Part shown: positions 1-62,295 of the stretch, in pieces
How the letters are laid out: each line of letters begins with the position of its first letter
How positions within the stretch are numbered: the first letter of the stretch is position 1
Source: Boothiomyces macroporosus
Lineage: Eukaryota; Chytridiomycota; Chytridiomycetes; Rhizophydiales; Terramycetaceae
Assembly (NCBI GenBank): GCA_027604185.1
Contig: JADGKB010000086.1
Location: forward strand, 1 to 62,295
Direction: 5' to 3'
Length of the DNA: 62,295 bases
Notes under the pieces: model-generated
What the model was told of the DNA's origin: nothing
The model's input: the letters and a program-made list of their open reading frames with translations, nothing else
The model's database searches: none
Position numbers and translations under genes: made by a program

Positions 1-163
1 CCCTCAACTCGCCCTGCTTTACTGCTAAATGGCAAATACTGGCCCACAAACTCCTACAAACACTCCCAAACAACCCCTACAAACACACGCGAAACCTCCC
101 CCAAACTCCCAACAACAACCCCCCAACACACTAAAAAGCACCCTCAACTCAACTCCCCCCGGA

Positions 164-505
164 ATTAAATCAAAGAAAAGAGGCTTAATCTCAGCAGATC
201 GTAACAACAAGGCTACTCTACTGCTTACAATACCTCCTTCTATCCAAGTCGTATGCTCAAGATTTCTCCTCTTCAATATATCGCTTGCTATCATCGGCCC
301 CTGCACAGCGCTTCCGCCTGCAGTCAGCGCCAACTATGATGCTCGGTCCGGAGACCTATTCGTAATCTATACACAGAAGAGGGCAGTATCGTCGCTTTCT
401 AGCATGGATTCCGACTTAGAGGCGTTCAGCCGTAATCCTACGCATGGTAGCTTCGCGGCACTAGCTTTTCAACTAACCGCAAAGCCAGAAAGCACCAACT
501 TCAAG
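164..505 (-). rRNA. 3'-terminal fragment of large-subunit (28S) rRNA
   Basis: Read on the minus strand, this stretch matches the conserved 3' end of fungal LSU rRNA: GCCGCGAAGCTACCAT, then CTGAACGCCTCTAAGTC and GAATCCATGCTAGAA, and finally GTAGAGTAGCCTTGTTGTT with GATCTGCTGAGATTAAGCC just before the expected terminus near 164. The resemblance fades upstream of about position 500, and the almost invariant sarcin-ricin loop (AGTACGAGAGGA) is not found where it should be. Only about 340 nt of a roughly 3.3-kb gene is therefore present. It is either a truncated rDNA copy or the edge of an rDNA unit that was rearranged. The C-rich sequence at 1-160 could be spacer. The 172-residue open frame on the opposite strand (29-547) is the familiar antisense rRNA artefact. 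Confidence 0.8.
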
Positions 506-1147
506 CTTTTCAACAAGAGTTGGACTCTTCTGGAGAGGAGCACATAGCAAGCTTTGCAACAGGCTATAGTTCGACTCTCAGTATAGACCACACATCAATG
601 CAAACTGGAAATCTTTGCATACAACCTTGAAGGGGTTGTAGAGTTGCACCTCAGAATGTCTTTTTTCGTTCCCTCACTATACGTTTTTACCATTTTTGCG
701 TGGCAGTTCTTTTTTTGACATTTTTTTGCCCATTTTCAAGTTGAGACTTTGGTGTAGTGAAATGACCAGGTGTGTTTACCTAATCCAAGCCTAATACTTC
801 AAATTGATATCGTTGAACTTGATTTTCTATCTCAGTTATATATCTGGAGCTAGTTTTACAAGATAAAGCCAATTTGGTTCGTTTTTCCCTTTGTCCAGTA
901 AACCTCTAGCGAAATTTTTTTTACTTGGGTTTTGAAAGAATATCTATGGAAATTTGTCTGGCAGTCCTTTTTAAAGGGCTTTTTTTGCCCAACCAAATCA
1001 ACCAAGGAAATGCTGCTCAAGAAGGCAATATTGACACCACAAACATACAATGGATATAGCTGATAACCATTTTCTCACTTTGGTACAATGTAGATCAATG
1101 ATTCTAGTTGAGGGTGGTTTTACTCAAATGGAATTACTCAAAAAGGT
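506..1147. other. Intergenic stretch between rRNA fragment and RSC1/2-like gene
   Basis: No gene that I can support. It is T-rich on the plus strand and holds one open frame on the minus strand (856-1050, 64 residues) with no recognisable family and no splice continuation. It may be decayed rDNA-associated spacer or the 3' flank of the RSC1/2-like gene. Confidence 0.4.
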
Positions 1148-2758
1148 TTATTTATGAATAGCCTGTTTCAATTTCACGGCATCTTTGAATAACGCATCTC
1201 CAAACCCAGCAAGTACATTTTCCAAGGCATCCAGCTGCTCTTCTCTAGGAATACTTTCTTTCATTTGTACTTCTGGAACTATTACTTTTGGTACAACTTT
1301 TGCAACAACAGTCTTTTTCTTTTTTGCCATATGCAAGAGATACTCCAAAGAGTGTCTAGTGGCATTTCTTTTTACTACATTTACTGGTGGTGTAGGGTAC
1401 CATTTGCCTTCCATTGGCCCTTTAATTGGAACGTGGTATTGTGGTCTTTGGTTTTGCAACTATATTAATATAATGTACTTTTTGCAACTGATCTCTAGTG
1501 AATTTGGGTGCATTGTCTTCATCTCTCCTCCTCTTGGGTTCAGGCTGGACATGCTCCTGACCAAGAGCCGCTCTAGTAGGCACAATAGGCGTAGGATATA
1601 ATTCCAAATCCAATTCGACATTCTTTACTTTTTCAGGTAAACATTGGACCCAATTCTTGATTTTTGACACTGTTTTGGCATTCTCGTTGTATCTCGACTC
1701 GCATACATATACCTACATTACCATCAATTACATCTTTCTTGTCGAATCCTTTGACGGTTCCTTTTACGTAGTCGCGATAGAATAAAACAATACATTTGCC
1801 CAATATCTCTGAATCTTCATATCTTTCCAAGTGGTTTGTTTTAAATACTTCTTGCAACATGAATTTCGTGTTTTGTTTGGCAACAATCTGATTTGGCCTC
1901 AAGAACCAGCAAACATTTAGTCCTTGCTTTTCGCTCTTTTCGTCTTTTCTATATTAGTAAAAGTTACTCTTGCCAACATGAAAATACTTGGCCAATAGTT
2001 GGCTGAGAGTCATCCTCTGGGTTCTTTATGTAAACAAAATCCCCAATCTTGTAACTGGTTTTTCCAATAGTAATTTCTTCCAAATCATCACCTGATATTA
2101 GCATCAAATACCCTGATCAAGTACAACTTCATCATTGATCTCTTGCAACATCGTTTGCAGCTCTTTAGCAGCTTTGTGGTTTTCGGTATCGCTACCATAT
2201 ATTTCGCAAGTGTTGGAAATTAGTAGTTGAATGTCCTGTTCAAACTCTGCCAATGTAGTATATTCTTGATTCCCATGCTTTTCTCTAATCATTGACAGCG
2301 ATATTGGGGTTTCTACTTTGTCTTCTGGCAAGTCATCCAAAATTTCATAGGAATCACTATATTACAACAAAGTACCATTTGTTCATGAAATTATCAATTT
2401 GCTGATAAATCTCTTTCATTTGCTTGTACTTTTCCAAGTACTCTTCATATACTCCCAATATTAACTGGGCTTCTTTAAAAACTGCAGATCGACGAGAATT
2501 GAAATTGCTGGCATTTTCAACTATTGTCGCAAGTTCTTTTTTCAGATCCACTGGTTTATTCTGCATAGGACCTAGTTTATCCTTGATTGTAGTAAATGAA
2601 ACCGGATTTGTAATCATTTTGTAGTATTCCTTGTTCTCCTTTGAAGGCAGATGAATGAAATTCTCAAACAACAGTTTCCCGCTATTGTTATTTCTCTGTT
2701 ACTTTTTATCTACATGCTTTTCAAGTGATTCCAAGATCCACTCTTGCTGAGATTTCAT
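1148..2758 (-). CDS. RSC1: RSC1/RSC2-like chromatin remodelling subunit (two bromodomains plus BAH)
   Basis: Seven exons joined by introns of 21, 19, 20, 19, 19 and 19 nt give a 497-residue protein. Two bromodomains come first: residues about 20-120 (LFENFIHLPSKENKEYYKMI) and about 125-205 (CDSYEILDDLPEDKVETPIS). A BAH domain follows at about 215-330 (YKIGDFVYIKNPEDDSQPTI, CWFLRPNQ, VYVCESRYNENA). The tail is basic (KRRRDED and later KKKK). In yeast, Rsc1 and Rsc2 are paralogous subunits of the RSC SWI/SNF remodeller that bind acetylated and nucleosomal histones. This copy is shorter than the yeast proteins (about 900 residues), and I see no AT hook between the bromodomains and the BAH domain. 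RSC1 versus RSC2 cannot be decided. The start was chosen because MKSQQEWILESLEKHV leads straight into the first bromodomain. Confidence 0.88.
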
Positions 2759-2833
2759 TTTGAAAATCAGAAAATTTTTAAAATATTTTCGGAGTTGTTG
2801 GGGTTAGAATGATTAAAAAGAGATTGAATTTAT

Positions 2834-3682
2834 TTACGAGAGATCCATATCTTCAACTACTACCAAATCTCTGACCTTACTAGTCAAAATTTCTACATTA
2901 GTAACAGTTACTTGTGGTTCCTTTAGGATATTTGTAGCTGTTTTCCTTTTGTCCTCTTTCGTTTGGCTTGCCATAGTTGCGCAAGTATTCTACTCCGTCC
3001 TTGGTAATGACAGTAACATCAACGTTGCTACCAGATCCCAAGTCATTGAAAATACCCGCTTCAATAGCGTCTTGCACTAGCTTGATGGCCTGTTCTTTCT
3101 ATATTAATATCTCTTACCTCCATATCTTTTTTCCATCCATTTTCAAATATAGCCATGGCCGCTAATGAACCTGAGCCCATAGTTACGTATGGTAATTTAT
3201 CTGTAGATCCGTGAGGTGCAATGGTGTATAACTGCGGTCCATTCAAGTCATATCCTCCAAGTACCAGTGCAGCACCAATATGACCTTGATATTTGAACAG
3301 CATTTGTTTCAACATTGTCATTGCAGTAACTACACGTGCTTGCCTTCCAGTTTGTAATCGATGGAGTTCAAGTTTTGATGAAATCAAATTGGTAGAGAAT
3401 TCAGTATCTGCAGCAGTACCAGCACCACAACAGTACATGTTTGGTGCGAGATAATGGATCTTTTCACAGTTTTTATCAGCGACAATTGGACCTTCTGTTG
3501 CTCTAGTATCTGCCCCCAATACGATCCCATCCTTGTAAATTAATCCGACAATTGTAGTTCCGGTGCTGGTTGCTTTTGGTGGTTTGTGTCCCCGTTGCTC
3601 TAATTGAATATTTCTTGTTAACTAGTCTGTACCTGGTGTGGTTCTCGAACGAAAATCCTCCTTTTTCAAGATTGGCTGGCAT
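2834..3682 (-). CDS. PUP1: 20S proteasome beta-2 (beta type-7) subunit, trypsin-like
   Basis: Three 19-nt introns are removed to give 263 residues. After a propeptide ([17 protein letters not shown] and on) comes the mature N terminus [20 protein letters not shown], which starts with the catalytic threonine in the context [26 protein letters not shown] and GSGSLAAMA are further beta-subunit signatures. The C-terminal extension ([19 protein letters not shown]) is the arm by which beta-2 wraps beta-3. The last intron could be mistaken for coding sequence, since it is open in one frame, but removing it restores YPKGTTKILTSKV, matching the family. An upstream in-frame methionine exists, but the chosen one gives the normal propeptide length. 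A 22-bp tandem repeat sits just upstream. Confidence 0.93.
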
Positions 3683-3750
3683 ATTTTGACAAGGGTAAAA
3701 AACCCATTTTTTGCACTGCTTTTTTACTACGCAGTAATTTGCATTCACAC

Positions 3751-3922
3751 CACTGTAACAAAGTATCAGAATCACTGTAACAGAGTATCAGAATCACTGT
3801 AACAGAGTATCAGAATCACTGTAGCAGGGTATCAGAATCACTGTAGCAGGGTATCAGAATCACTGTAACAGGGTTATCTGTCAGACTCGATATAACAGAG
3901 TAATCTGTCAGACTCAATGTAA
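3751..3922. repeat. 22-bp tandem repeat upstream of the proteasome gene
   Basis: Five consecutive 22-bp units of the form CACTGTARCARRGTATCAGAAT run from 3751 to 3860, and a sixth begins at 3861 and decays. A related pair of TCTGTCAGACTC-type units follows to about 3922. There is no spacer between units, so this is a minisatellite and not a CRISPR array. It lies 70-240 bp upstream of the PUP1 start codon. Confidence 0.85.
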
Positions 3923-4007
3923 GCATGCACACCTGGTAGATCACCACAAAAATAAAAGTACAGTGCTGTAACTCTGAAAAAAGGCAAATAATAGAGCAAT
4001 TGGTTTA

Positions 4008-4626
4008 TTAAATCAAATGCTTCTTTTTAAAGTAAGAGTGCAGGTACCATATTTGCCATCCACCGACAACAACCAAAACCAAAAAAGTCATTGAACTGAA
4101 ATTGAACACACGCTCTTTGGTTTGCTCATTAATCAAATTCAATTTCGTATCTTCCTGCTCATAGGTATTCATTTCCACCAAACTATCTGTAATTACTTGT
4201 TGCAACCAAGAAAGCTCCCTGTCGTATTCGCTGAATTTCCCCTTGAATTCATTATCGTTCTGTTGGTGAGACGTTTCTACATGTAAAAATACTGGTCGCT
4301 TTACTTCATTGTAACCTGGTTAGTAATAGATTACTGTTTGTTGAAATTGCAGTAAAGCAATACTTGACATTCGCATCTACATGTGTAGTAAAGGAAAACT
4401 TTTGGTTTCCATATAAATTGTTTTTACTGTAGTGCTTGTTCATTAGCTGCGTGCTGTCGGTAATCAAGAAATCTACTTGCAAGCCATCTCTGTTTGGACA
4501 GTCGACTTGGCCTTTGACGAGTGTATCTTTGGGAATAAACTGCTCAAAGCAGCGGGTTTGCTGATCCCTTGGGCTGGTCAATTCGAATCTGAGACCTGCT
4601 ATTGCTTGTATCAACAAAAAGAGCAT
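4008..4626 (-). CDS. p24/EMP24/TMED family cargo receptor
   Basis: One 19-nt intron gives 199 residues. The order is signal peptide (MLFLLIQAIAGLRFEL), GOLD domain with the usual cysteine pair (TRCFEQFIPKDTLVKG and VKYCFTAIS), coiled-coil (QQVITDSLVEMNTYEQ), single transmembrane segment (MTFLVLVVVGGWQIWYLHSY) and short cytosolic tail FKKKHLI. p24 proteins cycle between ER and Golgi in COPII and COPI vesicles and help load GPI-anchored cargo. The tail has a phenylalanine and lysines but no exact terminal KK, so retrieval may rely on a partner subunit. I cannot place it in the alpha, beta, gamma or delta subfamily with certainty. Confidence 0.9.
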
Positions 4627-4675
4627 GATTGGATTTTGAAAAAAAGCAAAATTTTAAATTGAAAATATTATATAT

Positions 4676-5283
4676 TTATCTTCTTGAACGCTCTCTGCGA
4701 GGAGAACGACGTGGACTGCGACTACGGCTGCGACTGTATCTCCTTGGAGAGTATCTTCTTGGGCTATATCTCCTTGGAGAGTATCTTCTAGGACTGTATC
4801 TACGAGGGCTACGGCGAGTTCGTTGGCCCATGTACTGTCCAGGAGTACGTTCATGTCCGCCTTTTGTAATTGAATAGTCCACTCTGATGTTGCGCTCGTT
4901 TATTTCCTGTGTTAAATACTTCTACTTTGCCATCAAGAGCCTCTTTCGCTTTAGTAGCTTCCTCTACATTCTCAAATGTAATGAAACCAAACCCTCTTGA
5001 TCTGTTGCTCTAAATTAAAATCAAATACTCGTTGATCATGGACAATCAAGCACTTTTCAATTTTCCCATACTCTTGGAATAATTCCTTCAAGTCTTCTTC
5101 CTTTGTGTAAATGGAGAGACCAAATACACCCAGGACGTTGGAAGGCTCGGCTTGTTGCTTATTAATAATAGGATACTTGACGTTTTGCCGGTCTGGTTAA
5201 TGCTGACTTACCTTCTAGGAGATCTTGACCTTGATCTGGAATATCTGGGTTAGATTTTACTTTTACTTTTCCTCTCGCATCAT
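4676..5283 (-). CDS. Tra2-like SR splicing regulator (RRM plus RS repeats)
   Basis: Introns of 22, 19, 19, 19 and 19 nt give 169 residues. A short RS stretch (RSRSRSPRRP) comes first. One RRM follows with RNP2 (VLGVFGLSIYT) and RNP1 (SRGFGFITFENV). The tail then repeats RRYSP five times and ends in SPRRSPRRERSRR. RS-RRM-RS is the layout of transformer-2 (SRSF10 is RRM-RS). These proteins bind exonic purine-rich enhancers and recruit the spliceosome. The start MMREEK is supported by the first intron, which is needed to reach the RS frame. The start codon lies 29 bp from that of the divergent SR140-like gene, so the two share a promoter. Confidence 0.85.
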
Positions 5284-5312
5284 TACTAATTGGAAAAAAA
5301 AAGATTTTTTGA
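5284..5312. promoter_or_regulatory. 29-bp bidirectional start-to-start interval (Tra2-like / SR140-like)
   Basis: Only 29 bp, including a run of nine A, separates two divergent start codons. Both products are splicing-type proteins. Promoter elements must overlap one or both transcribed regions, or transcripts must have nearly no 5' leader. Confidence 0.6.
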
Positions 5313-6734
5313 ATGCAGCGAGTAAAACTGTTCAAGAGTATCCCTTCACATACAGCATCCGATAAAATGCAGAACGAGTATTTAGAGTTCCTCAAGTGGA
5401 AGGAGCACTGTAATCCAACAGATACCTGGTCCACTCTTCCTTTCAGATATACCAAGGATGGCCCTCTAATTATACCGCCAAGATTACCCTTTAAAGAGCA
5501 TTCAGAGGAATATTCGTCCTCTGACTTTGATTCCTCAGATAACGAGAAGCCGGAATTCTCTGCAATCAAACAAAGGAAATTACGATCTCTTATTAGTGGA
5601 TTAAAAGATAGAAAGACGATTAATAGAGCAATGTGCTTTTGTATCAGATATGGGAATAGTGCTTCTGATATTGTAGATGTGCTTGTGTCTTCTATCATGG
5701 CTGATGATTATGAAAAACGAATAGTTCGTATATATTTATTAAATGACATCCTGTTTAATAGTAAATCCAGGTATCCGGATGCATGGAGATATAGATCTGT
5801 CATAGAGAGCAATCTGAAAGAATTGTTTGAATATTTTTACACTGTTCATTCAAATATCAGTGGAAGATTAAAAGCGGAGCAATGGAGGCGGTTGATTACA
5901 GGCATGCTTAATGTCTGGCAAACATGGGATATTTATTCTGATGAATTTATACAGGAATTACGCGACATATTTAATGGTTTGAAAGACAAGGAAGCTGATA
6001 TACTCGCAGAATCTAAAGAAACAAAGATGGCTGACAATCGAAATGAAAACATTGTTAATCAGAGTAAATTCAAGCCAATTTCTACTAGTTCAATCACTCC
6101 ACAAGCTGTCAAAAAACCAAAGATTGGTTTTCAGCTAAAGAAAACAGTTGCTAAAAAAGTAATGCCGATGCTTAAAAATTCATTTAAACCCATTGAATCT
6201 GTGGATCTGGATAGTGTTATTCCAGAACAGATTCAGCCCAAGATAGAGCAAGTTCCAGTATTTGAACCGAAAAAGTTTGAAGGAATGTTTGACAAGAGCC
6301 TTGTTGATATTGAAATTGAAACAGATCCAGATCTGGATGGTATACCTCTTGAAGAGTTTATTCCTCCACCACATCCATCTTTAGATCCAAGTATGACAAA
6401 GCCTCCTCCTCATTCATCTCTATTGCGAAATGTTGAACAAGACTTTAACCCGCCAACTCTTCACCCATCAATAAGCAACGTAAAACCACCACCGCCTTCA
6501 ACTCCTCATCCATCGCTTGTTACTACAAAGCCTCCACCGCCAAAAGTCCCACACCCTTCTGCTACTAACCTCAACAAAATACCGCCCCCACCTTCAACTC
6601 CACATCCGTCGCTCTTATTAAACTCTAAAAAAGACATTAAACACACATTAGATCCATCAAGACAAAAAACTCAACCTGCTAATACCAGATCAAGTAATAC
6701 AGATGATGAAGAGATTGAAGATATATTTGCATAG
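5313..6734 (+). CDS. SR140/U2SURP-like protein with CID and proline-rich tail, no RRM
   Basis: A single exon of 473 residues. Residues about 20-65 (QNEYLEFLKWKEHC to DGPLIIPPRLPF) resemble the segment that follows the SURP module of SR140. Residues about 90-225 form a CID domain (KTINRAMCFCIRYGNSASDI, KRIVRIYLLNDILFNSKSRY, WRRLITGMLNVWQTWDIY), which in this family binds the RNA polymerase II C-terminal domain or snRNP partners. From about residue 350 a Pro-rich tail carries six loose copies of a PPPP..HPSL motif. Human U2SURP begins with an RRM and a SURP domain; neither is intact here. The tail could bind WW, SH3 or GYF domains. The gene has no introns, unlike most of its neighbours. Confidence 0.78.
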   Translation: MQRVKLFKSIPSHTASDKMQNEYLEFLKWKEHCNPTDTWSTLPFRYTKDGPLIIPPRLPFKEHSEEYSSSDFDSSDNEKPEFSAIKQRKLRSLISGLKDRKTINRAMCFCIRYGNSASDIVDVLVSSIMADDYEKRIVRIYLLNDILFNSKSRYPDAWRYRSVIESNLKELFEYFYTVHSNISGRLKAEQWRRLITGMLNVWQTWDIYSDEFIQELRDIFNGLKDKEADILAESKETKMADNRNENIVNQSKFKPISTSSITPQAVKKPKIGFQLKKTVAKKVMPMLKNSFKPIESVDLDSVIPEQIQPKIEQVPVFEPKKFEGMFDKSLVDIEIETDPDLDGIPLEEFIPPPHPSLDPSMTKPPPHSSLLRNVEQDFNPPTLHPSISNVKPPPPSTPHPSLVTTKPPPPKVPHPSATNLNKIPPPPSTPHPSLLLNSKKDIKHTLDPSRQKTQPANTRSSNTDDEEIEDIFA

Positions 6735-6753
6735 CCAATCTACAAATAAATGT

Positions 6754-7033
6754 TTATTCCATTTCTTGATCCTGTTGCTCCTCCTCGATTTGTCTCACAT
6801 AAAGTATATTATTGCACCTAATTAATACTTCTCCCAACACACCAGTTGGAGCTCCGTCAACGTACTCTTCTGTATGGTTCAACTACATTAGTGTTTCCTA
6901 CCTGCATGTTCATGTACGAGTCGATAGAGACTAGGGTTCCTTTGTATTCCATTCCCCATTTGAGCTTTACTAGTACTGGTTTTCCTGTTAGTTCAGTCAA
7001 GAATGGTTTTGGATTTACAGGGACAAACGACAT
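6754..7033 (-). CDS. SMX3: Sm core protein F of spliceosomal snRNPs
   Basis: One 19-nt intron gives 86 residues, the normal size. The Sm1 motif is [20 protein letters not shown] followed by YMNMQL, and Sm2 is [14 protein letters not shown]. The N terminus [12 protein letters not shown] is characteristic of SmF. It forms part of the heptameric ring on U1, U2, U4 and U5 snRNA. The gene lies only 32 bp downstream of the SAC1 stop codon on the same strand. SmF needs its own 19-nt intron removed to be made. Confidence 0.93.
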
Positions 7034-7065
7034 TTTAGATCAAAAAAAATATTCAAATTTTTTTA

Positions 7066-8984
7066 CTAGAGTTGTTTAAGAGTATTTTGCCATTGATCGA
7101 CGGCAGAGTATTCTCGCTTCACTTTGGGCTTGATTAGCTGCGGAAGTGAGACGAGGTCGTGCTGGTGGTCATTGAGCAGTCTGCTGCACATATAAATAGC
7201 TCCGACTGCCAAGACGAATCGTATCAGGAATTGATAGAATGCTAAGTCAAAAAACGAATACTCTGAGACTGTAGTGTGAATATTATCGTAATAAGTGTTA
7301 CCAGCAGTCCAAAGAACACTGTATACAGAGTATCCTGAGGTTTCTTTATGAATGGTGACGTTTGTTCGATAGAATAAATACCAAGAATCAAGTCAAACCC
7401 ATCTTGTCTAAATCCATCCAAATAATGGTTCTTGACATATCTCGTGATTGAAATACCAACATCTTGCACCACACCTGTGTTAGGAAAACAAACCTAATGG
7501 AGTGCGCTTGCCAGTTCTAGTATAGTCCGTCTTTAGAGCACCTGTTCCAGAGTATTGAGTGCTAATAGCGTCAGCGTTATCGGACCAAACTAAATGAAAT
7601 GTCTATTACCATTCTGAAACTTTTTGTAAAACTCTAGAGTTTCTAGTCCATCTATATCTGATAATACCCCTTCTTCGCGCAACTGAATTTCCAGCATTCT
7701 CTTGGCAAGGATACTTTGAACCACATTAGTTCTATCGAGGCAATCAATACAATTCGTCCTTGTAGTTGACAGTTGACGAGAGACTTTATCTCCAACTATT
7801 TTACAGTACGATTGCGTAATCAGGTCTTGTTCTATTGATTGAATCAGCTTTGAAATATTGTGCCATTGCATTTTCCTGCATTCGTGATGGAAATCAAAAT
7901 GAATGTATTTTAATCTCTCATCGTTCATCAAGAATGCTTGTCTTTCAAACTCGTCTCCTAAAGGTTTTTCATAGCCATCCTTGTTGATCAAATTAATAGC
8001 TATTTGAGGGCCATACTGTTGAAATAGCTTGTTAAAGTGCTGTCTAAACAGATTTTCCTAATATCAATTAAAATTACAGTTTCAGATCTATTATCAAGGA
8101 CTAGCTTTGGCTTGTATTTTAAACCAACCTCTTGCCTCCAGAAAAGAGGTATCGAGCCTCTAGTTTGAACATACGATCTGATTGCATCTCTAGTTACCAA
8201 TATTTGCTCAGTTTCAACAAAATTAGCAACATTCGCTTGTTCATCTATCCCTCTACAGTGGTATCGCGCGCCAGACCGATATTTATTTCTTCTCGATATC
8301 AAAATATACGTAAAATTGAGTTCAGATATATGGCAAAACCCGCAAATAACAGGCAATATGAACCTGGAGAGCTAAATTAAACATAAAGTACATTTTGATC
8401 CGGCTCGTGCTCTGTCAACTCTATCAATTGTGTTTGCAGATACCTGTTCCAATAAAATCTGTCATCCGCCTGTTGCCATAACGGAGCGCTCTTGTTTACG
8501 TATAATCCAGACTGAACGCTTCTAGTGATATCTTTGGTATAAGAAAAGTAGTAATCCAGTTCCATCAATTTATGTACCATTTCCAAGTACTTTGCATCGT
8601 CTTGTTTTTGACTCTCTGTGATATTGTAATTCCTGTTGATTGGTAGTAATTCTACTCCTTGGATTTTGAATATTTCATGCTCCTGGTAATTTCCTATTTT
8701 TGTTTTCCCAGTGATGATGATTAAATGATTTCCTTTGTTATTATTGATTACCTCCGTGCAAATGAATTATTCCTAGAATACCATGGCATAATACTCGTTC
8801 TTCCTGGCCCAGAGTTGCTGACGGTGGGGCTGGTTAGTGAAAGGATACCATTCAAAGATACATTCCCGTCGTTCCTCCGTATAACCAGCGATTCCCTTTG
8901 CAATGACGCATCCGCTGTCGTGGGTTCAAATGTGTAAGAGTATTGAGACTTGAACAGATGCAGAGAGTTGTAGCAGAATGACAT
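7066..8984 (-). CDS. SAC1: SAC1-like phosphoinositide phosphatase
   Basis: Seven introns (19, 19, 20, 20, 20, 19, 20 nt) give 593 residues, close to the usual 600-620. The N-terminal Sac domain shows [20 protein letters not shown] and [20 protein letters not shown]. The catalytic CX5R motif is in [32 protein letters not shown] is the expected post-catalytic block. Two C-terminal membrane segments ([17 protein letters not shown] and [15 protein letters not shown]) anchor it to the ER/Golgi, where the family dephosphorylates PI4P and controls lipid exchange. The last intron sits between the two membrane segments and has a TTGAC-type branch site, so it is the least certain junction. A 68-residue open frame (9000-9206) lies just upstream on the same strand. 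Confidence 0.93.
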
Positions 8985-8999
8985 TGAAAAAAGTAATTT

Positions 9000-9206
9000 T
9001 CAGTGACAAGAAAATTGGAAACCATCACGCATCACTTGTAATAGTCGCATAAAACTGTCAAGCTCATGCTTAATGTTGCTGATAGCTATCGTTCCTAGTG
9101 TGCAGTCGAACGATGCTATATCATGCAGGACGTGCTGTAACGAGCGGGTACTGGAGATTTTATCGTATTCGCTTTGGTATAGATTGAATGAATGCCGATA
9201 TCCCAT
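9000..9206 (-). CDS. Small open frame just upstream of SAC1, unidentified
   Basis: A 68-residue frame beginning MGYRHSFNLYQSEYDKISS and ending RDGFQFSCH, with a start codon and no intron. The middle looks helical (LQHVLHDIASFDCTLGTIAI). It ends 15 bp before the SAC1 start codon on the same strand. I do not recognise a family. It may be a tiny gene, an upstream frame in the SAC1 leader, or chance. Confidence 0.25.
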   Translation of the reverse strand: MGYRHSFNLYQSEYDKISSTRSLQHVLHDIASFDCTLGTIAISNIKHELDSFMRLLQVMRDGFQFSCH

Positions 9207-9825
9207 TGGCGCGATATCTTGAAGACTCGAACAATAATTTCAAGCAGATAATGACAGGTCAACAAATTTGTTGAAAGATAGGAGAATACCAAAGAATCTC
9301 TTTCAAAAAAGAACTAAATGTAGAAATGGTTTATTTCTAGTTTTCATGGTAAGCTTGATGGCAGATTACGTACGTCAACTTGGCAGTTTGACTTGGAAAG
9401 TTAAAACTGAAATTTCCAACAGAAGAGTCTAGGTAGGTTTGGGAACTGGAGATTGAGTATTACCTTGGTTTTGCTTGCAGAAAACTCCTGCTAACCTATT
9501 CCGAATGGATAGTGCAATCCTTCGTGGCAACATGACACAGGCTTTGTGAATACTGTTGCAAAGATAGTGATCTGAATGATTTAAAAAATTTATTGAGTAT
9601 ATTTATGTCCAGGATCTTGGTATTTTTATTCATTATTGATGTGATGTATGAAATATTCCATGGATAGATTACAACATGACGATACTTTTCTATTGTCCTA
9701 ATCTGGTGGGACTGTACGACTGTGTACCAAAAAGCAGGTAACCTGTTGACAGAGTTGGTAATTGATATAGCGTATCAATCAAAAACTTGGTTGACATACT
9801 GCGATAGAGTGAGAATTGTGCTTCT

Positions 9826-9983
9826 TTATTTTGGGACACAGACATTGTGGGGACATTCATGGGTTCCAATATTCTGACAGAGAGTATCTTCAGGACATTC
9901 ATCACAAGGAAAGAGAGGAATTGAACACATTATGGGTTTGCAATTGCATTTGAAACTAGTGCAGTTAAGATTGACTTTAGCAT
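9826..9983 (-). pseudogene. Possible Cys-rich secreted mini-protein, frame disrupted or spliced
   Basis: On the minus strand a start at 9983 reads MLKSILTALVSNAIA, a good signal peptide, then stops. One frame over, the same region reads KCNCKPIMCSIPLFPCDECP then EDTLCQNIGTHECPHNVCVP, with nine Cys in about 40 residues. Removing a candidate 20-nt intron starting at the GTC after ATGCTAAA gives an uninterrupted 45-residue Cys-rich frame but loses the signal peptide. A single-base indel would join the signal peptide to the Cys-rich part. Either a decayed secreted peptide gene or a real mini-gene with an unusual GTC donor. Confidence 0.25.
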
Positions 9984-10621
9984 TTATATTTTAATTTCAT
10001 TCTTGTGCTTATTTATGCACGCTGGCCGTCTGGACGCTGAACACATGATATTTGGTAAGTAGATTGTGTAGTTGGCATATCTATCATACCAAAAGGGCCA
10101 GGTTATACCATTTATTTAGATGAATGATTCAAAAGCACGCTCTTTCAATAACAGTCTGAAGAAAAATCAAATTTCTTTACATTGCACTGCTTTTTGGTGA
10201 ATCACACTGGTTAGAATGCCGTATTTTAAGTGGAGCAACTAATGAGGCAACTGACCATTATCCCACATGATCTTATTTAAGGCAGCTACAAGCTGAAGCT
10301 ACTATGGACATCTTTTATAAGCAAAAAACTAGACACTCATAGACAATTAGCAAGAAAAGGTGTGTGATTCGTCAAGAAACCATCTTTTAGAGTTAAATAT
10401 GCAAATTCTGATTGATAGCATGTTCTAGTTAATTCTTTAAGGAATCTTTCCGTAACATTCCTTGAAATTGCGGAATACATCAAATTAGAATAGCCAAAGA
10501 ATGGATTAAGATATTGGATTCATCGATTTCTTTGGCATATTGAGCAATGTATGGAAATCAATTAGCTGTTAAGAGTTATCAATATTGATTTAAATATTCA
10601 ATTTAGTCATACAACAGTTGA

Positions 10622-10843
10622 TTGACATTAACCAAAATTCAAAGATTGCCGTCTGGAATGAATTCAACCCTAACTTTCCAGTTAGGCCACCTGATAATTG
10701 ACGTTGGAATGAACAATTCTTTGAAGGATTGTTTGAACAGCGAGAAATATAAAGACAAGATCAACGCGTTCAAAGAATTACAGGCACAGAAATTGCAAAG
10801 GTTGATCTACTTGCAAGATCATGCAAATCAAAGAGACAAATAA
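10622..10843 (+). CDS. Small hypothetical open frame
   Basis: A 73-residue frame whose first true ATG is the internal MNSTLTFQLGHLIIDVGMNN; the frame opens earlier with a TTG codon. Its second half is charged and helical (KYKDKINAFKELQAQKLQRL). No recognised family. An overlapping plus frame also stays open here, so this could be a remnant. Confidence 0.2.
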   Translation: MTLTKIQRLPSGMNSTLTFQLGHLIIDVGMNNSLKDCLNSEKYKDKINAFKELQAQKLQRLIYLQDHANQRDK

Positions 10844-11008
10844 AAAGTGTTTTTAAAAGTCCAGCTATGCCACAGATATATTGTACAAATTGCAAGCAAT
10901 CAAAGGAAGGATATACCAAAAGTTATCACCGACCCTACTAGTTATCCATGTTACACTGATTGATTAGACCTATCATTACACCAAGTAAACAATACATATC
11001 CATAATAT

Positions 11009-12539
11009 TTATTTTTCATGTTTGATGATTGGAAAGGCAATTACATCTCTAATTCGCCTCGATCCGACTACCAGCATCACCAATCTATCAATTCCAAGAC
11101 CCCACCCGACAGTAGGAGGTAAGCCATATTCCAAAGCTTTGCAAAAGTTTAAATCCAATTGTTGGGCCTCCCGATCGCCACTGTTTCGATCTTCTTGCTG
11201 CGATTGAAATCTTTTCAGCTGCTCTTCAGGATCATTCAACTCTGAATAGCTATTAACGTATTCCTTCCTTCCAATGAAAAGCTCAAACCTGTCGGCAATA
11301 CCGTTTTCACACTTTGATAATGGGGATAATGCCTTTGGATGGCCAATCAGAAATGTTGGTTGTATACAAAGTGGTTCTATCAATTCAGACACTAGCCTAT
11401 CAAGAATTTGAGGTAAGGTTTGAGGGAATGGCACCTTAATATGGTGGTTTTTGCATATGTCCAATAGCTGTGGAATGTAACCTCATTAATATGCAGTTAC
11501 CATTTTCTAAAGGTGGAAGTTGTCCAACTATAGATTCCAATTTTGGTATAATGTTGATTCTTTGAAAGTCCTTGCTAAAATCAATCTCGTGTTCTTCATC
11601 ATTAATCCAGATTGTAGTGGTCTGTTGTCTATTAATTTCTTGAAAAATGTTTCTAAAGAGCGTTTCAGTCATTTCCATCATTTTGTCCACGGTGGTAAAA
11701 GTTTGGTAAAGTTCGCAAGTTGTAAACTCTGGATTGTGTGTTGCATCGATGCCTTTGTGAACAGAAGAGTACCTTCATTTCTGAATTGCTTCCCAATTTC
11801 ATATATCTTGTCAAAACCACCGACAATCAGCTGTTTCAAGTACAGCTCTGGAGCTATCCGCATTTCCAAATCCATTTCAAAAGTGTTTAGATGAGTTTTG
11901 AATGGCTTTGCGTTCGCACCTCCGGATTGAGTGGATAAAACCGGGGTTTCTATTTCAATAAAGTCTTTTCCATTAAGAAATGCTCTAATGTGGTTGATTA
12001 TTTTGAATCTGGTTTGCAGGATTTTCACTGCCTCCTGGTTTACGAGCAAGTTCAACCATGGCAAGCGGTGTTTGGTATTCTACTGTCAACTAAATCTTAC
12101 ATCATCTTTTAATTCTTCTGGAATTCGATGTAGACATGGTGCCAACAAAGTAGATTTTGAGGCGTACAAACTAGTCTGTCCTTTTCGAGTATCTTGCACT
12201 GTTCCTTCAAACTCATAGATATCCCCTGAGTTAAATTATTGTACCTATTCCAATATGGATATTGTCAAAGGATTCAAACTGGTCTCGTTTCAATACAACC
12301 TGTAATACTTGCTGATTCCGCACTAAATCAATGAATGCCAGGTTTTTTCCTTGAATCCTCTTGCTAGTAACCCGTCCACACACTGACACTGTACCGCCTG
12401 GTTTCTGAAATACCTCTTTAAATTCCAGAGGTTGGGATCGAAAGGTAGGATATTTGTCTACTGATTTAATATTATTGAGATGAATTGTTTTGTAATCTGA
12501 ATTCCATCTCCTTGCACATTGAATGATTCGGTTTTGCAT
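11009..12539 (-). CDS. MSK1: Lysyl-tRNA synthetase, class II, probably mitochondrial
   Basis: Introns of 19, 21, 20 and 19 nt give 483 residues. The OB-fold anticodon domain is at about 55-150 ([20 protein letters not shown]). The catalytic core follows: motif 1 ([20 protein letters not shown]), motif 2 ([20 protein letters not shown]) and motif 3 ([13 protein letters not shown]). The N terminus [16 protein letters not shown] is short, basic and Arg-rich like a mitochondrial presequence, and the long basic extension of cytosolic enzymes is absent. A longer frame begins at 12671, but the shorter start fits a presequence better. It charges tRNA-Lys. Sequence alone cannot exclude dual targeting. 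Confidence 0.9.
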
Positions 12540-13707
12540 TTTCAAAAAAAGATTTTCAATGTGGTGAGAAACGAGCAGACCTGTCAAATATTTTGTGGGA
12601 ATCAAATCGCATATTAAGCTGGTTGTTAATGAGAATGCAAGAATATTATTTTTCCTTATTTGGGATAGCACAAACTTTTTATAGCTGGTAATTCCAAGTG
12701 TATTTAAAAAAGATTACTCCATAGACAATCCAAGTGTGCATTTAGGGATTCAATTTCATATAGAGGATCAACTACCGAATTTCACCGAATTCTTCAACTC
12801 ACTTATTAGTATTTGCTTTATTTGAATAATTTAATCATAGATGAATTTCTGGTGCTCACATCGACGCGTTTTTCATGGGAATGCATTCTTGTGATTGTCA
12901 ATGTAAAATTACTTGGATTGGAAAATAATTCTTACACATTGAGTGTTTATATTAATCGTTATCTGATGCCATTATTATCCTCTTGTGGCATATCTTGAAT
13001 ACAACTAAATGTTCATTCCTTACTATTTCTCATTAATGTTTAAAATGGAATGATATCTGAAATGCAAGTCCACAAGGTCTCAAGATGTATCATAATTTCG
13101 ATTGTATGCGGTGTTTTTATTCGATTTGTATGCGATATTTTAATTCGATTTGTATGCGGTATTTTAATTCGATTCAAGTAATAGCATTTCCACAACTATA
13201 CTCAGACACGCTCAAAGAAATGTGACAGTTTCCTCAATCCAGTCTAGTTACTAAACAGAATACTTGGCATTTCACTGAATCTATTTTGAATGCACACGAT
13301 CCCTGAATATCAACAAGTACAGTTTAATTTAGAGAGCTGCATCCTTTGTCTATCAGCTTAAAATCGATTTAAGTGTTAGGACCCAAATTAACTTTGATCG
13401 CTCAAGACCTTTAAAACGCGTTATTGTAAATTGACATTCTGACATTACTCAAGGGTGATCCATTCAAGATCCTCTGAAACAAATTGTATCCCTTTTCCAT
13501 TTGATTTGAATGATTGAAAACTCACAGATCCTTATTCTGACTAATTCCAAGTTTATCACCACCATATCGACACTATTATCACTGGGTTTACTTGTGGAAT
13601 ATCTTCACATTGGGCATGATGCACTTACCAGAGCTCTGCTGGTACCACACAAATCGTTCGTATAGCCAGTAATTTTTCAAGTTTTCGATTTTTTTGATCT
13701 CCAATCA
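12540..13707. other. Long intergenic region upstream of the tandem SUMO gene
   Basis: About 1.17 kb, AT-rich, between divergent genes. It contains the 24-bp repeats at 13098-13174. A 61-residue plus frame (12813-12998) has no family resemblance. I see no RNA gene. Confidence 0.4.
13098..13174. repeat. 24-bp tandem repeat, three copies
   Basis: Units of the form TCGATTTGTATGCGRTATTT plus TAAT occupy 13121-13144 and 13145-13168, preceded by a 23-bp variant at 13098-13120. A partial TCGATT follows. The array is about 530 bp upstream of the tandem SUMO start codon. Confidence 0.8.
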
Positions 13708-14352
13708 ATGGCTGACGAAGACAAGAAAGTAGAGCACATCAACATCAAAGTCAGTTCAGCAGTACTATAAATATAAACTAGGATAACGAAGTGCTTTTCC
13801 GCATAAAGAAGCACACTCCACTCGGGAAATTAATGAATTCTTTTTGTGAACGACAAGGCAAAGCTCTAGAATCGGTCCGTTTCAATTACGGTACTTTTAA
13901 TTAATAAAGACGGAAAGAGAATCAACAAGGACGACACTCCAGCAGATTTGGAAATGGAAGACGGTGATATTATCGATGCCAGCATTGAACAACAAGGCGG
14001 AGGTGATATCAAGCCAGATCCTGTACATTATGTTAATATAGGGTGCACAGTCAAATTCCACCCCGGCTCAACCGCAAGGAGAAGACGGTGGTGATACACA
14101 TATCAATATTAAAGTATCTTCCAGTGATTCCGAAGTGTTTTTCAGGATCAAGAGGATTACCCCGCTTGGAAAGCTAATGAACACTTTTTGCGATAGGCAA
14201 GGGAAACCACACGGTACTTACCGCTTCTTTTTGGACGGCGAGCGAGTTGAAGAGCATGCTACACCTGCATCCGTAATCATATTTAATTCTAGTTGGACAT
14301 GGATGATGGAGATACAATTGAAGCTAAATTGCAACAAACTGGAGGTAATTAA
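13708..14352 (+). CDS. Tandem (head-to-tail) two-module SUMO precursor
   Basis: Five exons (13708-13761, 13782-13890, 13910-14022, 14042-14272, 14293-14352) with introns of 20, 19, 19 and 20 nt encode 188 residues. Two complete SUMO folds follow one another. Module 1 (about 9-85) has HINIKVSS, FRIKKHTPLGKLMNSFC, the DGKRI..DDTPADLEMEDGD block and ends ASIEQQGG. Module 2 (about 111-187) has HINIKVSS, FRIKRITPLGKLMNTFC, DGER and DMDDGDTIEA and ends KLQQTGG, followed by a single Asn before the stop. The linker (about 25 residues) is acidic and Pro/Gln-rich. In known SUMOs a Ulp/SENP protease cuts after the Gly-Gly. Here that site occurs at 84-85 and at 186-187, so the gene could be a polyprotein or give a stable linear di-SUMO. 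A consensus PsiKxE acceptor is not obvious. Confidence 0.92.
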
Positions 14353-14390
14353 TAAATTGGTTTCATTATAATATCGAAAAGTTTATTGGC

Positions 14391-15630
14391 TTAACGATTA
14401 GCAGCTTGCAGTTCTTCAACATCGTTTTCGAGATCTTTGACCATCTTGTGGTGCTCTTCAAGATCTTTGTTGAGTCTGTCACGTTCGGCAATGAGCTAAG
14501 TTAAAATATTATTACATTTTGTTCCCATTTTCTGAATCTGGCTTCTTCAAGACGGACTTGTTCGGTAAATCTCTTTCGAAGGGCTTCTTCGTCTTCCTTC
14601 ATCTTTGCAGACATGTTCTTTTGTGCGTTTCTAACTGGATCGTCATCTGATAGACCACTAGCAGTCAATCTCTTCATTCTATAATCTTCATAGTGATTCT
14701 CTTCAGTGTTGGAAATCAAATCATACATATTGGTTCTGATGAGCAGGTTGCGAAGCTTTTTAAAGTCGCAGTGCTGTTCGTTTTCAACTAGTATTAGCTA
14801 TAAATACCTTCGGCAACACCCCAGAGATATTCTCTACCTCTAACTTTTTGTCCATTGACAGTCACTTCATTGTCAGAAGCAATGATTGAGAATGGCATTG
14901 CTTCAATTATAGCATGAGTATCGTCGTCATCATCTCCATCTAAAGGCGGGGTGTACATGTTGATTCCGTGCGCGTTGATGCAATCTAATACCTGTCGTTA
15001 ATAGGAAATACTCTGTTTTTGAATGCCTTCATGTCTTCCTTGGTAAGAGTGTCTCCTTTTGCAATGACAGGAATCAAATTGACTCTGGTTCCAAGTTGCT
15101 TCATTACTTCAATATCCAGGGAAGTCAAACTAGAGTTAAAACAATTTACGTGTGTCCGGATGGTTGAATGAAATATAAACAAGCGTGCACTCTTAAATCA
15201 TCAGCTTCCAATCTCTTGTGACTTTGTTCTGCCTTCATGTACGTCAAGTGTTGCTCATCTAAAAACTCGACAATTGGAACCCAGCAATCTTGGTTATTCA
15301 TATAGTCTCCAAATCCAGGAGTATCGATAACAGTCAAACGTACATTGAAACCCTTTTCTTCGATATCTGTGTGAAACAAATATTACCAGCCCTAACGACA
15401 TCGATAGACACTGTTCTTTCAATTTGATCATGCACTCGCTTTGGTTGTTGCTTGTAATCCTTTAGTAGAGTTGAAAACAGCGTATTGATAAAAGTGGATT
15501 TTCCAAGACCAGAAGAACCTGAAATTTAAAATAATAAATTACCAACGACCATCAAGGTGAAGGCGGCTCCCTTTCTAGATACTATTCGATGTCTTTGATT
15601 CGGTAAATGGGAAATACCAACGGTTGCCAT
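14391..15630 (-). CDS. Septin GTPase
   Basis: Six introns (24, then five of 20 nt) give 371 residues, normal for a septin. The basic lead ([20 protein letters not shown]) precedes P-loop GSSGLGKS at about 33-40. Switch II/G3 is [11 protein letters not shown] and G4 is AKGD. The septin unique element is in [22 protein letters not shown]-terminal coiled coil closes it ([20 protein letters not shown]). Septins form filaments at septa, bud necks or zoospore membranes. It resembles the CDC3/CDC10/CDC12 classes in having a P-loop, but I cannot assign the subgroup; a CDC10 type would lack the coiled coil. Confidence 0.93.
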
Positions 15631-16445
15631 GGTTTAATTTTTTGTAAAATTGAAGGCTTTGAGAACGGAAGACGGTTCAATGTGGCGTGAAAATGTTTGG
15701 AGCCTACCTACAATCGAGAATACAGCGTCGCTACTAGTTTAAAAGGATATGCTCATCGGATAGATTTATCTTTAATAGCTGCTAATCAAAAACAATCTTT
15801 TCTGTACTCTTAATCTCGCGCTATTGCTGGCTTCTCAGTGATGTTTGGATAAAGCCAATCGATATCTCGAATTATTTCTTATGCAATAATCTTTGTTGTA
15901 TTAACTAAAATAAAGGTATTTAGAATAATTGTATTAAGAATAAAGGTATTAAGAATAAAGGTATTTAGAATAAAGGTATTAAGAATAAAGGTATTAAGAA
16001 TAATTGTTCAACTCTTAATCCCACGGATAACATAGTAACAGCACTGCATAAGAGTACTATCAAACAACACGATGTTTAATGTCAGATGGCTTTGACGGTC
16101 TGCCGTTTGTGGCGAACCTGCAAACGCCTACAACATGAATTAATAACACCATTAAACTCGCGCAAACATACCAGCAACATCAGAGAGATAATCGTTAAAT
16201 CAAACCCAGCACTTACCAGAATATCTTTTAAAATATTCTTGATTTCCTTGATTACTAATAAAGCATCTATAGTATAACACTAATGCAATCACAAATGATT
16301 GATTCCCACAGTATTCCGAGATCCATTCTGTGCGTTTATCCTAATTTTGTAATTAATGACTTGGTATTTCCAAAGAAATTTCATGGGGACAGCCCCCCTC
16401 CTTCATTGACCAGAGTCGTACAACTTCAACTTTTTACAAGCAAAG
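15631..16445. other. Divergent promoter region between septin and first 14-3-3 gene
   Basis: About 0.8 kb separating divergent starts. It holds the 15-bp repeat array (15909-15998). No gene seen; the 63-residue plus frame at 16086-16277 has no family resemblance. Confidence 0.5.
15909..15998. repeat. 15-bp tandem repeat, six copies
   Basis: Six head-to-tail units of AATAAAGGTATTWAG with one AATAATTG variant, ending in a partial AATAATTG. The array sits in the divergent septin/14-3-3 promoter region. Confidence 0.8.
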
Positions 16446-17289
16446 ATGGACAAATTCAGTAGCGAAAAGCTAACGACAGGCAGCAGAGATGACCAAGTAT
16501 ACATGGCCAAATTATCAGAACAAGCAGAGCGATACGAAGGTAAGATTGAACTAACGAGAAATGGTGAAATTCATGAAAGTAAGTTTCGATTAATTAGACT
16601 GTATCTAACGTAACTGTTTAATTAACCAAGTTTGAACAAGATTTATCAATTGAAGAGCGCAACCTGTTGTCTGTTGCTTACAAGAATGTAATCACTGGAA
16701 GAAGAACCTCTTGGAGAATCTTGACTGCAATTCAAGCAAAGGAAGAACAAACCAGCCCAGCAAATGCAGAGAAAATCAAGGAATACCGCGCAAAGATTGA
16801 AGCTGAATTGTCTGACATTTGCAATGAAATCCTTGTCTTGTTGGAGACTGTCTTGATTCCAAAAGCCGCTGACGGTGAATCCAAAGTATTCTACTTGAAA
16901 ATGTACTTGTAGTTAATAGTAGGCAGGGTGATTATTATAGATACACTGCAGAGTTCTGCCAAGAAGAAAAGCGTCAGCCAGCAGCAAACAAAGCCTTGGA
17001 AGCTTACAAGCAAGCAACTGAAATCGCTTCTACTGAACTAGCACCAACTCATACAATCCGCTTAGGTTTAGCACTTAATTTCTCTGTCTTTTATTACGAA
17101 ATCCTTGATTCACCAGAACAAGCGTGTGCATTGTCCAAACAAGCTTTCGATGATGCTATTGCTGAGCTCGATACTTTGAGTGAAGAAAATTACAAGGATT
17201 CTACATTTATCATGCAACTGTTGCGCGATAACTTAGGATTATGGGAAAATGACATGAAAGGTTACCTTTTGCTAATATCAGGTCGTTAA
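16446..17289 (+). CDS. BMH1: 14-3-3 protein, first of a tandem pair
   Basis: Six exons with introns of 19, 19, 21, 20 and 21 nt give 247 residues. Exon 2 is 20 nt (16559-16578) and exon 3 only 12 nt (16598-16609). Family blocks are clear: [66 protein letters not shown] and [16 protein letters not shown]. The conserved phosphoserine-binding residues (Lys in the SVAYKNV helix, Arg in RRTSWR, Arg-Tyr in YYRY) are present. 14-3-3 dimers bind phosphorylated clients throughout signalling. The last intron (17261-17281) is 21 nt, begins GTTACC and has no in-frame stop, so retaining it would just add seven residues before GR. Confidence 0.93.
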
Positions 17290-17759
17290 TCTAATAAAAT
17301 CTCTTTTTTCTACTGCACTTTTCTCTAGTTGTATCTCTAGATAAATATATTAAACACTGCTTTATTCAACTAGCTGTTTTATCTCTAGCGTCTATTCTCT
17401 CTGACTTATTCGACTTTTATCTATAGCCAAACTTGGCTCTATATCTGGTACAGCATTATTCTATTCAACCTTAAATCCAACCGTCTCTATAATTTCGATT
17501 GATGAAATTGAATGTAGTCGGGTGGAAAAAGCACACCCGTGTGGCTGACTTTAATCTCTGAATCCCCAACCCTAGAGGGAGGATGCAGCAAGGGGAAAAC
17601 TTGCAATCAATCCAGACATCAATTTCCTCCTATTTCAGTCTGCTTATCTCGAGTTATTCTACTGTGACGTCATGGCATTATTGTGGCGAAAGCGCCTTTT
17701 TCTTTCTCTTGCAAATCCAATCGTAAAATCTCTTTAACCCCCAGGAACTAAATACCAAC
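17290..17759. other. Intergenic region between the two 14-3-3 genes
   Basis: About 470 bp with no gene. It includes a short inverted repeat CGGGTG...CACCCG around 17519-17541 and, near 17568, AACCCTAGAGGG, a telomere-repeat-like AACCCTA box. Similar boxes drive ribosomal and highly expressed genes in some eukaryotes, so this may be the promoter of the second 14-3-3 gene. Confidence 0.4.
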
Positions 17760-18688
17760 ATGGCTGATAAAGGTGCGACGCAGTTAACAGCAGGAACCCG
17801 AGATGATCAAGTTTACATGGCAAAATTGGCTGAACAAGCTGAACGATACGATGGTAAGAACCCTTGCTAACCATAGAAATGGTCACATTTATGAAGGTAA
17901 GATAGTCCTCATGGGTTTAGGAAGTTGCAAAGGTACCCCCTGATTAACTTTAGCTTGGATTAGAACTCACTGTTGAAGAGCGCAATTTACTTTCTGTAGC
18001 ATACAAGAATGTCATTGGTGCTCGCCGTGCTTCCTGGCGTATCGTTTCTTCAATCGAAGCAAAGGAAGAATCTAAAGGGAATGACGCACAAGTCGGCAAA
18101 ATCAAGGAATATCGCGTTAAAATCGAATCAGAACTCTTTGAAGTTTGCTCCGATATCCTCTCTGTTCTTGATCAACATTTAATCCCAACTGCTGAAGCAG
18201 GTGAATCCAAAGTCTTTTATTACAAAATGTATGTAAATCAAATACATTTTAATTTCGGAACAGTACTAACTCTTTAGGAAGGGTGATTACCACCGTTACT
18301 TGGCTGAATTCTCTGCCGGAGAAAAACGCAAGGACGCTGCTGGCAACGCTCACGATGCTTACAAAGCTGCTACAGAAATTGCTCAAACCGAACTAGCTCC
18401 AACCCACCCTATTCGTCTTGGATTAGCCCTCAACTTTTCAGTGTTCTACTATGAAATCTTGAATTCTCCTGATCGTGCTTGTCATCTTGCAAAGCAAGCA
18501 TTCGATGATGCTATTGCTGAGCTCGACACTTTAAGCGAAGATTCATACAAGGATTCAACATTGATTATGCAACTATTAAGAGACAACCTAACACTCTGGA
18601 CTTCTGATCTGCAAGAAGGTGGTCTTTAATTAATGTAGATGGCAAAGCAGATGAAGGCAAAGCTGACGATGCTGACGAAGCAAAGTAA
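17760..18688 (+). CDS. BMH2: 14-3-3 protein, second of a tandem pair
   Basis: Six exons; introns of 23, 24, 21, 49 and 20 nt give 263 residues. All five intron positions and phases equal those of the upstream copy, including the 20-nt (17877-17896) and 12-nt (17921-17932) exons. The fourth intron is the longest I find in the window and carries textbook GTATGT and TACTAAC signals. Family blocks: [56 protein letters not shown]. The tail after the last intron is acidic and repeated ([16 protein letters not shown]). The last intron starts GTGGT, a weak donor; if retained the protein would end EGGL. Codon choice is richer in C than in the first copy, consistent with high expression. Confidence 0.93.
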
Positions 18689-19105
18689 GCCGCCTGGTAA
18701 TAATATTCTTGCGAAAAGAACTTTTCTTTACTATGGTTTGTTTTTTAATGAAGAACCTATCCAAAACCCAACCTTTTTATTGTCTGATCTACTGTCTTTA
18801 ATCCAGCTCTGAGACAAACGCACGAGCTGGTTTGAGTTATTTTCCATATCGGCAGTGCAAGCGCAAGACTATTTTCTTTTGATCTGTGCCAGAGGACGCG
18901 TATTGGGATATAAAGCTACTCTAATGGAATATATATTCGCTACTATCTCGTATTTGTATCCAACATGATCGTGTACAGAGATCAAAACGATGTAGCCTTA
19001 ATTCTGCTAATTGAGAAGCAACCGTCAACTAAACATGGTTTCATAGGTCATTGCTAGCACTCATTTTGTGTGTAGGAGAATTTTTGTTGAATTTTTCACT
19101 TGCAA
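18689..19105. other. Intergenic region between 14-3-3 and EAF1-like gene
   Basis: About 420 bp of mixed sequence; I see no gene, RNA or repeat in it. Confidence 0.4.
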
Positions 19106-21726
19106 ATGGAATCGCTGAAAAATCAACATTCAAAGTTGCTGTTGGAGCTGTTTCAACTTGAACACAAGGAATTCAATGAAAATGAATGGGAGCAGTATCA
19201 GAGGAACTATGCAATTGAGAAATGTTACTTTTTATCCCTCACTTTACAAGAACCAGCCTCCAATAAGCAATCTATGAGGTTAACAGTGAATCCAAAGCTG
19301 AATATTGCTCGGAAAGAGCGTGGAATTAAGGGGTACAACTTGCACCAAACCAAATTAAAGATACAACAGAAGCCGCTAACTTCTGTCCTTCCGAAAGCCC
19401 AAAAAGTAGTAACGTACAAGGACTGGAAAGCCGCGCAAGATCAAGTAAAGTTTCTAAATGTTATGGAACAAATTGATCATTTGAAGCAGGATAGCATGTG
19501 GTCTTTAAAGCAAATCAAACCGCAAGCAATGCCAGCTAGAGAAAAATGCCAGTGGGATTACATGCTGGAAGAGATGGAATGGCTGGCTGTTGATTTTAGA
19601 GAAGAAAGAAAGTGGAAAATTTGTACTGCGTATAACCTAGCAAAGTACTCTTCATTAACATAGATGGTGCATGGAGTGGCATTCGGCTCCAGACAAGTCA
19701 AAGCTATGTGTCAGAACGAAACCACATGTAGAAAAAGTTGTAAATAAGGATGAAAATATGGATCAAGATACGGTAAACAATGAAGATATTGCCGAAATAC
19801 CTGTTCCTGAAGAAAAGGAAGAAGTTAAAGCTACCAAAACTGTCGTGTGGAAAACACCGGCACCAACCCAAGCTACAGTTGATCCTTCTGATGTATTTAA
19901 AGCACCGCAGCCCGTTCAACTAGATCCTATTAAAGAGAGGGAGCCTGCTCCAAGCGCAATCACCATAGATTTGGTATCCAACTTGTATTTTATTCCATCC
20001 TCAATAAATCAAGCACAAGCGCTTTCTGGAATACCGACCTACCATCCACCCAAACTCACCACCGAGTTGTACACTGAAAGTGATAGTATTTCGAAAATAT
20101 CGCAAATAATGTTGACTGACTATTTTGAATCGTTTAATACTTTAGACCAGGATGTTAAAGTACTATCTGGAATGAACAAGTACTCAAAGTCTCTCCCAAA
20201 AAGCAACATCTTTGACAATTCTGAAACAGAACCCAGTAATTCTTATTAATTTAGTTAAACAACCAAAATCAGCGAAATACGAAAAGACTAGTGGTGTGTG
20301 GATTGCAGAGGAGGAAGAATCTCTCTTTAATTTGGCAGAAGCTTACAATCAAAATTGGGAATTGATTGCTTCAACTCTTAACGGATCAAGAATAGGAAAT
20401 TCCAAAAAAAGAACCGACTGGTGTTGCTATGAAAAATACAAGGAAATGGTTGCAAACAACTATAAACCCACCACCAAGCAAGATTATTTGTATTATGCCA
20501 CTCAAAACAACAAGAAAGACAAGAAAGTCAAAGTATTAGGACTTCTTTCCACTTTCAACTTTATAACCAACCTATCAAAGAAACGAGAAAGCAACAAACC
20601 AGCCAGTAAGTTTCACCTGATTTTAGATAATAAGAAACAGGTCAATCTGACTGCCCATGAGACCCACAAGCAAACGCAAATCGCTGCTGGCATAGATCTT
20701 AACGCGCCGCCTTTACGTCCTATCGAATTGTCGAAAATTAAAGAGAATAGGGACAAGATAATGGAGCAAAACAGGCAGGCAGGAATGTTTCCTGCGCACA
20801 AGGTAATTGTAGCTAATGTAGTTTGGGGCTCCTGTTAGACCGATGGGTGTACCATTCCGTCCAATGGGTATGGTAAGACCAGCCACTCCCCAAGGTGGGC
20901 TAAGTGTTGGAATGGCTGGAATGGGAGTTGGCGTCCAAGCTGGACTTCAAACTGGACTGCAACAGCCAGTTCAAACACAAGTGATGCAGGCACAGATGCC
21001 AATGAACATGTCCAATATACCAATGCAAGGCCAAATGGCACAAATGCCAATGCAAGTTCCAGTAAATATGGCACAAAATATGCCACAAGCAATGCAAGGT
21101 ATGCAAGGTGTGTCCCAAATGACAAACATGGGAATGCAGCCTGTTATGCAAAATGGCATGCAAGCTGGAATGCTACCACAGCAACAAATGCAGATACCAG
21201 CAAACTTTCAAGGAGCAATGCAATTTAGACCGCAAATGCAAACATCACCTCAAAAACAGCAAATGATGATGAACTACTCACAAGAGCAGATTCAATCAAT
21301 GATGCTTGCTCAGCAGCGGTATTTAGCAGCTCGTGGAATGGATCAAAATAGTCTATTTATGAGGCAAAGACCTCCGCAACAACGCCAACAGTTGCAAACC
21401 GATTTATCAACCGCCGCTGCATATGTTGCTTTGCAGAATGCGCAAAACGCAGCAAAAATGAATGTAAGTGTAAACTAACGCAGCCTGCTCGACCTATACG
21501 TCCAATTACAATGAAAGTGGAAGAAAAGGAAGCTCCTCCTCCGAAAAAGATTAAAGTCCAGAAAGAAAAAACCAAGAAAGTTGCCAAAAAGAAAAAGGAA
21601 GAGAGTGAGGAAGACGAGCTGGAGGAAGAAGACGAACTTGTTGATGAACTTAGTAGCCAGTCGTCACCAGAAGTGATAAAGAAGAGAGCTAGACGTGGAT
21701 CTAGAACGAAAAAGGACTCGATGTAG
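19106..21726 (+). CDS. EAF1: EAF1/VID21-like NuA4 scaffold (HSA and SANT domains)
   Basis: Introns of 19, 19, 19 and 20 nt give 847 residues. The HSA domain is at about 135-205 (EKCQWDYMLEEMEWLAVDF, REERKWKICTAYNLAKWCM). A SANT/Myb-like domain is at about 390-440 (SGVWIAEEEESLFNLAEAYN, NWELIASTLN). A low-complexity Met/Gln/Pro-rich stretch at about 575-760 repeats QMPM and QGMQ. The end is a charged Lys/Glu tail (KKVAKKKKEESEEDELEEE). In yeast, Eaf1 organises the NuA4 histone acetyltransferase: HSA binds actin and Arp4, SANT contacts Tra1. The layout matches, though SWR1/p400-type helicases share HSA; no helicase is present here. The first true ATG is 19106. Confidence 0.85.
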
Positions 21727-21761
21727 AATAAATAACGTTTTTCAAAAAGTACATTTTTAAT

Positions 21762-23109
21762 TTATTCTTCTTCATTCGGTACTATTTTTAAGAATGAAGC
21801 AATTACTGGAGGTGCTAGACAGTGCTCCATCATAGTCATCAAGGCTTTTACATGTCTATTCAAAATGCCGACAAATAATTGCTTTTCGTTTTTTCCAATT
21901 AGTGTTACAAGGTCAAGCGCAAGTTCGATTCCTTTTAAATACAGGGAATAAGCATATATAGTCTGGCCACTCTGGTCAGCAGGAAACAAGGATGACTGCG
22001 AGCTGGTTGGTGTTTCAATGATATGAATTTTCTTTTCAGAGTAAAGTTGTTTAATAAATCTACATTAACAGATAGTACAGATACAAATTTGTAAGGTTCT
22101 CGAATATAAAGCACTTTTTTGTGTCAGGTATATCGCTTCTCACAAGCTCAAGGGATTTCTCTTGGTAAATCTCGGCCAAATTGAAGCACGCTTTGATCAA
22201 CTCTTGGTTAAACTCGTTGAAGAATAATATGGTTTCAGTGATTATTTCTATAGTTTTCAAGATTATTTCTAAAGGCTGTAAATCAGCAAATATTTACCCT
22301 TATCCAATCTGATTGGGGATGATCAAGCGCATTGGTTACTTGGCTAACTTGGTGATAAACATTATTAAATAACGTATCTTTAAATAGCATAATTGTAGAT
22401 TGAAGGTCTTGCACGGGATATCCCAACACTTTCCAAGCCAAACAATCGTGTCTCAATGAATCGCCATATAGATTCTTTTTGGTCAAAATAAGGTCTAGCA
22501 TCACATCTGTATCCCGCGATAGATTTCCAGTTATATATCCTTTTCCATTGGTATTCTTCATATCTTCCACTATTTTTACAAATCGTGTTAGGTTTTCCAG
22601 TACATGCTCCGCATACTTGTATGACGGTAATGCGTTCTAGTTTAATTCAAGAATACTTTCAACTCTTCCTTATCCGGAACTAACCAATCAATCAAAGAAG
22701 TAATTCTTGTTACTATAATTCGAATGTCATCATATGAATCCGAGATATTTTTGGTAATCATTGAAATATTGGATTCCAATTCTTCCAGTTTACTATTCCA
22801 CTGGTTCAACAGCGATTGAAACTGCATCGGGTTATTATGTGCCATTCGCTCCAGATGTAACATTGTTCGTTTGGATATTTTGGATCGATGTTCTGGTTGG
22901 ATCAAATTGACTGTCTGAGCAAATCGATAAGATAGATCTGGTGTGAGACGCTGATGTTTAGGGTCTGGATCATCCTGAAAAGAGTGTTTCCGTTTCATCG
23001 AATGGATAATTGGCCGTATAGGTTCAGGCGACTTTTTAGTTTCCTTTAACGCCTTAACAGATTCTAGTGCTGTTACTAGAACCGCAAAGGATGTACTGAA
23101 TTCGTTCAT
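21762..23109 (-). CDS. Unidentified mainly helical protein
   Basis: Four exons with introns of 20, 22 and 19 nt give 428 residues that stay in frame throughout, so the gene is real. It starts MNEFSTSFAVLVTALESVKA and soon has a basic, nuclear-signal-like patch (SMKRKHSFQDDPDPKHQRL). Predicted helices follow (NQWNSKLEELESNISMITKN). The C-terminal 130 residues contain a repeat-like helical pair (LIKACFNLAEIYQEKSLELV and YAYSLYLKGIELALDLVTLI) with a faint look of tandem MIT helices such as the tail of ATG1/ULK, but no kinase domain is present. I do not name it. It converges on EAF1 with 35 bp between stop codons. Confidence 0.75.
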
Positions 23110-23165
23110 TTCGAAATGGTAAGATTTTGGAAAAAAAAGTTTAAGAATTCAAAGATTAATTTGTA

Positions 23166-24173
23166 TTATAATGGCGGTCCTCCATAGAGAATGAACCTCG
23201 CCCATCTACCAAAGTTATTGTCAATATCTTTGACTGTTTCAAAGTCCACCACCTTCTTGTTCTTCTCCATCAGAGTGCGATACGGACGATAAAAGGAATG
23301 GATCGCCCTCACGTCTTTCCAAAATTCTGGGTCGTACTTTTTCTGGAACATTGGAAGGTTGTGCCAATCAGATAGTAGCTCTTTATCAACCGCCAGTACG
23401 TTTGCTGGATTCATGTCGTACAATTTCAATGGTAGTTTGACTGAATGATAGTCCCAGTCTTTTGGATTCATTGTTTGGTAGTTGCGATACCACCAAATCA
23501 TAAATCTAGAGCATCGCTTTGACAGCATCAATCCATTATTTAGTCCGAAATGCGACTCCTTGTTCTGGTATCCAATAACAAATTCGTTTTCCTTCTTTAG
23601 GAATGGCTTCATGTCTTTGAGAACAAAAACATCCAAATCAAAATACATGCCTCCGTAACGAATCAGCGTCTCCATTCGGACAATATCAGACATATGTTCA
23701 CCCTTGGTTACTGTAATATTGTACACAGTATCCCCTTTTCTAGAAAGAACCAATTCCAATTTGAATTCCTTGATTGCTCTGGCAAACAATTCGTTTTCCA
23801 TTGGAAAGACATCGCCGTGTACAAATATCATATCTGGCTTGATAATATCATGAATAGATTTGACAGACAAGTAGTTCTCGAACCTGAATTTTCTTCCAAT
23901 TGTTAAATGGACAACGTTTGGTATTACGCAATCATCTCTAACTGAAGGGTCAACCAGTGCACATTCCTTTTCTATCAACGCTGCCATTTCTGGGCCGTCT
24001 TTAGTAGAAATTATTTTTGAATCTGTTCGAGGGTCAATGAAGCATTTGTTGTACTTTGATTTTCCAGTCAAGAACAGTCCGGCGTTTCTAAATGTTTTTG
24101 TATTGAATGTGAGATAAAGCAGAGTAACACTGATGATCAGTATTCTAAATATTGTTAACCTGGGGAATCGCAT
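23166..24173 (-). CDS. GT32-like type II membrane glycosyltransferase
   Basis: A single exon of 335 residues. A signal anchor follows the start (LTIFRILIISVTLLYLTF). The catalytic part shows IPNVVHLTIGRKFRFENYLS, DMIFVHGDVF, the segment DIVRMETLIRYGGMYFDLDV with the DXD metal/nucleotide-sugar motif (DLD), and a late block NNGLMLSKRCSRFMIWWYRN. These are features of the GT32 family (DXD glycosyltransferases such as OCH1-type mannosyltransferases and Gb3-synthase-like enzymes), acting in the Golgi lumen. The exact donor and acceptor cannot be read from sequence. It lacks introns although both neighbours have several. Confidence 0.82.
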   Translation of the reverse strand: MRFPRLTIFRILIISVTLLYLTFNTKTFRNAGLFLTGKSKYNKCFIDPRTDSKIISTKDGPEMAALIEKECALVDPSVRDDCVIPNVVHLTIGRKFRFENYLSVKSIHDIIKPDMIFVHGDVFPMENELFARAIKEFKLELVLSRKGDTVYNITVTKGEHMSDIVRMETLIRYGGMYFDLDVFVLKDMKPFLKKENEFVIGYQNKESHFGLNNGLMLSKRCSRFMIWWYRNYQTMNPKDWDYHSVKLPLKLYDMNPANVLAVDKELLSDWHNLPMFQKKYDPEFWKDVRAIHSFYRPYRTLMEKNKKVVDFETVKDIDNNFGRWARFILYGGPPL

Positions 24174-24341
24174 TCGAATGTAAAGTGGATGGATTTACAG
24201 CTGGACCCAGATTAAATGTGGCAAAAAATTTCAGGCTTTCACCTCACTTTCAGCTATGAGGAATCTAGCACTAGGTATTTTATTTTAAATTTGGAGACTA
24301 TAATACAGCAACGCGATCGTCAACTATTGTTAGATAAATAA

Positions 24342-27300
24342 CTACTGGTTTACCAGATGATGAACAGTGTTATAGAAGCGAACGGTATCAAAAGTCACAG
24401 CAATCTCTGTAACAAACTTGAGCGCAAGATGCGGGTGGTTGTTACTCAACTCGATAAAGTTGTGCTTTGATAAGCACCAAACAGTAGCATCAGATAAAGC
24501 AACAAGTGAGCAAATCCTTGGGCGACTGGAAAACATTTCCAACTCTCCAACCATAGTTCCAGGGAGCAGTGTTTCAACTATCCTGCTATCTTTTTCGGAA
24601 TCATTTACTTGCAATCCCAATTCCCCACTTTCCACGATATATAGTGCTTTTGAATGGGAGCCAGCACTGTAGATCAGTTCACCAGCTTCATAAGACTGAT
24701 GTTCAAACTTTGGGCCAAAGGCATCCAACAATTCCTTATTGATAGAAACCGTGTCGGACAATGCCTGCACTAGAAACCTAAATGGTTCATGGCCATTGTT
24801 GAATGAAGCACTGATTGGAGTCGCATGTGGATGAGCTTTGATTATTAAATCAGCAGCAAAACTGACTTGCTGTCCTCTGGGAGTGGATGCAATATTTGGT
24901 TCCATTTGCGATAGGTTCCAAGAAGAATTTGGTACTTTTTTAGTTTAGATTACCTGACTTTGGGTCGCTTTGAACGCTTTTGCGGTAATAGGTGGATAGC
25001 AGATAGTTTTCACACCATTCCAAAGAGTTGTTTAAAGTTTCAAAAGTATGGACAAACGTCGTATCCATGGTTTCATCAGTATCGAATATTCCAGACAGCC
25101 TCAACTCGTTTTCCATTGACTGCAGGCCGCAGAATATTAGATGCGTCTTTGTGCTTGACAAATGCCTTTTGATTCGCAGAAACGTTTCTAAACCAGAGTA
25201 ATCGACACCACTAATGAGTGAAAAATCTAAAATAATAAACCTAGTTTTCGAATTTGATTGTTGAATATCCTTGATGTGTGTGTCCAATTGGCTAACAGTT
25301 CCAAAAAACATGAATCCTTGCAGTTTAATAATATGGATTTGAGAGCCAACTTTGTCTAAAAATTGTTGCTGTCTGAATAGTCGGTGAACATTGGATCGGA
25401 GTTGCGCTCCAGTAAAAGTTTCTCTGATAATTGACCTTCTGGAATACATCACAACAAAGAATATACAAGCCAGTAAAATTCCAACCATAATGCCTTCTGT
25501 AAATCCAACCACGCCCATTACCATGACAATGATTATAATCGTAAAGTATTCAGAAGGGTGCATCCCCACTGACCATGTATCGTACACACTTTCCTTGAGC
25601 AAATCTACACCCAGATGGAAAATTAAACTAAATCAAAAAAAGAACTTACGCCCCCACAATGATAGTTGGTACATACTGAATTACAAAACTCCCCTTTACC
25701 CAAAGAAATATTGTCATTAGGATCAGTAGTACTCCGCTTGTTGTTGAATCACCTCCAGATCGAATATACAGCAATGAATTGGAGTACACAAGATAGTTTT
25801 GAGTAGTTCCAGCCAACCCTGATAAAATATTACTCAACCCATGTCCAATAATTTCATTGGAAAGATCTACATCCTGTCTGGTAGAAACTGCCAATGCAGG
25901 GACTACTATTAAATTGATTTACCGTTGATTGGAACATGAAGAATTCCGAAAAAGGTAAGTGCTAGCTGTGTAGGAATAGTCGCAACTACAGCGGACCATT
26001 TCACTTGTTTAAAATCAAAGAATGTCCAAAATATGTAGAATGGAGCGTCGTTTGCAGATTCAAAATTGAATAGCCAGCCCAATTTACGTAGTTCATCCAA
26101 AGGCATTCCAATGCTGAATACTACAATGTAAAACAGCAACGGAATTACTGCATAAAAGACAGGAACCAACATTGGATGTTCTACAAAATGCTGCAATAAT
26201 TTTAGCACGAGGGCAGCTGCAAAGCTATAATCAGTTTGTGTAAACCTGGAGCCCCACAAAGTAAAATTAGATAATTTGAAAATCTCCACAAAATACTCAA
26301 AGTTGATTACTGGAGGTACATGGGCCGTTACTTCTATTCCAGTCAAAATCAGAAACAATCCGATTCCTCCGATGCATCCAACTAGAATATGTCTCGGAAA
26401 GAAATGAATCACAGTCCCTAATTTAAACACTCCCAAAAGTATGAAAACAACCCCAGTAACTATTGTACTTGATGCATAGGATACCATTATTGTTGCAAGT
26501 ATGCTATGATCGCTCTGTCCAACCATTTGACTTTCTATAATCTGACACATAATATGTAAAAACGGCATAACTTCAATCATCATACTTCCAATCGCTCCTT
26601 TAAAAGCAGATCCTCCTCCAGTGTATACAATCTGGGATATAATTGTGCTTGCTAGAAACATTGAAATACCAGCTTGGGGACCTGTAGCCGGGATATGTGG
26701 ATCAGAATGTGGAAATACGATAATTCCATAAGACATCTAGCGTAAACAGAAAAATACAGCGTCCAATAGGGTAAGTAGCACCGCTAAACAGACCGCAGGG
26801 AGTGAATACACAGCTACTTGCATTATACTCCAGATATTTGCAAAACTGAATGGTGGTAGCTTTTCCTCGACAATTTCATGTGTATCAACAGGCGATTCTT
26901 GCGGAATTAGATAATCTTGTTCTCCATAATTATCATCATCACTTTCCTTTTCACTCTCAAAGATATACGACGAAGTCTCGTCATTGACTTTGATTGAAAT
27001 AGAAGGTGTTTGTGGGCGTTTTGTAGGAGCACTTGAACTAAAGTCCTTTCCAGTTGGTGAATATCGTGAATCATATGTAGCCAGCTCCCTAAATGTCCAC
27101 GACATGGTTTGCTGGATTTAATATTTTGTTACTTGTCTGATTTCTGCCGTTGATATCGAATAAGACGCAGATTCGTGAGAACCTGGATTAATTCCACTTA
27201 CCTTCCAATCTGGATGCATAATGAGATCGAGCTGGTATAGCATTACTTCTTCTCCGTGTTATAATTTGTCCTGGGGTAGTTGATAACACTGGAGATTGAC

Positions 27301-27436
27301 TGGTGCTTAATCTGGCAGATGTCGTTGATGGATTCCGAGCCATATTGATTCCTTGGTTTTGGCTGGTGCTGGTTCTTGAATTATTAAAGCTAATTGATGA
27401 ACGGTTGTGGGTGGGAGATTGCGAATTACCTTCCAT
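24342..27436 (-). CDS. SulP/SLC26 anion transporter with STAS and cyclic-nucleotide-binding domains
   Basis: Seven exons (introns 19, 21, 21, 20, 22, 19 nt) encode 990 residues. The first 150 are Ser/Thr-rich and cytosolic. The membrane core runs from about 170 to 640 (PATGPQAGISMFLASTIISQ, FPRHILVGCIGGIGLFLILT, STRQDVDLSNEIIGHGLSN, YFTIIIIVMVMGVVGFTEGI). A STAS domain follows (about 690-790; KTRFIILDFSLISGVDYSGL). The last 130 residues form a cNMP-binding fold (YEAGELIYSAGSHSKALYIV, ESGELGLQV, LLPGTMVGELEMFSSRPR). This layout resembles the fungal vacuolar Vsb1/YGR125W-type subfamily, not plasma-membrane sulfate permeases. PGTMVGELEMFSSRPR resembles the phosphate-binding cassette, including the Glu and an Arg, so real nucleotide binding is possible. 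The chosen start is the first true ATG. Confidence 0.9.
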
Positions 27437-27713
27437 TTCAAAAATATTTTGTGACACTTGGTGATGTGATATCTCCAGCGACTTGGAACAGAATGACGAG
27501 TTATTGGATACCGATAAAGCACGAAACCCAGTAGGGCAAGTCTTTGAAGTGGGAAGCGTAACTAGGGTTGGGAATTTATTTTAATAAAGAATAATTGAAA
27601 GGCTAGGTTTGGAGATTGGGCTGTTACATGGTTTCCATTATTGTTACTCACTTGTTTGACCAGCTCCAAATTAAAATCTCTGACTCTCGAAACCGGACAC
27701 CATTTTATTGGGC

Positions 27714-28896
27714 TTAAACAAGTGCAAAGTAGTTGTTGTTTACATCTACTTCGTGTGAGGTTGACATTTGAGGGATTTGCTCATACTTGCCTTGGAGCTT
27801 TTCTCTCAACTTTGCTAGGAGATCCTTCAGTGTCAAGCGTTGCCCTCTGGTAGCATCAAGAACAGATAAAAGTGCCCATGACATGGCTCCACACCCTTCA
27901 CCGTTGATTTTGGCATCAGCACTCGTTTGGTTATCTTTGCAACCAGAGAACATCAGGACGTCTGCTTTTGAATATTTGGTTTCCAAAGTCTTTCTTTCAG
28001 CTTCGGAATTTGGAATATTCTGTTCTGGCTTGGCTAACAACGAAAGAGCACTGAAAGCTTCCTTCATTGCAGCTTGTTTATCTCCCTTTTGGAAATCTTT
28101 AAGAGCTTTAATTCCACCTTCCAAAGCAGCTCGCTTGTTGCTCTTGCAAGTAACTTCCAAGTTACCATCAATAGTATACATGAATGGTAAATCAAGCATA
28201 GTGCCAGAGTGGCAGCAGTCGAAAATAGCCACCATTCTGGATCCTTCAGGAAGAGCTTGTACAAGAATGGTATTCATGTCCTACATTTAACAATATTTAC
28301 ATCATCAACAATCATTCCCTGGGTGTTGTAGTCGAGTGGGCAGATAGTATTATCCAACCCATCTACTTCGTCACCATCTTCATCCTTTTGAGTGGAGCCA
28401 TGTCCAGAGTAATGCAAAAAGAATGAATCGCCAGGTTGGGCTCCAGAGACCAACCATTTGAATGATTCAATGATATTTGCCTTGGTAGGAACATTTGGTC
28501 CTTGTTGGTCGTCAGTCAAGATTCTGATATCGCTGTACTGGTCCTTGATGAAATTGTGAACATTCTTTACATCATTAATACAACCAGACAGCTGGGATTG
28601 AGTTCCGGTATAGTTGATACCAATGAGCAATGCTCTTCGCTTCCCGTTGGTACCTTCATGGCTGGCCATATTTCCGGTTGGTTTTCTTCCAGCAGTTGCT
28701 TCATCTCCGCCAATGACTTTGCCCAACATCTGCATCAGCTTTATACTACCTTTTCCACTTGGTTTGGGTCTACATTTTCGACTGCCTTTTCCAATTTGTT
28801 TACTAAGTTTCCTAACCCTCTGAGCATTTACTGATTTTGGTGAAAGAGCAAAGAAGCCAAAGGGATGAAACGCCACCACTTTCTAAAACATAACAT
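27714..28896 (-). CDS. MCA1: Metacaspase (clan CD cysteine protease, type I-like)
   Basis: The catalytic dyad is clear: His in [10 protein letters not shown] and Cys in [14 protein letters not shown]. The p20 start is [20 protein letters not shown], and the calcium/acidic block [19 protein letters not shown] follows the His. One 20-nt intron lies between the two catalytic residues. The N terminus is less sure: no ATG opens the main frame, but a start at 28896 plus a second 20-nt intron gives [20 protein letters not shown] and an in-frame 380-residue protein. That lead is hydrophobic and could be a signal or membrane segment. The usual Pro/Gln-rich prodomain is missing, replaced by a short basic one. 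Metacaspases cleave after Arg or Lys and act in stress and protein quality control. Confidence 0.88.
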
Positions 28897-29399
28897 GAGC
28901 AGACAGGATCACGAAATGCATTCTTGCGCAGTTGCTTATAAAGTCCTCGATGTAGTGTTCAGTTCATGAAGCGATGCAAAGTCCTCGATGTAGTGTTCAG
29001 TTCATGAAGCGATTCGATTCCAGCAATATCTATTCGAGCCGATCTTATCTTGAACTAACCGAGTACATTCTTTCACATCTTTCTTTTCAAACAACTAAAT
29101 GTGTAACAGATCAACCACAAAAGTTTAATTTCTCTCAATTAAACCATTACCAAACAATCTCGATTTAAAAAAATGAATAAACTTCCATCTATAAAACAGA
29201 TATCTCATGATAATTTGCATTCGTTAATCTGGCACTCCATTTTCTATTCTATTCGTCGGAAAATTCTGTCTAAAAGTTTAGCCTAAATTGGGAACGAAAA
29301 AAATGTTCAACTGGTAGAAAAGCTGCGAACAACTGCGCTGTCTACAACAAAGTGTATGTACAATACTACTTTTAATCTTCTTTATTCTATCACTATTAC
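28897..29399. other. Intergenic region upstream of metacaspase
   Basis: About 500 bp, AT-rich, with a 38-bp direct duplication at 28941-29014. I see no gene. Confidence 0.5.
28941..29014. repeat. 38-bp direct duplication
   Basis: AAGTCCTCGATGTAGTGTTC and the next 16 bases occur twice, starting at 28941 and 28979, nearly identical. It lies 45-120 bp upstream of the inferred metacaspase start, so any regulatory site inside is doubled. Confidence 0.85.
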
Positions 29400-30253
29400 T
29401 TAGTGGAGGTTGAATGGGTTTGCTCCTGCATCGTTGGAAGTCAAACTTCCAATTCCCCAGTTAGTTTCCAAGGTTTTCAAAATAGAGTAGTGGTTGTAAT
29501 AAGTGTTGTCTTGAGTTCCGGCTGGTACACCTGCCCCCAATAATACAGTATAGATTTGGTTGTGGACAGTGTCAATGTCTAGGAAGTTTGCAGATTCATC
29601 AAAAGTAACGACAAACAAGGTCTTTGAAAATACAGGGTTGGTCAACAATGGTTCAATGAATCCTTGTAGCCAGTTTGCTGCATAGTCCAAATCAGTATCA
29701 TGTCCATCGTTGTTGATATTTGGAGTGTAGAACATGTAGTTTGGAAGAGTGCCGGCAGCAATATCAGCTTGCAATTGGTTAGCGTTTACAATGTTTTGGC
29801 ATCTTGCTGGGTTGGACTGAATGTTCACGTATGAGGCGAACGGGTTGTGTTTTCTGTAGTATGGTGCAGCATCACCCTTGAAGCATCCTGATGCGACTGG
29901 ATAGCTTTCTTGGTATGACTTCCAAGTCAATTGAGCAGCTTCCAATTTATCAACAACGTTGGTCTTGTCTACATCAGCAGTGAAATCCAAGAACACTCCG
30001 CTGGTAGATCCTGAAGTCATGGCAATATAGTTTGGCTAGATTAATAATATTTTACTTGAGATGGGTGGGTAACACCATGGTAGTTGGTCAACAAACGACC
30101 CTTTGGCGCAAGCACTTTACCAAAGTAAGGTTGGTTGAAAGTTGGCTGGAAACTTTCATTTTCCAATACGATGGTAAAGATATTGTTGAAGCTAGAGGTA
30201 GCTGGCAGTGCAGATGAGAGCGCAAATAAGGAAGGAACAAGCAAATTGAACAT
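29400..30253 (-). CDS. Secreted acid-phosphatase-like phosphoesterase, copy 1
   Basis: One 20-nt intron gives 277 residues. Signal peptide MFNLLVPSLFALSSALPA, then the phosphoesterase family core (PF04185 type): TIVLENESFQPTF, KGRLLTNYHGVTHPSQPNYI, then YYRKHNPFASYVNI, DGHDTDLDYAANWLQGFIEP, TLFVVTFDESANFLDIDTVH. The Glu-Asn near the start and the C-terminal Asp-Glu-Ser are the expected metal ligands. Fungal members are secreted acid phosphatases or phosphatidylglycerol-type phospholipases C; which applies is not decidable here. A longer in-frame lead exists up to 30394, but the chosen start yields a normal signal peptide. The intron lies between Gln and Pro of HPSQ-PNY, the same place as in copy 2. 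Confidence 0.86.
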
Positions 30254-30610
30254 TGATGGAACAGAGACAACATGGTCATTTAAATGCTTTGAATAGTCAC
30301 ACGGTTGTCCTCTGCGCTTTGACGAAACGTGCCGACGGACCTTCATGGCTCGTTCGGGATCTGATGGACCTTCGGCCAAAAATTGAATTTTCAATTTAAT
30401 TACAGATAGTTTAAACTCGCATCGACCATATTTAAATATTGAGTTCTACGAGGTTCCGGGCTCCCCAATTTTTCCCATTCGCATATGATTAATCTCGTTT
30501 CGCAAACTTGGTGAAACGAGCGGCTATGGTAATTGACGATTGACCACGTTTTGACTAGGAATACCTGAGCAAATGATCAATAATTAATTCAAACTCGTTT
30601 TTATTCTAAT
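30254..30610. promoter_or_regulatory. Intergenic region with an 8-bp-arm inverted repeat
   Basis: Between phosphoesterase copies 2 and 1. CTCGTTTC (30494-30501) and GAAACGAG (30513-30520) form a perfect 8-bp hairpin with an 11-nt loop. It lies about 240 bp upstream of copy 1 and could be a dimeric regulator site or part of a transcript end. Confidence 0.45.
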
Positions 30611-31481
30611 TTAACGCAAGTTGAATGCGGTTGCTCCAGCATCGTTGGAAGTTAAGCTTCCAACACCCCAGTTTGTCTGCAAAGTCTTCAAGATAGAGTA
30701 GTGAGTGTAGTAGGTGTTGTCTTGAGTATTTGCTGGAACGCCAGCACCGACAAGGAGAGTGTAGATTTGGTTGTGGACTGTGTCGATATTCAAGAAATTG
30801 GCAGATTCATCAAAAGTAACGACAAACAAGGTGTTTTGGAACAATTGGTTGGTCAATAGCGGTTCGATAAATCCTTGCAGCCAGTTTGAAGCGTATGAAG
30901 TATCAGTGTCGTGACCATCGTTGTTGATATCTGGAGTATAAAAGACGTAGTTTGGTACAGCTCCGGCAGTGATATCTGCGCTCAATTGAGAGGCATTAAC
31001 AATATTAGCGCATCTGGCTGGGCTGGATTGGATGTTCACGTATGAGGCGAATGGGTTGTGCTTTCTGTAGTAAGTACCAGAATCTCCAGCGTAACAACCA
31101 GAAGCAATTGGGTATGCTTCTTGATAGGTTTTCCAAGTCAATTGCGCGGCTTCCAACTTGTCAACAATATTGGTCTTGTCTACGTCAGCAGTGTTATCCA
31201 TAAAGACCCCATCAGTAGATCCAGAAGTCATTGCAATATAGTTTGGCTAAATTAGAAAAATGTACTTGGGATGGGTGGGTTACGGCGTGATAGTTGGTCA
31301 ACAAACGTCCTTTTGGTGCAAGTACTTGGCCAAAGTAGTTATCAGCCAAGACAGTCTGATAGCTTTCATTTTCCAACACGATGATAAACATGCGATCAAA
31401 GTTGGAAGTGGCAGGAAGGGCTGTAGCAACGGAAGCAAGTGTAAACAAACTTGTAAGCATTTGATTGCTGATCAGTTCCAT
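30611..31481 (-). CDS. Secreted acid-phosphatase-like phosphoesterase, copy 2
   Basis: One 19-nt intron gives 283 residues. A signal peptide begins either at MELISNQMLTSLFTLASVA or at the inner MLTSLFTL. The core is very close to copy 1: FIIVLENESYQTVLADNYFG, THPSQ-PNYIAMTSGSTDG, YYRKHNPFASYVNIQSSPAR, DINNDGHDTDTSYASNWLQ, TFDESANFLNIDTVHNQIYT. Ending GSLTSNDAGATAFNLR. Copies 1 and 2 are more alike than either is to copy 3, so the array grew in at least two steps. Confidence 0.86.
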
Positions 31482-31660
31482 GCTGGTATTTATATCTTTT
31501 ACCTACCACAGCCATTTACCTAAATGAGATAGCAACATGGCACCAGATCATTTGTCAAGTGAACATCCGGCATCTCTCAAAAGAAGCCGGGTCTTTTGCA
31601 ATTGATGAATTGCCATTTCTAGCCAGCAAAAGGAAATTAAAAGACTCATTACAATTAATT

Positions 31661-32500
31661 TTATTGCAAGTCAAAGCCAGCGGCACCATAGTCGTCTAGG
31701 TTGAACATGCTCATTCCCCATTGCTCATTCAACGTGGCGATTTGGGAGTAGTGAGTGTAGTAGGTACTATCCTGGGACCCTGGAGTAACGCTTTTACCAA
31801 GTAATAGAGTGTAAATATGATTACCTTTGAAATCAATGACACCCAAAGCAGCATTGCTTTCATCAAATGTGATTACAAACAATGTGTCATCAAAGACAGG
31901 ATTTTCCAACAAAGGCTCCAAGAATCCTTGCAACCAGTTGGAAGCGTAATCAATATCAGTATTGTGGCCATCATTTTTAATATTTGGAGTGTAGAACATG
32001 TAGTCTGGCAGCTTCTTGTTGGCAATATCTTGATCCAAGAACTTTGCATTTACAATATTAGCGCATCTATTAGGATTGTTGTGAACATTGACATAAGATA
32101 CAAACGGATTGTGTTTTCTATAGTAGTCGCCTTGGTCGCTCAAGAAGCAGCCCTGGTCCTGAGGATAATCTTGCTGGTAAGTTTTCCAGGTCTTTCCAAT
32201 ATCTTCTAAATTATCAGCCAAGTTTCTCTTGTCAACATTGGCATGGAAATCCAAAAAGACACCCTTTGGAGAACCAGAAGTCATCGCGATGTAGTTTGGT
32301 TGAGATGGATGCGTTACCCCGTGGTAGTTGGTCAACAAGCGGCCTTTTGAAGGTAGTACTTTTCCCATGTAAGCGTTATTCAGTACAGTGTCATAGTTTT
32401 GATTTTCAAACACGATGACAAAGTAATTTTTGAATTTGTTGAGTGGATTAGCGACTGGAGCAGCCAATGCGGACAGTGCCAAGAGTACAATGGTGATCAT
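31661..32500 (-). CDS. Secreted acid-phosphatase-like phosphoesterase, copy 3 (intronless)
   Basis: A single exon of 279 residues starting with a signal peptide (MITIVLLALSALAAPVA). The family blocks are VIVFENQNYDTVLNNAYMGK, TNYHGVTHPSQPNYIAMTSG, YYRKHNPFVSYVNVHNNPNR, NDGHNTDIDYASNWLQGFLE and LFVITFDESNAALG. At the HPSQ-PNY junction, where copies 1 and 2 carry an intron, the coding sequence here is continuous. A methionine at 32560 would extend the frame upstream but lacks a signal peptide. The substrate is unknown. Confidence 0.86.
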   Translation of the reverse strand: MITIVLLALSALAAPVANPLNKFKNYFVIVFENQNYDTVLNNAYMGKVLPSKGRLLTNYHGVTHPSQPNYIAMTSGSPKGVFLDFHANVDKRNLADNLEDIGKTWKTYQQDYPQDQGCFLSDQGDYYRKHNPFVSYVNVHNNPNRCANIVNAKFLDQDIANKKLPDYMFYTPNIKNDGHNTDIDYASNWLQGFLEPLLENPVFDDTLFVITFDESNAALGVIDFKGNHIYTLLLGKSVTPGSQDSTYYTHYSQIATLNEQWGMSMFNLDDYGAAGFDLQ

Positions 32501-33286
32501 AGCGTCTATAATTTTCAAAGCATGGTGAAATCGGCCTACTATTTGTACCACCCGGAACAAACGGCAATCACCCTTTCCAAAACGGCCAGGGCCCAGTAAC
32601 TTTAAGAAAAAAACGTTTCACTGACTGAATTGAAATAAAACAAGGATTTCCGCTTTACTATCATCAATTGCAAAGTATAGAATGGTAGATCTGGCTTATT
32701 TAACCGTAAAATACTGTTTCTTTGGCATTTTAATTTTTTTCAGATTTTTCATTGTGACCAGGAACCAAAACGTTTTTTCACCAGGAAAAACGTGTTTGAT
32801 TTCAGCAACACAGGATAAATTTCACCGCAATAGAATCGGGTCGCTCTAATTTTTACAGCTGGAATCTATTGCCTGCAATGAATAGATTCATATTAATTCC
32901 AACAGCAATAGTGTCACAAGATCACAAGCGGACAAAAAGCTTCACGCGAAGGATTGAGCCTCATCCAAAAAGGAAATTTGCAGCAAAGCTAAAAACACCT
33001 ACAATGATTACTTTAAATTCGTACTTGTCGCTGCTCGATAGAAGAATACTGATACTCTTGGTAATTTGGTCTTTATTGAGTTGGTTGAGGTTTCTTCTCC
33101 CTGGTGTCAACCCGACAGTTTAGCCTTAACTCTCCGCGAGCAAAGAGGCAATGCAAACGTTGGCGGTCAAATGATGGCAAAACTTGAATTTTCATATGGT
33201 AGGCGATCACAGTCAATTTGAAATAGTAGCAGACGAAATTTCGATTTGAGAACGAATGAAAGGGCAAATCATACAACAGAGTTTAT
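32501..33286. other. Intergenic region downstream of UBA1 with one small candidate frame
   Basis: About 0.8 kb holding a possible small plus-strand gene (32878-33123). The rest shows nothing recognisable. Confidence 0.4.
32878..33123 (+). CDS. Possible small tail-membrane protein
   Basis: A frame of 81 residues from ATG at 32878. The first half is basic (KRTKSFTRRIEPHPKRKFAA) and the end holds one hydrophobic segment (RRILILLVIWSLLSWLRFLL) followed by PGVNPTV. An internal methionine would give a 39-residue membrane peptide. No family recognised and no intron. The mix of a basic lead and one C-terminal membrane span is suggestive, but the reading could be chance. Confidence 0.3.
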   Translation: MNRFILIPTAIVSQDHKRTKSFTRRIEPHPKRKFAAKLKTPTMITLNSYLSLLDRRILILLVIWSLLSWLRFLLPGVNPTV

Positions 33287-36200
33287 TTAGAGATGAATAA
33301 CAACAGGTGGAACTTCAACATCTTCACCTTCACGGTCATTGACACACATTTCCAACATCAATACTTTAGTATGTTCTGGAACAGGCTTTTTGGAAATCTG
33401 TTCAAGGATTTGGACAAAGTTCAAATTCATGCGTTCTTCAAGCTTCTTTTTAGGCATAAAGAATGAGTAGACCATAGTCTGGCCACAAGAAAGCATAGTG
33501 ATTTCCAATTCATAATTATCTTTAAAGTGCTTGATAAAGTGGGATAATGACATGTCTCCTCTCAAATCAAATCTATCCCACAAGGTCCACTCCACATCAT
33601 GGTACTTGAACTTTTGAGCTGCGATTGGCTCAGAAAAGGCATACAGTGGTAATGCCAAATTCACAAACGCATTCTTGTAGTCTTCCAACACTCTTCTTTG
33701 ATCAATAACCTAAAGTTAGTATAATGTACTTTGTATAACTCAAGGCAGACCAAGCCAGTAACTAATGCGGTTGTAGTTGCAATTGCTGGAATAATTTTAC
33801 CTGCAATAAACTTGGTTTGATGTCTGTCAGCAACAGTAATAGAATAGTTTGTAGCTCTCAAGTTGGATGCTGCAGTGATGAAATCAATGTGGAAGTTTGT
33901 ATCGTCATCCTTTTCAAAATCTGCAGGAACAAGTCTCTTGCTTCCAAATTTAGATTGGTCAGGAAGAGCTTTGATAATCTTGTCCAGATCACTTTCGTCA
34001 GCCTGTGCTTGTTGATTTGCTTCAGATTCCAAAACTGCAATCTTTACACCAGCCTTTGGTGAAAATTCTGGAACCATTACAGTCTTTAGGATTGCTTTGA
34101 TTTTGTTTATATCCTTTTCTTGTGGAATACCATAATTGAATGCTCTCAAATTCGCTGCTGCGAGAATGAATGCCATATGCAATTCCTTGAGTTAATAAAG
34201 CAGTACGTTATCAGCATTAAAGTCTAATGCATCAGGTGCACGTTTAGGACCGCTCCAGAATGGAACCCCACTTGAAGTAACAGCATCTTTTGGGAAATTG
34301 TACAAAAGTTGCAAGATTTTGTTGTGATATTGCTCCTCAAATTGCAAGCGGGCCCAAGTAACACAGTCTTCAAAATTTTCTGCTTTATCGGTTACAAGGT
34401 TGCTTAAGATGCTTTCAAATGTTTCCTTGTTGTTTCCACCTTGCTTCATTGTTGATTCCACAAAGTTTATATCATTCAAGTACATGTTTGCACTTTCAAT
34501 GCTTTTGGTAAAGTAGCCTTCAAACAAATCTCTGCCCCACTAATGTTAATTCAAGTTACTTGAATAGTGTGTTCAATAGCATTTGGGAAATTCTTTAATG
34601 TACAACTTGGAATAGACTTTTCTGGTGGGTCGTTTGATGAAGAGTACGATTCAGTCAAGTTTGGAATAACCACTTGAGTGTTACCCTTTGTTCCGAGAGT
34701 ACCAGATTCAAGCAAAGGCTTTCCATAAAATATACATCTTCTGTCCATATATCTACGAGCGTCAATATTGTCCAGTGCATTTGTAACTCCAGTTAAACCA
34801 GCCCAGAAATCTTTATCAAAGATTTTTTCTGAATCTGGTCCGACTCTTTCTGCAAAAGTTTTGATTTTGCCCTTGGTAGCAGGATTCATTTTTTCGACTG
34901 CGCTTGCTGCACATTCAGACTTTAGCTTGCTGACATCCCAAGGTCTGAACAAGAACTGTCTGTTCAAGTTGCTCTTTTCAATAGTATCCATATCAGTAAT
35001 GATGATTTTGCCTTCAGGACCAGTGCCAAGACCCATCAATGCCCAGTTCTTTAACATTTCACAACCGATTGCACCTGCACCAACCAAGAATTGGCGAGCA
35101 TTTGCAATTCTATTTTGAAATTCTTTTCCAAATACAGCGATTTGATTATCATAACGGCTACCAGTTGGTTTGCAGCCTTCTTCGGTTAAAGCAACTGATT
35201 TTGGCAACGATTCAAGAGAATCAAAGTAAAAGTATTGGAAGTTTGGCATGAATTTACCGCTGCAGGCTTTCAAAACTTCTTGAGCAACTAGACCTCCTAA
35301 AACAGCATTCATTGGAGGCAAGTCACCCCTGGCTTGATAAGAGAATTCCTTGATCAATTTTTCATCAAAGTCTGGAGGCGATGCTAATTTGGCACCCAAG
35401 TCTCTGACAATTGCCAAAAAGTCGTTGGCATCACTTTCATTTCTTGGAGCTGGTAAACGAGAATGTTTCTTTCTGAACACACCGATAGCTTGGAAAGCAA
35501 CGTGTAATTGAGAAGGACGTTCAAATTTGGCAAAATCTGCAATGATAACTTCAGGGTCTGGGAAAGATTCGGCAAGGGTTTTGAACTGCAATACCTTTGG
35601 CATTTTGACTTGCTTAAAGTACCCTCCAGTTTTGTAATCTCCAAAAGAGGAAGTATCCCCGATTTTAAATGTAAATGGACCAGTTACTGTGATTTTGCGA
35701 GGGGTAATATCGTTGAGTTCAGTCATTCCTTGTACTTCAGTAAAAGTAACATAATCACCATCTTCCAATCCATGGCGCTGATCTTCCAAACAAGCAACAA
35801 CACCATCTGCATCCTATAATCAATATCAAACTACTTTTGAAACAGCAGAAATCATCCCGGAAAGAGCATTTTCACCAGTAGTATCGCTAACTTTAAAGTC
35901 CAAACCAAAATCGTTGAATGCAAAGCCAAACAGACCTCTGGTTTCCGCTGCAATGAATTTTACTCTGTGCTTTCTAGCCAATTCATTGATTTGAACTTTT
36001 TCATCGTGATCTCTGTCAGTCACGACAACAACTTGATATTTGGAGATTGTGCTATCATTCAACTCTCCTTCAAAGACATGTACAGGCACATAGCTGTTCA
36101 AATCAACCAGTCTTGGTTGGGTAACTTTATCCTTTGGTTGGCCAATGTCAGCTTCGTGCAAAAAGAATTGGGAAGAAAGATCAGCGACTTGAATCTTTGA

Positions 36201-36418
36201 TCTGTCGAGCAATGTAACTGATTTCACACCAGCCAGAATAACATTTTTCGCTTAATTAATAAACCAATTACCGATTTCAACACCCAAACCGCCCAGACCG
36301 ACCAGGAGGACATTGGACTGACCCATTTGCTGCATAGCTTCATGGCCCAGGACATACCTATGGTCAAATCTACTTACAGTTGTCTGGAATATAATCCTTC
36401 GTCGATTTTGTTTGCCAT
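33287..36418 (-). CDS. UBA1: Ubiquitin-activating enzyme E1
   Basis: Seven exons (introns 20, 21, 21, 20, 21, 20 nt) encode 1002 residues, the normal E1 length. The inactive adenylation half begins [33 protein letters not shown]. The active half shows [40 protein letters not shown], then [13 protein letters not shown]. The catalytic cysteine sits in the expected [10 protein letters not shown] block after TEYSS-like [16 protein letters not shown]. The ubiquitin-fold domain closes the protein ([34 protein letters not shown]). It activates ubiquitin with ATP as the first step of all ubiquitin conjugation. The tandem SUMO gene needs a different E1 (AOS1-UBA2), which is not in this window. Confidence 0.95.
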
Positions 36419-37050
36419 TAGATTTGGAAAATGAATTTCGTAATCTTGCCCAATTTGCCACTTGCAGATGATTCCAGAAATTTGATTGTAAACCCTGGCG
36501 TAATGCAGCCGGTCAATCCCAGTCGGTCACTACTACAACAAATAATTGTTCTATGGTAATCTGCTGGTCCACAATCCATTGAGAGTAACTCCCACTATGG
36601 TATTTCTGAAACTAGACAAGTATAAATATGGACCCAATCCACACTTTGTCAATGCAAACAATTGACAAGAGTTACCCAATCACGAACGTAAAGGAATACA
36701 CTTACCAGCAATATGTCGAGTTACTGAAAATCGGGTTGTGTTTGACAGCGCTCGCATTTTATTTTAGATAGCCTGACAATAAAGATAATTCCGATTTTAT
36801 CTCTCAGGCCTATATCCTCAATGTAATTATATTCTTCCACTTTATTCTCTAGTTCAGCTGGGCATTCCTTTGCTACTCAAAGATTTTATCCGCTAGATGT
36901 TGGCCATTTTAATCTGACTTTTGATTGAGCAATCCCAACAAAGGAATTTCCCGATAAAGCAGATAGAATCACTAATCAAACCGATTGTTTTGGTTTTTAT
37001 GTACTATCTGTAGATAATATAAAAATCTTTTGACATTTGCATTTCAAATT
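36419..37050. other. Divergent promoter region between UBA1 and the first seven-TM gene
   Basis: About 630 bp. A TATA-like TATAAATA is at 36621 and another TATAAAAA near 37018, 30 bp before the seven-TM start. From ATG 36628 a plus frame reads MDPIHTLSMQTIDKSYPITN and continues hydrophobic across two in-frame TAG triplets, each preceded by intron-like acceptor sequence. It may be a small spliced membrane-protein gene, but I could not close a convincing intron model. Confidence 0.4.
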
Positions 37051-38430
37051 ATGTCATTAAACGGAATTCAATTGCAATGGTCAACAAAAGATTGTATAGG
37101 AGAGCCAAATATTATTCTAGAATCATTTAGTCAATTTAATATATCAAGGGATTCGCCATATAGTGTAGAAAGCGAAGGATTTGCTTTAGGGCAATCAAGT
37201 TGTGGGGTATCTCTAATGCCAGTCGACCCTTCCAGGTGCTGTTTTTCAAATTTTGATCATCCAACAGTTCCTTCTGTTCATAGCGCTGTATTTTACTACT
37301 CTGCTGGGTCGATAAAGTTTACAAATGGCTCGCATAGTACATACGCGTCCATTTCTACAAACACAACAATTAATGGATACTATAGAGTATCGGTGCTGTG
37401 TGATAGCAAGTGCCATTTGGGGTTTCAATGCGATGGTCAATTTATACAATTTTATGGTGACATGGACTGTAATGGACCAATGTCAGAAAATGTCATCATT
37501 GGTGAAAATTACACTAGTTTATATTACGGATTAATAAGCACTAAAATTGTAGAATTTGATAGTAAACCAAGTGTATGGATAGCCGCTGTAAAATGGGGAC
37601 TAGACTGGACAAATTACTTTGACAGGTGGTTCCTAACTATTGGAATACTATCAATGACATTTAATGTCACTTATATCGCTATCGAATTATACTATAGAAG
37701 AGATAAACCCGTAACTGCCCTTATTCAAATATCTTGGTTAGCCTACAATATCGTGTGGCTCTTGAGTGGAATATACGCTCCATCCTCCGAAGCTACCGAA
37801 TGGATAGTAGAAACTGCAAATATATTATATGGGCTATCCACACTCGCGTCTGTATTATACACTGCTTATATAATCTCAACACTATTCAAATTGAAAACAT
37901 CTCAATATGCAATGTACACTGTGATTGTACTCTTGAACTTCTTGCTAAACTTTCCGTTTTATTTCAGCAATTTGGTGCAATACGGAAATCTTCAATATCT
38001 CTATGAATGGAATAGGTTTGCAGATATCTGGATTTACTTCATGTTCATCTTTAACCTGGCACCCAACGCCTATTTCCTCCAAAAGTACTATGAGCTGGAA
38101 ACTATGGTGCAGCATAAATCGGAATTGGCATTCTTGTTCCAGCTCTTTCGAAAAAACAAGATTTTTACCTTGCTGTGTCTGTCGCACCTGCTCAACTTTA
38201 TTGGATACGTAGGGTTAGACGTGATATTGACTTGGACTGTGCTATTAGGTTCGGATAAAGCACAGAACACCGCTTATATGGCAGAAACATTCATGATAAC
38301 AGTTCATTTTATTTTGGCTTTCTATTCGTTAATGTACACCAAAGGCATAATTTCTGGGGTACAAAAGCACCATCCAAAATCAGCTATATCCAGTATTTTC
38401 CCAAAAGCCAAATCATTGCCAATGAATTAA
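37051..38430 (+). CDS. Seven-TM protein with Cys-rich ectodomain, copy A
   Basis: A single exon of 459 residues (first true ATG at 37051). Residues 1 to about 185 are Cys-rich and extracellular-looking: LQWSTKDCIGEPNIILESFS, SSCG, SRCC, LCDSKCHLGFQCDG, MDCNG, with several N-glycosylation sites (NGS, NTT, NYT). Seven hydrophobic segments follow, for example FLTIGILSMTFNVTYIAIEL, LIQISWLAYNIVWLLSGIYA, LYGLSTLASVLYTAYIISTL, YTVIVLLNFLLNFPFYFSNL, DIWIYFMFIFNLAPNAYFLQ, LLCLSHLLNFIGYVGLDVIL and FMITVHFILAFYSLMYTK. The topology is that of a receptor with an N-terminal ligand domain. I recognise no known GPCR class motif (no DRY or NPxxY). No classic signal peptide is seen; the first membrane segment may serve. 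It neighbours a close paralogue and a broken third copy. Confidence 0.85.
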   Translation: MSLNGIQLQWSTKDCIGEPNIILESFSQFNISRDSPYSVESEGFALGQSSCGVSLMPVDPSRCCFSNFDHPTVPSVHSAVFYYSAGSIKFTNGSHSTYASISTNTTINGYYRVSVLCDSKCHLGFQCDGQFIQFYGDMDCNGPMSENVIIGENYTSLYYGLISTKIVEFDSKPSVWIAAVKWGLDWTNYFDRWFLTIGILSMTFNVTYIAIELYYRRDKPVTALIQISWLAYNIVWLLSGIYAPSSEATEWIVETANILYGLSTLASVLYTAYIISTLFKLKTSQYAMYTVIVLLNFLLNFPFYFSNLVQYGNLQYLYEWNRFADIWIYFMFIFNLAPNAYFLQKYYELETMVQHKSELAFLFQLFRKNKIFTLLCLSHLLNFIGYVGLDVILTWTVLLGSDKAQNTAYMAETFMITVHFILAFYSLMYTKGIISGVQKHHPKSAISSIFPKAKSLPMN

Positions 38431-38519
38431 AGTAGTTTTCATTCAGGTTTGTGTCTTTTTGAATTCCATGTGTGAAAATTACATTGTTTGAATAATGCCT
38501 GCTTCTTTTTATCTAATCA

Positions 38520-39884
38520 ATGAGCCATTATCAACTGCAATGGTCGAAAAAATACTGTTCTGGGCCACCCAATGTTATTTTAAGCAGCTATGTAGATTTT
38601 AATACCAGCAACACTTCGCCATTCACTGTGGAAAGTGTCATTAGCAATTTTGACTCGGATATCTGTGGAGCTTCCATCCAAATGGTCAATCCATCACAAT
38701 GCTGCTATTCCAGTTTCGATCCATCTCCAATTCCTTCTGTGGAAAGCGCAGTCTTCTATTCCTCTGTTGATCAATTACAAAAGATACCCAATGCAAAAGA
38801 TTTTGTTTACGCGTCGATACACAGTAATCAGTCTCTATATGGGTACTATGAAATCAGCATTCTTTGTGATAATCTTTGTCACCTAGGATTCAAATGCACA
38901 AGCACAGAATTACAGCTTTACGATTCAATGGATTGCACTGATCAGTATCCGAGGTCAGCGTCATCAGATAAAGCCTACTTTGTAGACAGTACATTTGGGA
39001 ATATTACAGTCGCTTTTAATATTTATCAAAGTGCCTTTATTGAATGGGTAACGGTCTTGTATTGGCAAATGGATTATTCAACAATCGGCGATCTTGCATT
39101 TGTGATTTTTGGCGTCTTATCCATGCTACTTAATATTGCAACAATATGTATAGAGTTCTTCTACCGCCTAGATAAACCAGCTGCAGTTGCTATTCAGGTG
39201 CTGTGGTTGTTTTACAATATAACTTGGTTTGCTAGCAGCGTGTATACCACCAATTCATTCACTGGGTATTGGATTTCAGAAGCTGCTGATATTCTATATG
39301 GGATATCTACTCTAGGATCAGTATTGTACACTGCAGAGCTAGTTGGTAATTTGCTCAATCGAAAAACCATAAAGTATCTCCTGTTTCTATTCATCTTTGC
39401 TGCAAACTTGGCCCTGAATTTTCCATACTATTTGGATATCCTTTATCAGTTTGGTCAACTTCAATTTCCAATCCAGTGGTACGCATTCAGCGAACTTTGG
39501 ATCTATTTCATGTTTGTTTTCAATCTCTCTCCAAACATGTATTTCCTGTACAAGTACTATGAAATCCAGCGCTTAGCAAAAGATCGCAGTTGTGTTACAT
39601 TTCTCCTCCTACTTATGCAGAGAAATGTATCATTTGCACTACTAACTGCTGGCCACCTCCTCAATCTCTTGGGATTCATCATTTTAGATACTATTATGAC
39701 ATGGACTATTCTGTTTGGCTCAGATAAAGCGTTGAATGCCGGGTACATGGTAGAGACATTTTTGATTACAATCCACTTTGTGTTGGTGTTTGCGACAATG
39801 AAAGCCACCAAAGTAATGATTACCGCTTCCACCAGTATTGTTTCGCCCACAACAGCTATTGCCTCAATAGCTCCAAATAAGTGA
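38520..39884 (+). CDS. Seven-TM protein with Cys-rich ectodomain, copy B
   Basis: A single exon of 454 residues, paralogous to copy A over its whole length. The same cysteines are kept: LQWSKKYCSGPPNVILSSYV, DICGAS, SQCCYSS, LCDNLCHLGFKCTS, MDCTDQ. Seven membrane segments follow, with the same hallmark strings WLFYNITWFASSVYT, LYGISTLGSVLYTAELVGNL, LNFPYYLDILYQFGQLQF, ELWIYFMFVFNLSPNMYFL, AGHLLNLLGFIILDTIMTW and GSDKALNAGYMVETFLITIH. The strong conservation of TM5-TM6 (WIYFMF.FNL.PN.YFL.KYYE) and GSDKA suggests a functional cytoplasmic or pore face. Not identified with any described family by me. Confidence 0.85.
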   Translation: MSHYQLQWSKKYCSGPPNVILSSYVDFNTSNTSPFTVESVISNFDSDICGASIQMVNPSQCCYSSFDPSPIPSVESAVFYSSVDQLQKIPNAKDFVYASIHSNQSLYGYYEISILCDNLCHLGFKCTSTELQLYDSMDCTDQYPRSASSDKAYFVDSTFGNITVAFNIYQSAFIEWVTVLYWQMDYSTIGDLAFVIFGVLSMLLNIATICIEFFYRLDKPAAVAIQVLWLFYNITWFASSVYTTNSFTGYWISEAADILYGISTLGSVLYTAELVGNLLNRKTIKYLLFLFIFAANLALNFPYYLDILYQFGQLQFPIQWYAFSELWIYFMFVFNLSPNMYFLYKYYEIQRLAKDRSCVTFLLLLMQRNVSFALLTAGHLLNLLGFIILDTIMTWTILFGSDKALNAGYMVETFLITIHFVLVFATMKATKVMITASTSIVSPTTAIASIAPNK

Positions 39885-39946
39885 ATTCTGTATTTCCATT
39901 AAAAAGTTGACTGGATATTATTGAATAAAATTGCTCAATTTTAACA

Positions 39947-40449
39947 TTGTCTACAAAACTTTGCCAATCAATGTGCCTATTTATAATACTCGTTAATCTA
40001 CCTTACTATCTTGATTTTTTCTATGAACAGTATTTTTGGCCAGTGTTTTTCATTTGGTACGGATTCACAGATATCTGGATATACCTAATGTTTGTGTTCA
40101 ACCTCATCCCAAATTTTTACTTTGTATACACCTACTACCAGATTCAAAAACTAATGAACTCGAAAACCAATCTTTATGGTTCCCTTCAACCCTCTGGGAA
40201 AAGAATTTCGTCTTTTCTTTGTTGTCCATAGCACACCTTGTTAATTTCATTGGGTTTATTTCTGTCGATCTTGTACTGAACTGGACCGTATGGCTAGGAT
40301 CCGACAAGATAGTGAATGCATGCTATACTCTCGAAACACTAATGATCGCTATTCACTTCATAATGGTGTTTGCAAGTTTAAAGTACACAAAGATTGCAAT
40401 TGACAAACCGTCCTTTATTTCACCTTTGACAGTTTTACAATATAAATAA
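39947..40449 (+). pseudogene. Truncated and frameshifted third copy of the seven-TM family
   Basis: Only the second half of the family is left. The first frame matches from TM4 (CLFIILVNLPYYLDFFYEQY) through TM5 (DIWIYLMFVFNLIPNFYFVY, YYQIQKLM). The match then jumps one frame at about 40175 and continues as FVFSLLSIAHLVNFIGFISV, WLGSDKIVNACYTLETLMI and so on to the stop. The Cys-rich ectodomain and TM1-TM3 are missing, and no ATG opens the first part. The shift is not solved by any 19-24-nt intron I can place, so this looks like a dead duplicate and not a spliced gene. Confidence 0.8.
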
Positions 40450-40450
40450 T

Positions 40451-40904
40451 CTACTCGATTCTTGGAACCATTATTGACGCTGCTCCTTTGGAAATCTCGC
40501 CTGTCCATTTTATTTTCTCTTCGTCATAGTAAACGCCTAACCCTTGAACACAGTTTTCTACCCATTCACCAGCAAGTCTTTCTGTGGTTGCCCATGTATA
40601 GACTCCTTGGCCATAGTACTGATTATCTTTCCACATTCCGTCGTACGAGTCTCCAGACACGAATTCAATCTTGCCTTTGCCACACATCTTGTCCAGCTCC
40701 CATTGACCAGTATAAACGGTTTGTGTTTGCACGCATTCATATGTTCCTTGTCCATGTCGAAATATGGCACCATCCACCTCCCTATACTCTCCGTCTATGT
40801 TAATATATTTTACCGTATTTTGATCCGTCTGGGAAAATGAATGATCCAGATTTCAAGTCTATTGGCGCTTGCTTGTCTTTCCCTTCTCTGCTCTTCTTGC
40901 TCAT
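40451..40904 (-). CDS. MORN-repeat protein
   Basis: One 19-nt intron gives 144 residues with four or five MORN repeats: FIFPDGSKYDGEY, VYTGQWELDKMCGKGKIEF, DSYDGMWKDNQYYGQGVYTW and LAGEWVENCVQGLGVYY. The N terminus is basic (MSKKSREGKDKQAP). MORN repeats form an elongated hairpin array that binds lipids or proteins. Small MORN-only proteins (MORN2/3, the core of radial-spoke RSPH1) occur with flagella, so in a fungus this would fit a zoosporic life cycle, but that is an inference. The stop codon lies 1 bp from the stop of the seven-TM pseudogene on the other strand. Confidence 0.85.
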
Positions 40905-40942
40905 TAATCTAAAACGCGAAAATTTAGAAAAACATCATTTTA

Positions 40943-42203
40943 TTAGATGATTGGGTTTAGAGCAAACAATACAACAGGCGAGTAGTCTTTATCTCCAATC
41001 AAAGTTTGCAGAGCTTCATCAATGACTTCTTCAGTTGCTCCACCGGATTTATCGATATATGCGTAGTGTTTGTTCAATAAATCACGAACTTTACGCTCTT
41101 GCTTTGGTTTGGACTTTGTTAGTAATAATTACTCTGATATACATTGGCTGGAAGTCTGGTGGTAAACCGTAGCGTAATATACATTCGATAAACAACCGGA
41201 GAACTTTGAGATGGTGCCATGATGCAAACGTTTCACTGAAATTTGCTTTGCATAATCTTACAAGAGAGTTCTACATTAAATGCATTTACCCATTGTTCTT
41301 TTTCAGTCGCTACTATTTCCTGGTACTTTTTCTTTTCGTCGGACAGCAATTCAGGGTTCCATTTGAAATCACGAACAATAAACTTCTTTTCTCTTGCTTT
41401 CGCTGTAAATTCATCAACTATTCTTTGAAATAGCGTAACCGTAAACAAAGCATACTCGTCATCCTCTGCAATCTTTACTGTTGAACGCGGAACAACCATA
41501 TCCGTGATGGTTTCATACTGATCTACCCATTCCTTCATTGAATTCCTGGATTAGGCTTACTTACTTTGGAACAGCAACCACCAAAGTAATTAAATATTCT
41601 GAATCGAGCACAAAATGCTCCTTTTTAACGATATCATTCAAACTTTTCACCAATAGGTTTCCCGTAGTTTTGCGCTGAAGTCCCTGTAGCGTAGCTTTAG
41701 TTACTCCGTAAGCTTGTAATTTAGTTTTCATCACAGCATCGATAGAATTGACTTCCTACAATCAGAATCAAGTACATTTAAAATATTATCCGCAAGTTCC
41801 TTCAAGGTCTTGTCTGAACGGTACTTCATTGTATTCCAAGAAAACGATTCGAGATATAAGGCAACGTTTTCTAGATTAACGAAAAGTACTGTCTCCAACG
41901 TTCAGCATTTGTTTCCACTGTTCTATATCGTTATTCAGCAAGGTTTTTAAACTATCTGCAATTTTCACTACTGCGGCTTCAATCACTGTATCATTTTTAG
42001 CCAATTCGTCCGACAGTACCATCAGCGAATCTAAAGTTCCAACCTGGGTTAACACCAACTACTTTGAATTCTGGAATGTTGAATGGGAATATTTCAGCGT
42101 AATCGTGCTTGGATAGTCTTTCCTTTAGCTTTGCAATGGTATCTTGTTTGGTAGGGTTGGCTGGTGCTGAAATGAACCATTGCGTTGCTGGTTGAGATGA
42201 CAT
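40943..42203 (-). CDS. VMA5: V-type proton ATPase subunit C
   Basis: Introns of 19, 19, 20, 19, 19 and 19 nt give 381 residues, the normal size. Recognisable blocks: N-terminal WFISAPANPTKQDTIAKLKE, VGTLDSLMVLSDELAKND, the ALYLESFSWNTMKYRSDKTL segment, LVVAVPKNSMKEWVDQYE, REKKFIVRDFKWNPELLSDE, the QWNSLVRLCKANFSE block, LRLFIECILRYGLPPDFQPM and C-terminal SPVVLFALNPII. Subunit C clamps the peripheral stalks of the V1 sector onto Vo and is released when the pump is switched off during glucose loss. The whole family fold is covered, and every junction needs a 19-20-nt intron. Confidence 0.94.
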
Positions 42204-42281
42204 TTAGAAAATTGAAAATGTTTTGGATTGTTCGGATTTTATAAGAGTTACAAATGATGGAAAAAGTATATTAGATTAGCG

Positions 42282-43428
42282 CTAAGTGGGCTCTGATCTG
42301 CTACAGCAAAAGGCGAGCATCCATTTGATGTCTATCAGCATGTACTTTAGAGCACGCGTCCAATTCTCATCTTGGTTGAACTGCAACTTGATGGAGGAGT
42401 CTCCTATCCGATCTTTGTTTATCCTTTGTTAGTAGAATATACTTGTAGGGCAGCTTGTACCTTCCGTCCTTGCTTTCAGCATAATCTCCCAGCTCTTTAA
42501 GACACTGAAGGAAGGCAATCAGACCCAAATCAAACCTTCTGTTCCAAAATAGCATTCCTGTAAAGTCGCTGGAACCATGTAGCTCATAAACGGACAAGTC
42601 GCCATCAAGTTTTTCGATTTTTGAAAAGCTTCCTAGAGGTATAATGCGGTAAGATGAGAAGGTAAAGTTTAGCCGCTGCGCTATTGTATCTAAAAGGAGC
42701 GCTGTTTGCCCAATAGCAGCATTAATTTCGGGCCATTCTACCATCCTTGTTGGCAGTCTACCCAATCGCAGACCATTTATAGTTCCAAAAGGACCATCAT
42801 GCCATATCCTAAAGGTATCATTAAAAACATTTGTTTTTGACAATACTTCAAGTCTGCTATTGGCTAGCTCAAATTGGTTATTCACGCTAACTAGATCATC
42901 TTGATGTTCTTGTATTTCCATTTCCAAGGAATTCAATTGTCTCCAATACCTACGTTAATTCAACTTACTCTTGCTCCTGCAGCTCCAATTCTTGAAGCTC
43001 CTGCTCGTATTTCTCAAACTCCAAATCAATCGCCTCTCGTTCTGCTTCCATTTGAATCAACAATTCTTTTGCTTTATCATACCGCCTTTTCAACTAGATT
43101 ACCAATATATTACAAGCTCTACATCATTCTTTGCTACTTTGGTTTCAGGATTATTCTTTAGGAATTGGTCGTAGAGCGCCTGCTCTTTTTTCAAATCATG
43201 AATCTTCTTTTCCAGTGCCGCTACAAACTCTTGCGAACACTCATCGCACATTGGATTATCGATATCGGTTTCCTCTGAAATTAACTTGAACAGCTTGTTT
43301 GCAATTGACAGCCGGTGACTGAGATGACCTCGAGTAGTTTCTGGTATCGGCTGCGGTTCCATTGTGAGTAAAGATGGATCCAGTTGGATTTGCTGTCCAC
43401 ATTGTTGGCAAAAGAAGAGGCGATTCAT
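42282..43428 (-). CDS. ATG6: Beclin-1 / ATG6 (VPS30), PI3-kinase complex subunit
   Basis: Introns of 20, 19 and 19 nt give 362 residues, shorter than the usual 430-550. An N-terminal zinc-type pair (CQQCGQQIQLDPSLL and CDECSQEF) is kept. A coiled coil follows (MEAEREAIDLEFEKYEQEL). The evolutionarily conserved domain shows NVFNDTFRIWHDGPFGTING, LGRLPTRMVEWPEINAAIGQ, YRIIPLGSFSKIE, GMLFWNRRFDLGLIAFLQCL, ALKYMLIDIKWMLAFC. ATG6/VPS30 joins VPS34 and VPS15 to make PI3P for autophagy and endosomal sorting. The region between zinc pair and coiled coil is very short, so a BH3-like stretch appears absent. Its start codon is 23 bp from a divergent gene. Confidence 0.93.
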
Positions 43429-43451
43429 TGCAGATCAAAAAAGTTAAAAAA
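43429..43451. promoter_or_regulatory. 23-bp start-to-start interval (ATG6 / unidentified gene)
   Basis: Two divergent start codons are separated by 23 bp of mostly A and T. If the longer in-frame start at 43374 were used for the plus-strand gene, the coding regions would overlap head-on. Confidence 0.55.
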
Positions 43452-43829
43452 ATGGAATTACAAAATGAAATGACACTGGAGCAAGTGTATGAATGGTTTA
43501 AAGAACAGCCAGTTCCGAACCGCGTCGAAGATACCTACAACGCGCTACTGGCAGATATGGGAAAAGGAGACCATGATCAAACATTGCTGTTTGCCCTTTA
43601 CTGCTATTCATGCAGGTACAATACTCCTATACCTGTATCGATTGAGGAATACGAATTCCTGGTAGAGCTAAACGAAGAGTTGGATACACCTGTTATTGGA
43701 AGAATATTAAACCAGATTGTTCTAGTGCCAGACAAGCAATATTCAAATCCTGGTTTGATACTGGTAATTCAAGGTTAATAATAGCGCAAAGCGGAAAAGT
43801 ACCTTGCCGAAATATCAAAGCTATTCTGA
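43452..43829 (+). CDS. Small conserved-looking protein, unidentified
   Basis: One 21-nt intron near the end gives 118 residues; without splicing the frame would stop at VIQG. The sequence is acidic and helical: MELQNEMTLEQVYEWFKEQP, NRVEDTYNALLADMG, TLLFALYCYSCRYNTPIPVS, IEEYEFLVELNEELDTPVIG, RKAEKYLAEISKLF. No signal peptide or membrane segment. I do not recognise a family. The spliced reading ends in a clean amphipathic helix, which supports the intron. Confidence 0.65.
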
Positions 43830-43999
43830 ACTGAAGCATGTCGAAACAGGACTTTTGTTTCAAGTTTTAAGGCTTTCGCAGGCTTGATTACCAGATGTGT
43901 TCATAGGGGTATTGGATACCTTGAATTCTCTCCCTGTGGAAGGATACCCTTGAATTACACCCTGAAACACAGTAAATACAACTCTAAGGCAATATTATA

Positions 44000-44830
44000 T
44001 TATACAATGGTATCTTGTTCTTTTTCATCTTCAGCAAACATTTCGATTTCCTTGTGTTTCTTCATGTGTTCACGAAGCTCGCCAAAGAATTTCTCCTTGT
44101 CTGTTCTCCAGTAAATTACCAAATCAAACACCCTGCAGAATAGAACAATAACTACGACTACAAATTGTCCATACATGAGAATTGTAGAAATATCTAGCTT
44201 GGAAATTGAATCTAATAAAGCAGTGATGATATTTTCTTCCAAGTTCCAAATAAACATTGCTGCTACCGCCAGTTTGGCCATGAAAAATACAAACGTAATG
44301 AATTCCAGCACCATCCTCCGCAACAATTTCGCTTCGTCCTGATATGGAAACAGAACCAAAAAGTGGACGTTGGCACCAAATAAAAACACCAGGCAAAGGT
44401 ATTTGAAAGCCTTTCTAAAGTTTTTAAAAGTCTTTTTGAGCTTTTGGATTCTAAACATTTCGTAAATCATGAAAACAAAGACTGTCGTGCGATCAGCTAT
44501 TGTGATTGCCAAGAACAGCAAATCAGCCATGTATGATTTGGATGATAACGAAGCCAGTTCATGTATCCATACATAACAAGAAACGAAAATGTAAAACCCA
44601 AACCCAGCACACAGTAAATCGATTCCGTAGTGGCCGTTACCATAAACTGACGGCTCTCCTTGAAATAACAGCTGCTCTAAATTCCACTCCATTTCATTCC
44701 ATTTCTTGTTTCTGATAAGTTCACAGTCTGTGCATTTAGAAGCTGATTCTGCTGATTTAAGCGATGACTGCGACGTCTTTGAAAAGTCTGTCTGAATCTC
44801 CAGCTTCTCTACCAAACCAACTGTCGACAT
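44000..44830 (-). CDS. Multi-pass membrane protein, unidentified
   Basis: A single exon of 276 residues starting MSTVGLVEKLEIQTDFSKTS. About 95 cytosolic residues with a CTDCEL pair precede five or six hydrophobic segments: GIDLLCAGFGFYIFVSCYVW, MADLLFLAITIADRTTVFVF, YLCLVFLFGANVHFLVLFPY, EFITFVFFMAKLAVAAMFIW and TILMYGQFVVVVIVLFCRVF. The tail is charged (KFFGELREHMKKHKEIEMFA, EDEKEQ). An upstream methionine at 44938 is possible but adds a basic lead with no support. No known family recognised. A strong inverted repeat lies 160 bp upstream. Confidence 0.65.
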   Translation of the reverse strand: MSTVGLVEKLEIQTDFSKTSQSSLKSAESASKCTDCELIRNKKWNEMEWNLEQLLFQGEPSVYGNGHYGIDLLCAGFGFYIFVSCYVWIHELASLSSKSYMADLLFLAITIADRTTVFVFMIYEMFRIQKLKKTFKNFRKAFKYLCLVFLFGANVHFLVLFPYQDEAKLLRRMVLEFITFVFFMAKLAVAAMFIWNLEENIITALLDSISKLDISTILMYGQFVVVVIVLFCRVFDLVIYWRTDKEKFFGELREHMKKHKEIEMFAEDEKEQDTIV

Positions 44831-45184
44831 TTTTGAAATTTTCAATTTTTGGTCCTTTTTAAAGGGGCTGGCTTTGTGTGACGTACTTCCAATTCGAGAC
44901 AAGCGAGCACACAAAAAAAGGTGGCTGACTTGAATCATGGGCTCCCGTTACTCATTAAACATATCCTCAATTAGCCGCTAAAGCAATCAGGAGTAATCAT
45001 GGTAGGTGATTACTCCCCTCGCTTTAGAATCGACAGTAAGCTCTTTTATTTTAAAATGTGAAAAGTTTTCGAGATCTACCGGGACCTGATCTTTGGTTTA
45101 ATGCACCGCAGCCTCATTGATAATTTAAAGTTTTATGGTGTTGCGTGATTAAATTTAATATTAATTCTGAATTATTAAAGCCCT
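44831..45184. promoter_or_regulatory. Intergenic region with a perfect 10-bp inverted repeat
   Basis: GGAGTAATCA (44990-44999), a 7-nt loop, then TGATTACTCC (45007-45016) form a perfect 10-bp hairpin. It sits about 160 bp upstream of the membrane-protein start and 170 bp downstream of the DUF1254/1214 stop. A dimeric transcription-factor site is the simplest reading. The rest shows nothing else. Confidence 0.5.
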
Positions 45185-46601
45185 TTATTTTTGTTCAACA
45201 GCTGGAGGCACAAATGATGAGATAAAAGGCTTGGGACTGTACACCCTTAAAAATAATTCAAAAGTTCTGTTTGCTCCCACAGGAAGCCAGTTGGCACTTG
45301 GATTTGCTGGTTGAACAGCCGATACGGTAATTGTCAATGATCCATCTGGATTGTAGATTAATCCTGCAGTTCTATCGCCAATTGAAAATCTCTCAATTGG
45401 ATTCTTTATCAAAAACCCGTAATTTGGATCTCCGAGACCGTAATACGCTGTAATGGACCAAAAACCGTTAGCAGGAGGTAGCTGCTTGAATGTAAACTGG
45501 TACTCATTAGATCCACTATATGGTGCTCCAGTTGTGGCATCCTTCACAGTTTGATAGTATATTGCCATGGTTGGAGGAAGTGCCAAATAGACAGAGAATG
45601 CTACCGCAGCCCTAACCAAATAATTTTCACCAAAGTTGCCAATAATAGAATCACTGGTATCAGACCACCCATTTCCGTACTGCTTTCCAGTTTCCAAAGC
45701 TGCTGCTTGTATTGTCTTTACAATTGATGGTACTTGACGGGCTATTTCAGTCAAAAAAGTGGAATTTGCCTTTGCTTCATCAATCACAGATTCAAATGTT
45801 TTCACGTACTGTGCTGACGCTGGACTATCTGGCTCTACATTCTTTAAACCCAAAAATGCCCATTTCCAAGCAATTGTAGAGTTTTGCAAAGACCCAGAGT
45901 ATTTGCTTGGAGTAATCAATATGTCTTGCAGTGATAATCCTTGTAAAGCTACTTGTGCAAGCAAAGTGCTTAATTTCAAGAGTCGTGGCTCGTCAATTCC
46001 AAATTGAAGTCGTTCGGCTTTATAAGATGAAAGGAAATCTGCAGCTGATTGAGCATCTGTAGAATTATGTCTAGATTAACAAATATTACCGGGCTCGGAC
46101 TAATCCCAATACATCAGAAGTATTGAATTTAATTGCTTTTGCATTTTTCACTTGCGCATACTCATTAGCCTCCTCATCAGTAGTTGCAGGGCCATACAGT
46201 ACATAGTTTCCACCATTTGGGTTCTCGAGAGTAGTAAATCCAAAAACAGAGTTTCCATAAGGATCAATGAAATCAGTGACAACATATCTGCTGTCCTTGG
46301 CTGGTGGAACTGTGATTAACCTTGGAGATTCGCGCAAATCAAAAAGTCCAGCCGCATAGACAGTGTCTAAATTAGGTGTTCAAATACCAACATTTGGAGC
46401 AACAACAGCAGTAAATGTTTCATTTGGTAATAGCGGCTGATTCACTGCAAAGGAATTGTAAGTCTTTGGCACTTTGATAAGCAGGCGAAGTTTGGTTTTC
46501 ACAAACTCAGCAGCTGGGAGAGAGTAGATGAATGCATCCGAAACAGACTGTTGAGCAGCAACTGCTGCAAAGCTAAAAGTGAATATTGCGTGAATCTTCA
46601 T
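45185..46601 (-). CDS. Secreted DUF1254/DUF1214-family protein
   Basis: Introns of 21 and 19 nt give 458 residues with a signal peptide (MKIHAIFTFSFAAVAAQQSV). The N-terminal half holds the DUF1254-type block (AFIYSLPAAEFVKTKLRLL, NVDTVYAAGLFDLRESPRLI, GFTTLENPNGGNYVLYGPA). The C-terminal half matches DUF1214 (YYQTVKDATTGAPYSGSNEY, FTFKQLPPANGFWSITAYYG, GDRTAGLIYNPDGSLTITVS, WLPVGANRTFELFLRVYSP). These domains usually occur together in bacteria and some fungi; their activity is not settled. The conserved asparagine-aspartate-threonine (NVDTVY) and the Trp of NGFWS look intact, so the fold is probably complete. Confidence 0.85.
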
Positions 46602-47297
46602 TTTCCAACTTTTGTTATTGTCGATTCATTTATCCTTTTTGCCCATGTGGTTATAGGCCTTTCCGTTCGCGCACGGTCGGGTTATAAAGCCGAGATGCCA
46701 TACCCTCAATTTAGACCAGACTGTATTCATACCAATGCCATCCTTCAATTCAAATGATTTAATCAACCCAACACTTTCCAATCAATTTTTTCAAGATGCT
46801 ATGGATTCCATTTTGAAACATCGTTCCAAATATATGGAAATTGATCAGTCGAGAATTTCGGTACTCTTCGGCATAATAACGGCTTAGCGGATTGCCTGTT
46901 ACTCGTACTCAGTAAATCAAGGTATGACATCTATCTAATCAGGATATGCTCAGGTTTTTGTATTGGACTATTTAACTGTCAAATGATGCCGAAATAGCTT
47001 TAAGCCTTCGCTAATCAATAGGCAGTTCTCCCTATTTGCTACTGAACAGTCTCGTTCATAATCTTGAAATTTGCGAAATTCGTCTGTTGTGTTCCATAAA
47101 AAAGAAAATGCGGTAGAAACCAGAATAAATAAGAAAATCGTCTACGGAATACTTTACAAGTAGCGCAATTATAACTCTGAATGGTTTCCGGTTGTTCAGA
47201 TGTCCATGACTTGTATAGCCTTCCCAGAAAACAATTTTGCGGATTTTTGCCCGCTGCGTGACCATGATCAAATTTTACATTTTTACAAGCCTCGGGA
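46602..47297. other. Divergent intergenic region, DUF1254/1214 protein to MFS symporter
   Basis: About 0.7 kb. A TATA-like GGTTATAAAG lies at about 46680, in the orientation of the plus strand. No gene is supported; minus-strand frames at 47039-47308 are Cys- and Phe-rich but have no family match and overlap the MFS start. Confidence 0.4.
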
Positions 47298-48793
47298 ATG
47301 GAATCCACAGTCTATATATTACAAGAGGATCAGGAACTGTCAAAAGATACTACGGATCTCAAGTTAATAGTTCTCGCAGGTATGGGAGGGACTCTGATAG
47401 AGTGGTAAAAAGCTGCTTATTCAGGTACGACTTTTTTGTTTATGGGATTCTTGCAACCATTCTGGCACCAAAGTTTTACAAAGCAGACACACCAGAAGGA
47501 GCTTTAATTATATGGCTTAGTGCATTTGCAGTTGGATATGTCGTTAAACCAATCGGAGCGCTGTTGTTTGGACACTTGGGGGATAAATATGGCCGAAAAG
47601 TTAGCTTTATTGCTACTCTAAGCATAATGGGGCTTGCAACGTTTCTAATGGGCTGTCTACCAACTTACGATCATATTGGTGTCGCTGCCGGCTATATCCT
47701 TTTTGTTTTACGACTGATTCAAGGAATAGCACATGGTGGCGAGTATGGTGCAGCGGCTGTTTATATTGGAGAGCACTCTCCGAAGGGTAAAAGAGGATAC
47801 TATACTGGCTTTATCCAATTCACTCCTAGTTTGGGGATGGCGTTGTCGCTGTTAGTTACTATAATCTGTAATTTAGCGATGGGGCAAGAGCAATTCTCTA
47901 ACTGGGGATGGAGGATTCCGTTTCTGCTGTCTATATTCCTTGTTGCAGTTTCATTGTACATTAGATTTAAACTGGATGAATCCCCAATTTATGAAAAGGC
48001 CGTTGAAGAGGGCCGCCACTCGAAAACTCCTCTCATGAATACGTTTTGTAAATGGGAAAATCTAAAGCGAATCCTCACTGCTTTCTTTGGCTGCTGTGTT
48101 GGAATTGGAGTTGCATTTTATACGATATCATTCTATGCATTGTTCTACCTTCAGACAACCTTACACTATGATAATGTTGCTGCTTGGTCAGTTTTATGTG
48201 CTGCAGTTGGTCTTGCAACTCCCTTTGGTTTCTACTTTGCTCACTTATCGGATATCTATGGGAGAAAAAGGTTTATGGTTATCGGATTGGCTCTTAGTGT
48301 TGTATCTTGGTATCCTATCTTTGTTGCTCTTCGTGCGTTAGGTCCGTATGAAGATCCAACGGCCGCAATTTTGGTGAAATCTGCATCTTACAATCCATAC
48401 CTGTCATCTTTTCTGATATTCCTCACGGTTGCATTCTGTGCAATTGCGTACGGTAAGATTCTTTAACCTTTAGGGCCGATTGGAGCATTTATGGTTGAAC
48501 TATTTCCTACCCCCGTTAGATATACCAGCCTAAGTGTCCCATATCACACTGCAGGGGTAATTAGCGGTGCTACCCCGTTGATTGCTGTTTCTCTGACAGC
48601 GAAAACGGGAAACTTGTACGCAGGTTTGTGGTTCCCACTTATAATGGTTACATTCTCTGTTTTATTTATAGTGTTTTTCTCACCCGAAACTTACTTGGTT
48701 GACATAGAAGAGTTGGGTAATTCAGTCAAACCTGTAAATCAACTTTTTACTAGTGACTTTACCGAGACCACTGAAACTATTATCGACGAATAA
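47298..48793 (+). CDS. Major facilitator superfamily proton symporter (MHS/shikimate-ProP type)
   Basis: Introns of 20 and 21 nt give 484 residues. Removing the first joins GTLIEW to YDFFVYGILATILAPKFY, the signature TM1 of the metabolite:H+ symporter family. The loop 2-3 motif is GHLGDKYGRKVSFIATLSIM. LRLIQGIAHGGEYGAAAVYI is TM4 with the conserved GGEYG. GRHSKTPL marks the central loop, and AHLSDIYGRKRFMVIG is the repeated motif in the second half. ELFPTPVRYTSLSVPYH closes TM11. Twelve segments are expected. Substrates of this family include shikimate, proline/betaine, alpha-ketoglutarate and citrate; the exact one cannot be told. In fungi such genes often look bacterial-like, so transfer is possible, yet the local-type introns show long residence. 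Confidence 0.88.
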
Positions 48794-49330
48794 AGTTAAA
48801 GTATTCTGCTTTGCTTTCATGATATCCTTGCACTATTTGAGCATAGAATTCTCCAATATGGAATATCCAAACAGTTTCACGATCAAAATACAGCCTCATA
48901 TTTCAAACGTGCAACAAATAAGTTAACAAGCAATCTAGAGTAATCAGAGCAAATCCCTATTGGTTCAGGGATGTCAAGTGTGAATGGACGGCAGTTGTGC
49001 TTTTCTAGTAAGGATAAAAATTCTGCTCCATCAACCAACAGATCGTGTGGCTGACTCCACCAAGCTGGGGCACAGTGCCACACACATTCGACATAAAAAG
49101 TTGAAAAAAAGTAGACCATAAATATCGGTGCAGGCGTTTGTGATGGATTAGTTCCACTCAGTGTCTATGACTACAGCAACCGATAATATTTACTCTGGTT
49201 TATGGTATCCAATTGGGATGCTGACTATATGTGCCATTTGCATGTACTTTTTCAGTCCTGAAACCTACAAGAGAGATATCTCTGAACTTGGCGGACAAAA
49301 CGAAAAGAATAAATGCTGATTTTGTTTATT
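48794..49330. other. Intergenic region downstream of MFS symporter with a relic
   Basis: Contains an MFS C-terminal relic (49155-49319). A minus-strand 78-residue frame (48883-49119) reads PAWWSQPHDLLVDGAEFLSL and looks protein-like, but I could not link it to any family or exon. Confidence 0.4.
49155..49319 (+). pseudogene. C-terminal relic of a second MFS symporter
   Basis: SVSMTTATDNIYSGLWYPIG followed by CMYFFSPETYKRDISELGGQ lines up with the end of the intact symporter upstream (AVSLTAKTGNLYAGLWFPLI and VFFSPETYLVDIEELGN) and stops at TGA 49317-49319. The rest of that copy is absent. It is the tail of a tandem duplicate lost by deletion. Confidence 0.8.
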
Positions 49331-50344
49331 CTAAATATAGCAGAGCACCAGTATAATAAAGATCCAGTTGTTGGCCTTCCAGGCAGCACTTGGCAATGGA
49401 GATGTATCTGTGGTGGAAGTAATACCTGCCCAGGATTTTAATACAGTTGCAAACCCAAACAAATTCTGCGGTATTTGTGAAGAGTGTTCTATGGTGCCAT
49501 TCAGATTAGTGTCTCTGTTCATTGTGCTATAGGATAGAAAAGAAAGCCAAGTGTTTTGATTTGCATAGTCTACCAACTGTTTAGCGTCATCAAGCCCAAA
49601 TACAAAATCAGTGTTTTGTCCAATAACCGGAACTATTCCTAATCCAACATTCTGTACTCTGGTCTGGTTTATATAAGCTTTTGTCCCTTCTACAGCAGAG
49701 ATGGCATATTTAACGGCAGTACCGTTTGAGACACAGCAAGCATAGTTTCCAGCAATTATATTAACTGAAGTTACTGCGACGTTGTGTTGAAATGCAGACT
49801 TGAGTACCTCCATTCCATGAATATCAATGCCAGTAGTGTCTGAAGGCAGCGTGAACGAAATCTTTAAATTTGGATTGTTCTTTTGCAGGGTAGCCAATGC
49901 CTGGCTTCTAATATCATTCGTCTGCTGAAATGCATCCAAATACCCAGTAAATGGGGTATAAATTGTGATGAAATTAGCACCGTAGGCAGAAATTACTGAC
50001 TGATATTTCGTAACCAATTCATCAGCACTTGTACAGTTTTCCGCAATTTCAAATCCATCATCGCTTCCGAATGACAGAATTACATCGCCGCCATTATTCC
50101 TCAAATTACTTATTGTGCTTGCATAGAATCCACTTGTTGAATTGGCAGTAATATTTCCTTGCCAAGCTGGGAATCCACTGCTATCACTGATAATTGGGCC
50201 AATGGTATAGTACTGAATTCCAGTTTGTCGTTGGGCAATATTGATGTCGAACCGAGGGTGGATGGTAATATCAACATACGGAGCTAGAAGCTTTGTTGGC
50301 CATTGGGAGCAAGCAACTCCCGCTATGAATAGTGCAGTTTTCAT
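49331..50344 (-). CDS. GPI-type secreted GH18-like protein lacking the catalytic acid, copy A
   Basis: A single exon of 337 residues. A signal peptide (MKTALFIAGVACSQWP) precedes KLLAPYVDITIHPRFDI, YYTIGPIISDSSGFPAWQGN and LRNNGGDVILSFGSDDGFEI, the beta-strand 1 to 3 region of GH18 chitinase-like TIM barrels. Where an active enzyme has DxxDxDxE, this copy reads FITIYTPFTGY, so the acid is gone. Later barrel blocks (SFTLPSDTTGIDIHGMEVLK, FLSYSTMNRDTN) remain. The hydrophobic C terminus (WIFIILVLCYI after a Ser/Thr/Pro stretch) looks like a GPI signal. It may be a chitin- or glycan-binding surface lectin. Confidence 0.78.
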   Translation of the reverse strand: MKTALFIAGVACSQWPTKLLAPYVDITIHPRFDINIAQRQTGIQYYTIGPIISDSSGFPAWQGNITANSTSGFYASTISNLRNNGGDVILSFGSDDGFEIAENCTSADELVTKYQSVISAYGANFITIYTPFTGYLDAFQQTNDIRSQALATLQKNNPNLKISFTLPSDTTGIDIHGMEVLKSAFQHNVAVTSVNIIAGNYACCVSNGTAVKYAISAVEGTKAYINQTRVQNVGLGIVPVIGQNTDFVFGLDDAKQLVDYANQNTWLSFLSYSTMNRDTNLNGTIEHSSQIPQNLFGFATVLKSWAGITSTTDTSPLPSAAWKANNWIFIILVLCYI

Positions 50345-50455
50345 TTGATTTGGTAACCACGTCGGAGTTTTTTCTTGGTGCTTGAATTGGGTTTCACGTG
50401 AATGGAAATCAAGATGGAATACAATCTCGAATCAAGTTATATTCTACTGTTTTAT

Positions 50456-51484
50456 TTAAAAGGCGAATGCGACGCAAAGTACTGTTAGCCCCAATGACAA
50501 GGCCCCCAAGGCACCGCCGGTTGGCAAAGGAGTAGTGTCGGTTGGAGTGGTAATCCCAGCCCAAGGTTTGAAAGTCGTAGCGAAGCCAAACAGCGGTTGG
50601 GTAATCTGAGAAGACTGTACAAACGTGCCATTGACGTTTGTATCTCTATTAAGATTGTTGTAAGCAATGACTCCAACAACGGAAGAGTTGCTGGCATAAT
50701 CTACAAACTGTTGGGCATCTTCGAGTCTGAATATTTCGCCTTGGACGTTATTTGCTCCAATAATTGGTGCAATACCCAAAGTTTGGTTCTTGAGCCCAAT
50801 CTTTTCCAATTGTGGAACAGTTCCTTCAACAGCACTAACAGCATATCCACCCATGCCAGTAGCTCCATTTGGTGCACCAGTGCTTCCATAATCTGCAGTA
50901 ATCAAATTGACAGATGACAGTACAAGATTGTTTTTCATGGCAGATTTCAAGATTGCCAAGCCAGAAGAGTCAATACCAGAAACAAAGGTGGGCAAAGTCA
51001 ATGAAACCTTCAACTTGGGATTATTCTTTTGCAAGATTGCCAGTGCTTGATTACGTAGCTCGTTTGCATCTGAAGCAATGATTGCACTTCCTTGAATATC
51101 AAAAGTAATATAAGTAGCACTGTAAGCTGTAATAACCGCTTGATATTTCTGTACTAGGTCATTAACCGTGGAAGTGTTTCTTGCGATTTCGATACCAGCA
51201 CCTCCAAAATAGAGAATAACATCTCCTCCATTGTTTCTTAGCGTTGTAATTTGGTCCAGATAAAATGGTGCTGAGCCTGTAGCAGGTGTAGTACCTCCCC
51301 AGGCTGGGTTTCCACTTGCATCACTGATAATCGGGCCAATGGTGTAGTACTTTATTCCAGTTTGCTTTTGAGCAATGTTGACATCGAATGTTGGAAAGAG
51401 AGTAACATCAGTATATGGCGCCAAGAGCTTGCTGGGCCATTGAGCATATAGCCCCCCAATGAGCAGTAAAAAGTTGATTTTCAT
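50456..51484 (-). CDS. GPI-type secreted GH18-like protein, catalytic Glu replaced by Gln, copy B
   Basis: A single exon of 342 residues, paralogous to copy A. A signal peptide (MKINFLLLIGGLYAQWPSKL) leads to KLLAPYTDVTLFPTFDV, YYTIGPIISDASGNPAWGGT and LRNNGGDVILYFGGAGIEIA. At the active-site strand it reads YITFDIQG, where active chitinase-like GH18 proteins have FDIEG: the aspartate is kept but the acid is Gln. LPTFVSGIDSSGLAILKSAM, FVDYASNSSVVGVIAYNN and FATTFKPWAGIT follow. The C terminus (GGALGALSLGLTVLCVAFAF) is a good GPI-attachment signal. A Glu-to-Gln change is the classic way to make a binding-only GH18. Confidence 0.8.
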   Translation of the reverse strand: MKINFLLLIGGLYAQWPSKLLAPYTDVTLFPTFDVNIAQKQTGIKYYTIGPIISDASGNPAWGGTTPATGSAPFYLDQITTLRNNGGDVILYFGGAGIEIARNTSTVNDLVQKYQAVITAYSATYITFDIQGSAIIASDANELRNQALAILQKNNPKLKVSLTLPTFVSGIDSSGLAILKSAMKNNLVLSSVNLITADYGSTGAPNGATGMGGYAVSAVEGTVPQLEKIGLKNQTLGIAPIIGANNVQGEIFRLEDAQQFVDYASNSSVVGVIAYNNLNRDTNVNGTFVQSSQITQPLFGFATTFKPWAGITTPTDTTPLPTGGALGALSLGLTVLCVAFAF

Positions 51485-51859
51485 CAGGTGAAGCTCCTTT
51501 GTGTTTACTTTTTAAAGACGTGGGGCTTGGAAAGTCCCGAAATTGCGAGTCAAAAGGAATACTTTGTACTCTTAGTGGCATGGCTCGTTAAAGTTGTTTT
51601 CATGCTGTCGCATTTGGGTTTCAAAGTGTTGCCTATACGCTCCAATTTATCACTCGCAAATAAGGTGCATTCATAGAGAACCATTTACGCCTGCTCTGCC
51701 TTTTCCAGATATTCGCATTGTCCTGCAGATAGTCTGTATCACGAGAATAGTCTATATCACGAGAAGAATCTTTATCCTATGATAATATCATATTGCCGAG
51801 ATGCCTACCATCAACACAAAGAGTTACAATTAAAACAGAATATATTAATAAATATGAGA
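51485..51859. other. Intergenic region with an 18-bp direct repeat
   Basis: ATAGTCTRTATCACGAGA occurs twice in direct succession at 51729-51746 and 51747-51764. Nothing else is recognisable in this stretch. Confidence 0.5.
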
Positions 51860-52300
51860 TCAACACGATGGAACTATCCTGCAAGAGTATTCGTATAATT
51901 CATCGTCACAAGTAATAGATATAGTAGAGTCTTGATATTCTACAGCTAATGTAACAAATTCAACTTCGCTTTCAGACATGATGACAGTCTCTGCATCGGG
52001 ATCAACCTGTCTACTGTCCCAAATGCTATTCATCCACTCCCTTTCACTAATGTTTGTATTGGTGCGAGAATGAATAAAGAGATCATCAGATATGGAAGAT
52101 ATAGGGCGATACTGTCTGTGATCTCTGATATTATGTTCTTGCGGAAGTATCAAGACTGGTTTGGAGTTATGTACATTATCAATCTGGTCCGACAGCTGCT
52201 GTACCCGTTCAATCAATCTTCTGATTTGTAAATACAAGTGCAGCGTCACTAATCCTAAAACGGCTATTATCAATGATAATAAGATTCGTTCTGATTGCAT
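51860..52300 (-). CDS. Small single-span membrane protein with coiled coil, unidentified
   Basis: A single exon of 146 residues starting MQSERILLSLIIAVLGLVTL. One N-terminal membrane segment runs directly into a coiled coil (LYLQIRRLIERVQQLSDQID). The rest is polar and acidic with an aromatic mini-motif EREWMNSIWDSRQVDPDAET and ends ELYEYSCRIVPSC. A longer frame up to 52456 exists, but the chosen start places the membrane segment at the N terminus. No family recognised. Confidence 0.55.
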   Translation of the reverse strand: MQSERILLSLIIAVLGLVTLHLYLQIRRLIERVQQLSDQIDNVHNSKPVLILPQEHNIRDHRQYRPISSISDDLFIHSRTNTNISEREWMNSIWDSRQVDPDAETVIMSESEVEFVTLAVEYQDSTISITCDDELYEYSCRIVPSC

Positions 52301-52714
52301 TTGATGAGGTCGACTGTTGCTGGTTTTTAAAAGTTTTTTCAAAGGGGGTGAGTAATTGACATTGCCCCTCTCTGACGGTGCAAAAATTGTGGTGAAATAA
52401 GGAATCAAAAGAGAAAGTTTGGTGCACAAAGAGAGTGCCAAATAAGCAGTACCCATATATAGTGAATCGCGTTAATAGGAGATAAACTGTGCTTTGGCGG
52501 CGGGAATTTCTTTCCTCCATGTAAAAAGACTGCGCTTCGTATTTCATCAGCCATCTGTGAAAAATCTCCAGACTAAATTAAATAAGCTGATCGGGAACTC
52601 TAGTCCAACTTTAATCAATTCCACGATTCTAGATTTTAATATAGCATAATTTAATCAAGTGAGCGAACCAGATTTTATTAAATTAACCGCTTCTTATTCA
52701 ACGCGAATTGTTAT
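52301..52714. other. Intergenic region between small membrane protein and MED4
   Basis: About 410 bp of AT-rich sequence. A 112-residue minus frame overlaps the start of the small membrane protein and has no family resemblance. I see nothing else. Confidence 0.4.
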
Positions 52715-53347
52715 CTAGAATAGATCCAGGTCTAGCAACTCTTCATCTGCTGCTTCCGGAGTTGGAGGTTTAGTCCCTGTCATATCAATCTCCATGTGCG
52801 CTTGCTCATCTTGAACTGCTTCTTCTACAATCAAGAATAATTACCTATGATTTCTACTTCTTCCTTTTCTTGGAATAGCAGCGACATGCGCATATGGTGT
52901 TCTTGGGGTATCGGTGGTTCAAAAGGCAGCAATGTATGCTTGGCAACCCTCTGTGCATAATCAAGCAATTCCTGCGAATCAATACCAACTAGTTAAGTAC
53001 CGCTTACCATTTTGGGTCGACAGAATCCTTTTAGCTTTATATACAAGGGACTCTAATTCGTTATAACTGGAATTCAGATCCTGAGCGAATTTAATATTAG
53101 TTTTTGTGATATTGAAAAACGATTTCTTGTACTCATTGATTCTGCTTTGAATTTGCTGGTGCTCCTTTATTCTGGACAACAAATCATCCAGCCGCTGGTC
53201 GACTTGGATAATTTCCTCTGTGATTGCTGCAGGTGATTTATACTCTCGATTCAGCGATATACTCTCAAACGATTCAAACAAATCTCTAATTCTGGAGTTG
53301 TACTCTGTAAATACTTGGACTGACTCTTGCTGTAGATTTCTATCCAT
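52715..53347 (-). CDS. MED4: Mediator complex subunit 4
   Basis: Introns of 19 and 20 nt give 197 residues. A coiled-coil N-terminal half (IQVDQRLDDLLSRIKEHQQI, AQDLNSSYNELESLVYKAKR) precedes the MED4 hallmark SQELLDYAQRVAKHTLLP with FEPPIPQEHHMRMSLLF (the family's I..YA..IS..T..P and R.G.L block). The acidic end TKPPTPEAADEELLDLDLF is typical of fungal MED4. MED4 is part of the Mediator middle module that joins activators to RNA polymerase II. Its start codon is only 17 bp from that of the first UGT gene. Confidence 0.85.
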
Positions 53348-53364
53348 TTTTAAAAAATTTCAAA
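53348..53364. promoter_or_regulatory. 17-bp start-to-start interval (MED4 / UGT copy 1)
   Basis: The shortest divergent spacer in the window, 17 bp of A/T with one C. At least one of the two transcripts must start inside the other's coding region or have almost no leader. Confidence 0.6.
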
Positions 53365-54877
53365 ATGAACTGGATTCTGCTTTTGACGAGCTCAACCGCT
53401 TATCATATTGTGGTCTCGATGACATTCGGGACGGCTTCGCATGTGAATCCTTATTTCCCTACCCTATCGCAATTAGTAGATGAAGGTAACCAGGTTACTT
53501 TCTTTGCACCTAAAACAATGCTGGCATTCTCTTCAAAGTATCCAAAAATATCCGCTGTTGAAATGCAGCTGGATCCAGAGCAATTCGATGCGATATTACA
53601 CTCTACCCACGAAATTGGAAACAGTACAAAGACGAATGTAGTCCCAATATTTAAAGGAATTGTGGATCTGTTCAAGCCATCGTACCATGAAATGGAAAGA
53701 TTTGATAACCAGTACCACCCCGATTTGTTCATCTGTGGTAACTGTTGCTAATCTAGACATTTTCCATACCGCTTGTGTGGAATACGCTAATGCAAAGAAA
53801 AAGAATTTGATCTTTCTCTTGACCAACATTGGCTCGTTAGGAGTTGGGGAAAGTTGGTACACGCCTAGTTTGATGTATCCTGTCCCGCAAGAGAAGCTAG
53901 TGAAGAGTATTCGCTCTAGGATTGAAGCTAGCATCAACTCTTTACCGTCGCTTGATACTATATTGCCACTGAGGACATACATGAACGCCCTGAAGGATAT
54001 GAAAAAGGAATTACACCTTGAATCTACTCGTTCAAGTGAAATCATAAAGAGACACTTGGTGCTTACGCATAATGTTATTGGATTGTACAAAGCCAGAGAG
54101 TTGCCCACAAATGTAATCACTATTGGGCCTATGTTGTCACAAAATATAGGAAAATTAGATGATGAACTACAAATAGAATTGGATCAATTCCAAAAATCAA
54201 AGACTTCAGTAATATATATAGCATTTGGATCCGGAGTTAATATCTCTGGGCACGTAGGAGATAAAATCTTTGAAGCTGTCGAGCTTTTGTTGATTGAAAA
54301 TCATGATATAGCAGTAGTTTGGGCTTTGGGAAAGTCTGATGGCTCAGGTTGGGTTGTTCCACAAGAATTAGCGAGCCGCTTGTTGTTTAAAAAGTGGGTA
54401 AATCAACGCGCTTTACTTGGCCATCCATCTGTGACAGTATTTTGCACTCACGGCGGAATAGCATCTCTTCATGAATCAATGTATGCCGGCAAACCAGTTT
54501 TAGTAACAGGCATGTTTGGCGACCAATTCTTGAATGCAATTGCAGCACAAGAAGCCAAAATCGGATTGGAAAACAAAAAGATGGACTTTACACCCAACTC
54601 TTTCAAAGAAAAAATCGTTTACCTACACAAGGAAATTGGAGATAAAGATTCAGAGCTGTACCACAGTGTTCAAAAGATGAAAAAGATTGTCGAATTGAAT
54701 ATGGAAACACACCAGTTGTATGCAAAAAATTTATTTGAAATGGCAGCGACAGTTGGTTATGATCATTTGGTGCCGATTACTAGTAAAATGACTTGGTGGC
54801 AAATCAACGGTGAGTTTTACACTTTGGTGGCATCACTACTGGTTGGATTCTTGGCCATGAAGGTATACTTTCTTTAA
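53365..54877 (+). CDS. UDP-glycosyltransferase, membrane-anchored, copy 1
   Basis: One 19-nt intron gives 497 residues. A signal peptide (MNWILLLTSSTAYHIVVSM) leads into the GT1 N-terminal domain (FGTASHVNPYFPTLSQLVDE). The UGT signature is in KKWVNQRALLGHPSVTVFC, THGGIASLHESMYAGKPVLV and FGDQFLNA. A C-terminal membrane segment (LVASLLVGFLAMKVYFL) gives an ER type I topology, as in animal UGTs. The family transfers a sugar from a UDP-sugar to lipids, sterols or small molecules. The intron sits in the block LFIC-DIFHTACVEYA and is absent from copies 2 and 3 at the same position. Confidence 0.9.
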
Positions 54878-55141
54878 TGTAATCCAAATAAAAAGGTTTT
54901 ATCTATATCTACACGTTTTAAATACATTCAATATTGATGGTAGTGAATTTCATAAATATCGCTTCACATATACAATAGTCGATTAGCTTCGTACTGAGTG
55001 ATCTTTCACTGTAGAGTACCTGGAAACTACCACCGTGTAAAATAAACAGCTCAAGTAGGTGGGATACCTTTGCGCCTTTGTGCAGTCAAGTTTAATCCAA
55101 AAAGTCCACTGTTTTCCTTTTCCCAATCTCACTAGTGGCCA

Positions 55142-56557
55142 ATGCTTTATTGGTTCGTTTTCAATGCAGTGCTCGCATATAAAATAGCACTGGTAATGTC
55201 ATTCGGAACCATCTCACACATTATGCCGTACCTTGCACCACTCCAAATATTAGCTGAACGGGGGAATCGAATCACTTTCCTTGCACCACAAGAATACCTC
55301 CAGCATATCAATGAATATCCAGGTATCCAGAAGCGGCAGATAGGATCCGGATCTAAACAGTGGGATAAGAACTATGTACAGGATTTCAAGACGATAAAGG
55401 CATTTGATGAAAAGCAAAATGTGGACTTGTTTATTTGCGATTTCATGACTCCAGCATGCTTGGACTATGCTCATTTCCATAAAAAAAGGTTTGTTTTCCT
55501 GGGTCCGTTGGGGTATTACGGAGTTGGGAAACAGTGGTACATTCCGCCATACGAATCTCCATTCACACAGGATCAAATTGTATCGAGCTTTTATTTCCGG
55601 ATTTATAAATGGTTCGCTGAACTACCTACTGTTGGACAGTACATGGAGTCAATAACACAGTACGAAGCGTATATGAAAACAAAAAAAGAATTGGGATTAG
55701 ATAGCTCGATCCCAAAAGATTTCATTCAACAACACTTGTTTATATCTCACAGTGTCTTTGGATTTCACAAAGCGAGAGAACTGCCAACCAATGTAATGGT
55801 TGTTGGTCCAGTACTTCCATCGCGAATTGACCCTTTGGAACCAGAGTTGCTCGATAAACTTTACAAAATGGAAATGAAAGGAATGTCGGTTATTTATATA
55901 TCATATGGTTCGGTATTGGATATAACTCATTATGTGGGAATGAAGATATTTGATTCAGTAGCTCAACTATTGAATGAAAACCCAAAACTTGCTGTAATAA
56001 TAGCACTTGGGGGAACCGATCCTCGTAGTTATAACATCCCAGACAGACTGCTGGATCGGATATTAATCGAAAGGTGGGTAAATCAGCGAGCTTTACTGAT
56101 GAATCCAGTTGTAAAGTTATTTATCAATCATGGTGGATTATCCTCCATCATGGAATCAATGTATGCTGGTAAACCATTGATTATTACCCCAATTTCCGCT
56201 GATCAATTTGAAAATGCGAAAAAAGTGGTTGAATCGGATATAGGAATTGCGTATTCTTTTGAAAGGTTCAACCAACAGAATTTTACAGGTTCCGTGAAGC
56301 AAATGCTTGCGGACTTTAACAAAGAATCAAGATTGTCGATTGGAGTAAGCAAATTAATGAAGATCGCCAGATTGAATAGTGAAACGCATTTTCTTCAACT
56401 TGTCAATACTTTTGAAATGGCGGCAACTGTTGGTTATGACCATCTAGTTCCTGTTGTTGCGAAAATGACGTGGTGGGAGATCTATGGCGAGTTATGCGTG
56501 GTGTTGAGCTCAGTAGCACTTGATATCATCTCTATTACATTGTATTTTAGAAAATAA
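55142..56557 (+). CDS. UDP-glycosyltransferase, membrane-anchored, copy 2
   Basis: A single exon of 471 residues. Short hydrophobic lead (MLYWFVFNAVLAYKIALVMS), FGTISHIMPYLAPLQILAER, the acceptor-domain block LFICDFMTPACLDYAHF, then VIYISYGSVLDITHYVG. The signature reads RWVNQRALLMNPVVKLFIN, HGGLSSIMESMYAGKPLI and SADQFENA. The catalytic-type His in the FGTISH motif is kept. The THGG signature has become NHGG. A C-terminal segment (LCVVLSSVALDIISITLYF) anchors it. It is shorter than copy 3 in the loop after strand 2. Confidence 0.88.
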   Translation: MLYWFVFNAVLAYKIALVMSFGTISHIMPYLAPLQILAERGNRITFLAPQEYLQHINEYPGIQKRQIGSGSKQWDKNYVQDFKTIKAFDEKQNVDLFICDFMTPACLDYAHFHKKRFVFLGPLGYYGVGKQWYIPPYESPFTQDQIVSSFYFRIYKWFAELPTVGQYMESITQYEAYMKTKKELGLDSSIPKDFIQQHLFISHSVFGFHKARELPTNVMVVGPVLPSRIDPLEPELLDKLYKMEMKGMSVIYISYGSVLDITHYVGMKIFDSVAQLLNENPKLAVIIALGGTDPRSYNIPDRLLDRILIERWVNQRALLMNPVVKLFINHGGLSSIMESMYAGKPLIITPISADQFENAKKVVESDIGIAYSFERFNQQNFTGSVKQMLADFNKESRLSIGVSKLMKIARLNSETHFLQLVNTFEMAATVGYDHLVPVVAKMTWWEIYGELCVVLSSVALDIISITLYFRK

Positions 56558-56860
56558 AAGAGATCTACCGTTTCGATTGATTGAATTTGAAACAACAGAT
56601 TCTATTCCATTTCTAGCTTGGTGACTCACCGTTTATTAAAACTTCGGACCGTCCAATTTTGTTGGCAAGAAACAGTTTGAGGGAAGATTGCGAAATTACG
56701 AGATTTTTCGCATGGTATCTATTGCTCACATATTTGCCGTTGAAATTCGCTGACTGCGTTGGAATAATATCCGCGGATTAATGCAGGTGATTCACCTGGT
56801 CAAATAACCGCTGTGCCACCATTTACTATAATAATTGAACAGGCAGGGCTATTTTTCAAA
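56558..56860. other. Intergenic region between UGT copies 2 and 3
   Basis: About 300 bp, AT-rich. A frame with a GTG codon extends UGT copy 3 upstream to 56813, but the true ATG is 56861. I see no other element. Confidence 0.4.
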
Positions 56861-58402
56861 ATGAAAATTTACGTGATTTCGCTATTGCTGCAGTTTCTAT
56901 CAGCCTACCACATTGCCATCTCTCTCAATTTCGGCTCCATCAGCCACGTCCTTCCCTACTTTGAAATCTTACACCCTATGGTCGAAAAGGGACACACAGT
57001 TACCTATCTATCAACAAACTATGGCCTTCCATTCGCCAAAAACTTTCCAAACATTACAAAAAAGCTAGTGGACTATCCGGACGAGCCTCTGATGATGGAA
57101 AAGATGAAAGTTAATTTTCCAAAGCTGATGAACTCTACGGGTTTCTCATTGGGCACTTTGGGAATGTTGGGAAACATGCTCGCCGATTCTTATCTCGACT
57201 TTTACAACTCCATCAAGAAGTTTGATCAAGAGCAGCATATTGACTTGCTTGTTTGCAACATGTTTAATCTGGGATGTGTCGATTACGGTCACACAAATAA
57301 CAAACGGCTCGTTATACTTGGACCTCTTGGCTTCATGGGTATCGGCCAGACGTACTATGTTCCAAGCGCAGTTACTCCAATGTCTCAACAGGAGCTTTTG
57401 TCAAGTTTCTATGCCCGCAACTTTGGCTTTTTGAAAACTATTCCAGAAGCACTTCCAGCGTTGCCGAGTATTTACAACCTGTACAAGGATTTCACAAATA
57501 TTAAAAAATCTGCAGGAATCAACTCTCCGTTTTTGACATCTGTTGCAAAGCAGCACTTGTATCTCGCACACAGTGTGTTTGGACTAGTGAAAGCCAGAGA
57601 ACTACCTCCAAACATCATTCCTGTTGGACCAATATTACCGCCCACCATCGAACCACTTGGTGATGAAATGAAAGCGATTTTGGACAATTTTGAACAAAAT
57701 GGCACTTCTGTCGTATACATCGCCTTTGGTTCTGCAGCTGATATTAGTGGATCTATTGCAGAAAGAATCTACGAAACTGCAAAACAGCTGTTGAATGAAA
57801 ATGAAAAGTTGGCAGTAATTTGGGCTTTGGTTCGAACACACCAACAGTTTACTGCTCCTCCTGGTTTAGAAGATCGGTTTATTTTCAAACATTGGGTAAA
57901 TCAACGTGCCTTGCTCCAACATTCTGCCGTAAAACTATTCCTTACTCACGGCGGAGTCTCATCGGTTCATGAGGGGATGTATGCTGGACTACCAATGATT
58001 GTAACCGGCATTTTTGCTGACCAATTTGCAAATGCAAGATCAGTCGAAGAAGCAAATTTGGGCTACACCAATGATAAATTCAAATTTACTCCTGAAGAAC
58101 TAAAGACAAAGGTAACCAAACTGATGGGGGAAGCCAGTAATCCCGATTCGTTGATTTACCAAAGCGTTGCCAAAATGAAGGTGGTTTCTAAACTTAATAG
58201 CGAAACTCATGTTGTAACATTGACCAACTTGTTTGAAATGGCTGCCACGGTAGGGTATGACCACTTGGTTCCAGTTACCGCAAAGATGACGTGGTGGGAA
58301 CTCAACCGTCAATATTACAGCTTCCTCGCAACTATTTTCCTTGCTTCATATCCAATCATCAGATTTATCGCAAGAAGTGTTAAGAAAACCAACAAGCATT
58401 GA
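56861..58402 (+). CDS. UDP-glycosyltransferase, membrane-anchored, copy 3
   Basis: A single exon of 513 residues. Signal peptide MKIYVISLLLQFLSAYHIAI, then LNFGSISHVLPYFEILHPMV. VVYIAFGSAADISGSIAERI is the donor-domain start. The signature is KHWVNQRALLQHSAVKLFL, THGGVSSVHEGMYAGLPMIV and FADQFANAR. The C terminus holds a membrane segment (FLATIFLASYPIIRFIARSV) and ends KKTNKH, a lysine-rich cytosolic tail consistent with ER retention. All three UGTs share the string WWE/Q.N..., preceding the membrane segment (TAKMTWWELNRQYYSFLAT), which suggests a common lipid-facing helix. Confidence 0.9.
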   Translation: MKIYVISLLLQFLSAYHIAISLNFGSISHVLPYFEILHPMVEKGHTVTYLSTNYGLPFAKNFPNITKKLVDYPDEPLMMEKMKVNFPKLMNSTGFSLGTLGMLGNMLADSYLDFYNSIKKFDQEQHIDLLVCNMFNLGCVDYGHTNNKRLVILGPLGFMGIGQTYYVPSAVTPMSQQELLSSFYARNFGFLKTIPEALPALPSIYNLYKDFTNIKKSAGINSPFLTSVAKQHLYLAHSVFGLVKARELPPNIIPVGPILPPTIEPLGDEMKAILDNFEQNGTSVVYIAFGSAADISGSIAERIYETAKQLLNENEKLAVIWALVRTHQQFTAPPGLEDRFIFKHWVNQRALLQHSAVKLFLTHGGVSSVHEGMYAGLPMIVTGIFADQFANARSVEEANLGYTNDKFKFTPEELKTKVTKLMGEASNPDSLIYQSVAKMKVVSKLNSETHVVTLTNLFEMAATVGYDHLVPVTAKMTWWELNRQYYSFLATIFLASYPIIRFIARSVKKTNKH

Positions 58403-58658
58403 TAACTCTGTTGATTTCGCTTTTTGTTACCAGATTATCGTTGAGCAAATAAATAACTTTCTTCATAGCAATTCTTAATTTATCCCATATTCAAATTGAG
58501 ATGTATCTTTGGGGACAATTGTTTACAGACTAAAATTATTTCCGCTGTTCCACTATATCCCACTAGGCATATCCACCCTCAAATAAATGTCGCATATTAT
58601 CCAAACCCCAAATTACACTATAATCAACATTATTGATTTTATTACACTTTCCAAAAGA

Positions 58659-59816
58659 TTAAAAATCTCGGAACATTTGTTCAGTTGATTGAGTAATTGG
58701 GTTGCCTCTGCTAAGCTCCATATTAGTTTCCGGCCCTAACTCTTCACTGTTTTCCATCGCTTGGCTATAATTTTTCACATGAGAATGTACTTTTCCCGGT
58801 GGTGGAATTCTATGATTTGCCATCGCTTCAAAATCTACTTTGGAAAACCACGTGTGGTTTTTGATTTCTTCGTCTCCCAATCTTTCCTCTGGATCCAGCT
58901 CGAATAGTCTCATTATTAAATCAAAAACAGTGTTACTAAAGTACTGTTGTGGATCTGGAGGCCATCTGATATTACACTGCAATATCCTCGCGAAAGTTTT
59001 TTGCGGAACTGGTTCTTGGAACGGAGAACAGCCAGAGCATAACTGAAATATTATCACGCCAAATGTCCACCAGTCTATCTTTAATCCGTAGGGCTGTCTA
59101 TTGAGTACTTCTGGTGCAAGGTATGAAGGTGTCCCGCAAAAGGTTGTAGTGGCATTTCCATTCAATTCTTTGGCAAACCCCAAATCTGCCAATTTCGCAT
59201 GGCCATTGGCATCAAATAATACATTTTCCGGCTTCAAATCTCGATACACGATCCCTTTACTGTGTAAAAAGTTGAGACCCATGTATATTTCTGTCGCATA
59301 ATACCTTGCATGGTCTTCAGTCAAGAACTACGTTAATACTGCCGTACCCCACACGATTTGATATAGTTGAATAAATCACCGCCGGGTAAATATTCTTGTA
59401 TCATGAATATGTTCAACGAGTCTTGAAATCCACCAAGGAACTGTACAATGAAATTTCCTCCTACTGACTTTTCCAATATATGCTTTTCGTTCATCACATG
59501 TACAACCTGAATCAATACGAGTTACTTGTTTCATCTTCCTTAGCACCTCCTTCTTCATCACTTTTAACGCAAATATTTTCCCGTCAGCTTTACGCCTAAT
59601 CTGGTATACTTTTGCAAATCCTCCCTTTCCTGCCAGTCGAAGTATCTCATAGTCTGATAATGATGCTGATAATTGATCGAATTTTTCCGTTGGGTCAATT
59701 CCATATTCCGGTGGTTTGTCTGTGATTTGCAAATTTGACAGCGACACTGAAAACAGATCGTCGTTCTTTGTTTCGGCAGGTTTCACAGAAGACTTTCGTC
59801 TAAAAAAGTTCTTCAT
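58659..59816 (-). CDS. PKA-like AGC serine/threonine kinase
   Basis: Introns of 19 and 20 nt give 372 residues. Kinase landmarks: a Gly-rich loop LAGKGGFAKVY, the lysine in KIFALKVMKKE, YRDLKPENVL, LADLGFAKEL, GTPSYLAPEVL and DWWTFGVIIF. The C-terminal tail ends MFRDF, an FxxF hydrophobic motif like PKA. PKA catalytic subunits are activated by cAMP release from the regulatory subunit. Two departures from the norm: the metal motif is DLG instead of DFG, and the third Gly of the loop is Ala. Both are tolerated in active kinases. The short basic N terminus (KNFFRRKSSV) has a consensus RRKSS phosphosite. A PKA-family paralogue is more likely than a canonical subunit. Confidence 0.85.
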
Positions 59817-60353
59817 GTTTGAATTCTAGGCTAAAATCCATGCCGGCTAAATATTAAGTCTATGACAATGGGCGTGGATATTTCCCAGTGCTCCAGCATT
59901 TGTAAATAAACCATCTGATAATTCGGCAAAACTTCTTGCGATGGTATAGTCCACTGGAATTATATTCAATATTGGTGCTGTTGCCACTCTGGCGAAATCA
60001 ATGCTTTATTGAACCAGAATCTTTAATTTCAGATATTTTCCTCAAGGTGGATTATTCATCAGACAGTTCCACAAATAAATGAAGATGGAAAAACTTTATC
60101 CATCCGGCTGGTTGTAGGAAAGTTTTTACCTGGCATTTATTGACTATGTTTCCTGTCATTGCAATAGAGGTCATTCTCAAAAAACTTGGAATTCAAAAAA
60201 TGAGTTTAAAAGGCAAAAAGTAGTTGTACCCTCAGCAACTTGAACCGCGAATATACTTTAACTGTATTGGATGGCGCCTGAATTTCATATCCAAATTTTT
60301 CTACTATGCATGACTGAACAAAAACTTTTTTTTCTTTTTTTTTAGTTTTGAAA
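59817..60353. other. Divergent promoter region between kinase and BFR2
   Basis: About 540 bp. Just before the BFR2 start there is a T-run ending in TTTTAG at 60345, which resembles a 3' splice site and may mark a leader intron. No gene seen. Confidence 0.4.
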
Positions 60354-61801
60354 ATGAAGAAAAAATTGTTGGACTTGGACGATTTAACTTCAACTGCTCC
60401 AGATTGGGATCCTGAAACCGATGGCGAAGAAGAATCTGATGTCGATGAACAGCAGGTTAGAGAGCATTATGTTCAAGTCGCAAAAAGTAAACTGAGGGAT
60501 GCTCTCGAAGTACCTCTTGATGAAAAATACAAAGGCAAAAAGGTCACTAGAAAAGATTTGGAAAAGCAGGTGGAATTGGAAGGACACGAAGCTGACTCTG
60601 ACCAAGAAATTAAATTTGATTCTGAAGAAGAATTTGATTTTGACGGTAGCCAAGAAGAAACTGAAGGCGAAGATGACAGTGAAGGGAGTCACGAAGGCAG
60701 TGAAGATGATGATGACACAATTGGAAAGGATAACGATGAGCTGGCGATGATGTCTAGATTGGAACAACAAGAAGAAGACGAAAAGGCAATGTTAAAGAAA
60801 ATGTCTGAAAACCAAAAGATGGAAATTGAAAAAGGTCAGCATGTAAAGTCACAATTGACTTTGTGGGATGGAATATTGGACTTGCGAGTAAGAATACAAA
60901 AAGGAGTGGAGGCCGCAAACATTCTCCCACAACATTCCGTCTATTATGACCATCTGAATGAGGAAGGGGTTGATGAAAAGGTTCAGGAAGCCACCGGCGC
61001 TTTGCAATCGTTGCTAAACAATCTGGTAGATATGCGAATGGTAATTGAGTATTTATTATAGAACTTGTTGGATAACTCGAATGAGAAATTTGATATTTCT
61101 ATAAAGAGAAAGCGAGATGAAGACGATATTGACGAATGGCTGCACTCCACTTGGGAAGAAGTTTTACAACCTATGGAAAAGGGCTTCAAGAAATACAAAT
61201 ATGATACCATTGAAAAATGGAACAACAAGGTCCAAGTTGCCAACAGTGTGACTTTACAGAAAAAATTCAAGGTCATAAATCAATCAATTGTTAGTCAACT
61301 TCAAGCGATCGAGAATGACACTGACAGGCTTATCAAAAGAACGCAATTAAATAGAGGAAATTATAAAATCATTGGCAAGGTACAATAGCTCTAACAAAGA
61401 TCGAGTCTGCTCCAGAAAACGATGAAGAAACGAGAGACAAGCATTTGAACGATTATGACAAAGAAATATTTGATGACGGAGATTACTATCAGCAACTATT
61501 AAAAGAACTTATTGAGAGTAGATTGACTGATACAGAGGATCCTGTCCTTTTAGGAATGAGATATGCCCAACTAAAGCAACTGCAAAACAAGAAAGCCAAA
61601 AAGAACGTGGATACCAAAGCTTCTAAAGGCCGAAAGATCAGGTACCATGTTCAGGAAAAAATTCAAAACTTTATGGCCCCTGAACCTAGAGGAACTTGGC
61701 ATGAAGAGATGGTGGAAGAATTGTTTTCTGGATTACTTGGCCGCAAATCTGCTTCTGTTGATATTCCATTACAGTTCGAAGATGGATTTAAATTAATGTA
61801 A
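60354..61801 (+). CDS. BFR2: BFR2/AATF (Che-1) ribosome-biogenesis protein
   Basis: Introns of 21 and 20 nt give 468 residues. A long acidic segment covers residues about 20-160 (EEESDVDEQQVREHYVQVAK, SEEEFDFDGSQEETEGEDD, DDDDTIG). The middle (AATF leucine-zipper) region has LTLWDGILDLRVRIQKGVEA and NILPQHSVYYDH. The C-terminal AATF/Che-1 block reads DYYQQLLKELIESRLT, KGRKIRYHVQEKIQNFMAPE and WHEEMVEELFSGLLG. In yeast, Bfr2 acts with Enp2 and Lcp5 in processing the 18S rRNA precursor in the small-subunit processome. Start 60354 is the first true ATG and gives a typical N terminus (MKKKLLDLDDL). Confidence 0.9.
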
Positions 61802-62089
61802 TAAAAACGATTGCTTCAAGATCTATTTTATGGTGCTCTTTGATGTACCTTGAATTTGACCAAAGTGCGCATTCTTGCAACTCACAAACTGGTCACATTT
61901 CATCTTACCATCCAGATTAGCTTTTGCCACGAATCCTCTCAAACCAACTATCATTCCTTTCGAATTCTATTAATTCACATAGCCGTTGGGAAAGTGTCAA
62001 AATCCTACATCCAACATATGAAATTATGCAATGCAGTGTAAAATGAGGTGCTTCAAAATATTAAAATACGCGACTATATCAAAATATCA

Positions 62090-62275
62090 ATGCGGCTTAC
62101 CAAGGACCTCCTGCAGTCGACATTCACCAATGCGACAAGAAATTTACCCCAAACGATTATTCTGTATTTGAAAAGGTTATTCCCGGTTTTGTCTTGGTTT
62201 GGAAATTACAACTTGAACTGGTTTACACACGATTTGATTGCGGGTGTTACAGTCGGGATGTTGGTTATACCGCAG
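62090..62275 (+). CDS. Sulfate permease (SulP/SLC26) first exon, cut by window end
   Basis: The first exon encodes 62 residues: MRLTKDLLQSTFTNATRNLP, LFPVLSWFGNYNLNWFTHDL, IAGVTVGMLVIPQ. The string DLIAGVTVGMLVIPQ is the diagnostic opening of SulP transporters (yeast SUL1/SUL2: DxxAGxTVGxVxxPQ). An intron begins at 62276 with GTATGTTATCGCTAATTCAA, and the window ends where its G would follow. Unlike the SulP-STAS-cNMP gene at 24-27 kb, this N terminus is short and fits a plasma-membrane sulfate permease. STAS domain and downstream exons are outside the window. Confidence 0.8.
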
Positions 62276-62295
62276 GTATGTTATCGCTAATTCAA

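Follow-up and report, generated by a model that had tools for sequence, protein, structure and literature searches.

The genome of a Boothiomyces-like chytrid fungus appears to carry mostly U2-type introns of 19–21 nt that would be removed by an otherwise ordinary major spliceosome, a reading to which we give a probability of about 0.93. We analyzed the whole contig JADGKB010000086.1 (62,295 nt, hereafter the window) from a genome of 15.2 Mb, together with 20 loci of 10 kb chosen by position, one from each of the 20 largest contigs, giving a combined sample of 262 kb. Introns of 19–21 nt are the dominant class across this sampled genome. Regarding the source, the two proteins compared, Uba1 and Isy1, are 99% and 98% identical to those of Boothiomyces sp. 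JEL0838 (Rhizophydiales, Terramycetaceae), which points to a Boothiomyces-like member of the Rhizophydiales and agrees with a preliminary description of the window that had assumed a fungus. Excerpts of PMC11210171 give soil and water as the origin of the genus, with isolation on pollen.

A narrow class of introns with a floor at 19 nt

Scanning for the unit GTA...[CT]T[AG]A[CT]N1-5AG, with no coding model involved, we found 41, 25 and 20 units of 19, 20 and 21 nt in the window, against means of 4.5, 4.8 and 5.0 (sd 2.1, 2.6 and 1.8) in 40 dinucleotide shuffles. Lengths of 13–18 and 22–40 nt gave 3 to 10 units each (shuffle means 2.8–5.2), the largest off-peak counts being 10 units, at 18 and at 33 nt (mean 4.7 in both cases). 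In the window plus the 20 loci, with the reversed sequence as null, units of 19, 20 and 21 nt numbered 108, 115 and 71 versus 41, 31 and 28, and those of 18 nt 22 versus 24. The strong excess is confined to 19–21 nt, a narrow length range with a hard floor.

A coding-only decoder with a flat intron length prior and no motif was run with GT..AG and with 11 control dinucleotide pairs. Twenty-one of its 37 GT..AG introns in the window fell at 19–21 nt, compared to 0–1 for the control pairs; in the 262 kb these values were 64 of 132 and 0–5. The 68 GT..AG introns at other lengths were similar to the control pairs, which gave 84–130 calls altogether, spread over lengths, and rare longer introns are therefore uncountable by this route. 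A second decoder was trained on the motif and on short introns, so its length and motif figures are biased. It called 81 introns in the window (72 at 19–21 nt), 194 in the 20 loci outside it (173 at 19–21 nt) and 275 in the 262 kb (245 at 19–21 nt, none below 19 nt), from which a very rough extrapolation gives ~16,000 introns genome-wide.

By hand, we removed five of the trained-decoder calls in the window and added seven. The corrected tally is 83 introns, 76 of them at 19–21 nt (33 of 19, 30 of 20 and 13 of 21 nt) and the others of 22 (three), 23 (one), 24 (two) and 49 nt (one), in 25 intron-bearing genes (26 models, one removed; Table 1). The preliminary description had proposed a near-uniform class of 19–21 nt, which the motif scan, the coding-only decoder and the spliced alignments all bear out, as the outside loci do for the genome-wide distribution. 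Its 92 introns (41, 30 and 14 of 19, 20 and 21 nt, six of 22–24 and one of 49 nt) have the same shape as our tally but exceed it by a net nine, and its 27 spliced genes come down to 25. The single 49-nt intron is there, and its statement that none is shorter than 19 nt holds in the window and in the 262-kb trained-decoder calls.

Table 1. Intron-bearing genes of the window (names preceded by 'presumably' are our assumption; unnamed, searches gave no name or none was assigned)
Gene	Position (strand)	Introns	Basis
Presumably chromatin-type	1148..2758 (-)	1460-1478, 1713-1731, 1949-1967, 2092-2111, 2357-2375, 2682-2702	gene model
Proteasome beta type-7/PUP1	2834..3682 (-)	2893-2911, 3099-3117, 3614-3632 (each 19 nt)	gene model + homology
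SacI-domain phosphatase	7066..8984 (-)	7242-7261, 7475-7493, 7590-7609, 8058-8077, 8372-8391, 8733-8751, 8773-8794	gene model + Pfam
Class II (D/K/N) aminoacyl-tRNA synthetase	11009..12539 (-)	11482-11500, 11753-11772, 12080-12100, 12226-12244	gene model, hand-corrected
Tandem SUMO-like	13708..14352 (+)	13762-13781, 13891-13909, 14023-14041, 14273-14292	two Rad60-SLD stretches
Septin	14391..15552 (-)	14496-14515, 14788-14807, 14992-15011, 15130-15149, 15367-15386, 15519-15542	gene model + homology
14-3-3 A	16446..17289 (+)	16540-16558, 16579-16597, 16610-16630, 16903-16922; 12-nt exon 16598-16609	homology-guided splice
14-3-3 B	17760..18688 (+)	17854-17876, 17897-17920, 17933-17953, 18229-18277 (49 nt), 18619-18638; 12-nt exon 17921-17932	homology
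Unnamed (searches gave no name)	19106..21726 (+)	19645-19663, 20236-20254, 20803-20821, 21464-21483	gene model
Unnamed	21762..23109 (-)	22060-22078, 22276-22297, 22637-22656	gene model
Presumably SulP-like transporter	24342..27436 (-)	24935-24953, 25628-25649, 25903-25922, 26737-26757, 27112-27132, 27183-27201	gene model
Presumably metacaspase-like	27714..28827 (-)	28281-28300, 28730-28749	gene model
Presumably phosphoesterase-like 1	29400..30346 (-)	30036-30055	gene model
Presumably phosphoesterase-like 2	30611..31481 (-)	31247-31265	gene model
Ubiquitin-activating enzyme E1 (Uba1)	33287..36418 (-)	33710-33729, 34186-34206, 34540-34559, 35814-35834, 36251-36271, 36358-36377	homology
Presumably MORN-like	40451..40904 (-)	40795-40813	gene model
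V-ATPase subunit C	40943..42203 (-)	41114-41132, 41271-41289, 41546-41564, 41756-41775, 41871-41889, 42044-42062	gene model + Pfam
Atg6/Beclin	42367..43362 (-)	42950-42968, 43094-43113	gene model + Pfam
Unnamed	43374..43829 (+)	43764-43784	gene model
Presumably DUF1254-like	45185..46601 (-)	46071-46089, 46367-46387	gene model
Presumably MFS-type transporter	47298..48793 (+)	47405-47424, 48453-48473	gene model
Unnamed	52715..53347 (-)	52825-52844, 52989-53007	gene model
Presumably UDP-glycosyltransferase-like	53419..54877 (+)	53738-53756	gene model
Presumably protein kinase	58659..59816 (-)	59328-59347, 59507-59525	gene model
AATF/TRAUB	60354..61801 (+)	61041-61061, 61380-61399	gene model + Pfam

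Spliced products align with their homologues

With its five introns removed, 14-3-3 B aligns over 245 residues (11–255) to 14-3-3 epsilon without a gap. A Prp8 fragment (residues 1–1141, three introns of 21–22 nt removed) aligns to 1141 residues of solved Prp8 chains and is gapless to about residue 950, the part shown, including the junctions at residues 573, 652 and 772. Uba1 has 1002 aa, exactly the length of the JEL0838 protein, and 13 of 13 residues are identical around each of its six junctions; the junction near residue 862 is a natural indel site, at which 117 of 120 homologues differ. Residues 1–261 of the septin match yeast Cdc12 in one stretch with few indels, none at junctions, and the alignment of 14-3-3 A (residues 12–245) to a yeast 14-3-3 is interrupted once, by two extra residues of the homologue that lie clear of the junctions. 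PUP1 aligns over residues 7–255 to a chain of proteasome beta type-7; the sole indel, four extra residues that the homologue has after residue 22, is five residues from junction 1. Besides, Syja_N is unbroken over residues 65–343 of the SacI-domain phosphatase (279 bits), and V-ATPase subunit C covers profile positions 2–371 of 371 unbroken (452 bits). In the aminoacyl-tRNA synthetase, we shortened a 109-nt intron of the decoder to 19 nt and assigned the remainder to coding sequence; the Pfam scores with and without this sequence (266.7 and 269.7 bits) do not discriminate.

Intron architecture

The putative branch A lies at nt 14 (71) or nt 15 (6) in the 77 scorable of 79 introns of 19 nt, at nt 14 (49) or nt 15 (62) in most of the 114 scorable of 116 introns of 20 nt, and at nt 14–16 in 46 of the 49 scorable introns of 21 nt (50 in all), as called by the trained decoder; this agrees with the donor-to-branch spacing of 12–14 nt described previously. 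A YTRAY-like branch site is present in 259 of 265 introns of 19–23 nt, the decoder having been trained on this motif. The AG ends 5–6 nt past the branch A in most introns, with 3–4 nt in between, and is preceded by T or C. Donors are GTAATT/GTAAAT-like with a G at +5 in ~15%, and their pairing with canonical U1 is weak (a mean of 5.5 of 9 positions). The 49-nt intron, GTATGT...TACTAAC, has signals of the same kind. By these signals (GT-AG, YTRAY and T/C before AG) the segments are predicted to be U2-type spliceosomal introns, in line with the spliceosomal nature first proposed for them.

Most introns follow a rigid layout of two rulers, one from GTA to YTRAY with its A at nt 14–15 and one from there to the end of the AG 5–6 nt later, and these account for the floor at 19 nt. 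With U1 (or U6) on nt 1–6 and U2 on about nt 9–15 the helices would almost touch, so that recognition is probably successive or across exons and not by two snRNPs apart on one intron. In the successive route, U1 would be replaced by U6 while the U2 branch helix forms, an assembly order that we infer. The 3–4 nt between branch A and AG leave no space for a downstream pyrimidine tract; U2AF65 would therefore have to act via SF1, via T-rich sequence 5' of the branch, or in the few longer introns.

Splicing machinery

The U1 snRNA has the canonical recognition sequence at its 5' end (ATACTTACCTG), with a score of 68.8 bits in the genome search, slightly below the Rfam cut-off of 69.5. GTAGTA is present in both genome matches to U2 snRNA, and U6 snRNA carries ACAGAGA. 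The U5 and U12 models had no match in the genome, and no control match was obtained in the same searches. Six of the seven spliceosomal proteins sought were found (Prp8, SF1, U2AF65, Isy1, Cwc25 and Yju2), U2AF65 scoring below the curated cut-off in the genome search; the seventh, RED, gave no match, nor did a control in that search. A loss of many spliceosomal proteins of the mikrocytid type is not what this inventory shows. The Prp8 core, SF1, U2AF65, the Yju2 N-terminus and Cwc25, with its glycine plug intact, are canonical, as are U1, U2 and U6, so a broadly remodelled spliceosome, suggested in the preliminary description, is unsupported. Among the components inspected, the sole candidate for a change is the diverged N-terminus of Isy1.

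One could argue for a specific remodelling, in which this active-site N-terminus is altered so as not to clash with the tight loop of the intron, a proposal made for Stentor, whose Isy1 is likewise non-conserved at this end (PMC9505925, in excerpt). The start MARNxEKAQSMLYRFRE is absent from Isy1 here and in JEL0838; the start also differs in Kappamyces and Gorgonomyces and partly in Globomyces, while Spizellomyces, Powellomyces, Fimicolochytrium, Chytriomyces and Polychytrium retain it. A six-frame look at the Isy1 locus found no such motif, although one split by an intron could escape it. However, annotation explains part of the divergence: among the 120 proteins listed of 375 matches, 62 have the motif at their start, and those without it include Batrachochytrium and Geranomyces, which begin at MLYRFRE, and Entophlyctis luteolus, with an unrelated start. 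The start here depends on a gene model whose first intron is ambiguous. Moreover, the Cwc25 plug (lost in Stentor), the Yju2 N-terminus and the Prp8 core are all intact, and we consider this remodelling rather doubtful.

Removal by a route that bypasses the major spliceosome, through DNA elimination, U12-type splicing or an enzyme-based mechanism of splicing, could be invoked as well, since YTRAY is similar to a portion of the U12 branch site. The introns are also far under the human minimum of ~50 nt from 5' splice site to branch site (excerpts of PMC6692369). Against such a route, the signals are U2-type and shared by the 49-nt intron, the donors are unlike those of U12 introns, U1, U2 and U6 carry canonical recognition sequences, and the U12 search gave no match (nor a control match), which makes it very improbable. 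Least credible is an artefact of gene modelling, with sequencing errors or chance GT..AG pairs picked to close frames: the coding-only decoder does yield spurious introns for any dinucleotide pair, but these spread over lengths while the 19–21-nt spike is unique to GT..AG and visible to the motif scan without any reading frame, and spliced Prp8 (in the part shown) and 14-3-3 B align gapless.

Comparison with other short introns

At 19–21 nt the introns approach the lower limit recorded for any organism. Ultra-short introns as such are already known from Stentor, mikrocytids and the chlorarachniophyte nucleomorph, and in microsporidia down to 22 nt; the comparisons below draw on excerpts of the cited papers. 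The Bigelowiella nucleomorph has numerous introns in nearly the same narrow range (18–21 nt; PMC10245619), some 800, carried by about 300 genes in a relict algal nucleus, whereas here a full fungal nuclear genome is concerned. Introns of 15–16 nt in the heterotrich ciliate Stentor coeruleus share the rigid length, the GTA start and canonical U1/U2/U6 sites, and their branch A, the tenth of 15 nt, stands 5 nt from the 3' end (PMC9505925), a distance shared with most 19-nt introns here; in contrast, the branch motif is strong here, the 5' arm about 4 nt longer and the Cwc25 plug retained. Mikrocytos mackini also has many introns of exceptionally narrow size range (16–17 nt; PMC10245619), but it is a parasite with a highly reduced spliceosome, while here SF1 and U2AF65 are kept along with three branching factors.

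For a free-living fungus, we found no earlier printed report of such a class in the literature searched, as the preliminary description had supposed. Encephalitozoon cuniculi has few introns. They are among the smallest known, GT-AG with strict donor and branch motifs, and represent the closest printed case on the fungal side (PMC3629993), although this intracellular parasite has introns spanning 22–76 nt and those described here are numerous and of 19–21 nt; microsporidia have 0.01 introns per kb (PMC8476143 table). In Cryptococcus neoformans, a fungus with a transcriptome rich in short introns, 'ultra-short' means <60 nt, with a mean of 56 nt, and introns <40 nt are rare and poorly spliced (PMC11913375). 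For the human short introns that depend on Smu1/RED (PMC6692369) or on SPF45, a short distance between 5' splice site and branch is the stated obstacle, as it would be here.

We tentatively propose that near-minimal introns arose independently in a fungal lineage whose spliceosome would accommodate a 13-nt distance from 5' splice site to branch through successive, not simultaneous, snRNP binding and through a rebuilt Isy1 N-terminus, convergent with that of Stentor and perhaps common to several families of the Rhizophydiales; this is unlikely to hold in all its parts. If the introns are spliced, 13–14 nt would suffice where the human limit is ~50 nt and ~52 nt have been estimated for human B complexes (PMC6692369), and the major spliceosome of a fungus, U2AF and SF1 included, would work at a quarter of the supposed human distance. 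In the excerpts cited, introns as short and uniform as these are on record for ciliates, for a relict algal nucleus and for one parasitic rhizarian, systems in which manipulation is difficult or the machinery is reduced. The finding bears on intron shrinkage versus loss in intron-bearing genomes, and gene prediction with the minimum intron set above 20 nt would fragment many multi-exon genes of such fungi.

A class of tiny introns

Three tests that share no common assumptions, a motif scan, a decoder based on coding composition and the alignment of spliced proteins, agree on an intron length class of 19–21 nt. The scan searched for GTA...[CT]T[AG]A[CT]N1-5AG and ignored the reading frame. In the window, units of 19, 20 and 21 nt numbered 41, 25 and 20, where shuffled sequence averaged 4.5, 4.8 and 5.0, and the remaining lengths within 13–40 nt gave 3 to 10 units against means of 2.8 to 5.2. 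Adding 20 loci of 10 kb from the 20 largest contigs (262,295 bases altogether), the same lengths yielded 108, 115 and 71 units, compared with 41, 31 and 28 in the reversed sequence. The coding-only decoder is motif-free and has a flat length prior of 8–120 nt. From the 262,295 bases it placed 64 of 132 GT..AG introns at 19–21 nt, while 11 other dinucleotide pairs gave 0 to 5; for the window alone the figures were 21 of 37, with 0 to 1 for the control pairs. The other 68 GT..AG calls are close to the control-pair background (84–130 calls in total) and are thus uninformative on longer introns. On the strength of the dinucleotide-pair control and the frame-free scan, we rejected an artefact of sequencing or modelling.

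Alignment of spliced proteins is the third test. Without its three introns of 21–22 nt, a Prp8 fragment (contig C58) aligns over 1141 residues to an equal number in solved Prp8 chains (one of them named hPrp8), gap-free as far as the alignment is printed (about residue 950), a part that holds all three junctions. Removing introns of 23, 24, 21, 49 and 20 nt from 14-3-3 B leaves 245 residues gap-free against 14-3-3 epsilon. For 14-3-3 A (homologue search at E 1e-80; introns of 19, 19, 21 and 20 nt removed), residues 12–245 aligned with a single 2-residue indel, not near the junctions. V-ATPase subunit C, with six introns removed, covers profile positions 2–371 of 371 in one stretch. Once six introns are taken out, the ubiquitin-activating enzyme E1 (Uba1) has the length of the Boothiomyces sp. 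JEL0838 protein, with 13 of 13 residues matching around each junction. Among 120 Uba1 homologues, indels lie near five of the junctions in 8, 4, 16, 1 and 1 cases; the sixth junction, where a natural indel occurs (117 of 120), is uninformative. In the tandem 14-3-3 paralogues, four introns occupy corresponding positions around 12-nt exons, and they differ in sequence and, in part, in length.

Intron numbers and longer introns

A later decoder, taught both motif and length, called 275 introns in the 262,295 bases, 245 of them at 19–21 nt and none below 19 nt; since it has learned the lengths, its figures count introns and do not prove their sizes. By its calls, the dominance of tiny introns extends beyond the window, with 173 of 194 introns at 19–21 nt in the 20 loci. 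Within the window it found 81, and correction by homology and by eye took five calls out and brought seven in. The corrected list holds 83 introns: 33 of 19 nt, 30 of 20 nt, 13 of 21 nt, three of 22 nt, one of 23 nt, two of 24 nt and one of 49 nt. The preliminary description had counted 92; the shape of its distribution is the same, and our total is lower by a net nine. The window is all of contig C86 in an assembly of 15,203,306 bases and 216 contigs, for which extrapolation gives, very roughly, some 16,000 such introns. In-frame stops occur in 46 of the 50 21-nt introns of the decoder set, an outcome that the decoder favours, and we draw no conclusion on 3n depletion from it.

A population of longer introns in the window was suggested by four decoder calls above 24 nt (57, 62, 102 and 109 nt), and we rejected it. 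The 57- and 62-nt calls are each two tiny introns flanking a 12-nt exon, as the alignment bears out. We interpreted the 109-nt call as coding sequence with a 19-nt intron, Pfam being undiscriminating (266.7 bits for this reading, 269.7 for the decoder's), and the 102-nt call, which seems to be the gap separating two genes in tandem, was removed on judgement. Beyond the window, five calls above 24 nt are left (47, 108, 109, 109 and 134 nt), one of which ends in a short-intron unit, and the Isy1 gene model also carries a candidate 46-nt intron. Rare longer introns do exist, as in 14-3-3 B, whose 49-nt intron has GTATGT and TACTAAC, the strong, classical yeast splice signals, which have no counterpart in most tiny introns.

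Coordinates of genes, introns and repeats in the window and in the genome loci L001 and L038
Feature	Sequence	Position	Strand	Remark
Tandem repeat, 22 bp	window	3751–3871		intergenic, 5.5 copies
Further short tandem arrays	window	4732, 13097, 15909, 28940, 51729, 60593		
14-3-3 A	window	16446–17289	+	
19-nt intron	window	16540–16558		newly entered
14-3-3 B	window	17760–18688	+	
49-nt intron of 14-3-3 B	window	18229–18277		
Decoder intron	window	18263–18281		superseded by the 49-nt intron
Tandem trio of similar genes (by eye)	window	29400–32500		presumably phosphoesterase-like; each gene with at most one intron
Uba1	window	33287–36418	-	
Tandem trio of similar genes (by eye)	window	53419–58402		presumably UDP-glycosyltransferase-like; each gene with at most one intron
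Two near-identical gene copies	L001	1–1425		opposite orientation, on one side of the U6 match
U6 match	L001	1501–1606		
Isy1	L038	1225–2104		
First-intron region of Isy1	L038	1225–1400		

Anatomy of the introns

Two rulers, from the 5' end to the branch A and from the branch A to the 3' end, fit most introns. We scored the branch A at the fourth position of YTRAY-like motifs, of which TTAAT, TTAAC and CTAAT were seen most. Among scorable 19-nt introns it falls at nt 14 in 71 of 77 and at nt 15 in six; at 20 nt, the counts are 49 and 62 of 114 scorable introns, and 46 of 49 scorable 21-nt introns have it at nt 14–16. The distance from there to the intron end is mostly 5–6 nt (range 4–11). The GTA donor is near-invariant, with A at +3 in 93%, and 90% of introns have T or C at -3. 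GC content is 28% in the short introns of the decoder set, against 40% in coding sequence. At donor position +5, T is the commonest base and G reaches only about 15% (window and 20 loci), despite a canonical U1 5' end. Donor pairing to the canonical U1 was observed to be weak.

The spliceosome

It had been suggested that the spliceosome might be modified, with U1, U2AF, SF1 and PRP8 as the genes to inspect. U1 has one genome match with a canonical 5' end, scoring 68.8 bits, just under the Rfam cut-off of 69.5; U2 has two, both with GTAGTA, and U6 one with ACAGAGA, these counts being lower bounds. Prp8, SF1 and U2AF65 are present; SF1 has the helix-hairpin, KH and zinc-knuckle domains, and three RRMs are found in U2AF65. 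The spliced U2AF65 model scores 212 bits against solved U2AF65 domains; the genome search, which reads exon by exon, gave 230.7 bits, under the curated cut-off of 310.3. U5, U12 and RED had no genome match, in searches in which no positive control responded either; U12-type introns are also unsupported by the donor sequences.

Cwc25, Yju2 and Isy1 are the three branching factors discussed for Stentor in the available text of PMC9505925. Here, Cwc25 keeps its MGGG start and Yju2 its N-terminus, and Isy1 does not show the MARNxEKAQSMLYRFRE start, a motif present in 62 of 120 relatives among the matches listed. The Isy1 N-terminus has also diverged in JEL0838, Kappamyces and Gorgonomyces, with Globomyces partly so; all four belong to the Rhizophydiales, as does Batrachochytrium, in which the MLYRFRE part is kept. 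The first Isy1 intron is ambiguous: our model has two adjacent 20-nt introns one base apart, and in our reading one 49-nt intron instead would suit the JEL0838 protein. Two copies of the Cwc25 region (L035 and L036, on contigs C49 and C100) share their gene models and introns, through either a recent duplication or an assembly duplicate.

Organism and relation to known systems

Lineage look-up places Boothiomyces, a chytrid genus, in the family Terramycetaceae, order Rhizophydiales; the strains listed in PMC11210171 have soil and water as their sources and were collected on pollen. Identity to JEL0838 was gauged on the two proteins tried, spliced Uba1 (99%) and Isy1 (98%), the latter on a contig other than the window. 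The public JEL0838 proteins of these two genes already reflect essentially this splicing; introns of this kind are thus annotated, yet, as far as we have seen, not remarked upon. The preliminary description knew of no free-living fungus with such a class, and among the matches listed in open-licence literature we likewise found no report of one. The available sections of a survey of 644 fungal genomes, with two chytrids in its table, do not mention a 20-nt class (PMC8476143). Among the closest cases on the fungal side in the literature surveyed are the microsporidian Encephalitozoon cuniculi, with few introns of 22–76 nt (PMC3629993, in part), and the ‘ultra-short’ introns of Cryptococcus, below 60 nt with a mean of 56 nt (PMC11913375, in part).

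For the human B complex, the consulted part of PMC6692369 estimates a need of about 52 nt between the 5' splice site and the branch site, and in one system cutting this distance to 35 nt abolished assembly. In the introns described here the distance is 13–14 nt. With U1 or U6 on nt 1–6 and U2 on about nt 9–15, only 2–3 nt would be left between the helices. The obstacle lies in assembly and not in catalysis, in which the 5' splice site and the branch site come to lie together anyway; successive recognition, or a set-up across exons, seems the likeliest course. Only 3–4 nt lie between the branch A and the AG, so a downstream pyrimidine tract is absent, and the retained U2AF65 must hence act otherwise or be used for the rare longer introns. 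Stentor has its branch A at nt 10, and heterotrich introns measure 15–16 nt (PMC9505925); those of nucleomorphs are 18–21 nt and those of mikrocytids 16–17 nt (PMC10245619, in part). Unlike these three groups, the Boothiomyces introns belong to Fungi, and the spliceosomal reduction of mikrocytids is not seen in the seven proteins sought, six of which were found. In working mode they are like the nucleomorph, heterotrich and mikrocytid introns, and in length class they belong with them.
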